Shown one piece after another: positions 1 through 64,000 of a stretch of DNA of 64,000 bases. Below the pieces are notes generated by a model that was not told the DNA's origin, did not search any database, and worked only from the letters and a program-made list of their open reading frames with translations. A program made the position numbers and the translations under genes. Every line of letters begins with the position of its first letter. Position 1 is the first letter of the stretch. This stretch comes from Thiorhodospira sibirica ATCC 700588. GTDB lineage: Bacteria; Pseudomonadota; Gammaproteobacteria; Ectothiorhodospirales; Ectothiorhodospiraceae. Location: the NCBI RefSeq assembly GCF_000227725.2, contig NZ_MU255056.1:925043-989042 (forward strand). The letters are read 5' to 3'.

Positions 1-82
1 CGGCCTCCTCGGGTGCGAACAGCTCAATGGCTTGTTGGGGATAGTCGAGGATCAGGTTTTTGAAGTTTTGATCGTGGCTCAT
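1..82 (-). CDS. Rpn-like (DUF4351/PD-(D/E)XK) nuclease family protein, N-terminus only
   Basis: The reverse strand opens with ATG at 82 and reads MSHDQNFKNLILDYPQQAIE before leaving the window. This opening is typical of a large family of transposase-like or recombination-promoting nuclease proteins (Rpn/DUF4351 type), which carry a PD-(D/E)XK nuclease fold further in. Only 27 residues are visible, so no catalytic residue can be checked. There is no clear Shine-Dalgarno sequence. Its neighbours are also accessory and partly broken genes. Confidence 0.5.
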   Translation of the reverse strand, partial: MSHDQNFKNLILDYPQQAIELFAPEEA

Positions 83-105
83 AGGGTGATTTAGTGGTTT
101 TTTTA

Positions 106-133
106 GGAGCGCCGAGCTCTGGCTCGGCACTGG
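106..133. repeat. Short palindrome with GCCGAG/CTCGGC arms (copy 1)
   Basis: GGAGCGCCGAG is followed by a six-base loop and CTCGGCA. The same GGAGCGCCGAG...CTCGGCA layout recurs at 14355-14380 with a different loop. It lies between two decayed accessory genes. Two copies suggest a small dispersed repeat of unknown function. Confidence 0.45.
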
Positions 134-159
134 GGTCATGGAACTCTGGCTCCGTGTTG

Positions 160-402
160 TTAGGGAGAGCTGGAGCTGTGCGCCTCCAGCCGGTCGAGCT
201 GCTCAACGGGAATGCCCACCACCTCCCGGCGTTTGTCATCCACCCCCAGAATTAACAGACTGCCAGCGGCATTGCCCATCGCAGCCAGTTCATCCGACAG
301 CCCATCCGGATGCGGCTTAGACACCTTGCAGCCTGAATCCAGCACCAAGCCTTTCAGCTCCAGGGGCGAATCCTCGCCCATATGCCAGCACCTTCTCGGC
401 AA
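160..402 (-). pseudogene. AlbA_2 (Schlafen AAA-4-like) domain fragment
   Basis: The 80-codon frame contains SPLELKG, then ELAAMGNAAGSLLILGVDD and VVGIPVEQLDRLE. This is the pattern of the AlbA_2 DNA-binding domain found at the N-terminus of RecG-like or Schlafen-like regulators. It ends after HSSSSP, so the rest of the domain and the usual HATPase or winged-helix part are missing. Its 5' end is out of frame with, and overlaps, the truncated hepT gene. That suggests a deletion fused the two genes around 390. It is probably not functional. Confidence 0.6.
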
Positions 403-448
403 AGCTGATCATATCGTCGAGATAGAAATGCCAGACGCGTTCAGACAT
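317..448 (-). pseudogene. hepT: HepT-like HEPN toxin (DUF86), truncated
   Basis: ATG at 448 overlaps the mntA stop (ATGTCTGA), as expected for an MntA-HepT operon. The frame begins MSERVWHFYLDDMISFAEK, the normal start of the DUF86/HEPN ribonuclease family. It leaves the family after about 30 residues and stops at codon 44. Family members are about 110-140 residues and carry a catalytic R-X4-6-H motif near the C-terminus, which is absent here. The break coincides with sequence of the AlbA_2 fragment, consistent with a deletion. The antitoxin is therefore left without an intact toxin. Confidence 0.7.
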
Positions 449-731
449 CGATCACCTCGCGCTTAATGAAAGGCTCAAGTTCTGCGCACAGCGCCTTTTC
501 CGTCAGCAGATCCACCGGACAGCCCGGCAGATCTTCCAGATAGAACTGCACGCCGAAATAACGCACGGCACTGACCGGGCCATCAAAAGCAACGAGCACG
601 TCCACATCGCTATCGCTGCGCGCCTCATCACGCGCCGTGGAGCCGAACAAGGCCAGTCGCGTCATGCCAAAGCGCCGCTGCAATTCCGGTTTGGCCTCGG
701 CCAGGATTTGGGTAGCGGTGTTACGGTTCAC
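441..731 (-). CDS. mntA: MntA-type nucleotidyltransferase antitoxin
   Basis: This is a 96-residue minimal nucleotidyltransferase. The motif LALFGSTARDEARSDSDVDV matches the GS...D-x-D signature (Gly-Ser and two Asp of the metal site). Family members (MNT/MntA) neutralise a HEPN toxin by AMPylating it. The frame stays open further upstream, but GTG at 731 is preceded by GGGAGG at good spacing and matches the usual family start. The partner hepT overlaps its stop codon but is truncated, so this is an orphan antitoxin. Confidence 0.75.
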   Translation of the reverse strand: MNRNTATQILAEAKPELQRRFGMTRLALFGSTARDEARSDSDVDVLVAFDGPVSAVRYFGVQFYLEDLPGCPVDLLTEKALCAELEPFIKREVIDV

Positions 732-888
732 CGCCCGCCCTCCCGATCCAGGTAAGTTCAAGTTTTTGTTTGCGCATCAAGGGAAATCCTGTATGTCAGG
801 CTCAGGCCCGTGCCCAGACACGGACCTGTCATAATTGTTTGCATCAAAGCATCACGCGCTGTCCTGGCGGTTCCCGCTCAATGCCCGT

Positions 889-2190
889 TTATGCGGGACG
901 TGGTTTTGTGCTGCGCATGAAAAAGGAGACCAGCAGCGCCAAAGCAAACAGGAGGATGCAAAACAGGATGGCGTTGTGCAGTCCAACGCGCATTTGCAGC
1001 AGACCGATGCCGAGCAGGCCGATGATGGCGGCCAGTTTGCTCGCCAGTCCCCAGAAACCAAAGAATTCAGCGGCTTTGTGTTTGGGTGCTAACGCACCGA
1101 CCAGGGCGCGTCCGGCGGATTGGGTGGAGCCAAGGCACAATCCAGCGAGACTGCCGACGATTAAAAAGAGGTGCTGGGCCTGCAGTGTTGTGCCCAACCA
1201 CTGACTTAAGAGATTAGCCAGCATAGGCGTGAGATAGATCAGGGCAATGGCGAGTATCCACAAAAGCAGGGTGAGGTTGTACATCAGGCGTCCGCCGAAG
1301 CGGTCTTGTAAAAAGCCAAACGCTAATGCCCCGGCAGCAGCGGTAAGCTGTACAATGACGAACATATACACGCGAATGTCTTCATCCCAGCCGATGACCT
1401 GCGCGCCATAGATGAAGGTGAAGGCGATGATGATATAAATCCCCGCCATCGCAAAAAAAATCGAGCACAGCAGAATAAACAGATCACGGTAGCGCAACAG
1501 CTCACGCAAGGTCTGGCCAACGCGCCGCAGGCCCATCAGGACATAGGCCCGGGGATGTTTGAGGCGACGCGGACGCCCGCGTTCGCGCAACCACAGGAAG
1601 GTCGGAATCGCAGCCAGCAGGAAAAACACCGCCGCAAAGGGGCCAACCCAGCGGATGCGCTCAAAGTTTTCGGCGCTGACCTCGCCTAAAAAGAGCAGGG
1701 CAAAGGCAGTGGCGACCAATCCACCGATATATCCCATCGCCCAGCCAAAGCCGGAAATCCCGCCAAGCTTTTCCGGCGGGCCTAATTCTGGTAAAAAGCT
1801 GGCAATAAAGGATTCGCCGATGGAATAGGCGAAGTTTGAAAGTATAATCAGCAGCATCCCCAGCCAGATGTAGCCAGGTGCGACGAAATACAGCAGGGTT
1901 GTGGTCACGACGGTCAAGAGGTAGCTGGCGAACAAAAAGCGTTTGCGCGCCGCCGAAAAATCCATTACCGCACCGGCCACCGGGCCGATCATTACAACAA
2001 AGGCATAGCTTGTCGCCAGGGCAATGCTCCATAACAGGTTGCCGAGGCGATAGTCATTGTGGGCATCGCCGACAATGACGCGGGTGAACAAATCGCCGAA
2101 AATGACGGTGATGATCAGCAGGGTGTATGCCTGATTGGCAAAATCAAACATCGCCCAGCCGAAGATTTCTTTTTTGGATGCGTGCGACAT
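889..2190 (-). CDS. MFS transporter, UMF1/Atg22-like family
   Basis: This 433-residue inner-membrane protein is predicted to have about 12 membrane segments. The opening KKEIFGWAMFDFANQAYTLL and internal GGISGFGWAMGYIGGL are typical of the UMF1 (Atg22-like) branch of the major facilitator superfamily. Yeast Atg22 is a vacuolar amino-acid exporter; bacterial substrates are unknown. It is transcribed away from the receiver gene at 2242 across a 51-base gap that must hold both promoters. A hairpin with CCGTG/CACGG arms lies beyond its stop near 810-826. Confidence 0.85.
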   Translation of the reverse strand: MSHASKKEIFGWAMFDFANQAYTLLIITVIFGDLFTRVIVGDAHNDYRLGNLLWSIALATSYAFVVMIGPVAGAVMDFSAARKRFLFASYLLTVVTTTLLYFVAPGYIWLGMLLIILSNFAYSIGESFIASFLPELGPPEKLGGISGFGWAMGYIGGLVATAFALLFLGEVSAENFERIRWVGPFAAVFFLLAAIPTFLWLRERGRPRRLKHPRAYVLMGLRRVGQTLRELLRYRDLFILLCSIFFAMAGIYIIIAFTFIYGAQVIGWDEDIRVYMFVIVQLTAAAGALAFGFLQDRFGGRLMYNLTLLLWILAIALIYLTPMLANLLSQWLGTTLQAQHLFLIVGSLAGLCLGSTQSAGRALVGALAPKHKAAEFFGFWGLASKLAAIIGLLGIGLLQMRVGLHNAILFCILLFALALLVSFFMRSTKPRPA

Positions 2191-2241
2191 TGTTGTAGCT
2201 TAGCCTTTTATTTTTGGATTAAAAACAGATAGAGACGAATC

Positions 2242-3036
2242 ATGACACAAGCCCTTCGTATTGAGGATCTGGCGATCCTGTTGATTGAGCCTTCCCGCAC
2301 CCAGCGTCAAATCATTACCCAGCTTTTGTATGATGGCAATATCCAGAAGATTGAAACCGCAGAAGATGCCGCCTCCGCGCTGAAACTGATGGAGTCGTAT
2401 CTGCCGGATCTTTTGGTGTGTAATTTTTATATGCCGGATATGGAAGCGCCCGAGCTGTTTCAGCACATGATCAATGATCCGCGCCTGGCCGAGGTGCCCA
2501 AGATGGTGATCTCCAGCGAACAAAATCATGACAATCTGGATACGGTGCGCCAGGCCGGGGTGCTGGCCTTGCTGCCCAAACCCTTTGATCGGGCTGATCT
2601 GGAGCGGGCATTGATCGTCACGCTCAATTATCTGGAAGAAGAGGAGCTGGAGCTTGAGGATCGCGATATCGCCGACGTGCGGGTGTTGATCGTGGATGAT
2701 TCACGCATGGCCCGCAAACATCTGCGCCGCGTGTTGCAGCATGTGGGCATTGAATCCATTGATGAAGTGGAAAATGGCGCGCTGGCCTTGGAACAATTGG
2801 CCATGAGCAGTTATGACCTGGTGGTCACTGACTACAATATGCCGGTGATGGACGGTCAGGGCTTGATCAATGAGATGCGTAGCAATCCCGCCTATGTGCA
2901 TATTCCCATCATGATGGTGACCTCTGAATCTGATGTCAGCCGCCTGTCATCGGTCAAGCAGGCCGGCGTGTCTGCGATTTGCGACAAGCCTTTTGAGGTC
3001 GATCAAGTGCGCCATCTGCTACGCAAGATCATCTGA
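2242..3036 (+). CDS. Response regulator with two tandem receiver domains
   Basis: 264 residues make two CheY-like domains and no output domain. Receiver 1 (about residues 8-130) has LLVCNFYMPD where the phospho-acceptor Asp is expected, so Asn replaces Asp. Its acidic pocket is also weak (IEPSRTQ). Receiver 2 (about 140-264) is complete: VDDSRMAR, DLVVTDYNMPVMDG with the acceptor Asp, and the late Lys in CDKPF. The first domain is therefore probably a non-phosphorylated partner or dimerisation module. It heads a rightward unit with xthA seven bases downstream. No kinase is adjacent. Confidence 0.85.
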   Translation: MTQALRIEDLAILLIEPSRTQRQIITQLLYDGNIQKIETAEDAASALKLMESYLPDLLVCNFYMPDMEAPELFQHMINDPRLAEVPKMVISSEQNHDNLDTVRQAGVLALLPKPFDRADLERALIVTLNYLEEEELELEDRDIADVRVLIVDDSRMARKHLRRVLQHVGIESIDEVENGALALEQLAMSSYDLVVTDYNMPVMDGQGLINEMRSNPAYVHIPIMMVTSESDVSRLSSVKQAGVSAICDKPFEVDQVRHLLRKII

Positions 3037-3043
3037 GTAGCTT

Positions 3044-3811
3044 ATGTCATTTCGGCTTGCGACCTGGAATGTCAACTCGCTCAAGGTGCGCCTGCCCCAG
3101 GTGCTTGATTGGCTCGCCGCCCAGCAGCCGGATATCTTGTGTTTGCAGGAAACCAAGCAAACCGATGCGGCCTTTCCTTTCGCGGCCCTGGAAGACGCCG
3201 GGTATGTGGCCTATAGCAATGGCCAGAAAACCTATAACGGCGTTGCCATTATAGCGCGCACCCCGGCACAGGCACTGGTGCACGAGATTCCTGATTTTTC
3301 CGATCCGCAACGGCGCGTGCTGGCCTTAACCCTCAACGGGCTGCGGGTGATCTGCGCGTATTTTCCCAATGGACAGGCGCTGGGCAGTGAGAAATTTACC
3401 TATAAACTGCACTGGCTTGAGGCACTGACAGCCTGGCTTGCGCAGGAGCTGGCCAAGCATCCCCGGCTGATTCTGGCCGGGGATTTCAATATTGCCCCAG
3501 CCGCCGAGGATGTACATCCGCAATGGGACGATGAAATTCATGTCTCCTTTCCTGAGCGGGCCGCCTTTACACGGCTGCTGGATTTGGGGCTGGTCGATGC
3601 CTTTCGCTGCTTCCCCCAGGCCGAGGCCCGCTTTTCCTGGTGGGATTATCGCCGGGCGGCTTTCCGGCGTAATTTAGGGCTGCGCATTGATCACATTCTC
3701 ATCAGCGAAGCCCTGCGCCCACACGCTCAAGCCTGCCTCATCGACACCGCCCCCCGAGCACTGGAGCGGCCTTCGGATCATGCACCGGTGCTGCTGACCC
3801 TGGATCTTTAG
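3044..3811 (+). CDS. xthA: Exodeoxyribonuclease III (AP endonuclease)
   Basis: 255 residues match the full length of the ExoIII/EEP family, which removes 3' blocks and cleaves at abasic sites in base excision repair. Visible active-site motifs are WNVNS near residue 9, LQETK with the metal-binding Glu, AYFPNGQ, GDFNIAP and the terminal SDHAPV with the catalytic His. It follows the tandem receiver gene by seven bases and precedes a hydrolase gene by three, so the three are probably one transcript. Confidence 0.93.
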   Translation: MSFRLATWNVNSLKVRLPQVLDWLAAQQPDILCLQETKQTDAAFPFAALEDAGYVAYSNGQKTYNGVAIIARTPAQALVHEIPDFSDPQRRVLALTLNGLRVICAYFPNGQALGSEKFTYKLHWLEALTAWLAQELAKHPRLILAGDFNIAPAAEDVHPQWDDEIHVSFPERAAFTRLLDLGLVDAFRCFPQAEARFSWWDYRRAAFRRNLGLRIDHILISEALRPHAQACLIDTAPRALERPSDHAPVLLTLDL

Positions 3812-3814
3812 CCT

Positions 3815-4573
3815 ATGCCATCCACTGCATGCGTCTCGTTTTTACATGGTTTTTTGGGCAGCGGCGCAGACTGGCAACCGTGGCGGGAGGATTTACAGGC
3901 CCAGGGGCTGATGGTATTGGCGCCCGATATGCCCGGTCATGGTGTCACGCCGGGGCCTTTTGAAGACTGTGCCGATTTTGACAGTACCGTGGCAGCATTG
4001 GCGCAATGGCTGGAGGCGCAGCATCCCGGGCCGGTGCATCTGGTAGGCTATTCGATGGGCGGACGCCTGGCGCTGGCGCTGGCCTTGCGCTATCCGCAAC
4101 AGATCCAGAGCGCGCATATTCTGTCCGCCTCGCCGGGCCTGGAGCAGCTCGATAAACAGCTGGCCCGGCAGGTACATGATGATGCCCTGGCAGAGCGCCT
4201 GGCGCGGGATTTCCCCGGCTTTATCATGGACTGGTATCGCCAGCCGCTGTTTGCCAGTTTGCGCCGCCAGCCCGAATTTACCACCCTGGAAAAGCAGCGC
4301 CGCCAGGGTGACCCCGCCCGTTTAGCGCGAGCACTGCGCCATCTGAGCCTGGGGCGTCAACCCTCATTGTGGGACGCGCTGGAACAGCATCCCCGGCCCT
4401 TGCATATCTGCGTCGGGGATCTCGACCGCAAATACCACACCCTGGGTAAAACCTTGGTGAGCCGTTGCCCCTCCGCCCGCCTGCATGTCTTTATCGGTTG
4501 TGGTCATGCCCTGCATCTGGAAGACAAGGCCGCCTTTCGCCGCTATCTCTATCGGACGCTGGGGCTGGGCTGA
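3815..4573 (+). CDS. Alpha/beta hydrolase, MenH-like
   Basis: 252 residues carry the canonical triad: nucleophile Ser in GYSMGGRLAL, Asp in CVGDLDRKY, and His in GCGHALHLED. The oxyanion region is FLHGFLGSGADW. Layout and length resemble the MenH family (a menaquinone-pathway synthase), but no other men genes are present and MenH-like esterases are common, so the substrate is uncertain. It is the last gene of the receiver-xthA unit and stops three bases before the convergent dctM stop. Confidence 0.7.
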   Translation: MPSTACVSFLHGFLGSGADWQPWREDLQAQGLMVLAPDMPGHGVTPGPFEDCADFDSTVAALAQWLEAQHPGPVHLVGYSMGGRLALALALRYPQQIQSAHILSASPGLEQLDKQLARQVHDDALAERLARDFPGFIMDWYRQPLFASLRRQPEFTTLEKQRRQGDPARLARALRHLSLGRQPSLWDALEQHPRPLHICVGDLDRKYHTLGKTLVSRCPSARLHVFIGCGHALHLEDKAAFRRYLYRTLGLG

Positions 4574-4576
4574 GCC

Positions 4577-5902
4577 TTACCAGCCCAGGCGCTCCGGCAA
4601 CCACAGGACAATCTGCGGAAACACGATGAGCAGCCCCAGGGCCAGCAACTGAATCAGCACAAAGGGCATCGCCCCCCAGTAAATGACCGCCGTATTGAGG
4701 TTACGCGGGGCCACGCCCTTCATAAACAACAGCGACCAGCCAAAGGGCGGGGTTAAAAACGAGGTTTGCAGATTCATCGCGACCAAAATCGCCACCCACA
4801 CCATGGAAAATTCCGGATGACCGACAAGGAAGGGTAAAAACATCGGCAGGGCGATGTAGGTGATCTGAATCCACTCCAGAAAAAAGCCCAGAATAAACAC
4901 CAGCAGCAGCATAAACAATAAGGTGCCGTAAAAGCCTCCCGGCACCCAGTCAAACAGCGCCTCGATCAAAAACTCTCCATCCAGCCCGCGAAAGGTCAAT
5001 GCAAACACCTGCGAGGCAATCAGCACAAAAAACACCATCGCCGTGATGCGCACCGAGACGCTGATCGTCTCGCGCAGGGCCTTCTTGCTCAGGCGTCCCG
5101 CCAGCGCCGCGACAATGATGGCGCCCACCGCACCCACCGAGGCCGCCTCGGTGGGTGCCGCGACTCCGCCAATAATCGCCGCCAGCACCGCCATCACCAA
5201 GGCCAGCGGCGGCAACACCGCCAGCAGCACATCCTTGAGCAACTGCGCCCGGCTCAGCTGCGCCCGTTCAGCGGCATCAATCGCCGGCACATCCGCCGCC
5301 GACCACAGCGCCACGCCTAATAAATACAGCACATACAACCCGGCCAGCATCAGCCCCGGTACCAGCGCAGCGGCAAACAGGCTGCCCACCGACAGATTCA
5401 TGATATCCGCCAGCACCAGCAGCACCAGACTCGGCGGAATGATCTGGCCCAGCGTACCAGCGGCGCAAATGGTGCCACAGGCCACACTGGGCTTATAGCC
5501 CCGGCGCAATAAGGTCGGCAAGGCCATCAGGGTTAAAGTCACAATGGCCGCCCCGACAATGCCCGTGGCCGCGCCCATCAACACCCCGACCAGGATCACC
5601 GCCAGCGCCATCCCGCCCGGCAGCGCCCCGCAGGCATGACCGATCACCTCCAGCATACGTTCGGCAATGCGGGTTTTATCCAGCATCACCCCCATGAACA
5701 CAAACAAAGGAATTGCCAGCAAGGTGGGGTTGGTGATGGTGCCGAAAATGCGCGCCGCCAGCAGTTCAAAAAAATCGCCCTGAAAGCCGATAAAGCCAAA
5801 GACAAAGCCCACCCCGGCAATGGCAAAGCCCACCGGCATTCCAGTCAAGACCAGCACGAAAAACGCGATGATCATCATCAGGGCATAATATTCAAGCGCC
5901 AT
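4577..5902 (-). CDS. dctM: TRAP transporter large permease (DctM)
   Basis: This 441-residue, very hydrophobic protein matches DctM of tripartite ATP-independent periplasmic transporters: GMPVGFAIAGVGF near the N-terminus, GAATGIVGAAIVT, and GQIIPPSLVLLVLAD. DctM forms the ion-coupled substrate channel. It lies 64 bases after dctQ and ends the long leftward run. No periplasmic binding protein (DctP) gene is present nearby, although TRAP systems need one, so the substrate cannot be inferred and DctP must be encoded elsewhere. Confidence 0.9.
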   Translation of the reverse strand: MALEYYALMMIIAFFVLVLTGMPVGFAIAGVGFVFGFIGFQGDFFELLAARIFGTITNPTLLAIPLFVFMGVMLDKTRIAERMLEVIGHACGALPGGMALAVILVGVLMGAATGIVGAAIVTLTLMALPTLLRRGYKPSVACGTICAAGTLGQIIPPSLVLLVLADIMNLSVGSLFAAALVPGLMLAGLYVLYLLGVALWSAADVPAIDAAERAQLSRAQLLKDVLLAVLPPLALVMAVLAAIIGGVAAPTEAASVGAVGAIIVAALAGRLSKKALRETISVSVRITAMVFFVLIASQVFALTFRGLDGEFLIEALFDWVPGGFYGTLLFMLLLVFILGFFLEWIQITYIALPMFLPFLVGHPEFSMVWVAILVAMNLQTSFLTPPFGWSLLFMKGVAPRNLNTAVIYWGAMPFVLIQLLALGLLIVFPQIVLWLPERLGW

Positions 5903-5966
5903 GGAGGGCCTCGGGATCAGCGATTATGAGTAAGTTAAGTGCATGGCTAACCAGGTTTTTTCGGTC

Positions 5967-6542
5967 TTATGGGCTTTTGCGCAGGCTCAAACCAGACAGA
6001 CGGCGCAGGCGCACGCGCTGTGGCCAGACGCGATAATGAAACCACAGACGGCGGATACATCCCAAGGCGCGCACCATGGCCTGTGTCAATACCAGAAAAA
6101 AGCCGATCAGCATCAGACCCTTGGGGATGAAACGCCAGGGCATTCCGCCAGCATTGGGGGAGGTTTCGCCACGCAGATAAGACAGCTCGACAAAGGGCCA
6201 GGTGTAATACAACAGCAGCAGCGCCACCGGAATCGCCACCCCCAGCATGGTCAGCAGATCTAGCCACAAGCGGCCCACCCGTCTCAGGCGCTGCGAGAAA
6301 ATATCCACACGCACATGATCATCATGGCGCATCGCATAGCTGATCCCCAGAAGCGTCACCAGGGCCAGCAGATGCCACTCCAGTTCCTGCAGCCACATGG
6401 TGCCCATCCCGGCGCTATAGCGCGCCGCCATATTGCCAAAGACCAGCAAAACCAGCAGCAGCATGGCCACCCCGGCAAGCCCGGCCGCAAGGCCAGTCAG
6501 CCGCGCCAGTGGGCGTTCAATCCACAGAATCAGTCGATACAT
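5967..6542 (-). CDS. dctQ: TRAP transporter small permease (DctQ)
   Basis: About 191 residues with four predicted membrane helices. WLQELEWHLLALVTLLGISY followed by RHDDHVRVDIF is the conserved DctQ core. ATG at 6542 is chosen over the GTG six codons upstream because it gives the usual MYRLILWIERP opening and less overlap. Even so, the start overlaps the end of scpA by 26 bases, suggesting coupled translation. DctQ and DctM form the membrane complex. A DctQ joined to a chromosome-segregation gene in this way is unusual. Confidence 0.85.
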   Translation of the reverse strand: MYRLILWIERPLARLTGLAAGLAGVAMLLLVLLVFGNMAARYSAGMGTMWLQELEWHLLALVTLLGISYAMRHDDHVRVDIFSQRLRRVGRLWLDLLTMLGVAIPVALLLLYYTWPFVELSYLRGETSPNAGGMPWRFIPKGLMLIGFFLVLTQAMVRALGCIRRLWFHYRVWPQRVRLRRLSGLSLRKSP

Positions 6543-7395
6543 GAGGCCTCGCAGACGCACACGCCGGTGCAGGCGCGTTCAAGCCGATATAAATCGGCGC
6601 AAAGGGTTGATGCTGCACCAAGGCAATCAATTGCCCCTTGACCAGTTCCAGAACCGCCAGAAAGCTGACCACTACGCCCCCGCGCCCTTCCTCCAGGGTA
6701 AATAACTGCACAAAGGGGATAAAGCCCGGCGCGGTGTCCAGCAGGGCCAGAATCTGGCTCATCCGCTCACGCACGGACAGCGGCTCACGCTCAATATGAT
6801 GATGGCGATACATCGCCGCCCGCTGCAACACATCCTGAAAGGCCAGCAGCACATCCGCCAGCGCCACCTCCGGATAACGTGTAATCCGCGTTAAGGGTGG
6901 CGGCTCGGCACTGGCCAGATACACATCCCGCTCCAGCCGGGGCAAGCTGTCCAGATCCTGGGCTGCTTTTTTGAAGCGCTCATATTCCAAAAGACGGCGC
7001 ACCAGCTCGGCGCGTGGATCATCCTCCTCATCCGGGCTGTCACTTTGGCGCGGTAACAACATGCGTGACTTGATCTCGGCCAGCATTGCCGCCATGACCA
7101 GATATTCCGCCGCCAGCTCCAGGCGCAACTCGCTCATTAAGGCGATATAGTCCATATACTGGCGGGTGATTTCCGCAATCGGGATATTCAAAATATCCAG
7201 ATTCTGCCGCTTGATCAGATACAGCAACACATCCAGCGGCCCCTCAAAGGTTTCTAAAAACACCTCCAGGGCATCCGGCGGGATATACAGGTCTTTAGGC
7301 AAGACCAGCAGCGGCTCGCCGCACACCGTCGCCAGCGGTGTTCCCGGCAACGCGGCGGCGGGCGCTTCAGCCGGGGGCGGCGCAAGCACAGGCAT
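6517..7395 (-). CDS. scpA: Segregation and condensation protein A
   Basis: 292 residues. The kleisin N-terminal signature FEGPLDVLLYLIKRQNLDI, then IPIAEITRQY and LELAAEYLVMAAMLAEIKSR, identify ScpA, which bridges SMC heads in chromosome condensation. The first 40 residues are Ala/Pro-rich and poorly conserved, so the true start could be slightly downstream. scpB, usually next door, is missing from the window. It sits 15 bases after tolC and overlaps dctQ, an unusual neighbourhood. Confidence 0.9.
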   Translation of the reverse strand: MPVLAPPPAEAPAAALPGTPLATVCGEPLLVLPKDLYIPPDALEVFLETFEGPLDVLLYLIKRQNLDILNIPIAEITRQYMDYIALMSELRLELAAEYLVMAAMLAEIKSRMLLPRQSDSPDEEDDPRAELVRRLLEYERFKKAAQDLDSLPRLERDVYLASAEPPPLTRITRYPEVALADVLLAFQDVLQRAAMYRHHHIEREPLSVRERMSQILALLDTAPGFIPFVQLFTLEEGRGGVVVSFLAVLELVKGQLIALVQHQPFAPIYIGLNAPAPACASARPHVSTDSVD

Positions 7396-7410
7396 GGCCC
7401 AAGGGCGTGC

Positions 7411-8763
7411 TCAATCCAGCCAGAGATTCACCGCCACCAGATCATCCTCGGCAAGAATCCCGGCGGCTTCCTTCAGGCGCAAGGTACTCAGCAGATAATC
7501 ATAGCGGGTCTGGGCATAGTCACGCTGCGCACGAAAGACTTCACGCAGCGCCAGCAACACATCAACCGCCGTCCGGGTGCCAATCTCAAAGCCAGCCTCG
7601 GCAGCCTCAGCGGCTGCCTGTGTGGATTCCAGGGCGCGATTCAATGCATGCACCGAGGAAATTCCTGATACCACCGACAGATAAGCAGCGCGGGTCTGGC
7701 GGATTACCTGACGCTCGTTAAACTGCAAATCCTCGCGCACCGCATCAAACTGCTCACGCGACTGGCGCACCAGGGCACTCGTCCGCCCCCCGGTATACAC
7801 CGGGACCGTCAACTGCAAAGCAATCTGCGCATCACGGCCATCACGCAAATTACCGGCCCGCTCTGCAGGGACGCTGCTAAACTGGGTATCGGTATAACTG
7901 GCCCCCAATCCCAGCGTCGGATAATGACCGGCGCGCTGGCGCTTGATTTCCTCGGCCTGGGTTTCCACCGCCAGACGTGCCGCCAGCAGGGAAAGATTAT
8001 TATCCGTAGCCGTCTCCACCCATTGCTCAATCACCGGCGGCTCCGGGTTCACCAACGGCATCTGCGCAGACAGTGGCGCCAAATGCTCATAATGGGTGTG
8101 GGTGATCACCGTCAGGGCCTCGCGGGCAATGTCGAGTTGATTGCTGGCGGCGATTTTTTGTGCCACCGCAATATCAAATTGCGCCTGCGATTCTTTGACA
8201 TCGGTAATCGCAATCAGGCCCACCTCAAAACGGCGTTCGGATTGTTCCAGCTGGCGTCCGATGGCTTCCTGTTGAGCGGTGGCAAACAGCAGATTATCCT
8301 GCGCTGCCAGTATGCCGAAATAGGCCTCCGCCACCCGCAGCGCCAGACTCTGGCGCGCCGCATCCAGCTCCGCCGCCATGCGAGCAATCTCCAGATCGGC
8401 CTGCTTGAGCGCGATGCGCTGGGCCTGATTGTACAGACTCTGATTGAGATTCAGACTCAGGCGCGTCGTCCCATAATCCATGCTGGAGGCACCTTTGGGG
8501 TTAGTATCGCTATACGCCTGCTGGGCCGCGCCATCAATCTGCGGCAATAAGGCCGAACGCGCCAAGGGGCGAGCCTCCAAAACCGCACGATAACGCGCTT
8601 CCATCGCCCTAAGCTGGGCATCTTGGGCCAAGGCCACCTGATACACCGTCAGCAAATCGACCACCGCATCCGCATCGCCACCCTCTGCCGCCTGAACCGG
8701 GAGCACCGGACTACCCAGCCAGAGCACCGCCAACGCAAATCCCAACAGCGCGTACCTTTTCAT
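7411..8763 (-). CDS. TolC-family outer-membrane efflux protein
   Basis: About 450 residues with a signal peptide (MKRYALLGFALAVLWLGS, cleavage near VQA-AEG) and two repeats of the outer-membrane efflux coiled-coil domain. The second repeat ends with AGFEIGTRTAVDVLLALREV, a strong TolC marker. ATG at 8763 is preferred over earlier starts because GGAG lies nine bases upstream. An intrinsic terminator abuts that ribosome-binding site, so expression may depend on read-through. No adjacent periplasmic adaptor or pump gene is seen. Confidence 0.88.
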   Translation of the reverse strand: MKRYALLGFALAVLWLGSPVLPVQAAEGGDADAVVDLLTVYQVALAQDAQLRAMEARYRAVLEARPLARSALLPQIDGAAQQAYSDTNPKGASSMDYGTTRLSLNLNQSLYNQAQRIALKQADLEIARMAAELDAARQSLALRVAEAYFGILAAQDNLLFATAQQEAIGRQLEQSERRFEVGLIAITDVKESQAQFDIAVAQKIAASNQLDIAREALTVITHTHYEHLAPLSAQMPLVNPEPPVIEQWVETATDNNLSLLAARLAVETQAEEIKRQRAGHYPTLGLGASYTDTQFSSVPAERAGNLRDGRDAQIALQLTVPVYTGGRTSALVRQSREQFDAVREDLQFNERQVIRQTRAAYLSVVSGISSVHALNRALESTQAAAEAAEAGFEIGTRTAVDVLLALREVFRAQRDYAQTRYDYLLSTLRLKEAAGILAEDDLVAVNLWLD

Positions 8764-8776
8764 CAAAAAAATCTCC

Positions 8777-8798
8777 AAAAAAAACCGGCATGGGCCGG
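8777..8798 (-). terminator. Intrinsic terminator abutting the tolC ribosome-binding site
   Basis: On the reverse strand CCGGC-CCAT-GCCGG is followed directly by eight T residues, and these by the GGAG of tolC. It can end the coaBC-priA-proA-nadD transcript. Because no leader remains between the U-tract and the RBS, downstream expression would need read-through, as in an attenuator. Confidence 0.75.
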
Positions 8799-8850
8799 AA
8801 AACCATCATATAAAACACACCAAAACCGCCGCCTTTGCCCAGCCATCCCG

Positions 8851-9486
8851 CTAACTTTGCGCGCCGCGATAAAGCCCCTGTGCCGCAATATAACCAAGCA
8901 CCGCATCGGGTAACAGATACCGGGGACTGTCTCCCTGCGCCAGCAGACCACGAATCTCACTGGCCGAAATATCCATCTGACTCACCGCATGAAACAAGAC
9001 ACACCCGGCGGGGCGCTCACGCAAGCGGGCAGGCTGCTCCGTATACACCGGCTGCACCCAATCCTCAAGCTCACACGAGGCCAGATGACCGGGGCGATGC
9101 GCCACCACAATATGCGCCAGCGACAACACCTCCTCCCAGCGATACCAGGAACGCAAGCCAGCAAAGGCATCCATCCCCATCAGCAAACACACCGGTTGGC
9201 GCGGGCCACACTCGGCGCGCACACTGCGCAGCGTATCCACACTATAGGAAGGCCCGCTGCGCCCCAATTCGCGCGCATCCAGCACAAAGCCCGGCTGATC
9301 TGCAATCGCCAGCGCCACCATCGCACAGCGTTGCGCCGCACTGGCCAACGGCGTGCGCCGATGCGGCGGAATATGACACGGCATAAAGCGCACTTCGCGC
9401 AAGTCCAGATACGCCATCACCTCCAGCGCCGGGCGCAAATGCCCGAAATGAATCGGATCAAAGGTGCCGCCCAGAATCCCGATCAT
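8851..9486 (-). CDS. nadD: Nicotinate-nucleotide adenylyltransferase
   Basis: 211 residues. The N-terminal GILGGTFDPIHFGHLRPA is the nucleotidyltransferase GG-x-F-x-P-x-H-x-GH motif, and SASEIRGLL near the C-terminus is the second substrate motif. NadD converts nicotinate mononucleotide to deamido-NAD in NAD synthesis. It starts 15 bases after proA, a common proA-nadD pairing. The rsfS and rlmH genes that often follow are not here. Confidence 0.93.
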   Translation of the reverse strand: MIGILGGTFDPIHFGHLRPALEVMAYLDLREVRFMPCHIPPHRRTPLASAAQRCAMVALAIADQPGFVLDARELGRSGPSYSVDTLRSVRAECGPRQPVCLLMGMDAFAGLRSWYRWEEVLSLAHIVVAHRPGHLASCELEDWVQPVYTEQPARLRERPAGCVLFHAVSQMDISASEIRGLLAQGDSPRYLLPDAVLGYIAAQGLYRGAQS

Positions 9487-9501
9487 CCCCGGCCCATCAC
9501 A

Positions 9502-10767
9502 CTAACCGCGCACATGCCCATCGCCAAAGACCACAAATTTCAAGGTTGTCAGCCCCTCAAGCCCCACTGGCCCACGCGCATGCAGCTTATCCGTACTGAT
9601 GCCAATCTCCGCCCCCAGCCCATACTCAAAACCATCGGCAAAGCGGGTCGAGGCATTCACCATCACCGAACTGGAATCCACCTCCCGCAAAAAGCGCCGC
9701 GCCATGCTGTAATCCTGCGTCAAAATACTATCCGTATGCTGCGAGCCGTACTGATGAATATGCTCCATCGCCGCCTCCAGCCCATCCACCACGCGAATAC
9801 TCAGAATCGGCGCCAGATATTCGGTATACCAGTCTTCCTCGGTTGCTGCCAGCATCTGCGGGAGATGTTCACGGCATTGCGCACAGCCGCGCAGCTCCAC
9901 CCCTTTTTCCTGAAATAAGGGCGCCAGTCGGGACAACAGCCTCGCCGCAACCGGCTGATCCAGCAACAAAGTCTCCAGGGTATTACACGTTCCATAGCGC
10001 TGCGTCTTGGCATTCATCACCACCGCCACGGCCTTGTCCAGATCGGCGCTGCGCTCCACAAACACATGACACACCCCGTCTAAATGCTTGATCACCGGAA
10101 TCAGCGACTCCTCACTCACCCGCGCAATCAGCCCCTTACCCCCACGCGGCACAATCACATCCACATATTCCTGCATACGCAACAAGGCCCCGACCGCCGC
10201 ACGATCCGTCGTCTCAACCACCTGCACCGCATCCGCCACCAAACCGCTGGCCTCAAGACCGCTGCGAATACACCGCGCCAGGGCCTGATTGGAATGAATC
10301 GCCTCCGAACCGCCGCGCAAAATCGCCGCATTGCCGGACTTTAGACATAAGGCCGCCGCATCCACCGTCACATTGGGCCGCGACTCATAAATAATCCCGA
10401 TAACCCCCAACGGCACCCGCATTCGGCCCACCTGAATCCCGCTAGGGCGATAACACACATCCGACATCACCCCCACCGGATCAGGCAAAGCCGCCACCTC
10501 ACGCAAGCCCTGCGCCATCGCCTCAATCCGCTGCGGATTAAAGGCCAGACGATCCAGCAAAGCCGCATCCAGACCATTGCGCTCACCCGCCGCCAAATCC
10601 CGCTGATTCTCCGCCAGCAAATCCCCCGCCTGCGCCTCAATTTCACACGCAATCTTTACCAGGGCCTGATTTTTCACGCCGGTATCCGCCCGCGCCATCA
10701 CCCGCCCGGCCCGGCGTGCCGCCTGCCCCACACCCTGCATATACGCTACCAGCTCGGCATCACTCAT
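9502..10767 (-). CDS. proA: Gamma-glutamyl phosphate reductase
   Basis: 421 residues with ATG at 10767; the frame is open much further upstream but only from here resembles the family ([18 protein letters not shown]). [18 protein letters not shown] is the nucleotide-binding motif, and Cys in [12 protein letters not shown] is the catalytic thiol. ProA reduces gamma-glutamyl phosphate to the semialdehyde in proline synthesis. A second possible ATG lies at 10800. It is placed between priA and nadD. Confidence 0.93.
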
Positions 10768-10831
10768 CCCCACACCCCCACTCAAATTAAAAGAATACAT
10801 GCCCGCCATTATACCCAATGGACGTGCCATG

Positions 10832-13039
10832 CTACCCCATATCCACCGGATCAATATCCACCGACCAGCGCACCTGCCGCGCCAACGGCAGCGCATCAAA
10901 CTCACACACCCGCGCCCGCAACAAACGCTGCAACACCGAACGCGACGGTGCATGCAACAACAAATGCGCCCGAAACCACCCCGCCCGCCGCTGCATCGGC
11001 GCCGGCACCGGGCCAAGCACCGCCACCCCCTGCGCATCAGGCAAAAGATACGCACGCACCGCCGCTAAAAACTGCTCCCCCAGCGCACTATCCCGCGCCT
11101 CAGCCCGAATCAACGCAAAAGCCGCAAACGGCGGCAAGCCCGCCAAACGGCGCTGCTCCAACAAATCCTGACTCACCACCGCATAGCCCGACTGCAACAA
11201 GGTCCGCAAAAAGGGATGCTCCGGATGAAAAGTCTGGATCAACACCTCACCGGGACGCTCAGCCCGCCCGGCCCGTCCAGCCACCTGCGTAATCACCTGC
11301 GCCAGGCGCTCCTGCGCGCGAAAATCCGTACTGAACAAACCTTGATCCACGCCCAAAATCACCGCCAGCGACACCCCCGGAAAATCATGCCCCTTCGCCA
11401 ACATCTGCGTCCCGATCAAAATGCGATACTGCTGCGCATGAATCGCCGCAAACACCTGCTCAAACGCCTCACGCCCCTGCGTACTATCCCGATCAATCCG
11501 CACCAGCGGCGCATCCGGAAAATGCCGCGCCAGCGCCGCCTCAATGCGTTGCGTTCCCTCCCCGCGTGGACGCAGGCGCCCCTGACACCCCGGACACACC
11601 CGCACCGGCGCCGAGCGCGTACCGCAATGATGACAACACAAAAGCCCGGCCCGCTGATGCCACGTCAAATGCGCATCACACTGCGGACACTGCGCCGACC
11701 AGCCACAGCCCTCACACACCAACGCCGGCGCAAAGCCGCGCCGATTCAAAAACAACAACACCTGCCCCCCGGCCTCCAGATGCGCACTGATCGCATCCAG
11801 CACACTGACCGACAAGCCCTCATCATGCCACTGCCGACGCATATCCACCACGCGCACACTCGGCAACCGCGCCCCCCCGGCCCGGCGCGGCAAACGCACA
11901 CACTGATACGCCCCCTTCGCCACATTCGCCAGACTCTCCAGCGAAGGCGTCGCCGACCCCAGCACCACCGGAACATCCTCACGATAGCCCCGCAACACCG
12001 CCAAATCCCGCGCATGATAGCGCAAGCCCTCATGCTGCTTCAGCGACGCATCATGCTCCTCATCCACCACAATCAGGCCCGGCTGCGCCCACGGCACAAA
12101 CACCGCCGAGCGCGTCCCGATAATCACCCGCGCCTGCCCGCTACGCGCCGCCAGCCACCCCTGCAAACGCACCTTCTCACTCAAGCCCGAATGCAACACC
12201 GTCATCGCCACCGGCAAGCGCGCCCGAAAACGCGCCAACAACTGCGGCGTCAACGCAATCTCCGGCACCAACACCAAACACTGCCGCTCCTGCGCCAGCG
12301 TCGCCGCCATCAAACTCAAATACACCTCCGTCTTCCCGCTCCCCGTCACCCCCTCCAACACATACACCCGATGCCCCGCCTGCCCCTGCACCGTCGCCAC
12401 CGCCTGCGCCTGATCCGCATTCAACACCGGCAACGTAGCGGACGTAGCGGACGCATCCTGCCTTGTAGCGGACGTATCCTGCGTTCGCTCCCGCCTCTCC
12501 CGCACCACCCAGCCACGCTGCACCAACCCCTGCATCGCCCCGCGCCAGTTCCCCAACGCCAGCAACCGCGCATCATCCGCCGCCAGCCCCCCAGGCACCT
12601 GCTGCAACACCTGCAACACCGCCTGCTGACGCGGCGCACGACGCAACGCCGCCAAATCCGCACCCAGACCGGCAGCCGTCAACTGAAAAAACACCACAGG
12701 GGGAAAAAGAGCAGGCGCACCGCCGCGCAACAAACCGGGCAACGCCGTGGCGATCACCTCGCCGAAAGGATAATGATAATAATCCGCCGTCCACTGCAAC
12801 AACCGCAACAACGCCGCCGAAAGCAACGGTACCGCATCAAGAACATCACTGACAACGCGCAAATCCTCACGCGCCGCATACGCCGCCCCAGGCTCAGGCA
12901 ACGCCACCACCACCCCCACCAACGCCCGCCGCCCAAACGGCACCCGCACCCGCGCCCCCACCACCGCCACCTGACCGGGCGCCAACCGATAATCAAACAC
13001 CCGATACAGCGGCACCGGCAGAGCAACACGCACCAACAT
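10832..13039 (-). CDS. priA: Primosomal replication restart helicase PriA
   Basis: 735 residues from ATG at 13039, close to the usual PriA length. Visible parts are the 3'-DNA-binding domain (residues about 1-105), Walker [17 protein letters not shown] box [11 protein letters not shown], the zinc-binding Cys cluster (CEGCGW, CPQC, CCHHCG, CPGC) and helicase motifs to the end. PriA restarts stalled replication forks. Residues about 184-202 ([17 protein letters not shown]) are encoded by a REP-like repeat between the N-terminal part and the helicase core. The coding strand is very G-rich: in 12901-12960 it has 38 G to 9 C. Confidence 0.93.
12435..12488 (+). repeat. REP-like palindromes inside priA
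   Basis: A full 24-base unit at 12465-12488 has head GTAG, arm CGGACGTA, loop TCC and arm TGCGTTCGC. Partial copies start at the GTAGs at 12435 and 12444. The length and layout match the intergenic copies at 26702 and 46155. The insertion keeps the priA frame and encodes an Ala/Ser/Thr/Gln/Asp-rich stretch. Confidence 0.7.
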
Positions 13040-13064
13040 AAAGCCTAACCCAAAGGCCGCAACA

Positions 13065-14276
13065 TCAACACCCCTTCGCCAGATACCGCGCAACAATCAC
13101 ATCCAGCAACGCATGCGCCAAAGCCTCCTTAGACTGACGCGGCAAATCAACCCCGCCATCCCCCCACAACACAGACAAGGCATTATCCGCAACATCAAAG
13201 CCCTGCCCCTCACTCACATCATTCGCCGCAATCATATCAAGCCCCTTCCGCACCAACTTATCGCGCGCCAGTTCCACAAGCCGCCCCGTCTCCGCCGCAA
13301 AGCCCACCACAAAAGGACGCCCCACCCCCAACGCCGCCACCTCCGCCAAAATATCCGGATTCCTCACCAACGACACACACCAATCATCCGCCCCCTTCTT
13401 CAACTTCTGCGCCGCCACCGCCGCCGCCCGATAATCCGCCACCGCCGCCGCCCCAATAAACACATCACAGCCCCCCACCTCCGCCAACACCGCCTCCCGC
13501 ATCTGCGCCGCCGACTCAACCGCAACATGGCGCACCCCATACGGCACCGCCAACGCACACGGCCCACTCACCAACACCACCTCCGCCCCCCGACACGCCG
13601 CCGCCTGCGCCAACGCATACCCCATCCGGCCCGAACTCCGATTCCCCACATACCGCACCGGATCAAGCGCCTCCCGCGTCGGCCCCGCCGTCAACACCAC
13701 CCGCCGCCCCCGCAACGGCCACGGCCCAACACACTGCTCCAGCGCACCCAACAACACCGGAATCTCCAACAACCGGCCCTCCCCCACCTCCCCACACGCC
13801 TGCACCCCCTGCCCCGGCCCCAACACAAACACCCCCCGCCGCCGCAACGTAGACACATTCTCCTGCGTCGCCGCATTCAACCACATCCCATGATTCATCG
13901 CCGGCGCCACACACAACGGCGTCTGCACCAACCGCGCCAGACACAAAGTACTCAACAAATCATCCGCCAACCCATGCGCCAGTCTGGCGATAAAATTAGC
14001 GCTGGCCGGAGCAATCACAATCACCTCCGCCCAGCGCGCCAGACTGATATGATCCATCCCCGCCTCAGCCTGCGCATCAAACACCGCCGACCGTACTGGA
14101 AACCCCGACAACGCCTGAAAACTCAATGGCGCCACAAACTCACACGCCGCCGCCGTCATCACCACCCGCACCTCACACCCCGCCTCCTGCAAACGCCGCA
14201 CAAAATCACACGCCTTATACGCCGCCACACTCCCCGTCACCCCCAACAACACCCGCCTACCGTGCAACATACCCAT
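13065..14276 (-). CDS. coaBC: Bifunctional phosphopantothenoylcysteine synthetase/decarboxylase
   Basis: 403 residues, normal for Dfp/CoaBC, which performs two steps of coenzyme A synthesis. The CoaC half shows LLGVTGSVAAYKACDFVRRL (flavin binding) and PAMNHGMW. The CoaB half (after about residue 190) shows TAGPTREALDPVRYVGNRSS and GRMGYALAQAA. It is the first gene of the leftward run. The IS5-family element lies 110 bases upstream of its start and may have displaced part of its promoter. Its DNA has the most extreme strand bias in the window. Confidence 0.94.
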   Translation of the reverse strand: MGMLHGRRVLLGVTGSVAAYKACDFVRRLQEAGCEVRVVMTAAACEFVAPLSFQALSGFPVRSAVFDAQAEAGMDHISLARWAEVIVIAPASANFIARLAHGLADDLLSTLCLARLVQTPLCVAPAMNHGMWLNAATQENVSTLRRRGVFVLGPGQGVQACGEVGEGRLLEIPVLLGALEQCVGPWPLRGRRVVLTAGPTREALDPVRYVGNRSSGRMGYALAQAAACRGAEVVLVSGPCALAVPYGVRHVAVESAAQMREAVLAEVGGCDVFIGAAAVADYRAAAVAAQKLKKGADDWCVSLVRNPDILAEVAALGVGRPFVVGFAAETGRLVELARDKLVRKGLDMIAANDVSEGQGFDVADNALSVLWGDGGVDLPRQSKEALAHALLDVIVARYLAKGC

Positions 14277-14354
14277 AACGATTATCCTGACAAAGCCTCA
14301 TACGCCGCGCATACTAACATAGCCACTCCCCGGAACCGCCGGGGACCGCCGACT

Positions 14355-14380
14355 TGGAGCGCCGAGTTGCACTCGGCAGC
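14355..14380. repeat. Short palindrome with GCCGAG/CTCGGC arms (copy 2)
   Basis: GGAGCGCCGAG, loop TTGCA, CTCGGCA. It has the same flanks and arms as the copy at 106-133 with a different loop. It lies directly left of the IS5-family element, between that element and coaBC. Confidence 0.45.
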
Positions 14381-14386
14381 GGTTAA

Positions 14387-15594
14387 GGAAACACTGCATA
14401 AATCCCCTCGCAGCTGCCTGACAGCCGTCGGCGGGGTAAAATCTGGCCACCCAGTCACCACCTGATCGAGCCACCCGAAGAAACAGATCTCTTGTGCCCA
14501 GGCAAAACACCAGAACAAAAAGAAGGTGACCCGCCGCGAGCGGTTCCTGGCCCAGATGGAGGCGCGGGTGCCTTGGCAACGGCTCATCGACGCGCTGTCG
14601 CCGTCTTGCTTCCCGAACGCAGCGGGCAAGCGCGGCCGTCCGCCCATCGGCCTGGAGCGCATGCTGAGGATCTACTTCCTGCAACAGGGGTATGCGCTCG
14701 CCGACGAGGCACTTGAAGATGCCATCTACGATAGCCAGGCGATGCGCGACTTCGTGGGTATCGATTTGGCCATCGAGAGCGTGCCGGACGCGACCACGCT
14801 GCTGCGCTTGCGTCATCTGCTGGAGAAGCATGCGCTGACCCAGCGGATCTTCGAGGAGATCAACGCCCACCTGACCGAGAAAGGGCTGTTCATGCGTGAG
14901 GGCACGATCGTCGACGCCACCCTCGTGGCAGCCGCCCCTTCTACCAAGAACAAGGCCAAGCAGCGCGATCCACAGATGAAGCAGACCAAGAAAGGCAACC
15001 CGTGATATTTCGGCATGAAGGCCCATATCGGCGTCGATGCCGTCACCGGACTGACTCACAGTGTCGTCGCGACCTCGGCCAACGTTGCCGATGTCACCCT
15101 GGCCGGCGCTCTGGTGCGGGAGGATGACAAACGGGTATACGGCGACGCGGTCTACACCGGCATGGGCAAGCATCTCGACGAAGAGAAGGATGCCTCGGAC
15201 TCCCGGTGCTGCGTGGCCGCCAAGCGCGGTGCCATCAAGAAGATGGACGAAAGCCCGATGAAAACACGGCTGCTGGCGATCGAGAAGGCCAAAGCGAGCA
15301 TCCGTTTCATGTCATCAAGAACCTCTTTTGCTACCGGAAGGTGCGCAACCAGGGGCTGGCCAAGCACCAGGCGCAACTTTTCAGCCTGTTCGGATTGGCC
15401 AACCTTGTGCTGGCGACACGATGCGAAGGCCAAGTTGATGGGGCCAGTACGCCTTGAATCTGCCCTGGCAGCCGGATAACCCGGCTGCCAGGGAAACAGG
15501 ACCACATGAAGTGGTCAGAAAATGATCGCCAATGGGGTGATTGAATCACTCTGAGCCCCCTCAGCTGCGCGCAACCGAATTGATCAGTGGTTCC
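14387..15594 (+). mobile_element. IS5-family insertion sequence, inactivated
   Basis: The ends are GGAAACACTG (14387) and the complement of GGAACCACTG (ending 15594), imperfect 10-base inverted repeats with 9 matches. They are flanked by TTAA on the left and CTAA on the right, both fitting the YTAR target preference of IS5-type elements, although exact target duplications should be identical. The 1208-base length and single transposase gene fit the family. The transposase is broken in at least two places, so the copy is immobile by itself. It separates coaBC from a methyltransferase gene and sits where strand composition flips. Confidence 0.75.
14470..15457 (+). pseudogene. IS5-family transposase, nonsense and frameshift mutations
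   Basis: The reading frame shows RERFLAQMEARVPWQRLIDA, then RMLRIYFLQQGYALADEA and EGTIVDATLVAAA, all typical of IS5 DDE transposases. At 15003 the expected Trp in GNPWYFGMKAH is TGA. After KASIR at about 15303 the frame shifts: HPFHVIKNLFCYRKVRNQGL continues in another frame to 15457. The gap looks like a deletion between short direct repeats (GAGCATCCGT). No plausible ATG start is visible either; the first usable codon is GTG at 14526. Confidence 0.85.
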
Positions 15595-15637
15595 CTAAAT
15601 GGCCAAAGTCGAGATAACAGCCTCTAACGAGTTGTTT

Positions 15638-16276
15638 ATGAATCCATGCCCTTTATGTCAGCATCGGCACACATATCCCTTGTCGGTCGCGGCTAAATGC
15701 TATTACCGCTGCTTGCAGTGTGCGATGGTGTTTCTCGATCCGCGCTTTTATCTGGACGCCGCTGCAGAAAAGGCGATCTATGATCTGCATGAGAATCACC
15801 TTGATGATTCGGGGTATCGCGCCTTTTTGGAGCGAACCTTGGTGCAGGTCAGGCAGCACATCCCCAGCCCCGCCAGTGGCCTGGATTTTGGCTGTGGGCC
15901 GGGGCCTGTATTGATCGCCATGGCGCAGGAAGCGGGTTATCAGATGACGGCCTATGATAAGTATTATTGTGATCATCCGCAGGTATTTACGCAGTGCTAT
16001 GATTTTATCACCTGCACCGAGGTGGTTGAGCACCTGGCCCAGCCGTTTATGGAGCTGCAGCGCGTATGGCAGTGCTTAAAACCAGGCGGGGTGTTGGTGA
16101 TTCAGACCCAGCGGGTTCTGAACGATCAGCGTTTCATGTGCTGGCGCTACAAAGACGACCCCACTCATATCGTATTTTTTGCCGCAGAGTCCTTTGCTTA
16201 CCTCGCTCATCAGTGGAGTGCAACCGTGGAATACCCGGCCCGTGATGTCGTGGTACTACACAAGGGGTCTTCATAA
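15638..16276 (+). CDS. Class I SAM-dependent methyltransferase with N-terminal zinc-knuckle
   Basis: About 212 residues. MNPCPLCQHRH and YYRCLQCAMVF form a four-Cys zinc knuckle, as in 3-demethylubiquinone-like and sugar methyltransferases. LDFGCGPGPVLIAMAQEAGY is the SAM-binding motif I, and TEVVEHLAQP and LKPGGVLVIQTQ are later motifs. The substrate is unknown. An ATG just outside the IS (15599) could also start it; 15638 fits the family better. The IS ends 43 bases upstream and may have removed its promoter. Confidence 0.75.
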   Translation: MNPCPLCQHRHTYPLSVAAKCYYRCLQCAMVFLDPRFYLDAAAEKAIYDLHENHLDDSGYRAFLERTLVQVRQHIPSPASGLDFGCGPGPVLIAMAQEAGYQMTAYDKYYCDHPQVFTQCYDFITCTEVVEHLAQPFMELQRVWQCLKPGGVLVIQTQRVLNDQRFMCWRYKDDPTHIVFFAAESFAYLAHQWSATVEYPARDVVVLHKGSS

Positions 16277-16373
16277 ACATCATATTTCCTGAAAAGCCGC
16301 ATTCTTTTGGTAGGAAAATAGATATCACGGTAGAGCCAATACGCGGCTTTCGGGTGGCCTCCAGTTGTGCTTA

Positions 16374-17393
16374 TCAGGGGTGGCCGAATACTTTGGGGCG
16401 GGTGTAGTGGTCAAGCAGGGGTACGGTGCTGTTCATGAGCAGGACGGCAAAGGCGAGGGCGTCGGGGTAGCTGCCCCAGGTACGGATGATGAAGATAAAA
16501 ACGCCAATGCCCAGGCCAAAGAGGAAACGTCCGAGCGGGGTGGTGCTGGCGGTGACGGGGTCAGTGGCGATAAAAAAAGCGCCGAGCAGTACCGCGCCGC
16601 TAAACAGGTGTAGCAGGGGGCTGGCGTAGTGGGCCGGATCGAGCCACCAAAATAATCCGGCGAGCAGGCTGAGGCTAAGTAACATACCCAAGGGGATGCG
16701 CCAGTCAGCCAGCCCGCGATAGATCAGCCATAGGCCGCCCAAACCAAAGGCCAGTGCCGGGCCTACAAAGGCGTAGGCATGCGGTTGCCAGAGTTCATGG
16801 GCTAAGGCCAGCGTCTGGCCCTGGCTGCGCAGGGTGCGTAATTGATCGAGAATGGTGGCCCCGGAAAGGCTGTCCCAGCCAAGCCCCGGCGGCCATTGGC
16901 CCAGCAATTTCAGGCGCAGGGTGTCCATGAAGTCCAGCGGGCTGGCACCCAAGGGCAGCGGCACGGGCCATAAAGTGACCTCACGCGGGAAGGAGAGCAA
17001 AACCACGACATAGCCGACCATCGCCGGGTTAAACAGGTTATGTCCCAGGCCACCGTAGAGTTGTTTGGCAAAAACGATGGCAAACACCAGGGCGACCGCA
17101 ATCACCCACCATGACACCAGCGGCGGCAGGCACAGGGCCAGCAACCAGCCGCAAACCACCGCTGATCCGTCACCGAGTACAATCCCCAGCGGTTTGCGCC
17201 GCAAAAGCACGATGATGGCCTCAAAACAGAGGGCCAAAATCACCGCCAGCAAGACATTGAGCAAAACGCCCCAGCCCCAGAAAAACACCAGCAAAGCGGT
17301 GCCGGGGCACAGGGCATAGAGCACCTGGCGCATGATCCGGTCGGTACGGGCCACGGCGGCCAGATGGGGCGAGGAACGCAGACTGGCGGTCAT
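16374..17393 (-). CDS. rnfD: Electron transport complex subunit RnfD, orphan
   Basis: 339 residues with about nine membrane helices. SLSGATILDQL contains the Ser-Gly-Ala-Thr motif whose Thr binds FMN covalently in RnfD/NqrB. GNxFNPA-like GHNLFNPAMVGYVVVLLS is also diagnostic. Rnf complexes couple ferredoxin and NAD redox to ion pumping and normally come as rnfABCDGE. Here rnfD alone follows bioC, with TGATG start-stop overlap. Upstream is bioC and downstream is a foreign-looking methyltransferase, so the other subunits are elsewhere or lost. The coding strand is strongly C-rich. Confidence 0.85.
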   Translation of the reverse strand: MTASLRSSPHLAAVARTDRIMRQVLYALCPGTALLVFFWGWGVLLNVLLAVILALCFEAIIVLLRRKPLGIVLGDGSAVVCGWLLALCLPPLVSWWVIAVALVFAIVFAKQLYGGLGHNLFNPAMVGYVVVLLSFPREVTLWPVPLPLGASPLDFMDTLRLKLLGQWPPGLGWDSLSGATILDQLRTLRSQGQTLALAHELWQPHAYAFVGPALAFGLGGLWLIYRGLADWRIPLGMLLSLSLLAGLFWWLDPAHYASPLLHLFSGAVLLGAFFIATDPVTASTTPLGRFLFGLGIGVFIFIIRTWGSYPDALAFAVLLMNSTVPLLDHYTRPKVFGHP

Positions 17394-18250
17394 CACTGGG
17401 CGATGATGGGGATTACGGGACCGGGGGTGGGTGCGGCAGCGGGGACGTTGCGCCAGGCATGGCCGTAGAGGATTTCATAGGTGGCGGGCAGGCGTCCGTC
17501 GCTGTGGGCAAAGCGTTGATACTGTTCACCCAGGGCGGCGAGACGGGCACGTCCCATCAGGCCGCTGGCGCGTCCTTGGGTGGCATTGGTGGCGCCGATG
17601 CCTTTGAGGTCTTTAAGCAGCGCGCTGAGATCGGCATAAGTGACAGTGAGGGTTTCACGCGCCATCACCGGGTCGGCAAAACCGGCCTGCAGCAGCATAT
17701 CCCCCAGATCGTGCATGTCCCAAAAGGCGCTGACGTGCGTGTGAGGGTCTAGTGCGGCGAAGGCGCTGCGCAATTCGTGCAGGGTATCCGGCCCAAAGGT
17801 GCTAAACATCAATACTCCATCAGCGCGCATGACACGATGCAGGGCTGTGAAGGTGTCTGCAGGGGCATTGCACCATTGCAGGGCGAGATTGGAAAAAACC
17901 AGATCGAAGCTGTCTGGCTTGAAGGGCAGCGCCTCCAGATCGGCATTGAGCAGGCTGAGTTGCGGATTTGCCGGGTGGTGCCGGGAGACACCGCGCAACA
18001 TGCCAACGGCCAAGTCCAGAGCGATGATCTGCGCCTGGGGATAATCGTGGTGCAGGGTGGTGATGGCATGACCCGTGCCACAGCCCGCATCAAGGATGCG
18101 GTGCGGCTGTTTTTTGATCAGGCGCAGGTGTTCCAGCAAACGCCCGGCGATTTCGCGCTGCAGGAAGGCGGCGTGGTCGTAGTGGGGGGCGGCGCGTTCG
18201 AAGTGGTGTCTTACGAGGCGTTTATCCAGATGGTAGGGGTTTTGGGTCAT
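17393..18250 (-). CDS. bioC: Malonyl-ACP O-methyltransferase BioC
   Basis: 285 residues from ATG at 18250. HFERAAPHYDHAAFLQREIA is the typical BioC opening; ILDAGCGTGHAI is SAM motif I; FDLVFSNLALQWC and MFSTFGPDTLHELR are conserved BioC blocks. BioC methylates malonyl-ACP to start pimelate assembly for biotin. It overlaps bioH by 29 bases, and the two catalyse the opening and closing esterification steps of that pathway. bioF, bioB and bioD are outside the window. Confidence 0.92.
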   Translation of the reverse strand: MTQNPYHLDKRLVRHHFERAAPHYDHAAFLQREIAGRLLEHLRLIKKQPHRILDAGCGTGHAITTLHHDYPQAQIIALDLAVGMLRGVSRHHPANPQLSLLNADLEALPFKPDSFDLVFSNLALQWCNAPADTFTALHRVMRADGVLMFSTFGPDTLHELRSAFAALDPHTHVSAFWDMHDLGDMLLQAGFADPVMARETLTVTYADLSALLKDLKGIGATNATQGRASGLMGRARLAALGEQYQRFAHSDGRLPATYEILYGHAWRNVPAAAPTPGPVIPIIAQ

Positions 18251-19019
18251 AAAGCAATAAGTCGTTGAAGGCGTGATCAAACGCGTCGCTATGGGTCAAA
18301 AAGGGAATATGACCCGCCCCGGCTATGCGCCGGATCGCCAGGTGCGGGCTGTGTGCCTGCAAAAGATCTGCACTGGCGATGGGTACGAGGCGGTCATATT
18401 CGCCGAAAATCAGGCCCACCGGCATCGGCAGGTGGTGCAGGATAGCACGGGCGTCGCTGTGTGACAGCCAATGCAGGCCGATTTCCAGGATGGCCGGATC
18501 GGCGGGCGGGGTGTCAAGCTGTGCCCTAAGACGGCGCATCTGCGTGGCAGCATCGGCAATGCCGTGAAATTGCAAGGCGAGAAAACGCTTGAGGGTGAGG
18601 GCGTAGCCGTGTTGCAGATCGTTGGCAAAGGCCGCCAGGGCTTCTGGTTGCAGGGCACAGGGCCAATCCGGGCGAGTCACGAAGCAGGGGCTGGAGGCCA
18701 GCAGGATCAGGCGTTGTACGCTGCCAGGATGCTGTTGGGCAATGTGTAAGGCTACCAGCCCACCCATTGACCAGCCCACTACGGTGCCCGCCGGTGGCAG
18801 GCTGGGCGCAATGACGGCGGCAAGCTGGGAAAGTGTGGCCGGGCTGGGGTGGTGACGGTTCAGACCATAGCCGGGTAAATCCAGGGCACGGAGGTGATAG
18901 CGGTGTTTGAGGCGCTGGGCCAAGGGCGCAAAGATAGTGGCCTGCATACCCCAGCCGTGTAGCAGGGTCACTGGCGGACCGCGACCGCAGTCAATGGCAT
19001 ACTCAAGTGGATGATACAT
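18222..19019 (-). CDS. bioH: Pimeloyl-ACP methyl ester carboxylesterase BioH
   Basis: 265 residues. LLHGWGMQATIF opens the alpha/beta hydrolase fold. The triad is Ser in VGWSMGGLVAL, Asp in FGEYDRLVP and His in AGAGHIPFLTH. BioH removes the methyl ester that BioC adds, freeing pimeloyl-ACP for biotin ring assembly. It is first in a bioH-bioC-rnfD unit. A REPIN-like repeat and a forward-facing terminator lie in the 130-base gap upstream. Confidence 0.9.
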   Translation of the reverse strand: MYHPLEYAIDCGRGPPVTLLHGWGMQATIFAPLAQRLKHRYHLRALDLPGYGLNRHHPSPATLSQLAAVIAPSLPPAGTVVGWSMGGLVALHIAQQHPGSVQRLILLASSPCFVTRPDWPCALQPEALAAFANDLQHGYALTLKRFLALQFHGIADAATQMRRLRAQLDTPPADPAILEIGLHWLSHSDARAILHHLPMPVGLIFGEYDRLVPIASADLLQAHSPHLAIRRIAGAGHIPFLTHSDAFDHAFNDLLLYDPKPLPSG

Positions 19020-19042
19020 GGGATAGATTCAGAAAGCGCCTT

Positions 19043-19098
19043 GTGACGGCAGCTTCTCGCCGTCGCTTTTTTCAGTGGCATCAAGATGATGCCGCTAC
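19043..19098 (+). repeat. REPIN-like composite (copy A) with intrinsic-terminator half
   Basis: Hairpin 1 (GTGACGGC...GCCGTCGC, 8-base stem) is followed by six T residues. Hairpin 2 follows (arms GGCATCA/TGATGCC, loop AGA) and ends in CTAC, the inverse of a GTAG head. Related composites are near 26702, 42446, 46101 and 59289. The T-tract faces right, opposite to both flanking genes. Confidence 0.65.
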
Positions 19099-19107
19099 GT
19101 GAAGCGG

Positions 19108-19141
19108 CTTGCCAGCCCGGTAAAAGTGTCAGGCTGGCAAG
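19108..19141 (-). terminator. Stem-loop downstream of fba
   Basis: CTTGCCAGCC and GGCTGGCAAG form a perfect 10-base stem around a 14-base loop, 12 bases beyond the fba stop. There is no T-tract, so it may be a transcript 3'-end stabiliser or a weak terminator. Confidence 0.5.
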
Positions 19142-19153
19142 GATGGCGCGTAC

Positions 19154-20218
19154 TTAGTTAATGCGGGGGTCTAGCTCGCCGCTTTTGTAGCGGGCGGCCA
19201 TATCGTCAAGTGAGACGGGTTTGATCTTGGAAGCCATGCCGGCACAGCCGAAGGCTTCGTAGCGCGCCTTGCAGATGTCTTTCATGGCAGCCGTGGAAGC
19301 CTTGAGGAATTTGCGCGGGTCAAATTCTTTGGGCTGTTCTGCCAGGATTTTGCGAATCGCCCCGGTGGAGGCTAGGCGCAGGTCGGTGTCGATGTTGACC
19401 TTGCGCACCCCGTGTTTGATGCCTTCCTGGATTTCTTCCACTGGTACGCCATAGGTCTCGCCCATATCGCCACCATATTTATTGATGATCTCCAACCATT
19501 CCTGCGGCACCGAGGACGAGCCGTGCATTACCAGGTGGGTGTTGGGGATGCGCGCATGAATCGCCTTGATGCGCTCAATGGCGAGGATGTCGCCGGTGGG
19601 CGGGCGGGTGAATTTATAGGCGCCGTGACTGGTGCCAATGGCAATCGCCAGAGCATCTACGCCGGTTTGCTTGACAAAATCAGCGGCTTCGTCAGGGTCG
19701 GTGAGCAGCATGGAGTGATCCAGCACACCTTCGGCCCCGGAGCCATCTTCTTCTCCGGCCATGCCGGTTTCCAGACTGCCCAGGCAGCCCAGCTCGCCTT
19801 CCACCGACACGCCGATGGCATGAGACAATTGCGTGACCGTGCGGGTCACATCGACGTTGTATTCATAGGTGGAGGGGGTTTTCATATCCGCCATCAGTGA
19901 ACCGTCCATCATCACCGAGGTAAAGCCGGAGCGAATCGAGCTAAAGCACACCGCCGGTTCTGAGCCGTGATCCTGGTGCAGCACAATCGGGATATGCGGA
20001 TACATCTCCACGGCGGCCAGGATGTTGTGGCGCAGGAAGGGTTCGCCGGCGTATTTACGCGCCCCGGCAGAGGCCTGGATGATCACCGGGGCATCAACGG
20101 CATCGGCGGCCTGCATGATCGCGTGTACCTGTTCCATGTTGTTGGCATTAAAGGCGGGCATACCGTAGCCATGTTCAGCGGCGTGATCCAGTAGTTGTCT
20201 CAAGGAAATAAGGGCCAT
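19154..20218 (-). CDS. fba: Class II fructose-bisphosphate aldolase, Calvin-cycle type
   Basis: 354 residues. [10 protein letters not shown] carries zinc-binding His residues, SVMMDGS is a conserved class II block, and [11 protein letters not shown] and VMHGSSSVP bind phosphate. The length and the opening [15 protein letters not shown] resemble the CbbA-type enzymes of autotrophs. It joins or splits fructose and sedoheptulose bisphosphates. It is the last gene of the leftward tkt-gap-pgk-pyk-fba series, separated from pyk by a 100-base repeat. Confidence 0.94.
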
Positions 20219-20278
20219 GCAAAAAACCTCCTGAATATATTGTTGTGATAACGACTAAGCAAAACGTACTATTTTTTA

Positions 20279-20381
20279 GAAAGACTCCCCTCCTTTTCAA
20301 GGAGGGGTGCCGCGTAGCGGCGGGATGGTTCTTGACCCCCTCCCCGCCTTCGGCGGGACTCCCCCTTAACAGGGGGAGAGT
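20279..20381. repeat. Intergenic inverted-repeat element, copy 1
   Basis: CTCCCCTCCTTTTCAAGGAG is an outer hairpin, followed by a CCGCGTAGCGGC loop and a second half ending ACTCCCCCTTAACAGGGGGA. Diverged copies lie at 21843-21955 and 23218-23270, so three successive gaps of the sugar-phosphate operon carry one. Similar CCCCTCC...TTAACAGGGGG elements occur in many proteobacterial genomes (from memory). Mobility and function are unknown. Confidence 0.7.
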
Positions 20382-20385
20382 ATTA

Positions 20386-21828
20386 TTACTGCTTGGCATT
20401 GATCAAATCACCGACACGGATGATTTTCATCGCGTTGGTGCCGCCCATCACCCCGTCCAGATCGCCTTTGGTGATGATCACCCGGTCATCATGCTCCACG
20501 ATGCCTTCACGCAGCAAAAACTCCACCACCTGGCGGTTATTTTCTGTGTGACAGGTGGGATCAGGTTCAAAGTGTACCGGATAAACCCCGCGATACAGGG
20601 TCAGACGGCGGCTGGTGCGGATATGCCGGGTCAGGGCATAAATCGGGATGCCGGAGCTGATCCGTGACATCCACAAAGGCGTTGAACCGGATTCGGTCAG
20701 GGCGGCAATGGCGGCGACATCCAGATGGTTGGCGGTATACATCGCCGCCATCGCAATGGCCTCATCAACGCGGTGAAAATAGCTGTCAATGCGATGCGTC
20801 GAAACCCGCGCAATGCGCTGGCGTTCAGCGGCCTCGCAGATGCGCCCCATGGCCGCAATGGCCTTGGCCGGATAGCGCCCGGTGGCGGTTTCACCGGAAA
20901 GCATCACCGCATCCGTGCCATCCAGGACCGCATTGGCTACGTCAAACACCTCAGCGCGCGTGGGGATGGGGTTTTGAATCATTGACTCCATCATCTGGGT
21001 GGCGGTGATGACCACGCGGTTTTGGGTGCGCGCCTTGTGGATCATCGCCTTTTGCACCCCCGGCAGCTCGGCATCGCCGATCTCTACCCCCAGATCACCT
21101 CGGGCAATCATGATGGCATCGGAGGCTTCCAGGATTTCATCAATCGCCGTAACCGCCTCGCTGCGTTCGATCTTGGCGCAGATGCGCCCCTGTCCGCCCG
21201 CTTCCTGCAGCAGGCGGCGCGCCAGATGCACATCCTCGGCACAGCGAGGAAAGGACAGCGCCAGATAATCCACATCCAGCGCCGCCGCCAGCCGGATATC
21301 CTCGCGGTCTTTGTCAGAAACAGCCGCCGCTGACAGCCCGCCACCCTGACGATTGATGCCCTTGCTGTTAGAGAGTACCCCGCCGACCACCACGCGGCTG
21401 TGAATCCGCGTGCCGTCGATGCGTTCGACCTCAAACACCAGGCGGCCATCATCCAGCAGCAGGATATCGCCAGGGCTGACATCACGCGGCAAATCCGCAT
21501 AGGTCAGCCCCACACCTTCACGGTTGCCAGCCTCTTTGGGCAGTTGTGCGTCAAAGAAAAAGGCATCGCCTTCATTAAGCTCCACCGCGCCTTGTTCAAA
21601 GCGGGCAATGCGGATTTTAGGGCCTTGCAGATCGCCCAACACCCCAACGCAGCGGCCTATTTGAATCGACAGCTCGCGAACCATCTGCACCCGCTTGCGG
21701 TGATCGTCGGCATGACCGTGGGAAAAGTTGATCCGCGCCACATCCAGCCCGGCCTCAATCAGGGCGCGCATGACCTTGGGGTCATCCGTGGCTGGCCCAA
21801 GGGTCGCCACGATTTTGGTTCGTCTCAT
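20386..21828 (-). CDS. pyk: Pyruvate kinase
   Basis: 480 residues. RRTKIVATLGPATDDP and ARINFSHG open the TIM barrel. CAKIERSEAV holds the catalytic Lys. IMIARGDLGVEIG is the PROSITE-type signature, and ATQMMESMI and DAVMLSGETATGRYP follow. It converts phosphoenolpyruvate and ADP to pyruvate and ATP. It lies between pgk and fba with repeat elements in both gaps, a known arrangement in cbb-type clusters of autotrophic proteobacteria. Confidence 0.95.
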   Translation of the reverse strand: MRRTKIVATLGPATDDPKVMRALIEAGLDVARINFSHGHADDHRKRVQMVRELSIQIGRCVGVLGDLQGPKIRIARFEQGAVELNEGDAFFFDAQLPKEAGNREGVGLTYADLPRDVSPGDILLLDDGRLVFEVERIDGTRIHSRVVVGGVLSNSKGINRQGGGLSAAAVSDKDREDIRLAAALDVDYLALSFPRCAEDVHLARRLLQEAGGQGRICAKIERSEAVTAIDEILEASDAIMIARGDLGVEIGDAELPGVQKAMIHKARTQNRVVITATQMMESMIQNPIPTRAEVFDVANAVLDGTDAVMLSGETATGRYPAKAIAAMGRICEAAERQRIARVSTHRIDSYFHRVDEAIAMAAMYTANHLDVAAIAALTESGSTPLWMSRISSGIPIYALTRHIRTSRRLTLYRGVYPVHFEPDPTCHTENNRQVVEFLLREGIVEHDDRVIITKGDLDGVMGGTNAMKIIRVGDLINAKQ

Positions 21829-21842
21829 TGGTCATTTCTCTC

Positions 21843-21955
21843 AAAGACTCCCCTCCTTGATTCACGGAGAGGTGCCCCGTAGGGGCGGGGTGGTTGCTTT
21901 AAAAACCTAGGCCCCTCCACGCCTGCAGCGGGCCTCCCCCTTAACAGGGGGAGCG
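21843..21955. repeat. Intergenic inverted-repeat element, copy 2
   Basis: It starts GACTCCCCTCCTTGATTCAC, has a CCCCGTAGGGGCGGGG inner hairpin and ends with CCTCCCCCTTAACAGGGGGA. It aligns along its length with copy 1 but has diverged in both stems. It fills the pgk-pyk gap. Confidence 0.7.
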
Positions 21956-21972
21956 TTTTCGTGCGCTGGGGT

Positions 21973-23151
21973 TCAGGTTTTAGCGCGTTCTTCCAGAATC
22001 GCCACGGCGGGCAGTTTTTTGCCTTCCAGAAATTCCAGAAAGGCCCCGCCGCCGGTGGAGATATAGGAAATGCGCTCGGCCAGCCCATATTGGTCAATGG
22101 CCGCCAGGGTATCGCCGCCACCGGCAATGGAAAAAGCCTCGCTGGCAGCAATGGCTTCCCCGAGCGCCTGGGTACCGCTAGCAAACTGGGCAAATTCAAA
22201 CACCCCGACCGGGCCGTTCCAGACAATGGTCCCGGCCTTTTGCAGCAACTGTGCATAGGTCGCCTCGGTCTGCGGACCGACATCGAAAATCATATCCTCG
22301 GCGCTGACCTCGCTGACCGTTTTCGTGGTAGCCGGGGTGCTGGCCGAAAATTCACTACCCACACGCACATCCACCGGTACCGGAATCACGCCATCTTTGG
22401 CCTGAGCAGCTTCCATCAGGCGTTTGGCCTCGGGGATGAGGTCATGTTCACACAAGGATTTGCCCACGGGATGGCCCTGGGCGGCGATGAAGGTATTGGC
22501 AATCCCGCCACCGACAATGAGCTGATCTACCACCTTGGACAAAGATTCCAGCACGGTTAGCTTGGTGGACACCTTGGAGCCACCCACAATGGCCACCAGG
22601 GGCCGCTTGGGATTATCTAGGGCCTTGCCCAGCGCTTCCAGTTCTGCCGCCAGCAAAGGCCCGGCGCAGGCGATGGTGGCAAACTTGGCCACGCCGTGGG
22701 TTGATGCCTGTGCCCGATGGGCGGTGCCAAAGGCATCCATCACATAAATATCACACAAGGCAGCATATTGCCGGGACAAGGCATCGTCGTTTTTGCCCTC
22801 ACCGGGATTAAAACGCACGTTTTCCAACAACACCACCTCACCGGCGGCCATGTCTACGCCGTTGAGATAATCAGCCACCAGGCGTACCGGCTGACCGAGC
22901 AACTGCCCCAGATGCGCAGCCACCGGCGCCAGTGAATCCTCTGGCGAAAAAACGCCCTCCTTGGGGCGTCCTAAATGCGACATCAGCATCACCTTCGCAC
23001 CCGCCTGCAGGGCATGCTGAATGGTCGGCAGACTGGCACGAATGCGGGCATCGGAGGTGACCTGGCCATCTTTGACCGGGACGTTGAGATCTTCACGGAT
23101 TAACACCCGTTGATCCTTTAGATCAAGATCAATCATCTTGATAACGGACAT
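21973..23151 (-). CDS. pgk: Phosphoglycerate kinase
   Basis: 392 residues from ATG at 23151, chosen because AGGA lies eight bases upstream; five extra codons are open before it. [42 protein letters not shown] and [12 protein letters not shown] are the usual substrate- and nucleotide-binding blocks. It interconverts 3-phosphoglycerate and 1,3-bisphosphoglycerate, in the Calvin cycle and glycolysis. It lies between gap and pyk. Confidence 0.96.
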
Positions 23152-23217
23152 AGCAAGAGTCCTCAAATAAGCTAAATCATTGGCCTGTGGCGAGCCTTCA
23201 GTGCGGCAGCCGCTAAA

Positions 23218-23270
23218 AAAGACACCCCTCCCTAAATCAGGAGGGGTGCCTGCCCCGTCGGGGGCGGGGA
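23218..23270. repeat. Intergenic inverted-repeat element, copy 3 (half)
   Basis: ACACCCCTCC...GGAGGGGTG is followed by a CCCCGTCGGGGGCGGGG hairpin. It matches the first half of copies 1 and 2 and lacks the TTAACAGGGGG half. It sits right after the gap stop codon, where the first hairpin could act in 3'-end formation. Confidence 0.65.
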
Positions 23271-23276
23271 TGCAGC

Positions 23277-24290
23277 TTACTTGGCGTTGATCAATGCCAG
23301 GGTGGTATCCAGCATCCGGTTGCTAAAACCCCATTCATTGTCATACCAGGCCAGCACTTTGACCAGCTTGCCGTTCATGACCTTGGTCAGTGAGGCGTCG
23401 TAGGTCGAGGAGGCCGGATCGTGATTGAAGTCCATGGACACCAGCGGCGCATTGGAGAAATTCAGAATGCCTTTGAGTTCATTTTCCGAGGCCGCCTTGA
23501 GGATGGCGTCGATCTCGTCTTTGCTGGTGGGGCGGGCGGCCTCAAAGGTCAGATCCACCACCGAGACATTGATGGTGGGTACGCGCATGGCAAAGCCATC
23601 CAGCTTGCCGTTGAGTTCCGGCATGACCAGGCCCACCGCAGCAGCGGCGCCGGTCTTGGTGGGGATCATGGACTGCGTGGCCGAACGGGCGCGGCGCAGA
23701 TCAGTGTGATACACGTCGGTGAGCACCTGATCGTTGGTATAGCTGTGTACGGTGGTCATCAGGCCGCCAACAATGCCGATTTTTTCCTGCAGCGGCTTGA
23801 CCAGCGGGGCCAGGCAGTTGGTGGTGCAGGAGGCATTGGAGATCACCGTGTCGCTGGCCTTGAGAATCTGATGATTCACGCCATAGACAACGGTGGCATC
23901 CACATCATTGCCGCCGGGAGCAGAAATCACCACCTTCTTGGCCCCGGCACGCAGATGCGCGCTGGCCTTTTCCTTGCTGGTGAAAAAACCGGTGCATTCA
24001 TGCACCACATCCACGCCCAATTCACCCCAAGGCAGTTGCGCAGGATCGCGCTGCGCCAGCACACGAATTTTGTCACCGTTGACAATCATGTAGTCGCCTT
24101 CGACACTGACCTCGCCGTTGAAACGGCCATGCACCGTGTCGTATTTAGTGAGATGGGCATTGGTTTCGGCGTTGCCCAGATCATTGATGGCAACGATCTG
24201 GATTTCATTGGTGCGGCCTGATTCATACAGCGCACGCAACACATTACGCCCGATGCGACCATACCCATTGATTGCGACTTTTACTGCCAT
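23277..24290 (-). CDS. gap: Glyceraldehyde-3-phosphate dehydrogenase
   Basis: 337 residues. [20 protein letters not shown] is the NAD(P)-binding motif and [14 protein letters not shown] holds the catalytic Cys. SWYDNEWG-like [13 protein letters not shown] completes the active site. It catalyses the reversible oxidative phosphorylation of glyceraldehyde 3-phosphate. A GGAG-like ribosome site precedes the ATG. It is second in the series that begins with tkt. Confidence 0.96.
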
Positions 24291-24338
24291 AATGAACTAT
24301 CTCCTTGGGAGAACAATTTTAAATTAAGAGAAACGCGG

Positions 24339-24370
24339 CGGCCCAACGGCAGTATTGCCGCTTGGGGCCG
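24339..24370 (-). other. Stem-loop between tkt and gap
   Basis: Two stacked stems (CGGCCCAA with TTGGGGCCG, one bulge, then CGGCA with TGCCG) form a long hairpin just after the tkt stop. There is no run of T. It may separate or stabilise the tkt and gap parts of the message. Confidence 0.5.
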
Positions 24371-24388
24371 TGGTATCAGAAGCGGCGC

Positions 24389-26389
24389 CTAACGCCCCAG
24401 GGTGGCCAGTACCGCCTTGGCGACGTTGTCGGCATTAAAGCCAAACAGCTGCATCAGGGTATCACCGGGGGCAGATTCACCAAAGCGGTCAATCCCCACC
24501 ACGCGCCCATCCAGCCCGGTGTATTTCAGCCAGCCGATGCTCACGCCCGCCTCGACCGCCACCCGCGCCCGCACACTGGCCGGCAGAACGGCTTCGCGAT
24601 AGGCCGCATCCTGGGCATCAAAGACATCGGTGCTGGGCATGGATACCACGCGCACCTGCACCCCTTGGGCCTCAAGGCTTTGGGCGGCCTGCATGGCCAG
24701 CATCACCTCTGAACCGGTGGCTATGATAATGGCATCGGGGGTTTTTGGGGTATCACGCAACACATATCCGCCACGCGCAATGTCGGCGATCTGCGCTGGA
24801 CTGCGCGCTTGGTGTGCCAGTCCCTGACGTGACAAAATCAAGGCGCTGGGGCCATTGTGCCGCTCAATCGCGGCTTTCCAGGCCACGGCGGTTTCCACCG
24901 CATCACAGGGCCGCCACAGCGACATATTGGGGATCAGGCGCAGGCTGGTGACCTGTTCAATGGGCTGATGCGTGGGGCCATCTTCGCCCAGACCGATGGA
25001 GTCATGGGTGAGCACATAAATCGCCCGCTGCTTCATCAATGCCGCCATGCGCAGGCCATTGCGCGCATAATCCGAGAAAATCAGGAAGGTGCCGCCATAG
25101 GGAATAAAACCGCCATGCAGAGACAAGCCGTTCATGATGGCGGCCATACCAAACTCACGCACGCCATAATAGATATAGTTGCCGCTGGCGTCTTCTTTGC
25201 TGCAACCCTTGGCCCCTTTCCATAAGGTGAGATTGGAGCCCGCCAGGTCAGCAGAACCGCCCAATAGCTCCGGTAAGTGCGGGGCATAGCCGTCGATGGC
25301 ATTTTGCGAGGCCTTGCGCGAGGCAATTTTTTCGCCCTTGCTGTCTGTTTGCTCAATAAAGGCACCGGCTTTTTGCAGCCAGTCCTTGGGCAGATCGCCA
25401 TTGATCCGGCGGCTGAATTCTGCGGCCAACTCAGGATGTGCGGCCTGATATTTGGCAAAATTCGCCTGCCAGGTGCTCTCTGCCGCTTCGCCCCGCTTGC
25501 GCGCATCCCACGGGGCGCGGATTTCTTGGGGAATCTCAAAGGGCGGATGCGGCCAGTTGATGGTTTGACGCACCAAGGCGATTTCCTCAGCCCCCAGCGG
25601 CGCACCGTGGCATTCCTCTTTGCCCTGCTTATTGGGCGAACCCCAGCCAATAATGGTCTTGCAGCAGATCAGGGTCGGACGATCGCTGACACTGCGGGCG
25701 GTGTCAATGGCCTGCTTGATCGCCTGGGCATCGTGTCCATCCACCCCGGGAACCACATGCCAGCCATAGGCCTCAAAGCGCTTCGGGGTGTCATCGGTAA
25801 ACCAGCCATGCACCTCACCGTCAATGGAGATGCCATTATCATCATAAAAGGCAATCAGCTTGCCCAGCCCCAAGGTCCCGGCCAGTGAGCAGGCCTCATG
25901 GGAGATCCCTTCCATCAGGCAGCCATCGCCCAAAAAGACATAGGTGTAGTGATCAACGATGGTGTGTCCGGGGCGATTGAACTGAGCACCGAGAATCTTT
26001 TCCGCCAGGGCCATGCCCACGGCATTGGTGATGCCCTGACCCAGCGGACCGGTGGTGGTCTCAACCCCTGGGGTGTAGCCATATTCAGGATGGCCGGGGG
26101 TTTTGGAGTGCAGCTGGCGGAATTTTTTCAGCTCATCCATGGGCAACTCATAGCCGGACAGATGCAGCAGGGCATATACCAGCATGGAGCCATGACCGTT
26201 GGACATCACAAAGCGGTCACGATCCGCCCAGGTGGGATTGCTCGGATTATGTTTGAGGTAGTCGTTCCATAAGACCTCGGCGATATCAGCCATCCCCATC
26301 GGCGCACCGGGGTGTCCTGAATTGGCTTGTTGCACCGCGTCCATGGCAAGGGCGCGCACCGCGTTGGCTATTTCTCTACGGGAAGGCAT
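24389..26389 (-). CDS. tkt: Transketolase
   Basis: 666 residues, full length. [20 protein letters not shown] with the following DDN is the thiamine-diphosphate motif. [19 protein letters not shown] and LSRQGLAHQ are conserved further on. Transketolase shuttles two-carbon units in the Calvin cycle and pentose phosphate pathway. It is the first gene of the leftward series, with GGAGAA ten bases before the ATG and a good promoter upstream. Confidence 0.96.
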
Positions 26390-26442
26390 GTAATGGATTC
26401 TCCTGTTGTATACGTTGTTTTGGGATGGCGAGACCCCCCAAG

Positions 26443-26471
26443 ATTATAGTGTGTTGTCGCGCTGCTGTGAC
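26443..26471 (-). promoter_or_regulatory. Sigma-70 promoter for the tkt operon
   Basis: On the reverse strand GTCACA (26471-26466) is followed after 17 bases by a perfect TATAAT (26448-26443), about 50 bases before the tkt start. A small palindrome, ACAACGTATACAAC, lies between promoter and gene and could be a regulator site. Confidence 0.7.
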
Positions 26472-26701
26472 ATGCGCCGGGACTTAAGCTACCGCGACCT
26501 GCCTGTTTGCATTGGCAAAGGAGGCCCCGGCGCAATGTGTCTGCCCCCACAGGGCAGGCGTCTCTCGCTCAAGCATGGCCAGAAAACCCCGAGGAGATAC
26601 ACACTTTATTTTATATTTTTATAACTTTCTAATAGTAAAGCGAGGCATTTTTAGCAGAACTGGCGCAATATCTCAACCAGTGCTTGCATTTTCTGTGCTA
26701 T

Positions 26702-26754
26702 GTAGCGGCATCATCCTGATGCCGCTTGAAAACATGCGGCACCTGGAAGCCGCC
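26702..26754 (-). repeat. REPIN-like composite (copy C)
   Basis: A perfect 24-base REP stands at 26702-26725: GTAG head, then CGGCATCA, loop TCC and TGATGCCGC. After an AAAA-containing spacer a second hairpin has arms GCGGC and GCCGC. Read on the reverse strand it has the same order as the other composites. It lies in the tkt-ccmI divergent gap (26390-26831), where I see no gene. Confidence 0.7.
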
Positions 26755-26831
26755 GCCACAAGGCTTGCGCCTGTAGTACAATCTTTTCCCTTCTCCCCGC
26801 GCTGGCTTGGGGATTTTTTGCGGAGGTTTTG

Positions 26832-27701
26832 ATGATTTTTTTCTGGTTTATTGGCGTGATGCTGGTACTTGCAGCCCTGGCGTTTATCCTGCTTCCCCTG
26901 TTACGCCCTGCACGACACACCGCGACCCGCCCGGCGCTGCCGCAAACAGGGCTGGCCATCTATCAAACCCAGCTGGCCGAGCTGGAGCGTGACCGCAAGG
27001 CCGATCTGATTTCCGAGGCGCACTACCAAAGCGCCAAAGTCGACCTGCAGCGCAATCTGCTCGAAATCAGCGCCCACGAAAGCCAGGCCGCCGCTGTCAT
27101 GGCGCAGCCGGTAACATCCTGGCGCCTGCCTGCAAGCGTGATCTCAGGGCTGCTGGTACCGATACTGGCGCTGTGGTTGTATGCCTCACTGGGGACGGCG
27201 GCGATTATCAGTGGTGGCACTGGGCAAAGCAGTATGCATGAACTGGAAGCGGTTATCGCCAATTTATATGCCCGTCTGGAAGCAGCCCCTGAGAATCCGG
27301 CCGGTTGGGCAATGCTGGCACGCTCCTATCAGGTCATTGGGCGAGACGGTCAAGCCATTGCCGCTTATGAACGCGCCTTGCAACACGGTGGCGAGGCCAG
27401 TGCAGATTTATTGCTGGAATATGCCGATCTGATGGGCGCCACCCGCCCTGAAGGCTTAAGCGGTCAGTCCATGCGCCTGATTGAACAAGCCCTGGCACTG
27501 GAGCCGCGCCACCCCAAAGGCCTTTGGCTGGCGGGTAGCGGGTATTTTTACGAAGGGGATTATGCCACAGCACTCACCTACTGGGAGCCGCTGCTTGAGC
27601 TTTTGCCGCCCACCTCCGAAGAGGCGCGGATGATGCGCGCCAATCTGGACGATCTGCGCACCCGCATACAATCGGCCTCTGAAGCCACCCCGGCAGAGTA
27701 A
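26832..27701 (+). CDS. ccmI: Cytochrome c-type biogenesis protein CcmI
   Basis: 289 residues. An N-terminal membrane helix is followed by LAIYQTQLAELERDRKADLI, the coiled-coil region typical of CcmI. A second helix lies near residues 98-120. The C-terminus has TPR-like repeats (PAGWAMLARSYQVIGRDGQA). CcmI presents apocytochrome c to the heme ligation machinery. ATG at 26832 has GGAGG five bases upstream; the TTG just before it is less likely. Other ccm genes are not in the window. Confidence 0.88.
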   Translation: MIFFWFIGVMLVLAALAFILLPLLRPARHTATRPALPQTGLAIYQTQLAELERDRKADLISEAHYQSAKVDLQRNLLEISAHESQAAAVMAQPVTSWRLPASVISGLLVPILALWLYASLGTAAIISGGTGQSSMHELEAVIANLYARLEAAPENPAGWAMLARSYQVIGRDGQAIAAYERALQHGGEASADLLLEYADLMGATRPEGLSGQSMRLIEQALALEPRHPKGLWLAGSGYFYEGDYATALTYWEPLLELLPPTSEEARMMRANLDDLRTRIQSASEATPAE

Positions 27702-27713
27702 GCATTAGCCCAC

Positions 27714-27754
27714 AAAAAAGCCCGCAGACCGTGTATATATTCGGACTGCGGGCT
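27714..27754 (-). terminator. Intrinsic terminator of the PA3496-like gene
   Basis: On the reverse strand AGCCCGCAG and CTGCGGGCT form a nine-base stem, followed by six T. It lies 30 bases after the stop of the gene at 27786-27977. In the other direction the stem lacks a T-tract but could still slow ccmI transcription. Confidence 0.8.
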
Positions 27755-27785
27755 CATGGAACCGGCGCTGGTTTAACGCCATCCA

Positions 27786-27977
27786 CTACCAATCAAGATC
27801 ATTGAGTGAACTGGCATTCTCATCGAAGGTATCTTCAAGCTGGCGTTTGAGGGCCTTGCGCTCCAGATAGAGCTCCAGGGAGCGGCGGGCATCGCGCCGT
27901 TGATTGATGGATGTGTCCTGCTTCCATTCAAAATTCTCCTCATCTTCATATATCAGGCTATCTGCAGCCCTTGCCAT
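27786..27977 (-). CDS. PA3496-family small putative envelope protein
   Basis: 63 residues, highly charged, with no signal peptide or membrane helix: NQRRDARRSLELYLERKALK and a terminal acidic stretch. This Arg-rich helix with an acidic tail matches the small PA3496-like family, named for a Pseudomonas gene linked to envelope integrity; the mechanism is unknown. ATG at 27977 has GAGGTG five bases upstream. Longer starts in this frame lack support. A clear terminator follows. Confidence 0.7.
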   Translation of the reverse strand: MARAADSLIYEDEENFEWKQDTSINQRRDARRSLELYLERKALKRQLEDTFDENASSLNDLDW

Positions 27978-28046
27978 GGTGTCACCTCGTGGATACATCA
28001 CAACTACACAGTGGAATGGATTAACCCCGCACAGCCTTTGCGTTAA

Positions 28047-28262
28047 GCGCTGCTGCAAATCCTGCGCGGCGGTGAAAACATTAAGGTCTTGATCCCCAAG
28101 GCGGCGCATCTTGCAGACAATGGGGTTTATTTTTTATGGAACTCTAGCTTCCCAAGTGAGCTTTGGGGCTTTGACCGCAGTGCGGCGCGTGCGTTGCAAA
28201 ACCTGGAAGAGACTTTGCGCACCAGCACGATGCGCATCACCACCGCAAAAACCAAGGCTTAA
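28047..28262 (+). pseudogene. Open frame without a start codon, possible gene remnant
   Basis: A 71-codon frame begins directly after an in-frame TAA (28044) and ends at TAA 28260. It reads ENIKVLIPKAAHLADNG, then WNSSFPSELWGFDRSAARA. It has no ATG or GTG near its start (a TTG is available at residue 18), and no ribosome site. It looks like the 3' end of a lost gene, but I do not recognise the family. Confidence 0.3.
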
Positions 28263-28447
28263 AGAAGCGTAAAGCGTAAACAATGCTATATACATTGCTT
28301 TAAAAAAACTGCAACAAAAATTTTCAGCCAGCGCGTAGATTCAAGCTGACGTGATCTATGCCAAATGGCGGCGGATTTTCCCAGGACAAGGCCTTGAGGA
28401 TATGCCACACTTAGGCAAACGCACACGCTTTTTGGAGTCTTTAAATC

Positions 28448-30343
28448 ATGAGCATGTTTGGCACGGTACCGATTACCCACGTCACCTTTCAACTCCTGTC
28501 CGAGGATGCCAACGAGCTGTCCCTGGCGCTGGCAGAATGGGGACGCTTTTTGCCCCAGGGCAACGCCGAGTTAAGCGAACATCTGCCACAAGACCCGGCA
28601 CAGCGCTATCGTGCCGAGCTTGCGGTGGCCGAATCGCGCCTGCAAAAACTCTTGCAGCATTACGCCATCCCGCCCGCCGAGACACTGGAACCGTTCAAAC
28701 CGGTGAGTCTGGACACCTTGCTGGAACTGCAAGGCTGGCTGGGAGAGCAATGGGCCCATGCCTCACAAACCCAGGAAGCGGCGCGTAAGCTGCATGAATC
28801 TATCCGTAATCTGGATACCCAGCTCGCGACTCTGGAAAATTTCCGGGCCCTGGATATTGATCTGGGCATGCTGCAGGAAAACGGTTCGCGCTTTCTGGAT
28901 CTGCGGGTTGGCACCCTGGCCTCGGAAAATGTGCAACGCCTCACCCAGGCTGCTGAACTGTCAGGCTATGTGGTCAGCGAGTTTTTGCAGACCAAGGGAC
29001 AATCCTATGTCGTTGTCGCGGGCAGAAAAGGCGAGGAAGCGACGCTGGAAAGCGTACTGCGCGCAGCCGGCTGGCGCAGTCTGCGCATTCCTGATGAATT
29101 CAAGGATCACCCGGAAAGTATCCATGCGCGCCTGACCCAGACCCGCGAAGCCCAGCAAGCCGAATTCGATGCCCTGCAACACGACATCGCCCAGCAGGGA
29201 CACGCGCTGGCCCTGCGCCTGCGGCAGGCCTCACAAACCCTGATACTGGCAGCGCCCTTTAGTGAAATGGGCGAGGCTTTGCGGGCGCGCAACACCTTGA
29301 CCGTGGTCAGCGGCTGGGTGCCTGCCGAGGACATCACACCGCTGTATCGCCGTCTGCGCCGCCGCATCAAGGCCCCCGTGGCGATGCTGACCCGCGAACC
29401 GCGTCGCGGAGAGGCCGTCCCCTCCATGCTCAAACATCCGCGCTGGATCAAGCCCTTTGTCACCTTGGTCAACAACTTCGGCACCCCGCGCTATGGCGAA
29501 TTCAACCCCACTTGGCTCTTTGTCATCACCTACCTGCTGATGTTTGGCACCATGTTTGGCGATGTCGGCCACGGCTTGGTGATTGCCGGGCTGGGCGTTG
29601 TCCTGCGCCGCCATCTGTTCGGTTTTGCCCCGTTCATGATTCTGGCGGGGCTCTCGGCAACCCTGTTCGGTTTTGTGTATGGCAGCTTTTTTGGCTACAA
29701 AACCGTCATCCCGGCGCTGTGGATGTCGCCCATGTACAACCCCAACCTGCTGCTCAAGCTGGCGCTCTATTGGGGGATTGCCTTCATCACCCTGGCGATT
29801 TCTTTAAGCATCTATAACCGCGTGCGTGCCGGGCAGCTCAAGGCCGCATTATTTGACGGACGCGGCGTTGCCGGGGTTGTGCTCTATGCCGGCCTGATTC
29901 TCACCGCCTACCAATGGCTCAGCCACGGCGCAGTGCATCCGCTGAGCTGGCTGGCGATCCTCATTCCGCTCGCCACCATCATGAGCTATCACTGGCAACA
30001 TGCCGACTCAGCCTATGGCGAGCGCGCCATCACCGTCTTGATCGAAGGGCTGGAAAACATCATCGGCCTGTTCTCCAGCACCCTGTCTTTTCTGCGCGTC
30101 GCCGCCTTCAGCCTCAACCACGTCGCCCTCGCCCTGGCGGTCTTTGCCCTGGCCAACATGATGGACACCACCGGCTACTGGCTCATGGTCATCGCCGGGA
30201 ACATCTTCATCATCGTCCTGGAAGGCGCCATTGTCGCCATCCAGACCTTACGTCTGGAATATTACGAAGGCTTCTCGCGCTTCTTTTCCGGCGATGGCCG
30301 CCCCTTCAAACCCCTGCGCCTGCGCACCCAACCGCCGCAATAA
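28448..30343 (+). CDS. V-type ATP synthase subunit I (a-subunit-like), orphan
   Basis: 631 residues. The N-terminal half is soluble and helical. The C-terminal half from about residue 350 has about seven membrane helices, with FVITYLLMFGTMFGDVGHGL and LGLRVAAFSLNH-like LSFLRVAAFSLNHVALA, both diagnostic of the V-ATPase 116-kDa/subunit I family. This subunit forms the stator and proton half-channels of V/A-type ATPases. No other subunit gene adjoins it. The gene ends at a cassette-like scar, so downstream subunits may have been lost. Alternatively the protein has a separate role. Confidence 0.85.
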   Translation: MSMFGTVPITHVTFQLLSEDANELSLALAEWGRFLPQGNAELSEHLPQDPAQRYRAELAVAESRLQKLLQHYAIPPAETLEPFKPVSLDTLLELQGWLGEQWAHASQTQEAARKLHESIRNLDTQLATLENFRALDIDLGMLQENGSRFLDLRVGTLASENVQRLTQAAELSGYVVSEFLQTKGQSYVVVAGRKGEEATLESVLRAAGWRSLRIPDEFKDHPESIHARLTQTREAQQAEFDALQHDIAQQGHALALRLRQASQTLILAAPFSEMGEALRARNTLTVVSGWVPAEDITPLYRRLRRRIKAPVAMLTREPRRGEAVPSMLKHPRWIKPFVTLVNNFGTPRYGEFNPTWLFVITYLLMFGTMFGDVGHGLVIAGLGVVLRRHLFGFAPFMILAGLSATLFGFVYGSFFGYKTVIPALWMSPMYNPNLLLKLALYWGIAFITLAISLSIYNRVRAGQLKAALFDGRGVAGVVLYAGLILTAYQWLSHGAVHPLSWLAILIPLATIMSYHWQHADSAYGERAITVLIEGLENIIGLFSSTLSFLRVAAFSLNHVALALAVFALANMMDTTGYWLMVIAGNIFIIVLEGAIVAIQTLRLEYYEGFSRFFSGDGRPFKPLRLRTQPPQ

Positions 30344-30377
30344 GCGCCGCTGGCAACACCTGCGGCTGAAAAGCCTC

Positions 30378-30530
30378 AAAGCAAAAGGTTGTTGCCTGGT
30401 CGGACATCCACAATACTATCGACAATTTGGATTTAGCAATGTTAAAGAATTATCCATGGAGGTGTTCCTCAGGAAGAGTTCTTCGCGCTTTCATTTGACG
30501 GCAATATTCCGCAAGGAATGTATCTTTTCT
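30378..30530 (+). pseudogene. GNAT acetyltransferase C-terminal remnant, frameshifted
   Basis: One frame reads GCCLVGHPQYYRQFGFSNVK. After one missing base near 30460 another frame continues GVPQEEFFALSFDGNIPQG. Together they match the C-terminal third of a YhbS-like N-acetyltransferase. The N-terminal two thirds, including the acetyl-CoA loop, are absent. GNAT genes are common integron cassettes, and an attC-like site follows immediately. Confidence 0.7.
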
Positions 30531-30531
30531 G

Positions 30532-30585
30532 GCTAACAAGGCGCCCCAGCGGACGGCTAACCGTCACCGTTGAGCTTTATCGTTC
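30532..30585 (+). repeat. attC-like recombination site
   Basis: GCTAACAAGGCGC opens the site, as in many attC R'' boxes. CAGCGGACGG pairs with CCGTCACCGTTG around the loop CTAA, leaving two unpaired bases on one side, as required for attC recognition. The right end (GAGCTTTATCGTT) is only a partial R' match. It separates the GNAT and methyltransferase remnants, as in a cassette array. No integrase gene is in the window. Confidence 0.5.
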
Positions 30586-30635
30586 ATCTCTATAAAGAAT
30601 GTAAGGAAAAGCGATGGATTATTACTGATCGATGG

Positions 30636-31091
30636 ATGATTACTGATTACGGACTCTTGATCGATCTACATAAACAAGGCCATCGTCAAGGACCGGGCAG
30701 GGAGGCCGAGACGGAAAAAGCAATCAATCTGGCTACAATCGACCGGACTGCGCCTGTGAAAATCGCAGATATCGGGTGCGGTACAGGGGCATCTGCCCTC
30801 GTGCTTGCCAAATGCTTAAATGCCAAAATCATGATGGTGGACTTTCTTCAGGATTTTCTGAGCGTGCTCAAGGAAAAAGCTGAAAACATGGAGGTGGCAG
30901 ATAGAATCTCGACCTATAACATCGGATTTGAAAAGGGCGTCGCGGACTGGCGCCGTTACTTGAAAACGGGTGGTCTGTTGGTTGTATCCGAGATCACATG
31001 GATGACCGACTCTCTACCATGGGAACTTCAAGACCATTGGATAGCGAATATCCCGAAATTGATGTCGCCTCTGCCAAAGGATCGTTGCTGA
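30636..31091 (+). pseudogene. SAM-dependent methyltransferase, internally deleted and frameshifted
   Basis: The start (MITDYGLLIDLHKQGHRQGP) and VKIADIGCGTGASALVLA are normal for a small cassette-type methyltransferase. After EVADRIST the sequence jumps to YNIGFEKG, skipping a block expected before it. After ELQDHW one base is missing; the expected EYPEIDVASAK is in the next frame. The C-terminus is lost. An imperfect tandem duplication (GATGGATTATTACTGATC, GATGGATGATTACTGATT) lies at its start. Confidence 0.75.
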
Positions 31092-31107
31092 TGTTGCGAG
31101 CAGCAGC

Positions 31108-31554
31108 TTATGCCGTGCGGGTGCAGTGGATGTTGTCGCGTTGGGCGCGGGCGCAGTAGCCTTGACGGGCAGCTTCACCGCGTATAAACAGGGGGAGGAT
31201 GTGTGCGAGGGGTTGGCTGGGGCGTACTTGGGCAATCCAGGCGCCGTAGGGGTCGGCATTGAGCAGGCTGGGGTTGTCGAGGACCGCTTGATTGGCGGCG
31301 ACGATGTCGCAGTCGATGAAGTTGGGGATGGGGCCGGCCCATTTGCCGCTTTCTATGGTGGCTACGGGTTTGCCCGGTGGGCGATGGGTGCCGATACGCC
31401 GCACCCGCACATGCAGGATATGTCCGGCAATGCTTTGGGAGAGGTCGGTCATGCCTACGGTCAGCAGGCCGTTTTCCTCTGGGCGCAGCCAGATTTGGTA
31501 GTCTGCATCGTAGTATAAATCCGGGTGAAATTCACAGCCGTTACAGTCATCCAT
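31108..31554 (-). CDS. lbpA: Lipoate-binding protein LbpA, sulfur-oxidation type
   Basis: 148 residues, a GcvH-like fold: GLLTVGMTDLSQSIAGHIL and ATIESGKWAGPIPN with the lipoylated Lys in ESGKW. NGCEFHPDLYYD at the start is typical of LbpA proteins encoded with sHdr, not of glycine-cleavage H protein, and no gcvT or gcvP is present. LbpA works with sHdr in oxidising protein-bound sulfane sulfur to sulfite. It is the last gene of the operon, 69 bases after shdrB2. Confidence 0.88.
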   Translation of the reverse strand: MDDCNGCEFHPDLYYDADYQIWLRPEENGLLTVGMTDLSQSIAGHILHVRVRRIGTHRPPGKPVATIESGKWAGPIPNFIDCDIVAANQAVLDNPSLLNADPYGAWIAQVRPSQPLAHILPLFIRGEAARQGYCARAQRDNIHCTRTA

Positions 31555-31623
31555 CGCGTTGTCACTCGTCAGGCAGGATGGCAGGCCAGCCTGTCATCCT
31601 GCCGTACATTGAGAAGCTAAAGG

Positions 31624-32535
31624 CTAGAGAATGGCCCGCTCATGCAGTAACCCAAAGGCATCACTGACGTTTTCATGGATGCCCAGGGCACGCGGGGCAA
31701 GGCCCATAGCCAGCCCTAAAAGCTGGGTGAAGTACAATACCTTAACCGAGGTGGTGATGCCAAATTCTGTTTCGGCGCGAATCTGGTGCATCTCCAGGCC
31801 GGAATGACAGGTCGGGCATTCGGTAGCAATGACCTCAGCCCCGTTGTCCTCGGCAGCCTGCAAGACCTGCAAAACCAGCTGGGTTGAGGTGTCGGCATCC
31901 GAGAGGGTATGCGCGCCGCCGCAGCAGGCGGTTTTCAGGGGAAAATCCACATTCACCGCGCCCGCCGCAGCGAGCAGATCATCCATAAAATGGGGCCGGT
32001 AGGTGGACTCTGACCCCGGCCCTTTGTCTTTTTCCGGGAAGATATGGCGCGGTCGGGTATACATGCAGCCGTAGTAGTTGGCCACCTTGATGCCGTTAAG
32101 CGAGCGTTTTACCCGCTGACGGATGCCATCGGGGCCGAGTTCTTCCATCAGCCATTCCAGCAGGTGCAGGGTGCGCACGTCGCCCTGATATACCGGGCTG
32201 TGTGATTCCGCAGCCAGCTTTTGTACGGTGGCCAGCGTCTGGGCGCTGTGGGCAGTCTCGTATTCGGCCTGCTTTAGATTGCGGTAACAGCCATTGCATG
32301 GCGCCATCACGGCATCCACGCCCATTTTCTCCCTCGCTATCGCCAGATTGCGCGCAGATAAATAGGTTTGCAGCATCGGGTCGATGTTTTTGACTTCCAT
32401 CGCCCCGCAGCAGGTAAAATCTTCCAGATCCGCCATCTCCAGTCCCAGCGATTTGACCAGGGCGCGCGTGGAGCGATCATAAGGCCCGCCAGAGCCTTCC
32501 AGGGCACAGCCCGGATAATAGGCGACTTTAGTCAC
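31624..32535 (-). CDS. shdrB2: sHdr complex subunit B2
   Basis: 303 residues with two CCG domains. Cys pairs are seen in DFTCCGAMEVKN with APCNGCYRN, and in KTACCGGAHTL with TECPTCHSGLE. Such domains bind non-cubane iron-sulfur clusters in HdrB proteins. In sulfur oxidisers this subunit belongs to the sHdr complex, not to methanogen heterodisulfide reductase. It overlaps shdrC2 by eight bases, a sign of co-translation. Confidence 0.9.
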   Translation of the reverse strand: MTKVAYYPGCALEGSGGPYDRSTRALVKSLGLEMADLEDFTCCGAMEVKNIDPMLQTYLSARNLAIAREKMGVDAVMAPCNGCYRNLKQAEYETAHSAQTLATVQKLAAESHSPVYQGDVRTLHLLEWLMEELGPDGIRQRVKRSLNGIKVANYYGCMYTRPRHIFPEKDKGPGSESTYRPHFMDDLLAAAGAVNVDFPLKTACCGGAHTLSDADTSTQLVLQVLQAAEDNGAEVIATECPTCHSGLEMHQIRAETEFGITTSVKVLYFTQLLGLAMGLAPRALGIHENVSDAFGLLHERAIL

Positions 32536-33244
32536 GGTGGCTCTCCTTTTGTTGGCTGACGTAACGGCTTAACACCTCGCCGGTATTGCCCCAGGATTTG
32601 GTTTTGGGGCGCAACACCGCATTCAGGCCCATGCGCAGGCTGTGTTTGACCGGCAGGCGCTTGCTCATGCGTTTGCTGAATTCCAACAGCCACGGCTGAA
32701 ACAAGGACTGCTTGGTTTTATGAAAAAAGCCCAAAAGCACATGGGTATCTTCGATGCGTCCGCGTTTATAGATCTGCGCGGTAAATTCCTCATCAAAGAT
32801 CGTGGAAGGCGATTTGGGGGTAATGCCCTGATCTTCCATCCAGTGTAACAGTGCTTTCATCACCCCCTCCGGGCGTACATCACGCGGGCAGATATGGGTG
32901 CATTTATTACAGGATACGCATTGCCAGATGATGTCCTTATCCTTGATAAGCTCGTCGGTGAGTCCCAAACGGCTGAGATAAATCCAGTAACGCGGGTTGA
33001 ATTGCAGGTTTTGTGCATACATCGTGCAGGAATTGGTACACGAGCCGCATTGCCAGCAGCGATGCACATTCTCCGCGCCGGGGTAGCGTTGCAGGGTTTT
33101 TTCAAAATCTTCGTGATAATTGCGCAGGGTGCGCGGGCGGATCATGGTATTCCAGTGACCCGAGACATCAACCCCTTCCAGGGTCAGGCTGTCGTGCTGG
33201 CGCAAGCGCTCTGCTTCGATCAGTGCTTTTTCGTGTATGGCCAT
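32528..33244 (-). CDS. shdrC2: sHdr complex subunit C2
   Basis: 238 residues. Two 4Fe-4S motifs are visible: CWQCGSCTNSC and CVSCNKCTHICP. The arrangement and length fit HdrC-type electron-transfer subunits. It should pass electrons between shdrB2 and the flavin subunit shdrA. It lies between the hypothetical gene and shdrB2, in the standard sHdr order. Confidence 0.9.
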   Translation of the reverse strand: MAIHEKALIEAERLRQHDSLTLEGVDVSGHWNTMIRPRTLRNYHEDFEKTLQRYPGAENVHRCWQCGSCTNSCTMYAQNLQFNPRYWIYLSRLGLTDELIKDKDIIWQCVSCNKCTHICPRDVRPEGVMKALLHWMEDQGITPKSPSTIFDEEFTAQIYKRGRIEDTHVLLGFFHKTKQSLFQPWLLEFSKRMSKRLPVKHSLRMGLNAVLRPKTKSWGNTGEVLSRYVSQQKESHRD

Positions 33245-33303
33245 TAAAAACTCTCCAAAACAGCGTCCCAGCGTATTGGTGATAATCCGTTCTGTGTGTG
33301 CCC

Positions 33304-34122
33304 TTAAGGATCAAGACGGGGTGGCAGGGTGTGCAGCACCGCCTTGATGCCCAGCAGGGTGCAGATGAACTCCAGCGGATGCTGGCGGCTGGCAAAGTCG
33401 GCTTCAATCATGCCGATGCTGCCAGACATGGCGCTGACATAATCGGCATAAGCCTGCGCCAGCAGCAGATCCACCAGCCACGGCAAATCATGATAAAACC
33501 CCTGCGCCTTGAGGGTTGCGCTGAGCCAGTGACGCACGCTTTCCATCTGTTCGGGTGAGGATTGCAAGGCAATGCGATCCACACTCGGATGCACGCGGAT
33601 AAATTCGCGCACCGCACCGCTCATGGTGCCTTCATCAAACACCCAGCGACTGAGCAGCGGGATCAGCTGCGGACGATAAAAATGCACCAGCTCAGCGGCA
33701 AAATCCCAGGCGGCCCGACGGGTTTTGGGCTGCGCCGGATCTGCCAGCATCTCGGCAAAGGCTTGCATACGCTCATCCAGCGGTGCTGCACCGTGCAACA
33801 GCATGGCCGTTGCCGTGTGCAGGGTATCCTCGGCGATAAGCTCCAGCTGCGGCAACAATTTGCGCCGGGCGGTGAAGACCTCGGCCAGCAGGGTCTGCAA
33901 TGTCTCGCGCCGGAGCACACCATCGGCCTGATCCAGATGCTGCACAAAACGTAGGTGTTTATCGTGCAGAGCCTTGAGCAACGGCGCCAGGCCCTCCGGT
34001 CCGCCGACATGACTTTGCAAACGGGCCAGCCGCTCCAGGGTCAGCGCCTGGTCCAGTTCCACCGCCAGCGGCTGACGCGCTAGCGCCGGATGTCTGGCGT
34101 TAACCGGCTTTGGCCAGCGCAT
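33304..34122 (-). CDS. Conserved hypothetical protein of the sHdr operon (Hyp)
   Basis: About 272 residues, soluble and mostly helical, with no recognisable cofactor motif. Its position between shdrA and shdrC2 matches the hyp gene of the established shdrC1-B1-A-hyp-C2-B2 order. The start is uncertain: ATG at 34122 overlaps shdrA by 23 bases and lacks a clear ribosome site, and a GTG further in is possible. Function is unknown, though its conserved place suggests a role in sHdr assembly or activity. Confidence 0.75.
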   Translation of the reverse strand: MRWPKPVNARHPALARQPLAVELDQALTLERLARLQSHVGGPEGLAPLLKALHDKHLRFVQHLDQADGVLRRETLQTLLAEVFTARRKLLPQLELIAEDTLHTATAMLLHGAAPLDERMQAFAEMLADPAQPKTRRAAWDFAAELVHFYRPQLIPLLSRWVFDEGTMSGAVREFIRVHPSVDRIALQSSPEQMESVRHWLSATLKAQGFYHDLPWLVDLLLAQAYADYVSAMSGSIGMIEADFASRQHPLEFICTLLGIKAVLHTLPPRLDP

Positions 34123-35146
34123 GCAGATCTGCCATGGCGCGACTGGCGGCGGCCGCCCCTTGCGCAATGGAATCATCAATGGTTTCCGGGCCATAAGCTG
34201 CCCCGCAGGCGTAAACGCCGGGGCGCGTGGTGCCACAGGGATTGGTGTAAAACTCGGCACGCTCAAGGTAGCCGTGATGTTGCAGGGTGATCCCGAAGGT
34301 TTGCGCCAGCCGGGGATTATCCAGATTAGGGTCCATACCGATGGCGTGGACGACCAAATCAAAGGGAATCATGATGGGTCGCTTGACCAGGGTGTCTTCG
34401 CCTTTGAGCAAGAGGCGTCCATCTCCGGATGCGGTAATTTCTGCAATGCGCGCCTTGACGAATTTGGTCTTGAATTCCTCTTGTGACTTCCAGTAGAAGC
34501 GGTCTTCGTACAGGCCGAAGGTGCGGATATCCATGTAATAGATAAACACTTCGGTTTGCGGCGAGAGCTCTTTGATTTCAATCGCCAGATTGGCCGACAC
34601 GGTGCAGCAGATTTTCGAGCACCATTCCCGGCCGATCTGGCGGTCACGCGAACCGACGCACAATAAAATCGCCACCCGTTCGGGAACCCGCCCATCGGAT
34701 GGACAGGTGATCTTGCCGCTGGCGACCATCTGCTCCATCTGCGAGGTGGTGATGACATCCTCAAAGGTACCAAAGCCCCATTCCGGCTTGTTGACGGAAT
34801 CAAAATGGGTAAATCCGGTTGCCAGAATGGTCGCCCCCGCCGACACGGTCTGGCCGGTGCTTAAGGTGGCGCTGAACTGCCCCGGTTCGCCGCCAAAGCG
34901 CTCCACCTGAGCGCCTTTGTGTACGCTAATGCGCGGATGCGCCTCGACGTTGTGGATCATGCGCCCGATGGCCTCTTTGGCCCATTCCCCGGAGGGCACC
35001 AGCTTGGCATAGCCCGATAAAATGGGCGCCCCGCCCAATACCGTCTCTTTTTCCACCAAGACCGCCTGATAGCCTGCATTGGCCACGCTGGCCGCAGCGG
35101 ATAATCCCGCCGGACCTGCGCCTACCACTAAAACCGTGTCCTGCAT
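34100..35146 (-). CDS. shdrA: sHdr complex flavoprotein subunit A
   Basis: 348 residues. VLVVGAGPAGLSAAASVANA is the FAD-binding Rossmann motif, and VYACGAAYGPETIDDSIAQG the C-terminal flavin motif. CVGSRDRQ with EWCSKICC supplies Cys residues for an iron-sulfur cluster. It is shorter than methanogen HdrA and lacks the extra ferredoxin domains, as in sHdrA. The start codon directly follows the shdrB1 stop (TAAATG). Confidence 0.92.
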   Translation of the reverse strand: MQDTVLVVGAGPAGLSAAASVANAGYQAVLVEKETVLGGAPILSGYAKLVPSGEWAKEAIGRMIHNVEAHPRISVHKGAQVERFGGEPGQFSATLSTGQTVSAGATILATGFTHFDSVNKPEWGFGTFEDVITTSQMEQMVASGKITCPSDGRVPERVAILLCVGSRDRQIGREWCSKICCTVSANLAIEIKELSPQTEVFIYYMDIRTFGLYEDRFYWKSQEEFKTKFVKARIAEITASGDGRLLLKGEDTLVKRPIMIPFDLVVHAIGMDPNLDNPRLAQTFGITLQHHGYLERAEFYTNPCGTTRPGVYACGAAYGPETIDDSIAQGAAAASRAMADLHALAKAG

Positions 35147-36526
35147 TTATGCCTTCCCCCCGTATGCCAGTGTGGGATCGTACAGGTATTCAATATTCCC
35201 CTGTTCGACCTCCTTTATATAGTTTTCAAAGTTTGCCTTGGCCTGTGCCCAGGAAATGCCCATTTTTTCCACCAGCTCCTCGCAGGGTGAGGCATGCCAC
35301 TGTAACTGCACGATTTTAAATGGATCCGCCCCGCAGGCCAGCGCCGCAAACTGGATTTCCGCCATGATCGGCACCGCAAAGGGCTGCTCATGGGCGCGGC
35401 CAATCCACTGATTTTTATCCATCGTGGTGACACAGCCGGTGTCGTTGGCAAGCATCACATCGGAGTTGGCCTCCTCGCGCACCACGCGAATCTTGCGATC
35501 CATGGTAAAGGAGCGGGTGAATTCGCGCTCCGAGATGATGTGCCTAAAGCCAAAACCGCAGCAGTCATACCAGGTGGAATAATCCATCACCTGCGCGCCC
35601 AGCGCCTGCGCCATCGAGGTAATAATCGCGGTGCGGTTGCCATCCAGAATCTCGCTGTCATAAATCGCGTCTTCATGAATCATCTTGTAATAATGACAGG
35701 CCACATGCGCGGTGACGCGAATATGTGAGACATCAATGGTCTGCAATTCCGAGGCGATGCGCTGGCGCATCACATGCGCCCATTCAGAATAATGCACGAT
35801 CTCTTCGGGGATCACCGGCTTGCCGTCCACCAGACGCCCCAATTTTCCGAGGATTTTGGTGACTTTTTCGCGCAGCGTGGAGGATTCCACCAGGTATTTG
35901 CGCACCTCTTTATAATTGCCAAAGGAGGTACCGCAGTGAATCAAGGGGTAAAAATGCCCGGCCTGATGACCGTGCTGCATTCCAGAAACATAGGCCTGGT
36001 GCATATTGCGCAAAAACACCGCCGCCAGTGATTCCATATTGCCAATACCGGAACCGTGATAATTCCAGGCGGTACACGAGGTTTGATCGGTCTCATCCAG
36101 ATAATCCTTGCCCGGCACAAAACCAAAACGGTTCATAAACCACAGCAAGGCGGTGGGATAACCGGGGATATTGCCGCACTGGCCGCAGGATTTGTGATGC
36201 CATAGCTGGCGGGTGGGGATGCGCTTTTCCCAGCCAAACAGGGTCTTGGCGCTTATCGGGGCGTGTTCGTCGGCAATCCGATGGATAATGATCTGGCCAT
36301 CTTTTTCCAGCTCATAGAGGTGTTCGCGCACATCATCCATGCGCTCCCCCAGATCCAGATTGCGCCGATCAATGCGCTGGCGTACCCAATCGGTAGCCTG
36401 CGTCGCTTGATCTGGCGCCAGTCCAGCCCGCGCAAAGGCCGCGCTATGAGCACCCCCTTTGCCATCCGGCGGTTTGCCGGCATGTTTTGCGCCGCTGGCC
36501 GTTGCGCTTTGTTGATCGTCTTGCAT
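35147..36526 (-). CDS. shdrB1: sHdr complex subunit B1
   Basis: 459 residues. A first Cys-rich part (HHKSCGQCGNIPGYPTA, TSCTAWNYHGSG) and a second CCG-type part (TWYDCCGFGFRH with later DTGCVTTMD) suit binding of non-cubane iron-sulfur clusters. About 70 extra N-terminal residues are polar and variable. It lies 54 bases after shdrC1 and abuts shdrA. The family is the presumed sulfur-substrate site of the sHdr complex. Confidence 0.88.
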   Translation of the reverse strand: MQDDQQSATASGAKHAGKPPDGKGGAHSAAFARAGLAPDQATQATDWVRQRIDRRNLDLGERMDDVREHLYELEKDGQIIIHRIADEHAPISAKTLFGWEKRIPTRQLWHHKSCGQCGNIPGYPTALLWFMNRFGFVPGKDYLDETDQTSCTAWNYHGSGIGNMESLAAVFLRNMHQAYVSGMQHGHQAGHFYPLIHCGTSFGNYKEVRKYLVESSTLREKVTKILGKLGRLVDGKPVIPEEIVHYSEWAHVMRQRIASELQTIDVSHIRVTAHVACHYYKMIHEDAIYDSEILDGNRTAIITSMAQALGAQVMDYSTWYDCCGFGFRHIISEREFTRSFTMDRKIRVVREEANSDVMLANDTGCVTTMDKNQWIGRAHEQPFAVPIMAEIQFAALACGADPFKIVQLQWHASPCEELVEKMGISWAQAKANFENYIKEVEQGNIEYLYDPTLAYGGKA

Positions 36527-36580
36527 TTCGCTGTCTCCTCACTGCTTTTTTATGTGGGCCTTGATGGCCCTTAAATGTCG

Positions 36581-37261
36581 TTATTCGGCCTGCTCCTCAA
36601 GCCATTCTTCGTATTCTTCACGCTTTTCGTCGATGAAATCCTCAATCACATCAAAGAGGTTTTCATCCATCAATTGCAAGGACTTCAATACCCCGGTCAT
36701 TTCCCAGATGGTGTACATCTCCACCGAGGTCTTCAACGAAACCTCCCAGGCGGTGTCCACGGTTTGCAGGGTTTTGACGGGAATCGCCTTGCGCAGGGTG
36801 CGCAGATTGCCTTCGACTTTCTGGATATTGGGACCCCAGTCAGGGAAGTGATCCGGCTGGATCATATCGGGCGAGAGCTGGTTACCGGTGGTAATCAGCT
36901 TCAGCATCACCCGTCCAAAGGGGCGCAACACATCTTTGGCTGACTGCATCTCATGCGCAATGGCAATCTCGCGCATGATGGCCACCAATCCCCCTGGCGA
37001 GTTTTTGAAGGGACAGCGTGCGGCGCAGGTCATACACTGCGCGCACGCCCAGATTTTTTCCTGCATTGCATCGTAGATTTGCTCGACGTTACCGGTCCAC
37101 AAAAGCTGCACAATTTCACGCGGACTGTAGTCATAAAACTGTGCGGACGGGCAGGTCGCGGTACAAATCCCGCAATTCAGACAACCGTATAACTCGTGCT
37201 CATAGCGAAAATCTGCACGAATATCGGCATAGATCTGCTGCATTTTGGCGTAGTTCGCCAT
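36581..37261 (-). CDS. shdrC1: sHdr complex subunit C1
   Basis: 226 residues. Two 4Fe-4S motifs are seen (CLNCGICTATCP and CAQCMTCAARCP), followed by an acidic C-terminus. It is the first subunit gene of the sHdr complex. The 131-base gap to dsrE is the widest in the operon after that between rhd and tusA, and it is AT-rich with a possible TATATT box, so a second promoter is possible here. Confidence 0.9.
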   Translation of the reverse strand: MANYAKMQQIYADIRADFRYEHELYGCLNCGICTATCPSAQFYDYSPREIVQLLWTGNVEQIYDAMQEKIWACAQCMTCAARCPFKNSPGGLVAIMREIAIAHEMQSAKDVLRPFGRVMLKLITTGNQLSPDMIQPDHFPDWGPNIQKVEGNLRTLRKAIPVKTLQTVDTAWEVSLKTSVEMYTIWEMTGVLKSLQLMDENLFDVIEDFIDEKREEYEEWLEEQAE

Positions 37262-37392
37262 CGCTCATTACCTCTGCGTTGATTCAGACCAAGCGAATAT
37301 AGGTATATTTTGATTTTTTAATTAAACACCGAAAATAAAAGCCATCTTCGGCATTTTTCGCTTGGCGATTGACGGTATGGCCGCCCCGGCAA

Positions 37393-37860
37393 CTAGATAA
37401 ACAGACAGATATCCGATTCGCCGGCAAACTCAAAAAAGGTCGCCGCACCGCCATATTCAATGCCATCAATGAAGGCATCGGTGGACATATCAAACAAATC
37501 CACGGTCATCTGACAGGCCACCATCTTGACTTCTGCCTCAATGCACAGCTCACGCAGCTCCTCAAGCGGGGCCACGCCCTTGGACTTCATCTTGGCCTTC
37601 ATCATGGAGGTCATCATCGCCTCCATCCCCGGCAAGGCCTGCACCAATACCGGCATCGGCATGGGCATCGGCATCCCCGGATTACCAATCGAGGTGACTT
37701 TCAGATCCAGCTTCTTTTTCAGCAGTTGCAGGCCATAAAAGGTAAAAAAGATCTGTGTCTCATAACCCAAAGCCGCCGCCGTGGAGGCCAGAATGAAAGG
37801 GGGATAGGCCCAATCCAGGGTGCCTTTGGTGGCGATAATCGCCAGTTTTTTCTCAGACAT
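37393..37860 (-). CDS. dsrE3A: DsrE-family sulfurtransferase, DsrE3A type
   Basis: 155 residues. KLAIIATKGTLDWAYPPFIL opens the fold, and the conserved sulfur-carrying Cys is in VKMVACQMTVDLFD. A Met/Pro-rich loop (GMPMPMPMPV) lies near residue 60. DsrE3A proteins exchange sulfur with TusA in sHdr-type oxidisers. It follows tusA by 25 bases, as expected for partners. Confidence 0.88.
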   Translation of the reverse strand: MSEKKLAIIATKGTLDWAYPPFILASTAAALGYETQIFFTFYGLQLLKKKLDLKVTSIGNPGMPMPMPMPVLVQALPGMEAMMTSMMKAKMKSKGVAPLEELRELCIEAEVKMVACQMTVDLFDMSTDAFIDGIEYGGAATFFEFAGESDICLFI

Positions 37861-37885
37861 AGCGCAATCGGCTCCAGGGTCGTCG

Positions 37886-38116
37886 TTAGCTCTTGCGGAT
37901 CAGAAAATAAAATTTGCCGCCATCTTCATGAGACTCGATCAGCTCATTTCCGGTTTGCTTGGCAAAGGCTTGAAAATCTTTTACGGAACCCGGATCGGTG
38001 GCAATGATGCGCAGCACCTGACCGCTTTCCAGCGTGGCCAGAGACTTTTTGGCGCGCAGAATGGGTAAAGGACAGTTCAAACCCGATGCATCAAGTTCTA
38101 GGTCAAAATTTGCCAT
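37886..38116 (-). CDS. tusA: Sulfur carrier protein TusA
   Basis: 76 residues from ATG at 38116. LDASGLNCPLPILRAKKSL carries the CPxP motif whose Cys carries persulfide. TusA distributes sulfane sulfur and here would link rhodanese to DsrE and sHdr. A hairpin (GCAGCC/GGCTGC, 38139-38159) lies just upstream in the leader after an AGGAGG that has no long frame behind it. Confidence 0.92.
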   Translation of the reverse strand: MANFDLELDASGLNCPLPILRAKKSLATLESGQVLRIIATDPGSVKDFQAFAKQTGNELIESHEDGGKFYFLIRKS

Positions 38117-38259
38117 AGTCGTGTGTGCCAACAGACGCGCAGCCTCTAAAAGTGGCTGCTCACCTGAAGGTATCCTCCTTATAAATAAAGCATTATTGCG
38201 TGAATGGATAAGGCAGCCTGTGCTGCGATTTAAACAACATAAAGCATAAAGCAGAACCG

Positions 38260-38592
38260 CTAGCGTTGATCCGGCAAGACAACGGGATAACGGTTCATCG
38301 CCCAGGCCATAATGCCACCGCGCAGATTATGCGCATTGCTCAAGCCATGCTGCGCCAAAAAAGCACAGGCCTGACCCGAGCGCGCGCCCGTGCGGCAATA
38401 AATCACCAAAGACTCATTGGCCTTGAAGTGATCCAGGCTCAACGGCAACAGATGCAAGGGCAAAAGCTCTGCCCCCTCAATAATACCCTGCGCCGTCTCG
38501 GCGGGCGTACGCACATCAATCAGGCGAAATGACTGGCCGGACTCACGCCATTGTAACAACGTCGCCGCGTCAATTTCCTTGATACCAAACAT
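38260..38592 (-). CDS. Single-domain rhodanese sulfurtransferase
   Basis: 110 residues. FRLIDVRTPAE and the active loop VIYCRTGARSGQA with the catalytic Cys define a rhodanese domain. It would load TusA with sulfane sulfur, as in the rhd-tusA-dsrE sets known from sulfur oxidisers. ATG at 38592 has AGAGG ten bases upstream and gives the usual domain start; longer frames overlap the promoter. It is the first gene of the sulfur operon. Confidence 0.9.
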   Translation of the reverse strand: MFGIKEIDAATLLQWRESGQSFRLIDVRTPAETAQGIIEGAELLPLHLLPLSLDHFKANESLVIYCRTGARSGQACAFLAQHGLSNAHNLRGGIMAWAMNRYPVVLPDQR

Positions 38593-38622
38593 GGACTGAG
38601 CCACCTCTTTTAATTGCTTTTG

Positions 38623-38652
38623 ATTATATTCAAATATCTTTATGTTTGTCCA
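38623..38652 (-). promoter_or_regulatory. Promoter of the rhd-tusA-dsrE-shdr-lbpA operon
   Basis: On the reverse strand TGGACA (38652-38647), an 18-base AT-rich spacer and TATAAT (38628-38623) precede the rhodanese start by about 30 bases. Spacing is one base over ideal. Confidence 0.6.
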
Positions 38653-39064
38653 ACAGACTTTTGCCCGGCCCAAGTGCTGGTGTAATCACATCTCAGCCTC
38701 GATTTCCAATCCCAGTCACCCGCCTAAGACAAAGCCCCCGACAAGCAGCCGGATCATACACATCCCAGCCCATTTGAGCATCAACACACCTCCCAGCGCC
38801 CGCTCCCGCTACGCTTATGGAACCCATGCCCCGGCACGGCATCATGGATTACCAGAGCGGCACGAGACCGTAAACCTCGCGCCAGGAACGCGCAGCACTG
38901 ACTGCGCAAAATCAGAGTGGTGCGGTAAAATTCTGCGTAGCGGCTGCGCCGTGGCGCGATTTGCCCACGGATGACGGTGACTGGAAAAACATCCACCCAC
39001 GCTCTGGGTTCGTATCTTGTGAGGACAGTATCTGCAATGAGTGGGCGATTAAATCAGTTTTGCC
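38653..39064. other. Gene-less stretch between the sulfur operon and ruvA
   Basis: About 410 bases with no supported gene. A 110-codon frame runs through it, but its Ser/Pro/Arg-rich product resembles nothing known and looks like non-coding C-rich DNA. No tRNA or terminator was recognised. Composition changes at its right end: 23 C to 10 G at 38701-38760, against 15 C to 27 G at 39181-39240. Confidence 0.5.
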
Positions 39065-39685
39065 CTAACCCTTGAGGCTGGCTTTGAGGGCGAGGCGTAG
39101 GCATTCCTCGGGGCTTTGGGCCTGGGAGGCGACGGCGTTGATCAGGCGGCTGGCTTCCTGGGGTTTATAGCCCAGTGAAACCAATGCGGCGATGGCGTCT
39201 TGCTGGGGGTCGGGGGTGGTGCTGGGGGCGTCAATCCCCAAGGCGCCGGCCAGGCTTTTTCCGCCGCTGTCGAGTCCATCGAGCGCCTTGAGGCGGTCGC
39301 GTAGTTCTACAATCAGGCGTTCTGCAGTTTTGCGGCCAATGCCCGGCAGACGGATCAGGGTGGCGGTGTCGCCTTCGGTGATGCAGCGGCTGAATTGTTC
39401 GGCAGTCATGCCCGAAAGAATGGCTAAGGCCATTTTTGCCCCGATGCCGTTGACCCGGATGAGGCTGCGAAACAGGGTGCGTTGGGCCTCGCTGCTGAAA
39501 CCATAGAGAATCTGGGCATCTTCGCGCACCTGTAAATGGGTGTACAGGGTGATCTGGGTGCCGACCTCGGGGAGTTCATAAAATACCGGCAGTGGGGCTT
39601 CAATTTCGTAGCCGACACCGTTGACATCCAGCACCAGATGGGGCGGTTTGCTGCTGAGGATTTCTCCGCGTAAGCGTCCGATCAT
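39065..39685 (-). CDS. ruvA: Holliday junction branch migration protein RuvA
   Basis: 206 residues from ATG at 39685, with GAGGTG four bases upstream. MIGRLRGEIL opens the OB domain. GIGAKMALAIL and LPGIGRKTAERLIVELRD are the two helix-hairpin-helix motifs. The C-terminal domain (IAALVSLGYKPQEASRLI) contacts RuvB. RuvA binds Holliday junctions. ruvB, usually next, is absent here. Confidence 0.95.
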   Translation of the reverse strand: MIGRLRGEILSSKPPHLVLDVNGVGYEIEAPLPVFYELPEVGTQITLYTHLQVREDAQILYGFSSEAQRTLFRSLIRVNGIGAKMALAILSGMTAEQFSRCITEGDTATLIRLPGIGRKTAERLIVELRDRLKALDGLDSGGKSLAGALGIDAPSTTPDPQQDAIAALVSLGYKPQEASRLINAVASQAQSPEECLRLALKASLKG

Positions 39686-40202
39686 CGCCACCTCGCTTTG
39701 CCAGGAATACGCTGTGTCAAGGGGGCCAGGCGCTGCAAGGTGGCCTGGCTGTAGGCATGACACAAGGCTGCTGCGAGCGCATCGCAAGCATCGGCAGCGG
39801 GGGCTTTGGAGAGTCTGAGCAGTCGGCAGATCATGTGTTGTACCTGTGCTTTGTTGGCGGCGCCGCTGCCGGTGACGGCCTGTTTGATGGCGCGGGGGGC
39901 ATATTCTGCCACGCCTACGCCGTGTTGTACGGCGGCACAAATCGCCGCTCCACGCGCCTGACCCAGCTTGAGTGCGGAGGCGGCATTGCGTGCGACAAAT
40001 ACCTGTTCGATGGAGATCATTTCGGGCTGCTGTTCCTGGATGATCTGGCTAAGTTGGCTAAAGATCACACCCAGACGGCTTGGCATCTCGGCATCGCCTA
40101 AACGGATGCAGCCGCTGAGCAGATGGTGATGCTGGCTGCCGTGCTGTTCAATGATGCCATATCCGGTGACCTGGAGCCGGGGTCGATGCCCATGATGCGC
40201 AT
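39682..40202 (-). pseudogene. ruvC: Holliday junction resolvase RuvC, one-base frameshift
   Basis: The gene starts at ATG 40202 (MRIMGIDPGSR, including the first catalytic Asp). About 10 codons in, near 40170, one base appears to be missing. Restoring a G after AGG recovers VTGYGIIEQHGS and joins the remaining frame, starting with LGDAEMPSRLGVIF, for a normal 173-residue RuvC ending with the DACDALAAALCHA block. As read, the product is cut short. This could be a true mutation or a sequencing error, as everything else is intact. It overlaps ruvA by four bases. Confidence 0.85.
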
Positions 40203-40206
40203 GAGA

Positions 40207-40725
40207 TTAGCCCTGCTGCTGGTGCCAGTGGGCGATAAACTCGGCAATCACCGGCGGCTGATTGAGTGGCAGCAGCGGCACGCCGGTTGCCAGATTGGCG
40301 AGGTCGCTGGCCACGGCGATGATATGCGGATCGTCAGGCTGGAGCAGCGGCTTGCCCAGGCTAGGCCGATGCAGTTCGAGTTTGGCAAAGGGCTGGTCTT
40401 TGAGTCCTTCCACCAGTACCAGATCACAGGCCGTATGCTCCAGACCGTTGAGCAGGCTGGCCAGTGTCAGGCTTTGGGGCTGCGGATATTGCACCATCAG
40501 CGCCCGTTGCGTGGGCGAGGCCAGCAGGGTTTGCGTGGCCCCGGCCTGATGCAGGCGGTGGCTGTCTTTGCCGGGGGTGTCGATGTCAAAGGCATGGTGC
40601 GTGGTTTTGATCACCGCCACCCGCAGATGACGCGCTGCCAGCAGGGGAATCAGGGCCTGCAGCAGGGTGGTTTTGCCCGCCCCGCTAAAGGCCGCCAGAC
40701 CGAGCACCGGCACAGCGGCGCTCAA
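40207..40725 (-). CDS. mobB: Molybdopterin-guanine dinucleotide biosynthesis protein MobB
   Basis: 172 residues. GLAAFSGAGKTTLLQAL is the Walker A motif, and KTTHHAFDIDTPGKDSHR and LVLVEGLKDQPF are MobB blocks. MobB is a GTPase that assists attachment of GMP to molybdopterin. The start is TTG at 40725, overlapping the Anbu stop, with GGGGGAG close upstream; GTG at 40713 is possible. mobA is not adjacent. Molybdenum enzymes are therefore expected in this organism. Confidence 0.88.
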   Translation of the reverse strand: MSAAVPVLGLAAFSGAGKTTLLQALIPLLAARHLRVAVIKTTHHAFDIDTPGKDSHRLHQAGATQTLLASPTQRALMVQYPQPQSLTLASLLNGLEHTACDLVLVEGLKDQPFAKLELHRPSLGKPLLQPDDPHIIAVASDLANLATGVPLLPLNQPPVIAEFIAHWHQQQG

Positions 40726-41534
40726 CGCTCCCCCTTTTTCGCGGTGCTCTTGCGTTTGGCGCCAGCAGCACTCAGCTGCACCCCTTGTTTTTTGCGCGAT
40801 TTGGCCCGCTCCCAGTCAAACAGCGGCAACTCGGCAAAGGCCTTTTTAATGTTCTCATCCCAGCCTTTTTTGAGTTCTATCAGGTAGGGGTGATCGGTTT
40901 CCAGACACAGATAATGCTCAAAGGAGAAGCTGTCTTTGGCATAGACCAGCACCTCAATGGGCGGGCCGACGGTGACGTTGGAGCGCATGGTCGAATCAAT
41001 GGACACCAATGCGCAGCGTGTGGCATCGCCCAAGCTGGTTTCATGCGAGATGATGCGATCCAGAATCGGCTTGCCGTATTTGCTCTCGCCAATCTGCAAA
41101 AAAGGCGTCTGCGCGGAGGAGGTGATGAAATTTCCCTGCGGATAGATCATGAAAATCGCCGGAGCTTCGCCGTCAATCTGCCCGCCAAGGATGAATGAGG
41201 CATCCGCCTTAAAGCCGGAGCGACTTAAGGCCTCGTCGTGCTTTTCCTGCTCGGTGCGGTTCACCCGCCCAAGGTATTCAGCGGCCTCAGACATGTGTTT
41301 GACGGTGTGCAGGCTCTCCTCGGCAGAATCTTCAATATCCCGCTTGAGCTGATTGATCACCGCCTGGGTGGTGGCCAGATTGCCTGCCGTGAGCAAGACA
41401 AACACGCGCTCGGCGCTGACCTCAAAAAGATGCATTTTGCTGTAGGTGCTGATTTGATCAACCCCGGCATTGGTACGGGAATCCGAGGCAAATACCAATC
41501 CGCCATCTAATTCAACGGCAACACAATAAGTCAT
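40722..41534 (-). CDS. Anbu, HslV-like bacterial proteasome-type peptidase
   Basis: 270 residues from ATG at 41534. After Met removal, Thr would be the N-terminal nucleophile (MTYCVAVELDGGLVFASDSR). VFVLLTAGNLATTQAV and CALVSIDSTMRSNVTVGPP are typical of Anbu. The lysine-rich C-terminal tail is variable. Anbu forms open ring assemblies and is usually encoded with an ATP-grasp protein, an alpha-E protein and a transglutaminase; none is present here, so its partners are unknown. Confidence 0.88.
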   Translation of the reverse strand: MTYCVAVELDGGLVFASDSRTNAGVDQISTYSKMHLFEVSAERVFVLLTAGNLATTQAVINQLKRDIEDSAEESLHTVKHMSEAAEYLGRVNRTEQEKHDEALSRSGFKADASFILGGQIDGEAPAIFMIYPQGNFITSSAQTPFLQIGESKYGKPILDRIISHETSLGDATRCALVSIDSTMRSNVTVGPPIEVLVYAKDSFSFEHYLCLETDHPYLIELKKGWDENIKKAFAELPLFDWERAKSRKKQGVQLSAAGAKRKSTAKKGER

Positions 41535-41648
41535 AAGCCTAAATGTCTGTGAAGGGTTAGTGGATGTGTATGGCTGGTACCGGGTCGGCACGGCATTTGC
41601 CACACGGGCGTATTGAGGACATGGGTTTATGTTGCCAGCATAGCAAAG

Positions 41649-42389
41649 TCAGCGGCCTGATCCCATCATCTTGATACCGGATAGCGTGCGGAGAGCGCCG
41701 TCATGGCGGTGTGCGGGCACGGGACTAAGGGGTGAGGGCAGCGGCAAAATGTACCCGTCTTTTAGCTGCCATTGGCTTTGGGTGACGCGGCGCAAAAAGC
41801 GGGCATCATGGGAAATAATCACCAGGGTTTGCGGGAGGTGATTGAGAATTTCAATCAGGCGTTCGCAGGTGGCCTCATCCAGGGCATTGGTCGGTTCATC
41901 CAGCAATAATATCTCCGGCTGCATGGCCAGCACGCAAGCCAGACTGACCAGGCGCTTTTCGCCGCCAGAGAGCTGATAGGTCACGCGCTCTTTGAGGTGC
42001 AACAAATTAAGCTGGCTCAGGGTCTGTTCAACCAGCGCCAGCGCCTCGGCCAGCGTTTTGCCCTGATTGAGCGGCCCAAAGGCGATGTCTTCTTGCACCG
42101 TCGGGCAAAACAGCTGATCATCCGGGTCTTGGAATACCAGGCCGATGCGGGCGCGCACTTCGCGAAAATCGGCCTCACGCTGCCGCAGCTGCCCAAAGGC
42201 GCGAATCTGGCCATGCGTGGGTTTGAGCAGGCCAACACACAACAGCAGCAAGGTGCTTTTGCCGGTGCCATTAGGGCCGGTCAGAGCGATGCGCTCCCCG
42301 GCGCGCAGGGTTAAATCCACGCCCTTGAGCACCGGCGGCTGCCCCGGATAGCCAAAATGCACAGCAGATAATTCGAGCAGTTCGTTCAA
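41649..42389 (-). CDS. ECF/cobalt-type ABC transporter ATPase (CbiO-like)
   Basis: About 246 residues. Walker A GPNGTGKSTLLLLC, Q-loop QDPDDQLFCPTVQEDIAFG, signature QLSGGEKRL and Walker B ILLLDEPTNALD are complete. The Q-loop block is typical of CbiO/EcfA ATPases of metal or vitamin transporters. The start is uncertain: TTG at 42389 has AGGA upstream. No membrane (CbiQ/EcfT) or substrate-binding subunit gene is adjacent, so its substrate is unknown. Confidence 0.8.
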   Translation of the reverse strand: MNELLELSAVHFGYPGQPPVLKGVDLTLRAGERIALTGPNGTGKSTLLLLCVGLLKPTHGQIRAFGQLRQREADFREVRARIGLVFQDPDDQLFCPTVQEDIAFGPLNQGKTLAEALALVEQTLSQLNLLHLKERVTYQLSGGEKRLVSLACVLAMQPEILLLDEPTNALDEATCERLIEILNHLPQTLVIISHDARFLRRVTQSQWQLKDGYILPLPSPLSPVPAHRHDGALRTLSGIKMMGSGR

Positions 42390-42445
42390 CGGTTCGGGAT
42401 TCCTGATATAGAGGGCTTTACAGCGGCGGTGCCCAGCCGCCCGGC

Positions 42446-42499
42446 GTGGCGACACCGTCTGGGTGTCGCTTTTTTATGCGGTATCTGGAAGATGCCATC
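42446..42499 (+). repeat. REPIN-like composite (copy B) with intrinsic-terminator half
   Basis: GCGACACC-GTCTG-GGTGTCGC is followed by six T, then hairpin 2 with arms GGTATCT and AGATGCC and loop GGA. It is ordered as in copy A. The T-tract faces right while tamB and cbiO, on either side, read left. Confidence 0.65.
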
Positions 42500-42505
42500 A
42501 TGTCT

Positions 42506-45500
42506 TTAGCGTTCTTTGCGAAAAATCAGGTCCATGCTTTGCGCATCCTGGCCGGAGCGCGTTTCCAGGCTTAGCGTGGGCGTGAGGGTGTAGCGCAGCA
42601 GCAGGTTGGTGCCTTGTTCGACCAGCCCGACGGTGTAGCGCAAATACAGCCGGGGGGAGAGCTGTTTGCCCATCATCAGGGCGGTTTCTTCCAGGCCGCC
42701 GTCGGCATCAATGCTCAGCTCATCCAGCCCCAGCTGGGAGGCCAGATGTTCGGTGATAAAGGCACCGCGCTCAATGCCGTATAAGGTGATGGCCTCGGCA
42801 ATCAGATTGCCTTCGCCGGCGGAGGCACCTGATAAAGGCCGGCCGGTGAGCAGATAGGCCATCGCGTCACTTTCTTCCATCGGCGGTGTGGCATAGACCC
42901 GTGAGCGCGGTTCTGCCAGTGTGCCGCCGATCTCCAGACCAGCCACCACGTCATGCACCGGGATACGGCGCTCGGCACGCACATCCAGGCCGGGATTATC
43001 CGGCGGCCCCTGAAAAATCAGGCGGCCTTGCGCCACGCGCAGATCCTGCCCATAGGATTTGTAGCGTCCCTCACGAATCTGGATCTCACCGACCACCCGC
43101 GTCGGGCGCTCCGGCAGGCTTTCCACGCGCACATCCCCGGCAAGCATTGCTTGCAGGCCATAGCCACTGAGGCTGACCTGATCCCCTAAGAACACCTGCA
43201 CCCGCGCCTCGACCCGTACCGGCAAGGGCGCTTCTTCTATTTCCTGATCGATGATCACCTCATCGCCGGAAACCCTCACCGCTTGCGGCGGTAAGTCCAT
43301 CAGTGCCAGCGTGGCTTGCGGGATGCGCACCTGCCCATCAATCTGCAGGCGTTGCTGGGCCAGGTGCAGGGTCAGTTGCGGGCTGAGCTGTGCCTGAATA
43401 TCCGGGCGATTGAGGATGGTGAAGTTTTCCCCGTGTAGTTGCAGATCCAGCAGGCGCTCTGCCTGTGCCTGAAGATTAACAACCCCCTCCCAGTGCAGCT
43501 GGCCATCCCCAGAGACGGTACTGCCGGAGATGGCCAGGGAATCGCCATTATCAGCACGGATCAGGGTATGCAGTTCGCTGAGCGCAATCCCCGCCTCGGG
43601 AATCATCAGTTGTCCATCATCCAGACGCAAGGCACCGCGCAGACTGGGCTGGCGTAGCGGGCCTTGCAGCTGCAGATCGCCCGCCAGACGCCCTTGCAAG
43701 CCTTCGGTTTGCGGCACAAAGGCCTGTAACCAATGCAGATCGGGCAGCGCCAGATTGAGCTGGGCATCCAGCATCGGGCTGGCCTGGAATACCTGCGTGG
43801 CCACCAGTCCGGCGCGGATCGTCCCTTGCTCAAGAAAATCCATAACCAGGGTTGCATCCAGGCGTTCTCCCTGCAGGCTGGCGTTCAGGGCGGTGTCACG
43901 ATAGGCAATCTGCAGGCGTTCGCCTTCCTGGGCACCGGGTACATGCAGCTTGCCCGGCTCCAGCTCAAGCCGTGCGGTCACTGCCAACGGGTTGAGGCTT
44001 TGCAGACGGGCCTGGGCACTCAGGGCGCCTTCCACCTCGATGGTCTCGCCCAGCCACGGCTTGAGTCGTTGCAAATCCACGCCGCTGAGCTGCATTTGGG
44101 CCTGGGTGCTGCCATCGTTTTGCCACTGGCCTTCCAGGCACAGACGCGCTGCGTCCTGACGCAGGCAGGCGGTGCGCAGCTGCACCGCCTCTGCCGCCAG
44201 CGCCAGGGCCGCAGGTTCGAGCAATTGCCAGCGCCCGGCCTGGGCTTGCTCCAGATTCAGGCGGGTTAGCTGTCCTTGCCAGCGCAAAGACGCATCCAGC
44301 CCGCCCGCCAGGCTCAGGCCCAGCTGACCCTCGGGGCTGTGCAAATCGAGCTGGATGCGGTGCTGCTGTTGCTGTCCTTGTCCCTGCAAGGTGGCCTCGG
44401 TGATGCTCAACCCTTCACCCAGCGCCACACCGCGCAGACTGAGCTGTACATCCAGCGGTTGTTGCGCCCCCAGGCCGCCATTGAAATTCAAGGCCAGCGT
44501 CTCTACGCGGTGGTCTTGATAGCCTAAAGCCGTGGCATTGGCACGCAGTTGCACCGTTGGGCTTAGGGCGGTGCCCTGTATCTGTCCGCGTGCCTGCAAC
44601 TGGCCGCTGAGTTCCGGCCACAGCGCCGCCAAGTCAGGGGCATTGAGGTCCAGATCAAGCTGCACGGGTGCGTTATCCAGCGTCCCCAGGCCCAGCGTCC
44701 CTGCCAGGCGTAACCGGTTGCGGCCTACGCCCGCCTCAATGTCTTGAAATTGCACCCGCTGCGCATCCAGCTCGGCCTTGCCCTGCAACTGCACCGGATA
44801 GCTGCGCAGCTCGCCCTGCAATTGCTCGATGTCCAGCAGCGCCTGCAACGCCCCAGCTTCATTCATGCGCCCGTGGGTACGCAAACGGGTGCGCAAATCG
44901 CCGGGAAATTCCGGGGCCAGGGCGGCGGGATTGAGTTGTTCTCCTTGCAGGGCCAGTTCCCAACGCAGGCTTGGCTGCCAATGAACGACCCCATCAAGCT
45001 GGATGCGGCCCGGCTCGCCAACGGCAAGCAAATGCGCAATACGAAATTGATCCTGTTGCCCTTGTCCGCTTAGCTCCAGCGCCAGGGTGGGCCATAGCCC
45101 ATAACGCGCCTGGGTTGAAAGGCTGAGCTGATATGCCGCCAGATCGCCGCGCAGATGCAGGCTTCCAGGCGCCAGCTGCAGGTTTTCCTGCTCCGTGGCG
45201 CCGTGCCATTGCACCATTTGCCAATGGTGCTGCAGATCCACAAACAGCTGCTCCAGCGGATCATTGATCTGGCCGTGCCCACTGAGCGTTAGCGGTGCAG
45301 TGACCTGATGTGCGAGATTAAGGCCGCGCAGATCGCCGTCTAGCGTGATATTGCCCTGCGCTTCAGTGGCTGCCAGGCCGTGTTGCAGTGCCTCTGGCAA
45401 GGCCAGCTGCCACTGGGCCTGCAGGCTCAGCGGATAGGGGTAACTCGGCAATACCTGCCCCTGCAGCGCCAGCGTACCTTCATCGGCGTGAGCCTCAAGC

Positions 45501-46030
45501 CTGGATATATGCAGACCTGTTTCATCCCAGCGGGCCTGCCCCTGAATCTGTGCCAGTGAAATCACGGTGGCATCGGCCTCGGGACTCAAGACCAGCCGGA
45601 ATTGCTCAACCGCCAGCGTGTCCAGCGTGATCGTGATGGGCAAACGGATATCCCAGACCGGCAAGGTCAGCGGCTCGGGTGGCTGGGGTTTGGGTGCCGG
45701 AGTCAGCAGCACTTCCAGCTCGCGGGCTTCCAGGCTTAAAACGTGCAGGTTGCGCTCACGCAGCGCCAGCCAGGCCGGTGTGAGTGACAAGGATTCGGCC
45801 TTGACGGTGACGGCATCATGGCGATAATGCGCCTGCTCAAGGGTCAGGCCGCGCCATAAACTGCCGCGAATCTGCATCGCGCCCGCGTCAATGCCCGCCC
45901 ATTGCAGGCCCTGTTGCAAAGCCCATTGGCTGCCGCTTTGGGTGGTCACCAGCCAGACCGGGATCAGCAGTAGCAACAGCGTTAAAATGACCAAAGCCGT
46001 CAGCCATTTTGCTATGATGCGCACCATCAT
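42506..46030 (-). CDS. tamB: Translocation and assembly module inner-membrane protein TamB
   Basis: 1174 residues. An N-terminal membrane anchor (LVILTLLLLLIPVWLV) is followed by a long beta-rich periplasmic region and a C-terminal DUF490 domain (LIAEAITLYGIERG, SPRLYLRYTVGLVEQGTNLL). The fold is expected to be a lipid-carrying beta-taco that spans the periplasm. TamA, the usual outer-membrane partner encoded upstream, is absent; the upstream gap instead leads to a divergent polysaccharide exporter. Length is normal for the family. Confidence 0.92.
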   Translation of the reverse strand: MMVRIIAKWLTALVILTLLLLLIPVWLVTTQSGSQWALQQGLQWAGIDAGAMQIRGSLWRGLTLEQAHYRHDAVTVKAESLSLTPAWLALRERNLHVLSLEARELEVLLTPAPKPQPPEPLTLPVWDIRLPITITLDTLAVEQFRLVLSPEADATVISLAQIQGQARWDETGLHISRLEAHADEGTLALQGQVLPSYPYPLSLQAQWQLALPEALQHGLAATEAQGNITLDGDLRGLNLAHQVTAPLTLSGHGQINDPLEQLFVDLQHHWQMVQWHGATEQENLQLAPGSLHLRGDLAAYQLSLSTQARYGLWPTLALELSGQGQQDQFRIAHLLAVGEPGRIQLDGVVHWQPSLRWELALQGEQLNPAALAPEFPGDLRTRLRTHGRMNEAGALQALLDIEQLQGELRSYPVQLQGKAELDAQRVQFQDIEAGVGRNRLRLAGTLGLGTLDNAPVQLDLDLNAPDLAALWPELSGQLQARGQIQGTALSPTVQLRANATALGYQDHRVETLALNFNGGLGAQQPLDVQLSLRGVALGEGLSITEATLQGQGQQQQHRIQLDLHSPEGQLGLSLAGGLDASLRWQGQLTRLNLEQAQAGRWQLLEPAALALAAEAVQLRTACLRQDAARLCLEGQWQNDGSTQAQMQLSGVDLQRLKPWLGETIEVEGALSAQARLQSLNPLAVTARLELEPGKLHVPGAQEGERLQIAYRDTALNASLQGERLDATLVMDFLEQGTIRAGLVATQVFQASPMLDAQLNLALPDLHWLQAFVPQTEGLQGRLAGDLQLQGPLRQPSLRGALRLDDGQLMIPEAGIALSELHTLIRADNGDSLAISGSTVSGDGQLHWEGVVNLQAQAERLLDLQLHGENFTILNRPDIQAQLSPQLTLHLAQQRLQIDGQVRIPQATLALMDLPPQAVRVSGDEVIIDQEIEEAPLPVRVEARVQVFLGDQVSLSGYGLQAMLAGDVRVESLPERPTRVVGEIQIREGRYKSYGQDLRVAQGRLIFQGPPDNPGLDVRAERRIPVHDVVAGLEIGGTLAEPRSRVYATPPMEESDAMAYLLTGRPLSGASAGEGNLIAEAITLYGIERGAFITEHLASQLGLDELSIDADGGLEETALMMGKQLSPRLYLRYTVGLVEQGTNLLLRYTLTPTLSLETRSGQDAQSMDLIFRKER

Positions 46031-46100
46031 GAATTCTCCATCGCTTTGCGTCGGGGTGTCGTGTCCAGGGGCAGATGAGGACCGTATACATATATGGCGG

Positions 46101-46178
46101 GATCATCGTGATGCCGCTGCAAAAAGCGACCGCTGGAAGATACCACTACGTACTGCGAACGCAAGCTGCGTCCGCTAC
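46101..46178 (-). repeat. REPIN-like composite (copy E) plus an extra REP
   Basis: Read on the reverse strand there is a 24-base REP (46178-46155: GTAG, CGGACGCA, loop AGC, TGCGTTCGC). A second follows (46149-46126: GTAG, TGGTATCT, loop TCC, AGCGGTCGC), then a T5 tract and a degenerate hairpin GCGGCATCA/TGATCCCGC. They fill the divergent tamB-wzm gap. Confidence 0.65.
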
Positions 46179-46204
46179 GGCCTATCATTTTCTGAAAAAA
46201 TTGC

Positions 46205-46975
46205 ATGACTCTTTCTTTATTGCTCGCCTTTACCCGGCAGGACTTTGTGGACCGGTATTCCGGCTCTGCCTTTGGGGCTTTGTGGGCCTTTATTCATCCG
46301 CTGGTGATGATCTTTATCTTCACCGTGATTTTTGCCAATGTGATGGGTGCCCGTCTGCCGGGGGTGTCGTCGGTTTATAGCTACAGCATCTATCTGGTAG
46401 CTGGCCTGTTGCCCTGGCTGGCCTTTGCCAACACCCTCACGCGCAGCGCCAGCGTCTTTCTCGACAAACGCCATATTATCAGCAAGGTGCATATTGGCCT
46501 GCCCTATCTGCCGATCTATATCGTGCTGTCAGAAACCCTGACCTTTCTTATCTCGCTCGCCATTTTTATGGTTTTTTTGTTGCTCAGCGGTACCGTGCCC
46601 GGCAAAACCCTGCTGCTGGTGCCGTTTATCTTTCTAAGCCAGCAGATTCTGGCCTTTGCCCTGGGCTTGCTGCTGGGCATTCTCAATGTCTTTTTGCGCG
46701 ATATTAAAGAAATGGTCACGGTACTGCTCACCTTTTGGTTCTGGCTGACCCCAATTGTCTGGGTGCCCAGCATTGCGCCGCAATGGGTGCAATATCTGCA
46801 GGACTATTTCAACCCGGCCTACCAGTTCATTCATGCCTATCAGGCGATTTTTGCCTATGGACAGCTGCCTGATTTTGCCGGGCTGACACGCCTGGTGATT
46901 CTGGCGCATGTTGTGCTGCTGGGCGCCTGGCTATTGTTCAAGGCCCTGGAAAAAGACATCCGAGACTTTATATGA
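46205..46975 (+). CDS. wzm: Polysaccharide ABC exporter permease (Wzm-like)
   Basis: 256 residues with six membrane helices: LAFTRQDFVDRYSGSAFGAL at the N-terminus and FWFWLTPIVWVPSIAP near the end are typical of ABC-2 permeases for O-antigen or teichoic-acid-like glycans. It pairs with the ATPase at 47145. Its stop overlaps the start of a 58-residue membrane protein, and that gene in turn overlaps the ATPase start, so all three are probably co-translated. Confidence 0.9.
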   Translation: MTLSLLLAFTRQDFVDRYSGSAFGALWAFIHPLVMIFIFTVIFANVMGARLPGVSSVYSYSIYLVAGLLPWLAFANTLTRSASVFLDKRHIISKVHIGLPYLPIYIVLSETLTFLISLAIFMVFLLLSGTVPGKTLLLVPFIFLSQQILAFALGLLLGILNVFLRDIKEMVTVLLTFWFWLTPIVWVPSIAPQWVQYLQDYFNPAYQFIHAYQAIFAYGQLPDFAGLTRLVILAHVVLLGAWLLFKALEKDIRDFI

Positions 46976-47148
46976 TCCTTTATCTGGTTGTCTTGACGCT
47001 GCTGTCGCTGCTCTTGCTGGGCCTGGTGCGCCTTGTTCTGCGCCGTCCGGGCAGCCATCATAACACCCTGATATTGATCGGGCTGTCCTGTCTTTATCTG
47101 GTGCTGGTTTTTCAGCTCAGCCACTTTTTTGCCGCCAGTTTACAATGA
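46972..47148 (+). CDS. Small two-helix membrane protein between wzm and wzt
   Basis: 58 residues, and easily overlooked. ATG at 46972 overlaps the wzm stop (ATGA) and its TGA at 47146 overlaps the wzt ATG (ATGA). The product has two hydrophobic segments (LYLVVLTLLSLLLLGLV and ILIGLSCLYLVLVF) separated by a short basic loop (LRRPGSHH). The precise double overlap argues that it is a real gene. It may be an accessory subunit of the exporter, but I know of no family. Confidence 0.7.
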   Translation: MILYLVVLTLLSLLLLGLVRLVLRRPGSHHNTLILIGLSCLYLVLVFQLSHFFAASLQ

Positions 47149-48380
47149 TTCGCGTTCACCAACTCAGCAAACGCTTTCGCCTGTACCGCACCCCCGCTGA
47201 TCGTCTCAAAGAGATCATCCTGCGCCGTCCCTATCATCTGGAGCATCAGGCGCTGGAGGATGTCAGTTTCACCGTCGCAGAAGGACAAACGGTGGGCATT
47301 ATCGGACAAAATGGGGCGGGTAAGTCTACCTTGCTTAAAATTTTGAGCGGGGTGTTACTGCCGGATCAAGGATATGTTGAATTATCCGGGCGCGTCACCG
47401 GGCTGCTGGAGCTCGGCACCGGCTTTAATCAGGAGATGACCGGCCTGGATAATATCACCGCCAATGCGATGTTGCTGGGGATGGATCGGGCCAGCATTGA
47501 GGCGCGTCGCGAGGCCATTGTGCAGTTTGCGGAATTGGGCGAATTCATCGCCGAGCCTCTCAAAACCTATTCCTCCGGGATGGTGATGCGTCTGGCCTTT
47601 GCGATTGCAATACATGCCGATCCTAGCTGCTTTGTGGTCGATGAGGCCTTATCCGTGGGGGATGCCTATTTCCAGCAAAAATGTATGCGGGCGATCAGTC
47701 AGTTTCGCGATCAGGGCGGGAGCATCCTGTTTGTCTCCCACGATATGAGCGCGGTGCGTTCTTTGTGTGATCATGCCATCCTGCTGGAGGCCGGGCGGGT
47801 GCTGGCCCAGGGCACACCGAAGCAGATTGTCGACCAATACCAGGCGATGATCCTGCACAAAAGCCATGTAGGCGATACGCCGCTAAGCGTCAACGCTCCG
47901 CAGATACAAAGCGGCGACAGCCCGCTGTTGGGCACCGGCGAGGTGCGTCTGTGTGGCTTGCAGTTATACGATGCCCAGCAACAGCCGATCACCCAGCTAC
48001 AAAGCGAGCAGCCTGTGTGGATTGAGGCCCGTTTGCAGGCACTGCGCGACCTTGACAGCCCGCATTATGGCATGGGCATTCGCAACCGCTTCGGGCATTC
48101 GGTGTTTGAAACCAACACCTATTGCATGGGTCAAAGCCCCGCGCCTTTGCCCAAAGGCCAGACGGTCTGCATTCGCTGGCGGGTCAATGCCAATCTGGTG
48201 GCCGGGGATTATTCCATCACCGTGGGCGTGGGTAATCGTCCCTATGGCACCGGCAGTTTTGAGGAAATTTTATTTTTCTCGCACGATCTGGCGATGCTGA
48301 CGATCTATAAAAACCCCGACGCCATCCACTATGATGGCTATTTTAACATGCACCCGGAGGTCTGTATTGAGCCTGCATAG
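47145..48380 (+). CDS. wzt: Polysaccharide ABC exporter ATPase with carbohydrate-binding domain (Wzt-like)
   Basis: 411 residues. The ATPase part has Walker A GIIGQNGAGKSTLLKIL, signature KTYSSGMVMRLAFA and Walker B CFVVDEALSVGD. From about residue 245 a Wzt-type C-terminal beta-sandwich follows (YGMGIRNRFGHSVFETN), which in characterised exporters recognises the chain-end modification of the glycan. The adjacent methyltransferase may make such a cap. Confidence 0.92.
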   Translation: MIRVHQLSKRFRLYRTPADRLKEIILRRPYHLEHQALEDVSFTVAEGQTVGIIGQNGAGKSTLLKILSGVLLPDQGYVELSGRVTGLLELGTGFNQEMTGLDNITANAMLLGMDRASIEARREAIVQFAELGEFIAEPLKTYSSGMVMRLAFAIAIHADPSCFVVDEALSVGDAYFQQKCMRAISQFRDQGGSILFVSHDMSAVRSLCDHAILLEAGRVLAQGTPKQIVDQYQAMILHKSHVGDTPLSVNAPQIQSGDSPLLGTGEVRLCGLQLYDAQQQPITQLQSEQPVWIEARLQALRDLDSPHYGMGIRNRFGHSVFETNTYCMGQSPAPLPKGQTVCIRWRVNANLVAGDYSITVGVGNRPYGTGSFEEILFFSHDLAMLTIYKNPDAIHYDGYFNMHPEVCIEPA

Positions 48381-49302
48381 CCCCCCTGCACCGTCACTGA
48401 CCAGCGAACAAATCCGCACCGCCTACACTAAAAGCTATTATCTGACGGACTGTGGCGGCTATGAGACTTATGACCTGTATCAAGGCAAGCAACTGGATTT
48501 GCGGCTGGACTGGATTGCCCGCCTGGCCTCCTTTTATCAGGCGCCGGGGCGCTGGCGGGTGCTGGATCTGGGCTGCGGACGCGGGGAGATGGCGCGTTAT
48601 TTTGCTGCGCAGGGGCATCAGGTCGATGCGCTTGACTACGCCCCCGATGCCATTGCGCTTGCGGAGGGCTGCTTTGCCGGAGAACCGGCATTGCGCCAAC
48701 AGGTACGCCTACTGTGTGCCTCTGTGACCGATCCTGCAGTGTATCAGGGCCCCTATGATCTGGCGCTGGCCTCCGATCTGATTGAGCATCTGGCGCCGAC
48801 GGAGCTGGATATTTTATATCATCAGGTGGCCAGCCACTTAACGCCGGGCGGGGCCTTTATCATTCACACCTACCCCAACCTCTGGTATTACCGCTATGGT
48901 TATCCCAAGCGACGACGCCGGGCGAGCGCCCTGGGTGAGCACCTGCCTGCCGAGCCGCGCTCGGCGTTTGAGTTACAGATGCATATCAATGAACAATCAC
49001 CACGCATCATGCGCCGTCAATTAGCCCGGTATTTTCCCCATGTCGTGCTGTGGGCCGGGGATCATGTCGATCCGGCGCGTGCCCTGCGTGAACGCTTTAA
49101 TAAAACGGACTGGCATGAGGCGCCGTCGCTTTTTGCCATTGCCGCACATCAGCCGGTTGCACTTGAGCACATCATCAAGGCCCTGCAAACCCCGATAACC
49201 CTGATAAAATCAGACGAAACTGCCGCACCAATGCAGAATTTATCGACGCGTTGGCAAAAAATCCGGCACATCTTTGCTAAGCTTGTCTTACGGACTCGCT
49301 AG
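48367..49302 (+). CDS. SAM-dependent methyltransferase of the glycan export locus
   Basis: 311 residues from TTG at 48367, chosen because GGAGG lies six bases upstream; it overlaps wzt by 14 bases. WRVLDLGCGRGEMARYFAAQ is SAM motif I, DLALASDLIEHLAP and LTPGGAFIIHTYPN are later motifs. The C-terminal 100 residues are less typical. By position it may methylate the exported polysaccharide, perhaps as a chain terminator, which is inference. Confidence 0.8.
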   Translation: MSLHSPPAPSLTSEQIRTAYTKSYYLTDCGGYETYDLYQGKQLDLRLDWIARLASFYQAPGRWRVLDLGCGRGEMARYFAAQGHQVDALDYAPDAIALAEGCFAGEPALRQQVRLLCASVTDPAVYQGPYDLALASDLIEHLAPTELDILYHQVASHLTPGGAFIIHTYPNLWYYRYGYPKRRRRASALGEHLPAEPRSAFELQMHINEQSPRIMRRQLARYFPHVVLWAGDHVDPARALRERFNKTDWHEAPSLFAIAAHQPVALEHIIKALQTPITLIKSDETAAPMQNLSTRWQKIRHIFAKLVLRTR

Positions 49303-49418
49303 CGCCCTGCTTCCCGTCCGAGCGCGGGGTGTTGCTCAGGCCCCAAACCATCACCACACAATAAATGCAACCACTTATTACTAAAGGATTGTTTTAGGTA
49401 TGAACTAGTTTTGAGCCG

Positions 49419-51548
49419 ATGAACGAAACCATGCAACGCAATCTGCAAGCGCTGGCGCGCCGCTGGCCTGTCCTGCTCTTGATCGTTTTGGTGGCCTTGT
49501 TTTCCCGCTGCGATACCCGTACCAGCCGGGATTACACGGTCGAAACCGGCGACTTGCACGCCCTGCGCGAGCTAGGGCGTTTGCGCGTGGTGGTTCCAGG
49601 CACGGTCTTTGGCGAACCGGCGCTGCCGCGTCAAGGCTCGCCGATGATTTTGCAACATGAGTTGGCGCGCAGCTTTGCAACGTCGCTGGGGCTGGAACTG
49701 GAACTGGTGCCGGTGTTTCAGCTCAAGCACATGTTCATGCTGCTGGCACAGGGTAAAGGCGATATTATCGCCGCCAATCTGACCATCACGGCGCAGCGGC
49801 GTCAATGGATTGATTTTTCCTACCCCATCGACCATGTGACCGAGCAGATTCTGGTGGTGGCCCGCGATGAAGGCATCAATGAACCCAAAGATCTGATCGG
49901 GCGCACGGTGATGGTGGATCGAACCAGTTCCTTTTGGCAGACGCTCACCGAGTTGCAGGAAAAATACCCCGGTATTGAGCTTGTGCCGCGCCCTGACAAA
50001 CTTGATGATGAGGCGGTCCTGGATTTGGTCGCACAGGGTAAGGTTGATGCCACGGTGCGTGACAGCAATATCGTGGAGATGTATCTGGGCTATCGTAAAG
50101 ACCTGCGCGTTGCCTTTGCCATCAAGGAAGCCCAACCGATTGCCTGGGGGGTGCGCCCGGATGCCCCGCAATTACTGGCAGAGCTCAATCGTTTTCTCAC
50201 CCTGGAGCAAATGACTCGCCCGCATGAGACCCACTACATTGATGATCTTGAGGGTCTTAAAGCCCGCCGCGTCTTGCGTATTTTGCTCCCCAATACGGCG
50301 GCTTCGTATTTTTTATGGCGCGGCGAGCTGGTCGGCTTTGAATATGAGCTGGCACAGCGTTTTGCCAAACAACACGGGATGCGTCTGGAGGTGGTCGTGC
50401 CACCGGTCGATCTGGAGCAGCCACTGGACTGGCTGCATGAGGGCATCGTCGATATTGCCGCCGGTTTTCTCAAGGCCTGCGATGCTGCAGAGCATCCTCA
50501 GCTGCAGGCAACCCATCCCTTCCATTACGCCCAACCTTATCTGCTCAGCCGCAGCGATGCCGATGCGCTGACAGACTGGGATGACTTGAACGGACGGCGA
50601 ATTGCCGTACTGGAAAACAGTGCCAGCCTGGATAACCTCAGCCAGCTGGCCTCCATCCATGCGCTGTCATTACATCGCTTCCCGCCGCCGGAAGATGCCT
50701 CAACTCTGGTTGATCTGCTGGCCGCCGGTGAGTATGACTACGCGGTGCTCGATGAGCACCTGCTGTCGATGGAACTGGCGCGCCGCGATGACCTCAAACG
50801 CCAGTTCAGTGTGGGAGAGCCTACGGCCCATGTCTGGCTGGTACATACAGAGAACACGCAGCTGCTGGAGGCATTAAACGAATTTTTCCTGCAAGAATAC
50901 CGGGGAACCTTTTACAATCTGCTCCACCGCAAATACTTTAACAATCCGCCCCGCCTGCGGCAGATGCACGATGAGGGCCTGGCCTTTGGCGAGGGGCGTT
51001 TTTCACCCTGGGATGAGTTGATCCGTAGCTACGCCCGGGAATATGATTTTGATTGGCGCTTGATCGTGGCACAGATGTATCAGGAAAGTCGCTTTGACCC
51101 GGTTGCGCGCTCCCCTATGGGAGCGGTAGGATTGATGCAGCTGATGCCCGCCACCGCCCGACAAGTGGGCCTGACACGCATGGAAGACCCGGAAGAAAAC
51201 ATCAAGGCCGGGATTCGCTATATGGACTGGATTCGCCAGCGCTTCCCAGAGGATCTGCCGGTGGCTGATCGCATGTGGTTTACCCTGGCGGCCTATAATG
51301 CCGGCACCGGGCATGTCATGGATGCGCGCCGCCTAGCAGAGGCCAAGGGATGGGATCGTAACCGCTGGTTTGATCATGTGGAAAAAGCCATCTTATTGCT
51401 GGCGCAACCACAGTATGCCGCCCAGGCGCGCTATGGCTATGTGCGCGGCACCGAACCGGTGAACTATGTCGCCGACATCCGGGCGCGCTATAGCGCCTAT
51501 GTCCGCCTGACCGAAGAACCCTTGGTGCAGGTGAATGCCGCACAATAG
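49419..51548 (+). CDS. MltF-like lytic transglycosylase with two solute-binding domains
   Basis: 709 residues. After a membrane segment (WPVLLLIVLVALFSRC) come two family-3 solute-binding domains (about 45-270 and 275-500), then an SLT domain with catalytic Glu in YQESRFDPVARSPMGAVGLM and LAAYNAGTGHV. MltF normally has one such regulatory domain; two is uncommon. It cleaves peptidoglycan, with the binding domains likely sensing muropeptides. The segment ends in Cys but the -1 Arg is unfavourable for lipidation. Confidence 0.88.
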   Translation: MNETMQRNLQALARRWPVLLLIVLVALFSRCDTRTSRDYTVETGDLHALRELGRLRVVVPGTVFGEPALPRQGSPMILQHELARSFATSLGLELELVPVFQLKHMFMLLAQGKGDIIAANLTITAQRRQWIDFSYPIDHVTEQILVVARDEGINEPKDLIGRTVMVDRTSSFWQTLTELQEKYPGIELVPRPDKLDDEAVLDLVAQGKVDATVRDSNIVEMYLGYRKDLRVAFAIKEAQPIAWGVRPDAPQLLAELNRFLTLEQMTRPHETHYIDDLEGLKARRVLRILLPNTAASYFLWRGELVGFEYELAQRFAKQHGMRLEVVVPPVDLEQPLDWLHEGIVDIAAGFLKACDAAEHPQLQATHPFHYAQPYLLSRSDADALTDWDDLNGRRIAVLENSASLDNLSQLASIHALSLHRFPPPEDASTLVDLLAAGEYDYAVLDEHLLSMELARRDDLKRQFSVGEPTAHVWLVHTENTQLLEALNEFFLQEYRGTFYNLLHRKYFNNPPRLRQMHDEGLAFGEGRFSPWDELIRSYAREYDFDWRLIVAQMYQESRFDPVARSPMGAVGLMQLMPATARQVGLTRMEDPEENIKAGIRYMDWIRQRFPEDLPVADRMWFTLAAYNAGTGHVMDARRLAEAKGWDRNRWFDHVEKAILLLAQPQYAAQARYGYVRGTEPVNYVADIRARYSAYVRLTEEPLVQVNAAQ

Positions 51549-51704
51549 CCACACCGGCCTTGGGATGGCCATCAGCGTATGGATCGCGCACGGCCCGCAA
51601 GGCGTTGTCATGAGAGCCCCCGTAAGGACTCTGGGCGCTTGATACCTTTAACGTAAACTGCAAACCGATACAGGAGGGTGCGAAGGAGTTTCTCGCGCAA
51701 ACCA

Positions 51705-52634
51705 ATGAACGAAGCGAAATGGGGTTCCAGTCTTGAATCAAATCGCGCCGCAGGTACGCGCTTAGAACTCCTCTTGTTTCAATTGGAAAGCCCTCACCTG
51801 TACGGCATTAATGTGTTCAAGGTACAAGAGGTCATTCCCTCTCAGCAGCTGACCCGCTTGGCCGGGGCACACCCCTTGGTCAGCGGCATCGCCACGCTGC
51901 GCGGAGTGACCATGTCCATCATTGACCTTTCCAGAGCGATTGGTGGCCCACCGATGCGCAACCCGGAACAGGGCTATATCATCATTACCGAATACAACCG
52001 CTCAGTGCATGGTTTTTTGATCCGTCGCATGGATCGCATCATCAATACCCAATGGGACAAGGTACAACCCTCGCCGCCCGCTGCCGGGCACAATGCCTAT
52101 GTCACCGCCATTACCCTGGTTGACAAGCAGATTGTCGAGATTCTCGATGTGGAAAAAGTGCTTGATCAGGTGGTTCGCGCCAAAACCGAGGTCTCGGAAC
52201 AATACAGCTCGCAGATCCAGCCAGGACATTATGAGGTGCTGGTCGTGGATGATTCCTCCGTGGCGCGCAATCAGATTCGCCGCTCCCTGGAACAGCTCGG
52301 CATCAAATGCACCCTGGCCACCGATGGGCGCGACGCACTCAAGCTCATCGAGCGCCTCACCAAGGAAGGCGAAGATCTCAGCACCCGCTTTGACATGATC
52401 GTCTCAGACATTGAAATGCCGGAAATCGACGGCTATCAGCTCACCATGCACCTGCGCAGTGACCCGCGCTTCAAAACCGTCTATATCCTGCTGCACTCCT
52501 CCATCAGCGGCGTGTTTAACGTCGATATGGTCAAGCGTACCGGTGCCAACAAATTCATCCAGAAATACCATCCCGATGACCTGGCCAAGGCCGTCCTGGA
52601 AAGTATCAGCGCCAAAACCGCCAGTCGCGGATGA
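51705..52634 (+). CDS. cheV: Chemotaxis protein CheV (CheW-receiver fusion)
   Basis: 309 residues. The CheW-like domain (about 10-165) has LYGINVFKVQEVI and LRGVTMSIIDLSRAIGG. The receiver (about 175-309) has VVDDSSVARNQIRR and MIVSDIEMPEIDGYQL with the acceptor Asp. CheV couples receptors to CheA and adapts signalling. ATG at 51705 is favoured; a GTG at 51678 lies too near its AGGAGG. No other che gene adjoins. Confidence 0.93.
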   Translation: MNEAKWGSSLESNRAAGTRLELLLFQLESPHLYGINVFKVQEVIPSQQLTRLAGAHPLVSGIATLRGVTMSIIDLSRAIGGPPMRNPEQGYIIITEYNRSVHGFLIRRMDRIINTQWDKVQPSPPAAGHNAYVTAITLVDKQIVEILDVEKVLDQVVRAKTEVSEQYSSQIQPGHYEVLVVDDSSVARNQIRRSLEQLGIKCTLATDGRDALKLIERLTKEGEDLSTRFDMIVSDIEMPEIDGYQLTMHLRSDPRFKTVYILLHSSISGVFNVDMVKRTGANKFIQKYHPDDLAKAVLESISAKTASRG

Positions 52635-52697
52635 GCCGACCCCGCGCAGACACCCCATTTTACGATTCGGCCAAGCCATCACCCCATCGCCCGCGTC

Positions 52698-54008
52698 ATG
52701 CCATTGAATTCCCTAACCCTGCGGGTTAGCCTGATCGCCCTGGTGGTCGTGATGGTATTTACCATCCTCACCGCGCTGGCCTTGGAGCGCGCCTTTCATG
52801 AAAGTGCGCAGCAGGCGTTGCAGGAACGGCTGCAGGCGCAAATTTACCTGTTGATGGGCATCAGCGATGTCGAAAGCGACGGCAGCGTGCGCCTGCCTGA
52901 ACGCCTGCCCGAGGCCCGCCTCATGCTCCCTGGTTCAGGTCTGTATGCGCAAATCCGCACCCCCGATGAACACATCCTCTGGCGCTCCCCCTCCTCGCTG
53001 GGACAAGCACTGGATTTTAGCGAACGCGGCGGCTTCAAGATGCGCCTCACCGTGGACTGGGAAATCGCACCCGGCCACACCCACCCGCTGAGCTTTCTGG
53101 TCCTGGAAGACCCGCGTGCCTTCACCGCACAAATCCAGCAATACCGCCAAAGTCTGCGCATCTGGCTGGGGAGTCTGGGATTTTTATTACTCTTGGCGCA
53201 GGGCGTTGCGCTGTATCTGGGTCTGCGCCCCTTACGCACTGTCGCCCATGAAGTCCAGGCCATGGAACGCGGCAAACAAAGCGAGCTAGAAGGCCGCTAC
53301 CCGCTGGAATTGCGCAGTCTGACCGACAACCTCAACAATCTGATGCGCCATGAGCGGGCGCAGATTCGTCGCTACCGCGATGCCCTGGGCGATCTTGCCC
53401 ACAGCCTGAAAACCCCGCTGGCGGTACTGCGCTCAACCCTGCACGGCAAAGATCCCGATCACGCCCTGATGCTGGAACACGTCGAGCGCATGGATCGCAT
53501 CGTCGCCTACCAGCTCCAGCGCGCCGCCACCTCCGGGCGCAGCGTGTTTAGCACCCCCGTCCCGGTGGCTCCGCTGGTGCAGCGCCTCAGCAACACCTTA
53601 CAAAAAGTACACCCCGGCAAGACCATGGTCGTACAGCTGGATATCCCGTCAGATATCTGCTTTCGCGGCAATGAAGGCGACCTGATGGAACTCTTGGGCA
53701 ATGTGCTGGATAACGCCTGGAAATACGGCCATCAACGGGTGTTAATCCGCGCTGCCATTGACCATGACAGCCTGCAACTACGCATCGAAGACGACGGCCC
53801 CGGCATCCCCGCCGCCAAAGCTCAGGCCATGCTCAGGCGCGGCACCCGCCTGGATGAAGCCATCCCCGGCCAAGGCATCGGCCTTGCCGTCGTCAACGAC
53901 ATCGTACACGCCTACGAAGGACAGCTCACCATCAGCCGCGCCAGGTGGGGCGGCGCCGCCATCATCCTCAAACTCCCCGGCAGCCTCATCCCGCCAGCGA
54001 AATCCTGA
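52698..54008 (+). CDS. PhoQ-like sensor histidine kinase, orphan
   Basis: 436 residues. Two membrane helices (about 8-28 and 155-175) flank a periplasmic domain. A HAMP-like segment is followed by the H-box GDLAHSLKTPLAVLRSTL with the phospho-accepting His, N-box LLGNVLDNAWKYG, and G-boxes IEDDGPGIP and GQGIGLAVVND. The H-box wording resembles PhoQ. The usual response regulator gene is missing; cheV lies upstream and a Crp-type regulator faces it. Confidence 0.88.
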   Translation: MPLNSLTLRVSLIALVVVMVFTILTALALERAFHESAQQALQERLQAQIYLLMGISDVESDGSVRLPERLPEARLMLPGSGLYAQIRTPDEHILWRSPSSLGQALDFSERGGFKMRLTVDWEIAPGHTHPLSFLVLEDPRAFTAQIQQYRQSLRIWLGSLGFLLLLAQGVALYLGLRPLRTVAHEVQAMERGKQSELEGRYPLELRSLTDNLNNLMRHERAQIRRYRDALGDLAHSLKTPLAVLRSTLHGKDPDHALMLEHVERMDRIVAYQLQRAATSGRSVFSTPVPVAPLVQRLSNTLQKVHPGKTMVVQLDIPSDICFRGNEGDLMELLGNVLDNAWKYGHQRVLIRAAIDHDSLQLRIEDDGPGIPAAKAQAMLRRGTRLDEAIPGQGIGLAVVNDIVHAYEGQLTISRARWGGAAIILKLPGSLIPPAKS

Positions 54009-54085
54009 AACACGCACATTCATTTCCTTGAAGCGCGGGCGTCGTTGAGCGTTTAACGCACCGCGCTCTGCTAACAGTCATGAAC

Positions 54086-54844
54086 TCAGCGCCCGCAGCC
54101 CGATCCGGGAAGCAGGCGCTGGAATTCCCGGCGGACCACCTCATAGCACTCGCACACTCGCGCTTCCAATCCTGGCCGGTCAAGAACCGTGATATGTCCT
54201 CGGCTGTAACGGATCAAGCCGGCGCTTTGCAACTGCCCGGCAGCTTCCGTCACGCCCTCGCGGCGCACACCGAGCATATTAGCGATCAACTCCTGGGTCA
54301 TGTGCAGCTCGTTTGCGGGCAGACGATCAAGGCTAAGCAGCAGCCAGCGGCAAAGCTGCTGGTCAATCGTGTGGTGGCGATTGCATACCGCCGTCTGTGC
54401 CATCTGGGTTAGCAATGCCATGGTGTAGCGCAACAGCAAGGGCTGCAGGGTACTATCGTCTCGTCCGTCCAGGCGCGCAAATTCTCGTTTAAGCACGGCC
54501 TCCTTGAGCTGATAGGCATGACCTGCGCTTTGCACCACGGCCCGATTTGGCACGGTTTCCCCGCCCATAAACAGCGCGATGCCGACAATGCCCTCATTGC
54601 CGACCACGGCGATTTCAGCCGAGGCGCCGTTCTCCATCACATACAGCAGCGACACGATGGCATCAATCGGAAAATAAACATGGCTTAAACTCTCGCCTGG
54701 CTCATACAGCGCCATGCCCAACGGCAGTGGAACCAGTTCCAGATGAGGACGCAGACGCTCGAACTCTGCCTTGGGCAATACATTCAGCAAATGATTCTGG
54801 TGCGGAGATGGGGGGATGGGCATGGGATGGGGCATCTGATTCAA
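54086..54844 (-). CDS. Crp/Fnr-family transcriptional regulator
   Basis: 252 residues. A cyclic-nucleotide-type sensor fold (LPLGMALYEPGESLSHVYFP) is followed by a winged helix (MTQELIANMLGVRREGVTEA). ALYEPGE and the lack of the four FNR Cys argue against oxygen sensing by an iron-sulfur cluster. This subtype is often found near stress genes. It could control the divergent small-protein cluster from 55236, which is inference. Its stop lies 78 bases beyond the sensor kinase stop, convergently. Confidence 0.85.
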   Translation of the reverse strand: MNQMPHPMPIPPSPHQNHLLNVLPKAEFERLRPHLELVPLPLGMALYEPGESLSHVYFPIDAIVSLLYVMENGASAEIAVVGNEGIVGIALFMGGETVPNRAVVQSAGHAYQLKEAVLKREFARLDGRDDSTLQPLLLRYTMALLTQMAQTAVCNRHHTIDQQLCRWLLLSLDRLPANELHMTQELIANMLGVRREGVTEAAGQLQSAGLIRYSRGHITVLDRPGLEARVCECYEVVRREFQRLLPGSGCGR

Positions 54845-55103
54845 TTTCGTTAAACAAACCTGTAGAAACCTACCGATTTACTAACGCGCACCCTCAATGA
54901 GGATGGGCGAATCCACCAAAGCCAGATGAATAAACATCTGGCGCTAAGTTCTTGAGTACGCTTTAGGTTTTACATCTGAGACTTGCCCAGATAACCGCAA
55001 ACCTAAACTCATTAAAGAACTAGAACAGCCCTTGGTTCTCAGGCTAAGGCCATAGTAGGGTATGCTAAAGCGTATGTAAACCCTATTTCTAACTGAACTG
55101 TCT
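54845..55103. other. Intergenic region upstream of crp-type gene and small-protein cluster
   Basis: About 260 bases without a supported gene. It must hold the leftward promoter of the Crp-type regulator and probably the rightward promoter for 55236. Several short AT-rich stretches occur, but no box pair was clear enough to call. Confidence 0.4.
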
Positions 55104-55211
55104 AGGAGGGTTTGTATGTAAATGTTAGCGAATCGAAACCTAGGTGTAAGCTCTGTGCGCCAGCGAACAGACTGTGATCACTGTAAGGACTATTGTAAAG
55201 CCTCAATTTAA
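55104..55211 (+). other. Strong Shine-Dalgarno with start-stop ATGTAA and 29-codon micro-ORF
   Basis: AGGAGG (55104) is six bases from ATG 55116, which is followed at once by TAA. The next ATG (55122) opens a 29-residue frame ending DCDHCKDYCKASI at TAA 55209, 24 bases before the membrane-protein gene. It may be a translational leader or a Cys-rich micropeptide. No homologue is known to me. Confidence 0.35.
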
Positions 55212-55235
55212 AACCCTCTCAACGGGAGAAGCAAC

Positions 55236-55424
55236 ATGCCTTTAATCACATTGATCGTCACCATTGCCCTCGCTGGGCTGCTCCTGTGGGCCATCAATAC
55301 CTATTTGCCGATGGACGGTAAAATCAAGAAGATATTGAATGTCGTCGTCGTGATTGTCGTCATTCTCTGGATATTGTCCGTCTTTGGACTCCTGGCGCCG
55401 TTATCCTCAATGCGAATCGGTTAA
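55236..55424 (+). CDS. Thivi_2564-like small membrane protein
   Basis: 62 residues with two membrane helices (LITLIVTIALAGLLLWAIN and ILNVVVVIVVILWILSVFG) joined by PMDGKIKK. The pattern matches a small family first labelled from a purple sulfur bacterium; function is unknown, with frequent stress association. GGGAG is eight bases upstream of the ATG. It opens the group of small stress and envelope genes that ends at 56773. Confidence 0.75.
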   Translation: MPLITLIVTIALAGLLLWAINTYLPMDGKIKKILNVVVVIVVILWILSVFGLLAPLSSMRIG

Positions 55425-55449
55425 TCAACCCGCAGGTTTTTCTTAATGT

Positions 55450-55490
55450 CCTCCCCACGGCCAAAGCCGGGGGGGGCTTTCTTGCACAAT
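55450..55490 (+). repeat. Solo IS200/IS605/IS607-type end hairpin
   Basis: CCTCCCCACGGC-C-AAAGCCGGGGG, then CTTTCTTGCACAA. The reverse strand at the 3' side of tnpB (56879-56842) carries the same sequence with few changes. It may be a scar of a lost element, a solo guide-RNA-like end, or a captured terminator for the gene just upstream. Confidence 0.6.
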
Positions 55491-55510
55491 GTTCGTGAGC
55501 ACAGCGCAGA

Positions 55511-55735
55511 ATGCAGATAAAAGTCATAAAAATCGCCGCGATTGCACTGATTATCGTGGGTGGAATCGGCCTGGCGTATGGCGGTTTCAGTTACATCGGT
55601 GAATCTCGCCAGGTCAACGTAGGTCCGATTGAGCTGACGATGAATGACCGTCATTGGTTCAGTATACCAATATGGGTGGGCGTGGCGACAATCACCACGG
55701 GCGTTTTGCTGCTCGGCGCGTCGATAAGAAGCTAG
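55511..55735 (+). CDS. Small two-helix membrane protein
   Basis: 74 residues. Helices at about 7-27 (IAAIALIIVGGIGLAYGGFS) and 50-70 (IPIWVGVATITTGVLLLGA) flank a polar loop (NVGPIELTMNDRHWFS). Similar two-helix proteins of unknown role occur in many proteobacteria, often near CsbD and other stress genes. It lies between the solo hairpin and the csbD-like gene. Confidence 0.65.
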   Translation: MQIKVIKIAAIALIIVGGIGLAYGGFSYIGESRQVNVGPIELTMNDRHWFSIPIWVGVATITTGVLLLGASIRS

Positions 55736-55995
55736 GTGCGGTGATCTCAGCATGTGCAGATCATCCGCGCTCAGTGCGCTTTATCAAAAAACGTCGTGAC
55801 CTAAAGCCGATCAGACGGTTTTAACGCAGTAAAAAAGGCGCATCCCCTTCCAGCCCTCCGTTAAACGCTTCATCATTTTATTATGTGCGCTGTCGTACCG
55901 ACTAAGCGCCATAATAAGCATACGATGGTCATTCGAGTAATGGTAAATGTCACCAAGAACTCGACCCAAGTCAACAAATATTTAAGGAAAACATC

Positions 55996-56172
55996 ATGAA
56001 CAAAAATCAAGCAAAAGGCCGTTTTGAGGAAGCAAAAGGCAAGGTAAAGGAAGTCACCGGAAAAATGGTCGGCAATAAAAAGCTGGAAGTTCGTGGAAAA
56101 ACCCAAAAAAACGCTGGTAAAATCCAGTCAGGCGTGGGAAATGTTCAAGAAGAAATTAAAAATGAAAGCTAA
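55996..56172 (+). CDS. CsbD-family stress protein
   Basis: 58 residues, hydrophilic and Lys/Glu-rich. MNKNQAKGRFEEAKGKVKEV and TGKMVGNKKLEVRGKTQKNA are the CsbD signature. CsbD-like proteins rise during general stress; the mechanism is unknown. AAGGA lies nine bases before the ATG. The 260 bases upstream (55736-55995) show no other gene. Confidence 0.9.
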   Translation: MNKNQAKGRFEEAKGKVKEVTGKMVGNKKLEVRGKTQKNAGKIQSGVGNVQEEIKNES

Positions 56173-56773
56173 TCTATTCACACATTCCACCATGCTGAAT
56201 ATGACATCCATTCAGCATGATCAACCGAGAGCGAAGCGCCATCCGCTGACAACAGCAGCGATTGTTTCGCTGCTTGCCATGAGTGGTCAAGTGCTTGCCG
56301 CCACGGCCGAGGATCTGGATAAAGATGCCGCTCATGCGTTGCAGAGCCTTCATGAAAGTAATCCAGCGACTGTAGACATTGCCAAGCACGCAACCGCCAT
56401 TCTGATATTTCCCAGTGTGATTAAGGCAGGACTGGTCTTTGGCGGCAGCTATGGTGAAGGCGTGCTGATGAAAGGTAACAAGGTTACCGGTTATTACAAC
56501 TCTGTTTCCGCATCCTGGGGCTGGCAGGCAGGTGCTCAGTCGTATAGCTACGTTGTTTTTCTCATGAACAGCAACGCCGTGGATTATCTGGATAAATCCG
56601 AAGGATGGGAAATCGGTGTTGGGCCAACCGTGGTCGTGGTGGATGAAGGCGTCGCTAAAAATCTGTCATCAACAACGCTGCAAGATGATGCGTATGCGTT
56701 CATTTTCGATCAGAAGGGATTGATGGCCAGCCTGAGCATTGAAGGAACAAAAATCAGCCCAATCAAACGTTGA
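56162..56773 (+). CDS. SYLF/Ysc84-domain lipid-binding protein, secreted
   Basis: About 203 residues. A signal peptide (TTAAIVSLLAMSGQVLA) is followed by AHALQSLHESNPATVDIAKH and AILIFPSVIKAGLVFGGSYG, the SYLF domain, which binds phosphoinositides in eukaryotes and has an unclear envelope role in bacteria. ATG at 56162 overlaps the csbD stop by 11 bases; ATG at 56192 is an alternative. Its link to csbD suggests envelope stress response. Confidence 0.85.
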   Translation: MKANLFTHSTMLNMTSIQHDQPRAKRHPLTTAAIVSLLAMSGQVLAATAEDLDKDAAHALQSLHESNPATVDIAKHATAILIFPSVIKAGLVFGGSYGEGVLMKGNKVTGYYNSVSASWGWQAGAQSYSYVVFLMNSNAVDYLDKSEGWEIGVGPTVVVVDEGVAKNLSSTTLQDDAYAFIFDQKGLMASLSIEGTKISPIKR

Positions 56774-56841
56774 TTTGATGACGTGCATTGATCCGATAGC
56801 GTGCAGGTCAAGACCTGCACGCCGTTTCAGTCACCAGTGTT

Positions 56842-56990
56842 GCGCGAGAAGCCCCCGGCTTTAGCCGTGGGGAGGGTAGTCAAATCTATCTACTACGGTA
56901 CAGATATTCCCGACGGCTTATAGGCAGACGACACACGCTGCTGTTCCTAAAAACCTAAACAAAGTTGCTTATGCGATTTTTAGGCATTTC
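56842..56990 (-). ncRNA. Putative TnpB guide RNA (reRNA/omega RNA) 3' part
   Basis: In TnpB systems the guide RNA covers the 3' end of tnpB and the element end, with the guide lying just outside. Here the end hairpin (CCCCACGGC-T-AAAGCCGGGG on the reverse strand) is followed by GCGCAACACTGGTGACTG, the possible guide. This is placement by analogy; the exact 5' end is unknown. Confidence 0.4.
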
Positions 56991-58346
56991 GCTCTCCGTT
57001 GATAGCGCCCCGAAGGGCGAGCAACTGGAGTCCTGGTTGAGCAGTCCCAACCGGAGGCGCTCAGTGCGTTCCAGCAAGATCGCCTTGACCCGCTTGAACG
57101 GGGTAAACCGCTCAATGTCCGGGTCTGATAACCTCGCCAGCACGTTTCGCGCAGCGTTTTGGTCTGCCTGCAACACAACCCCGTCGGAACAGTAAAATTG
57201 ATCCCCTTGCCGTTTGCCGTCAAGGCATCCAGTTCGAGAATCCATTTGCGATGTGTAAGCAGGATTAACGAGAACGACCGTCGAACCTCGACGGCTTGAA
57301 ACACTGTCAAGTGCTTGGGCAATAACACCTTTCGTCCAGCTTGCCAGCCGACGATTGGCATTCTTGCCGAAGGACTTGCTCGCCATGGGGGCGGTTAAAT
57401 CTTCTGCCGCGATCACGGCGGCTTTATCGACCACCTTGTGAACGGATTGAAATACAATGTCGCGGATGCGCGCATGGGTTTTGCTCATCTGCCGGTTGAG
57501 CTTCTTGCGCCCCAAGTTGAACTGGCGAATGTGTTGACGCTTGCGCGGGTTGCGGGTGTTGTTGGCGAGTGCCCGCAGCTTGGCGCGACGCTGGTATTTG
57601 ATCTTGAGCCGGTCGGATTGGGCGGTCAGCACTTGCCCCAGCTCCGGGCCATGATGGTCGCCATCCGAGTCCACCAGGACTTCGGAGTAGCCTTTATCGA
57701 CGCCGAGGGTGCGCGTGCCGCAGTTCTGTTTGGCTTCGACTTCAATGGTGTAATGCACTTCGATGCGGTCATCGTCGGTCAGAATGATCCGCAATGTGCC
57801 CGTGGGTGCGACATGGGTATCGAGCGGAATGGCGATGCGCTGGCCTTTGACCAGGCCGGGAATCTTGATCCAGACGCGCCCGCCAAGATGAAAGGTGGTG
57901 TAGTTGTCGGAACGAACGATGATTTGGTTGTGCGTGTGATTGTGACCATGCTTCCAGTGCTTGCGCATCATTCGGCGCAGATAAGGATCGTGTACCCAGT
58001 CGTTGCCTTTGAGCGCGGTGAAAAGCCGTTTTTGCTCGGTCTTGTCTTGGGTATGCCGCCAAATGCACTGCCGCACCTTGACCTTGGCAGCTTCCATGTA
58101 AGCCGTGATGTCGCCCTTGGCATCGCGCAAAGTTTCTTTCCAAGCGTTGGCTGAGACGGAAAAGACGCGCTTGTCTTTCAGCCATTGGTCGCGGATTTGG
58201 CGATCCGAGCGGGTGACGCCGCCAATTGAGCCAAACCGCTGCCAGACCTCGGAGCGCACCTGCCCGAGCCGCCCCGCTTGGTCGCGCAACGCCCCGACTT
58301 TGCCCTGGTTCGGGCGCTTGGCGCACAAAATCCGCGTGACTTTCAT
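56955..58346 (-). CDS. tnpB: TnpB, RNA-guided nuclease (OrfB) of an IS607-like element
   Basis: 463 residues from ATG at 58346, which overlaps the tnpA stop (ATGA). The RuvC triad is present: Asp in RTLGVDKGYSE, Glu in VIAAEDLTAPM and Asp in LQADQNAARNVL. The zinc-finger region (TSQMDSRTGCL...FYCSDG) keeps only one Cys of each usual pair. TnpB cuts DNA next to the element's motif and helps retain it. With its transposase lost, it may persist alone. Confidence 0.88.
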   Translation of the reverse strand: MKVTRILCAKRPNQGKVGALRDQAGRLGQVRSEVWQRFGSIGGVTRSDRQIRDQWLKDKRVFSVSANAWKETLRDAKGDITAYMEAAKVKVRQCIWRHTQDKTEQKRLFTALKGNDWVHDPYLRRMMRKHWKHGHNHTHNQIIVRSDNYTTFHLGGRVWIKIPGLVKGQRIAIPLDTHVAPTGTLRIILTDDDRIEVHYTIEVEAKQNCGTRTLGVDKGYSEVLVDSDGDHHGPELGQVLTAQSDRLKIKYQRRAKLRALANNTRNPRKRQHIRQFNLGRKKLNRQMSKTHARIRDIVFQSVHKVVDKAAVIAAEDLTAPMASKSFGKNANRRLASWTKGVIAQALDSVSSRRGSTVVLVNPAYTSQMDSRTGCLDGKRQGDQFYCSDGVVLQADQNAARNVLARLSDPDIERFTPFKRVKAILLERTERLRLGLLNQDSSCSPFGALSTESEMPKNRISNFV

Positions 58347-58486
58347 TCGCACAAATCCTTGGGCTGGCGAACGGGCATCTCGGCAAAGTCCTCCTTGAGC
58401 TTCCCCTCGCGCTCCCAGCGCCGAATTGTCGAGGGTGCTTTTCCGATCCGTTTTGCAAACTCGTTAATGCGATATATATTGCTCAT
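58343..58486 (-). pseudogene. tnpA: IS607-type TnpA reduced to its MerR-like DNA-binding domain
   Basis: 47 residues. IYRINEFAKRIGKAPSTIRR and WEREGKL form the MerR-type helix-turn-helix at the N-terminus of IS607 serine transposases. The catalytic resolvase domain (about 150 residues, with YCRVSS) is missing; the frame ends PVRQPKDLCE and overlaps tnpB. A deletion within the gene explains this. The stub could still bind DNA. Confidence 0.8.
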
Positions 58487-58517
58487 GTAAGCAATTATAG
58501 ATATTTGCAGAAAAAAA

Positions 58518-59270
58518 TCAAGCAACAGTTTTTAGCTCTTTGTCTCGATCGGCGAGCAGGGCCTCTTCCAGGCTTTGTCCTTCTTTCCAGCCGGGGGCGT
58601 AGTGTGCGTGAAATGCGCCGATGATTGGCATGTGCTGCACCAGTGAGATCAGTTCGGGCAATAAGGCGGCGATATAGTCTTGGCGGGCGGCTGATAAGGC
58701 GTTTGCCCATTGGATAAACTCGGCATTCCAGATGGCCATTTCCTGGGCGTTGGCCTTTTTTTTCAGCGCCTCATTGCGTTGTTTCAGGATGCGATGGAAG
58801 CGTTGCCAAATCTGTTGAAACTGCGGGTTGCTGTGAAAGGCGCCCCAGTCCATGAAGGCGCGCCGCTTCACCGGGGCACCCGAGATCAGCTCATGGCTTT
58901 GCGGGTGGAAGACTTGCACCGGCAGCAGGCGGGTCAGTTCGGCCTGGCTGTTGGCGGGGTTACCGGCAATGCGCACGCTGCTGTTGCCTTGTCGATCTTT
59001 TTGCATCCCTAAATGCAGCGGCGCGGGATAGGCATCGGTGTGTAGTTGGGCGGTGATTAAAAGATGCGCTTTGTCATGTGCAATGCAATGGGCCAGCTGC
59101 GGGCTGCGAAAGCTTTTGCCGGTGGCAAGCAGGTAGATGGCTTCCAGCAGACTGGTTTTGCCGGAGGCGTTGGCGCCGTGGATGATGTTTAGGCCATCCA
59201 CCGGCGCCAGTATTCCCTGCGTCCAGCAGCGCAGGTGCTGTATTTGTAGCTGGGTCAGGTGATTTCCCAT
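58518..59270 (-). pseudogene. recF: RecF, C-terminally truncated by the IS607-like element
   Basis: 250 of about 360 residues. LRCWTQGILAP and IIHGANASGKTSLLEAIYLL (Walker A) are intact, as is SHELISGAPVKRRAFMDWG. The frame leaves the family after LLADRDKELKT, just where the mobile element begins, and stops three codons later. The GPHR block, ABC signature and Walker B are missing, so ATPase function in gap repair is expected to be lost. dnaN lies 65 bases upstream; gyrB, usual downstream, is absent. Confidence 0.88.
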
Positions 59271-59288
59271 GCGCTTTGCCGCGTGTGT

Positions 59289-59330
59289 TGATGCCGCATA
59301 TTAAAACGGCATCTGGAAGATGCCGTCATC
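59289..59330 (-). repeat. REPIN-like composite (copy D), possible dnaN terminator
   Basis: On the reverse strand GATG, then ACGGCATCT-TCC-AGATGCCGT (perfect nine-base stem), TTTTAAT, and a GCGGCATCA half-site. It starts six bases after the dnaN stop, with its T-tract in the dnaN direction, so it could end that transcript before recF. Confidence 0.65.
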
Positions 59331-59335
59331 GGCGC

Positions 59336-60445
59336 TTACAGGCGAATCGGCATGATCACATAGGCGACATTGTCGTCACCCGGCGGCTTGAGCAGGCCGG
59401 AGGATTCCGGATCGCGGAAGAAGATGTCAACGCTGTCGCTTTCCAGGGCATTCAAGGCATCGAGAAAATAATTGACGTTAAAACCGATCTCCAGCCCATC
59501 ACCGGGGTAGCGGGCTTCCAGTTCTTCCTCGCCCTCATCTTCGTCCAGTCCGTGCGTTTTGAGCTTGAGCAAATTTTCGCTGATCACTAAACGAATGCCG
59601 CATACCCGGGTTTTATCGGTGTACAGAATCAGCATGCGCTTGAGCGCTTTGATCAGGGCGGTTTTATCGACGTTGAGAATCTGGTCATATTTGCGGGGAA
59701 TCACCCGTTCATAGTCAGGGAAACGGCCATCAATCAGTTTGCAGGTGAAGCGCAGGCCGGGAAAGTGCAAGCGCAGGTGGTTGCTGCCCAGGTGAACCTC
59801 GATGTGGGATTCTTCGTTGGGGGAGAGCAGGCGCAAGAGTTCCTGCACCCCTTTGCGCGGGATGATGGCCTGGCGGACTTCCTCGGTTTCAATCTCTTTG
59901 GGCAGATCGCATAAAGACAGGCGATGGCCATCGGTGGCCACGCAGCGTATCAGGTTTTTGCGCGTTTCCAGCAGGATGCCGTTGAGGTAGTAGCGAACAT
60001 CTTGATTGGCCATCGCAAAGGCGGTGCCTTGCAACAGGTGTTTGAATTCCTTTTCGTTCATCTGCCAGTGATCATTGGCCTCGATTTCATCAAGCACCGG
60101 AAAATCATCCACCGGCAGCGTGGCAAGGCTAAAGCGCGATTTGCCGCCGATGATGGTGGCTTTGTTGCCCTCTACGGTGAGCCTGATCTCGGTGTTGGCA
60201 GGCAGGGATTTGCAGATGTCGAGCAGTTTGCGGGCCGGCAGGGTGGCCATGCCGGGCGTATCTACCGGGTGGGCAAAGGAGGCGACGAGTTCAACTTCAA
60301 GGTCAGTGCCGGTGAGCTGAATGTGATCAGCTTCTGCCTTGATGAGTACATTACTGAGGACTTGCAGGGTTTGCTTGGCTTCAATGGCACCAAAGACCTG
60401 GGTCAGCGGGCCAAGTAATGTTTCGCGGGATATGGCAAGTTTCAT
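59336..60445 (-). CDS. dnaN: DNA polymerase III beta clamp
   Basis: 369 residues from ATG at 60445 (MKLAISRETLLGPLTQVFGA). FTCKLIDGRFPDYERVIPR and the ending DDNVAYVIMPIRL are the hallmark blocks of the sliding clamp. It encircles DNA and tethers polymerase. dnaA, which usually precedes it, is not present; the next gene upstream is an alpha-2-macroglobulin, so the ancestral dnaA-dnaN-recF-gyrB block has been broken. Confidence 0.96.
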   Translation of the reverse strand: MKLAISRETLLGPLTQVFGAIEAKQTLQVLSNVLIKAEADHIQLTGTDLEVELVASFAHPVDTPGMATLPARKLLDICKSLPANTEIRLTVEGNKATIIGGKSRFSLATLPVDDFPVLDEIEANDHWQMNEKEFKHLLQGTAFAMANQDVRYYLNGILLETRKNLIRCVATDGHRLSLCDLPKEIETEEVRQAIIPRKGVQELLRLLSPNEESHIEVHLGSNHLRLHFPGLRFTCKLIDGRFPDYERVIPRKYDQILNVDKTALIKALKRMLILYTDKTRVCGIRLVISENLLKLKTHGLDEDEGEEELEARYPGDGLEIGFNVNYFLDALNALESDSVDIFFRDPESSGLLKPPGDDNVAYVIMPIRL

Positions 60446-60658
60446 CAGTTTGCGCGGGATATCCGGGCCGTTGGGCGCGGGGAGCGCAGCACCGCCCTGC
60501 ACAAGCAGGTTAGGCCGCCCTCAATCCCGATCCTCCATCAGTTTTGGGGTTGGATAAAAGAATCTGGGAGCCCCGGCCTGGCACGACAGCAACGCCGTGT
60601 GCCGTGACTGTGCCGGGGCTCCCAGGAAAGAATGGGTAGAGTGGCTATTTTAGCAAAT

Positions 60659-63600
60659 TTATGGGGCGGGCAGAATTTTCACGCGGGCGCCTGCGGTACG
60701 GGCATGGGCGCTGGGCGCATACATATCCTCCACAAATGACGGCGGCAGCGCATATTCACCGGGCGTTACGGCGCGCATCAGGTAAGCCACTTTAAATTGA
60801 TTATCCTCCTGGCTTAAATCCAGCTGGGCAATAAAGCGATCATCGCGCAGATCCACATGTACCACCCCGGTGCTTTGGGTGGCCTCTGGATCAATCAGGC
60901 CGGTCAGCGTCTCGCCAAGCCAGGCCAGATCACGCAGATTTGCCCCACCTAAAGCGGCATTTTCCAGCTCAAAACCAGCGGCGAGCAGATCAACCACCAG
61001 CAGTCGCCGAGCGGGCAGATAAGGGCGTTGCATCTGTCCTTCAAGCACCGCAACCACCACCTCGTTTTGCGAAAGCTGCTCCAGTGTCAGCGGCGTGCCT
61101 TCGCGGGTGTAGAACTGGCGGCTGAGTTGCAGGCCGTGGCTGCTGGGGCCACTGTCATTGAGCGGGAAACCGGCAGTGCTTAAAGCGTAATACAGCGCCT
61201 GGGTGCCATTCTGGCTAAGGGTTATCCCCTGACGCAGACGGTCAACCGGCAGGGCGCTGAGCCAGATGCCTTGCGTGACCTGCTGGCGCTGTCCATCCAG
61301 GGTAAATTCAAAGGCAGCACTGCGGGATTTGAGATGGTGAGCGGCGACTAACAGCCAGGCCATTTCCTGAGTGCTGACGGCCATGTTCGGCTGATAGCGT
61401 TCCTGTAGCTGTGTTGCCAGCTCAAAGAGCGTTTCAACTGGGCGCTGACTGACTGCCGCCAAGGCCAATAAGGCCGCCCGATCACGCAGATCCGAGCCAT
61501 AGGTGCGATAAATCCATGTCCCGCTGGCCGTTTCCTGATGGCCGTATGCGGCGTTGAAGGCGTTATCAGCACGGGCGCTGTCACCGGCGTGGGTCAGTGC
61601 CGCGCCCAGATGGGCCTTGGCCATGCGAGTCGGCAGTGCCGCCAGATAGGTATCGGCAAAATGACGCAGTTCAGCGGTCTTGCTGGTGCCGCTGTGGGCG
61701 AGCACATAATGGGCATAGCTCACCGCTGGTAGTTGTGCCGACTCAAAATCACCGGAGGCCACCGCCCGTCCGAGAAAGGCCAAACCGCGCCGATAGCTGG
61801 CTTCATTGATGGAAACACCGACCTGCTGCGCCTGTTGCAAGAAATCCAGGGCATAGGCACTGAGCCAAAGATCGGCAGGGCCGCCGGATGACCATAAACC
61901 AAAGCCCCCTTCGGCATTTTGCATCGCTTCGATGCGCGCAATCGCTTGCTGGATGCCGCGATGGGTGGCCGGGGGCTGTTCCGTGTGCCAGTAGAGCAAG
62001 GGCAGCGCCCGGCTGGTTACCTGCTCCAGACAGCCATAGGGATACTGCTGCAGCTGCTTGAGCAGACTCGCTACATCCACCGTCGGCACGCTGGCCAGCA
62101 AGATGCTGGCGCGGGCCTGGTCTGGGTGTACATCGCTAAGCAGTTCAGGATCAATGCGCAGGGCTTCGCCGGGTTGCAGGTAGCCGCTGCGGGTGCGGGT
62201 GATGAAGGCGTGCGCCGGTCTGACGCTCAGGTCCCAATGGCGTTCAATCGCCATCGCATCAGGGCCTTGCAGCTGCAGATGTAATTGTCCGTCGCCGATT
62301 TGCCGGGCGTGAACGCGCACATCCATCCAGGCGCGTTGCTCCGGGAGGAGGTTCAGCGTCAAGGTGCTCTGGGCGGCGATGACCTCACCATCTCCGGCCA
62401 AACTGACCGTATACGTCCCCGCCGGGGCATCCAGCGCCGTCAGACTCAGACGCACATCGGCGGCATCGCCCGGCGCCAGAAAGCGCGGCAAGGACGGTTC
62501 GGCAATCAGCGGATCACGCACAAGTACGGTGGTTTGTGCGCTGCCTACGGCCTCGGCATTAAACGCCACCGCCATCAGGCGCAAACGCCCGTTAAAATCA
62601 GGAATATCCAGCGTGACCTCGCCATATCCCTTGGCATCCAGTGCCACCACCCCGCTAAACAAAGACACCACTCGCGAGCTGCGCTTACCCAGGGCAGCCA
62701 GATTTTCTGCGCCGATGTCGCCGCCGGTGCGGATACTGCCGGGATTGCCCAGCCAACCATCCAGCAGGCGACCATACAGATCACGTATCTCCACCCCAAG
62801 CTGGCGCTTGCCATAATAGTGCGCTGCCGGGTCAGGGGCACGATAGGCGGTGATTTGTAACACCGCATCATCCACCGCTGCCAAGGTCATGCTGGCCGGA
62901 CCGCTATGGCCCTTGACCTGCACCGGAATTACCACCGACTGGCGGGGCGTGATCTGTTCAGGTGCGGTGAGCGTCACATCCAGCGTGCGCGGGCTACGAT
63001 CCATCGCCAGCCAGGCCAAGCCCACTGCCCGCGCCGGACCTCTGCTCGCCCCAGCCTGGGCGGGTCGCAAGGCCGTGGCGGTGATGTAAGCCCCGGCCTG
63101 CCAATCGCCCACCGGCAAAAGAAACTCGGCGCCTTCGGCAGGCACCTGGGCACGATAGACCCCGCGCACCCCGTCGTTTAATACCGCCAAGACCACCTCA
63201 CCGGCAAAGGGCGGCACCAAGCGTACCTTGGCTTTTTCACCCGGCAGATACTGCGCCTTATCCAGAGTCACCTGCATCTTGTCAGGAGTCTGTGTGGCCT
63301 GCCCGGTGCTGCCATAGCCCACGCTAAAGGCAAAACTGCTCACCGCACCGCTGTGCGGGTCTTTGATCTCCAGCCGATAATGCCCCCAGTCTTGCTGCAG
63401 TCTCAGCGTGCCGGGCTGCTCTGCCGTCCCGGTCTGTATCTTCCCGGAACTGAGATAACGGTCGGTGCTGACCGTGCGATAAGCCCAGTGCTCATGATCA
63501 CGATACCAAAAGTAATCCCGCACCTCTTCATACAAGACCCACTCCAGCGGATAGGCAGACATGGCCTCACCTTGGCTTGACAGCGCAATGATGGCAAATT

Positions 63601-64000
63601 CAGCCGCCTGATTCAGGCCAATTTCCCCCTCGCCCCATAAGGGCCGCACCCCGATCATAGGACGCTGCGGGGCTACCGCCATGCGCAATGAACGATTAAC
63701 AGGCCGACCGCCCTCTTCAAACAGGGTCACCCGCAGCCGTGCCTCCAGAGGGCGAGAGCTCTCGGGCAAGGTATTCAGTAGCAGCGCCAGACGGGACTGC
63801 CCTTGGGCATCGGTTGCAGGCACCGTCAGGCTGTGGCGAAAGGGTGTCCAGGATTCATCGGCACGGCCGAAATGATAGCCCGGATAGCCTTCCAGCGAGC
63901 CTTGCTGCGCCTCAATGAGCAGTTCTGCTTCACCGCGCAAACCCGCTGCCACGGCCCCATAAAGAAAACGCGCCGCAATCTCCACCGCTAGCGGTTGGCC
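60659..64000 (-). CDS. Bacterial alpha-2-macroglobulin, N-terminus cut by window edge
   Basis: At least 1113 codons, open to the right edge; the GTG at 63985 is internal. YPYGCLEQVTSRALPLLY contains the CxEQ thioester motif that covalently traps attacking proteases. MG domains precede it and an alpha-helical TED domain follows (NAEGGFGLWSSGGPADLWLS). Full-length members are about 1600-1900 residues with a lipoprotein signal, so 500 or more residues lie outside. It often pairs with pbpC, which would be beyond the left end of this transcript or elsewhere. Confidence 0.93.
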   Translation of the reverse strand, partial: GQPLAVEIAARFLYGAVAAGLRGEAELLIEAQQGSLEGYPGYHFGRADESWTPFRHSLTVPATDAQGQSRLALLLNTLPESSRPLEARLRVTLFEEGGRPVNRSLRMAVAPQRPMIGVRPLWGEGEIGLNQAAEFAIIALSSQGEAMSAYPLEWVLYEEVRDYFWYRDHEHWAYRTVSTDRYLSSGKIQTGTAEQPGTLRLQQDWGHYRLEIKDPHSGAVSSFAFSVGYGSTGQATQTPDKMQVTLDKAQYLPGEKAKVRLVPPFAGEVVLAVLNDGVRGVYRAQVPAEGAEFLLPVGDWQAGAYITATALRPAQAGASRGPARAVGLAWLAMDRSPRTLDVTLTAPEQITPRQSVVIPVQVKGHSGPASMTLAAVDDAVLQITAYRAPDPAAHYYGKRQLGVEIRDLYGRLLDGWLGNPGSIRTGGDIGAENLAALGKRSSRVVSLFSGVVALDAKGYGEVTLDIPDFNGRLRLMAVAFNAEAVGSAQTTVLVRDPLIAEPSLPRFLAPGDAADVRLSLTALDAPAGTYTVSLAGDGEVIAAQSTLTLNLLPEQRAWMDVRVHARQIGDGQLHLQLQGPDAMAIERHWDLSVRPAHAFITRTRSGYLQPGEALRIDPELLSDVHPDQARASILLASVPTVDVASLLKQLQQYPYGCLEQVTSRALPLLYWHTEQPPATHRGIQQAIARIEAMQNAEGGFGLWSSGGPADLWLSAYALDFLQQAQQVGVSINEASYRRGLAFLGRAVASGDFESAQLPAVSYAHYVLAHSGTSKTAELRHFADTYLAALPTRMAKAHLGAALTHAGDSARADNAFNAAYGHQETASGTWIYRTYGSDLRDRAALLALAAVSQRPVETLFELATQLQERYQPNMAVSTQEMAWLLVAAHHLKSRSAAFEFTLDGQRQQVTQGIWLSALPVDRLRQGITLSQNGTQALYYALSTAGFPLNDSGPSSHGLQLSRQFYTREGTPLTLEQLSQNEVVVAVLEGQMQRPYLPARRLLVVDLLAAGFELENAALGGANLRDLAWLGETLTGLIDPEATQSTGVVHVDLRDDRFIAQLDLSQEDNQFKVAYLMRAVTPGEYALPPSFVEDMYAPSAHARTAGARVKILPAP

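What the first reader, a model, noticed from the sequence alone, without database searches (positions are those of the whole stretch)
1..64000. Sawtooth GC skew that crosses gene strands
Hand counts of single 60-base lines on the + strand give G/C of 19/12 (901), 9/38 (12901), 7/31 (14221), then 25/10 (16381), 30/12 (17401), falling to 11/30 (30301), then 28/12 (31201), 10/23 (38701), 27/15 (39181), 25/16 (42541), 16/27 (53941), 27/15 (60661) and 13/25 (63901). Skew drifts from G-rich to C-rich over several to about 15 kb and then jumps back within 1-2 kb. It drifts through both leftward and rightward genes, so coding strand alone does not explain it. Most jumps fall at 3' ends of transcription units or at scars (IS5 element, cassette remnant). 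Candidate causes are a transcription-distance mutational gradient, repeated local replication initiation, or many rearrangements.
Basis: partly seen in the sequence, partly recalled or inferred. Interest (0 to 1): 0.8.

Follow-up and report, generated by a model that had tools for sequence, protein, structure and literature searches.

The report
Base-composition ramp along each operon
In this unnamed bacterium most operons drift from a G/T-rich to a C/A-rich coding strand from start to end, one operon in the window to an extreme, which points to a strand-specific mutation process tied to operons that the relatives examined do not show.

Summary
The skew jumps are real but very uneven: one extreme domain (window 4577-14336, GC skew to -0.50) and modest teeth. 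The domain is the coaBC-priA-proA-nadD-tolC-scpA-dctQM operon: at its start 98% of C/T-choice codons end in T and 98% of A/G-choice codons in G (background 64%, 54%), fading over about 5 kb. Orthologues are normal. A weaker ramp is genome-wide: 55 of 68 transcription units over 3 kb fall from G/T to C/A, 5' to 3', and 32 of 37 in held-out DNA; five family relatives and 75 other loci do not. Four synonymous site classes agree, GC content is flat, codon position 1 moves: mutation more than codon choice. This yields a top-strand sawtooth whatever the gene direction; opposite-strand neighbours are uncorrelated, so the skew mostly does not cross gene strands, though three extreme tracts elsewhere do. 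Of 38 near-complete family genomes only this one lacks a family-5-type glycosylase, but a distant genome with similar losses is flat. Strand exposure by transcription is likeliest; dispersed replication starts are not excluded.

The parts
4577..14336 (-). Extreme strand-asymmetric domain: eight-gene operon whose minus (coding) strand is G/T-rich, strongest at its 5' end (right), fading leftward
   Evidence: fourfold GC skew 0.88, 0.73, 0.50, 0.29, 0.19, 0.39, 0.19, 0.29 from first to last gene; neighbouring genes beyond 4577 normal
13065..14276 (-). coaBC; fourfold sites A 0.01 C 0.05 G 0.83 T 0.10; protein enriched in V,G,C,W,F against orthologues
   Evidence: TIGR00521 441 bits
10832..13039 (-). 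priA (replication restart helicase); fourfold GC skew 0.73
   Evidence: NF004067 928 bits
9502..10770 (-). proA; fourfold GC skew 0.50
   Evidence: NF001221 614 bits
8851..9486 (-). nadD; fourfold GC skew 0.29
   Evidence: NF000839 271 bits
7411..8763 (-). TolC-family outer membrane protein; fourfold GC skew 0.19
   Evidence: TIGR01844 332 bits
6517..7395 (-). scpA-like segregation/condensation protein A; fourfold GC skew 0.39
   Evidence: NF000995 209 bits, below its cut-off of 315
5967..6542 (-). probable dctQ (small TRAP permease; named from its place beside dctM, no family hit); fourfold GC skew 0.19
   Evidence: 0 families
4577..5902 (-). dctM (large TRAP permease); fourfold GC skew 0.29; left end of the domain, where the convergent + genes are normal (0.00, -0.02, 0.04)
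   Evidence: TIGR00786 278 bits
14337..14386 (.). Sharp right edge of the domain: hairpin (REP-like) repeat with core GAGCGCCGAGTTGCACTCGGC; 18 matches at E up to 1 (this copy included, several weak) to an 80-base query in 864 kb of the genome
   Evidence: composition turns balanced here
14387..15598 (+). IS5-type insertion beside the edge, balanced composition; near-identical partial copy at G000:C4:245622-246551, whose middle is masked
28448..30343 (+). Modest tooth: single-gene unit falling -0.08, -0.21, -0.39 (residual thirds); jump at its 3' end near 30-31 kb
31108..38592 (-). Modest tooth: ten-gene unit, residual thirds +0.07, -0.01, -0.17; last gene 31108-31554 strongly C/A in coding sense (fourfold GC skew -0.55)
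39065..46030 (-). Modest tooth: six-gene unit, residual thirds +0.01, -0.04, -0.20; 3' gene C-rich (fourfold GC skew -0.55)
51705..54008 (+). Modest tooth: two-gene unit, residual thirds -0.26, -0.26, -0.45

Best explanation
The genome carries a strand-asymmetric mutation gradient tied to transcription units. Near the 5' end of a unit the coding strand gains C-to-T and A-to-G changes; near the 3' end the template strand gains them, so the coding strand turns C/A-rich. The most likely mechanism is deamination of cytosine and adenine in the DNA strand left unpaired by RNA polymerase or by RNA-DNA hybrids: sense transcription weighs on 5' ends, antisense transcription from downstream intergenic DNA on 3' ends. 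It is visible here and not in the relatives examined perhaps because the lineage lost a glycosylase (family-5-type UDG) able to remove uracil and hypoxanthine. The coaBC-priA operon is the extreme of this process in the window. Shown: the gradient, its units, its sign, its replication in held-out DNA, its absence in the relatives sampled, the C/T and A/G classes, the absence of the glycosylase. Inferred: direction of change (no close relative to polarise it), deamination, strand exposure by transcription, antisense transcription, the causal role of the lost enzyme.
For: Discovery: 55 of 68 units over 3 kb fall; fifths +0.091, +0.039, +0.011, -0.049, -0.129. Hold-out 400 kb, scored with the gene model and class means of the discovery set: 32 of 37, first-last 0.222. 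Units over 1 kb: 154 of 195 and 81 of 94, controls 186 of 407; Fisher p 4.5e-22. Controls over 3 kb: G006 4 of 18, G022 7 of 18, 75 loci 49 of 95, G005 1 of 6, G016 2 of 8, G019 4 of 8. T/C, G/A, fourfold G/C and T/A all fall (p 5e-8 to 8e-7), Leu TTG/CTG and codon position 1 too; GC content flat, p=0.41. Noncoding spacers weakly agree (p=0.021; controls 0.76) and CoaBC V+G+C+W+F is 0.298 against 0.214, sd 0.011, in 11 orthologues. No replichore component in 15 blocks. Family-5-type UDG in 43 of 47 family genomes, absent in G000 and in three genomes 66-80% complete; only one UDG-superfamily match, of family 4; no match to endonuclease V or Ung.
Against: G030, another class member with one family-4-strength UDG match and no endonuclease V match, is flat: 24 of 52 units over 1 kb, 9 of 16 over 3 kb, so repair loss is not sufficient. 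The ribosomal-protein genes, presumably the most transcribed, are only mildly G/T-biased (residuals -0.04 to +0.24 over 18 kb, no clear fall) and tuf is opposite, so strength does not track expected expression. CRISPR-cas and pilus genes, which I expect to be weakly expressed, are among the most extreme. The upward jump at divergent junctions is not significant (+0.040, p=0.33). Codon position 2 shows no gradient (p=0.58) and noncoding 100-bp flanks no 5'/3' difference. The slope may partly reset at gene starts inside units (-0.026 per kb, se 0.014). 3' effects are equal beside convergent and tandem neighbours, so not read-through from a convergent gene. G006 leans the opposite way (4 of 18, p=0.03). 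Three tracts run through genes of both strands.
Confidence: 0.45

Rival explanations
1. Dispersed replication initiation: forks start in many intergenic regions and meet inside units, giving the N-shaped skew of human replication domains at operon scale in a bacterium.
For: Upward jumps at convergent and tandem unit borders with a near-linear fall between, and an end-to-end difference of 0.12-0.19 in all length classes above 1 kb; no replichore-wide asymmetry in 15 blocks; in 8 of 10 extreme tracts of the own genome (the other two not classed) the G/T strand runs 5'-3' away from the sharp edge (my reading); three tracts cross gene strands.
Against: dnaA is present (C4:367 kb). The tracts look one-sided rather than two-sided (reading). 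Opposite-strand neighbours are uncorrelated. The divergent-junction jump is not significant.
Confidence: 0.15
2. Element-directed tracts: the extreme tracts arise where hairpin repeats, CRISPR leaders or insertion elements are nicked and a strand is displaced outward, exposing it to deamination; the weak genome-wide ramp is a separate process.
For: Sharp edges at the window hairpin repeat, a hairpin at C4:2139475, a CRISPR array at C4:1972.3 kb, the 3' end of cas genes at C4:1551.0 kb near another array, and an inverted repeat at G022:C1:1224.0 kb.
Against: Of 15 other copies of the window repeat that were profiled, most lack a comparable tract (one lies about 2 kb from the cas tract, three beside C-rich genes at 160-162 kb). 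The nuoA-D tract starts at an ordinary operon start. The G022 tract has the opposite polarity. Edges were inspected after the tracts were found, with no control for how often such repeats lie in any intergenic region.
Confidence: 0.15
3. Selection on codons or on mRNA (for example translation speed, or C-poor starts that resist Rho) varies along units.
For: tuf looks codon-selected (residual -0.52; EF-Tu); slopes exist inside single genes; codon position 2 shows none.
Against: Codons uncommon in this genome rise together (GGG, TTG, CGG); pyrimidine and purine classes move in one strand sense with GC flat, and codon position 1 moves too; CoaBC composition is bent and noncoding spacers weakly agree.
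Confidence: 0.07
4. Horizontal import or rearrangement: DNA from strongly skewed donors or many inversions, with the IS5 insertion as scar.
For: A second IS5 copy; a mosaic methyltransferase-like gene with a sharp internal change at C4:2728 kb.
Against: CoaBC is 57-65% identical to its matches in the 24 other family genomes searched, which hold the best scores; smooth fade across eight genes; inversions cannot make 32 of 37 held-out units fall in one sense.
Confidence: 0.05

Closest known systems
Opposite GC skews at the 5' and 3' ends of genes in unicellular fungi (McLean and Tirosh 2011, PMC3315797; abstract and Discussion read)
   Same: Coding-strand skew of opposite sign at the two ends of a gene with intermediate values between, present at fourfold sites, bending amino-acid use; mutation is one of two causes proposed
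   Different: Opposite sign (fungi C-rich at 5', G-rich at 3'); there AT skew is uniform along genes and positively correlated with GC skew, which its authors hold against C-to-T deamination; here G/C and T/A move together as deamination predicts, and the unit is the bacterial operon
Human replication skew N-domains (for example PMC3320577; search listing only; the shape is recalled)
   Same: Upward jumps and near-linear fall between them
   Different: Megabase scale against 1-20 kb; tied to replication timing in human cells, not tested here; this bacterium has dnaA
Leading-strand G/T excess of bacterial chromosomes (PMC10030826, passages read)
   Same: G and T excess on one strand, attributed to deamination of exposed DNA
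   Different: No replichore-wide component seen here; asymmetry is organised by unit

Membership tests
Transcription-associated strand asymmetry | Asymmetry follows the coding strand, not the chromosome arm | tested here: met
   same-strand rho 0.45, opposite-strand rho -0.04; no arm component. Three extreme tracts are exceptions
Transcription-associated strand asymmetry | C-to-T and A-to-G type classes change together on the coding strand | tested here: met
   coaBC operon; 68 units
Transcription-associated strand asymmetry | Strength rises with transcription level | tested here: inconclusive
   no expression data; ribosomal-protein genes only mildly biased, nuoA-D strongly biased
Replication N-domain | Upward jump at all domain borders, linear fall between | tested here: inconclusive
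   convergent +0.134, tandem +0.091, divergent +0.040 not significant; linear-like fall; the unknown coding baseline shifts divergent and convergent values in opposite ways
Replication N-domain | Borders are replication start zones | not testable with these tools
   needs marker-frequency or Okazaki data
oriC replichore skew | Mean top-strand skew of one sign per chromosome arm | tested here: not met
   15 blocks, top component -0.046 to +0.051, approximate errors 0.02-0.04
Horizontally acquired island | Genes nearer to foreign lineages than to relatives | tested here: not met
   CoaBC 57-65% identical to family matches, which score best among 40 genomes searched; other genes of the operon not tested this way

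The most novel reading that the evidence does not exclude
A bacterium whose chromosome is copied largely from many dispersed start points at operon boundaries, rather than mainly from oriC, so that each operon behaves like a miniature replication N-domain, with fork-associated deamination recorded as a skew ramp in every unit.
Probability: 0.12. Interest if true: 0.95.

Novelty: new variant of a known kind. Interest (0 to 1): 0.74.

Why it matters
Strand asymmetry in bacteria is usually read as a record of replication from oriC. Here it records operons. If transcription-driven, this genome is a natural readout of sense and antisense transcription and of operon borders. If replication-driven, it would be a bacterium with dispersed initiation. 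Either way a long-open question, how much mutation asymmetry comes from transcription, becomes testable by comparing one lineage with its flat relatives, with a named candidate gene loss to test.

Tried and rejected
Rejected: gene strand alone (position matters); replichore skew; read-through from convergent neighbours as the source of 3' asymmetry (equal beside tandem neighbours); loss of RNase HI, Mfd or Rho (family matches present); loss of DnaA (match present); import of the coaBC operon.

Weakened: repair loss as sole cause. G030 was named in advance as a test and came out flat. The test is imperfect: G030 is 34.7% G+C and 96% complete, and its lack of Ung was inferred from PF03167 only; TIGR00628 was not run on it. 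G035 (6 of 14 units over 1 kb fall) and G026 (9 of 20) are flat as well.

Led nowhere: plasmid search (two records, IS transposase only), Rfam and tRNA scans (0 hits), the idea that every copy of the window hairpin repeat bears a tract, noncoding flanks. Early coordinates for proA were in the wrong frame; the corrected values are.

Limits: gene calls come from a codon-score script of mine, not a published caller; units are inferred from strand and gaps under 150 bp; about 40% of the genome was sampled. The control set called '80 loci' in script outputs holds the 75 of 80 loci that are at least 10 kb long. The coaBC domain was left out of discovery statistics (slopes); searches also left out C4:1960-1973 kb; one search left out nothing of the hold-out. 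Tract edges and polarity were read by eye; of the 12 runs listed I make 10 tracts and left two unclassed (tuf and 2575 kb). The names of ribosomal-protein genes other than rplC, and of cas genes other than the Cas3-like and Cas7-like ones, are recognised by me from sequence; nuoA, B, C, D, N, tuf and rplC were checked, the others of the nuo run not.
Full report
What was claimed and what is there. One-kb windows confirm abrupt sign changes near 14-15.5, 30-31 and 39 kb. The teeth are very unequal. One domain reaches GC skew -0.50 with AT skew up to +0.48; the 114 windows starting outside 8001-14001 lie between -0.16 and +0.20.

The extreme domain. Window 4577-14276 is a run of eight minus-strand genes with small gaps: coaBC, priA, proA, nadD, a tolC-family gene, a scpA-like gene, probable dctQ and dctM. 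Fourfold GC skew on the coding strand runs 0.88, 0.73, 0.50, 0.29, 0.19, 0.39, 0.19, 0.29 from first to last gene. At C/T-choice codons the T fraction is 0.98 in coaBC, 0.96 in priA and 0.91 in proA against 0.64 in background; at A/G-choice codons the G fraction is 0.98, 0.98 and 0.82 against 0.54. In coaBC plus priA, leucine moves to TTG (0.73 against 0.19) and glycine to GGG (0.67 against 0.23), codons less used elsewhere in this genome. The proteins are bent too: V+G+C+W+F is 0.298 in CoaBC against 0.214 (sd 0.011, maximum 0.230) in 11 orthologues; for PriA 0.249 against 0.195 (sd 0.017, maximum 0.250) in 79. coaBC and priA rank first and second of 566 sampled genes. Orthologues are ordinary: 13 coaBC rows, two of them second copies of the same locus, -0.13 to +0.07; 80 priA rows, -0.36 to +0.32. 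So the state is peculiar to this lineage as far as sampled.

The edges. On the right the asymmetry stops within about 50 bp at a hairpin repeat followed by an IS5-type element. On the left it stops at a convergent junction; the + genes beyond have fourfold skew 0.00, -0.02 and 0.04.

A genome-wide ramp. I scored each synonymous site as G/T (+1) or C/A (-1) minus the mean of its codon class. In 864 kb, with the coaBC domain left out, 55 of 68 same-strand units over 3 kb fall along the unit (p=2.7e-7); fifths are +0.091, +0.039, +0.011, -0.049, -0.129. Same pipeline, controls: G006 4 of 18 (p=0.03 the other way), G022 7 of 18, 75 loci of other gamma- and betaproteobacteria 49 of 95. I then took 400 kb of new sequence from the same genome and scored it with the gene model and class means of the discovery set: 32 of 37 units fall (p=7.4e-6), first-minus-last fifth 0.222, against 0.22 in discovery. 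Three more family members do not fall: G005 1 of 6, G016 2 of 8, G019 4 of 8. For units over 1 kb the counts are 154 of 195 and 81 of 94, controls 186 of 407 (Fisher p 4.5e-22). In the window 12 of 15 units fall.

Nature of the ramp. T/C, G/A, fourfold G/C and fourfold T/A all fall with p between 5e-8 and 8e-7, Leu TTG/CTG and codon position 1 fall too, codon position 2 does not (p=0.58), and fourfold GC content does not change (p=0.41); 131 control units show no synonymous gradient, though codon position 2 has p=0.019 there. Noncoding spacers inside units agree weakly (0.514 against 0.495, p=0.021; controls p=0.76), but 100-bp flanks of units do not differ. The end-to-end difference is 0.12-0.19 in all length classes above 1 kb and 0.08 for 0.5-1 kb. 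Single-gene units also fall. Best reading: strand-specific mutation, with coding-strand C-to-T and A-to-G excess at 5' ends and the opposite at 3' ends; the direction of change is inferred, since no close relative was available to polarise it.

Why it looks like a strand-crossing sawtooth. A 5'-to-3' fall in coding sense appears on the top strand as a left-to-right fall in both + and - units, with upward jumps at unit borders. Jumps are +0.134 at 81 convergent borders, +0.091 at 143 tandem borders with gaps over 150 bp, +0.040 (not significant) at 78 divergent ones, and -0.058 at 183 joints with gaps under 20 bp. Opposite-strand neighbours are uncorrelated (rho -0.04, n=143), same-strand neighbours correlate (rho 0.45, n=533); in the 75 loci opposite-strand neighbours do correlate (rho 0.30, n=348), as ordinary replication skew would give. 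In 15 blocks of this genome no chromosome-arm component is visible.

Extreme tracts elsewhere. A tract at C4:1960-1972.2 kb keeps the top strand C/A-rich through a minus-strand cmr operon (Cmr3, Cmr2, RAMP and Cas6 matches) and through a + gene with a KfrA_N domain, peaking at the edge of a CRISPR array. Others lie in cas genes at 1549-1551 kb (Cas3-like and Cas7-like matches nearby), in pilus/secretion genes at 2137-2139.5 kb (T2SSF match), in the nuo run (residual +0.5 to +0.7 in nuoA-C, -0.46 in nuoN 16 kb on, with an internal rebound to +0.35), around the family-4 UDG gene at 2577-2580 kb, and in a mosaic methyltransferase-like gene at 2728 kb. Three of them cross gene strands (1960-1972, 2577-2580 and 2728 kb). 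In 8 of 10 tracts the G/T strand runs 5'-3' away from a sharp edge; this is my reading of profiles, not a blind count, and two (tuf, 2575 kb) were not classed. The relative G022 has one tract at pfkB/mnmG of the opposite polarity, beginning at an inverted repeat.

Candidate cause. Matches to RNase HI, Mfd, Rho and DnaA are present. Ung (TIGR00628) has no match in any of the 10 family genomes searched, G000 included, and matches in the 4 other class members searched. Endonuclease V has no match in G000 and matches in 7 of the 19 family genomes searched, G000 counted among them. G000 has one UDG-superfamily match, of family 4 (204 bits to TIGR00758). A second UDG type, which I name family 5 from recalled motifs and which misses the family-4 cut-off, occurs in 43 of 47 family genomes; it is missing in G000 (98% complete) and in three genomes 66-80% complete, while all 37 other near-complete genomes have it (the tool's tally says 46 of 47 because weak family-4 matches count). 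UDG families 2, 3 and 5 can act on hypoxanthine and other deaminated bases, while a family-4 enzyme acted only on uracil (PMC5387724, passages read), which suits a C-to-T plus A-to-G signature. This is one lineage contrast only. Against sufficiency: G030, chosen in advance, is flat (24 of 52).

Mechanism and its limits. Deamination of a strand exposed by transcription explains sign, unit dependence and, with the repair loss, the restriction to this lineage, if antisense transcription is allowed from downstream intergenic DNA; the 3' effect tends to grow with the size of the downstream gap. It does not explain why ribosomal-protein genes are mild while cas and pilus genes are extreme. Dispersed replication starts give the same geometry and explain the strand-crossing tracts better, but the tracts look one-sided and dnaA is present. 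I rate transcription 0.45, dispersed initiation 0.15, element-directed nicking for the tracts 0.15.

Comparison with print. The nearest pattern found is in unicellular fungi, with opposite sign and an AT pattern that its authors hold against deamination (PMC3315797, abstract and Discussion). Five searches of the held library listed no paper whose title or abstract start describes a bacterial operon-scale ramp (one search showed 20 of 21 and 12 of 23 papers). Apart from PMC3315797, PMC10030826 and PMC5387724 the papers were seen as listings only, and subscription journals are largely missing from the library.

Noticed in passing
G022:C1:1224000-1227300 (L130 14000-17300): A relative without the general ramp has one extreme tract (pfkB-like gene fourfold GC skew -0.82, mnmG-like gene -0.40, very C/A-rich noncoding DNA) that starts at an inverted repeat; polarity opposite to the tracts in G000.
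   Followed up: partly
G000:C4:1960000-1973100 (L191): Type III (cmr) CRISPR locus and a KfrA_N gene lie in the most extreme tract seen, ending at a CRISPR array; the cas genes near 1551 kb show the same geometry.
   Followed up: partly
G000:C4:2576884-2578212 (L197): The only uracil-DNA glycosylase gene found carries a long tandem-repeat stretch (GVAGATRSQED units) before its domain and itself lies in a strong G/T tract.
   Followed up: no
G000:C4:2725500-2729100 (L156): A methyltransferase-like gene (my reading, no family search) broken by mobile elements is a mosaic of strongly skewed and normal DNA with a sharp change inside the reading frame, as if part was replaced by recombination.
   Followed up: no
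window 14387-15598: The IS5-type transposase is split into two open frames; a copy at C4:245.6-246.5 kb is near identical where readable.
   Followed up: no
   Followed up: no
window 54500-57000: Stretch of about 48% G+C in a 57% window with few convincing genes.
   Followed up: no
family of G000 (handles G001-G009): Canonical Ung (TIGR00628) has no match in any of the 9 relatives of the family searched, though it does in the 4 other class members searched.
   Followed up: no
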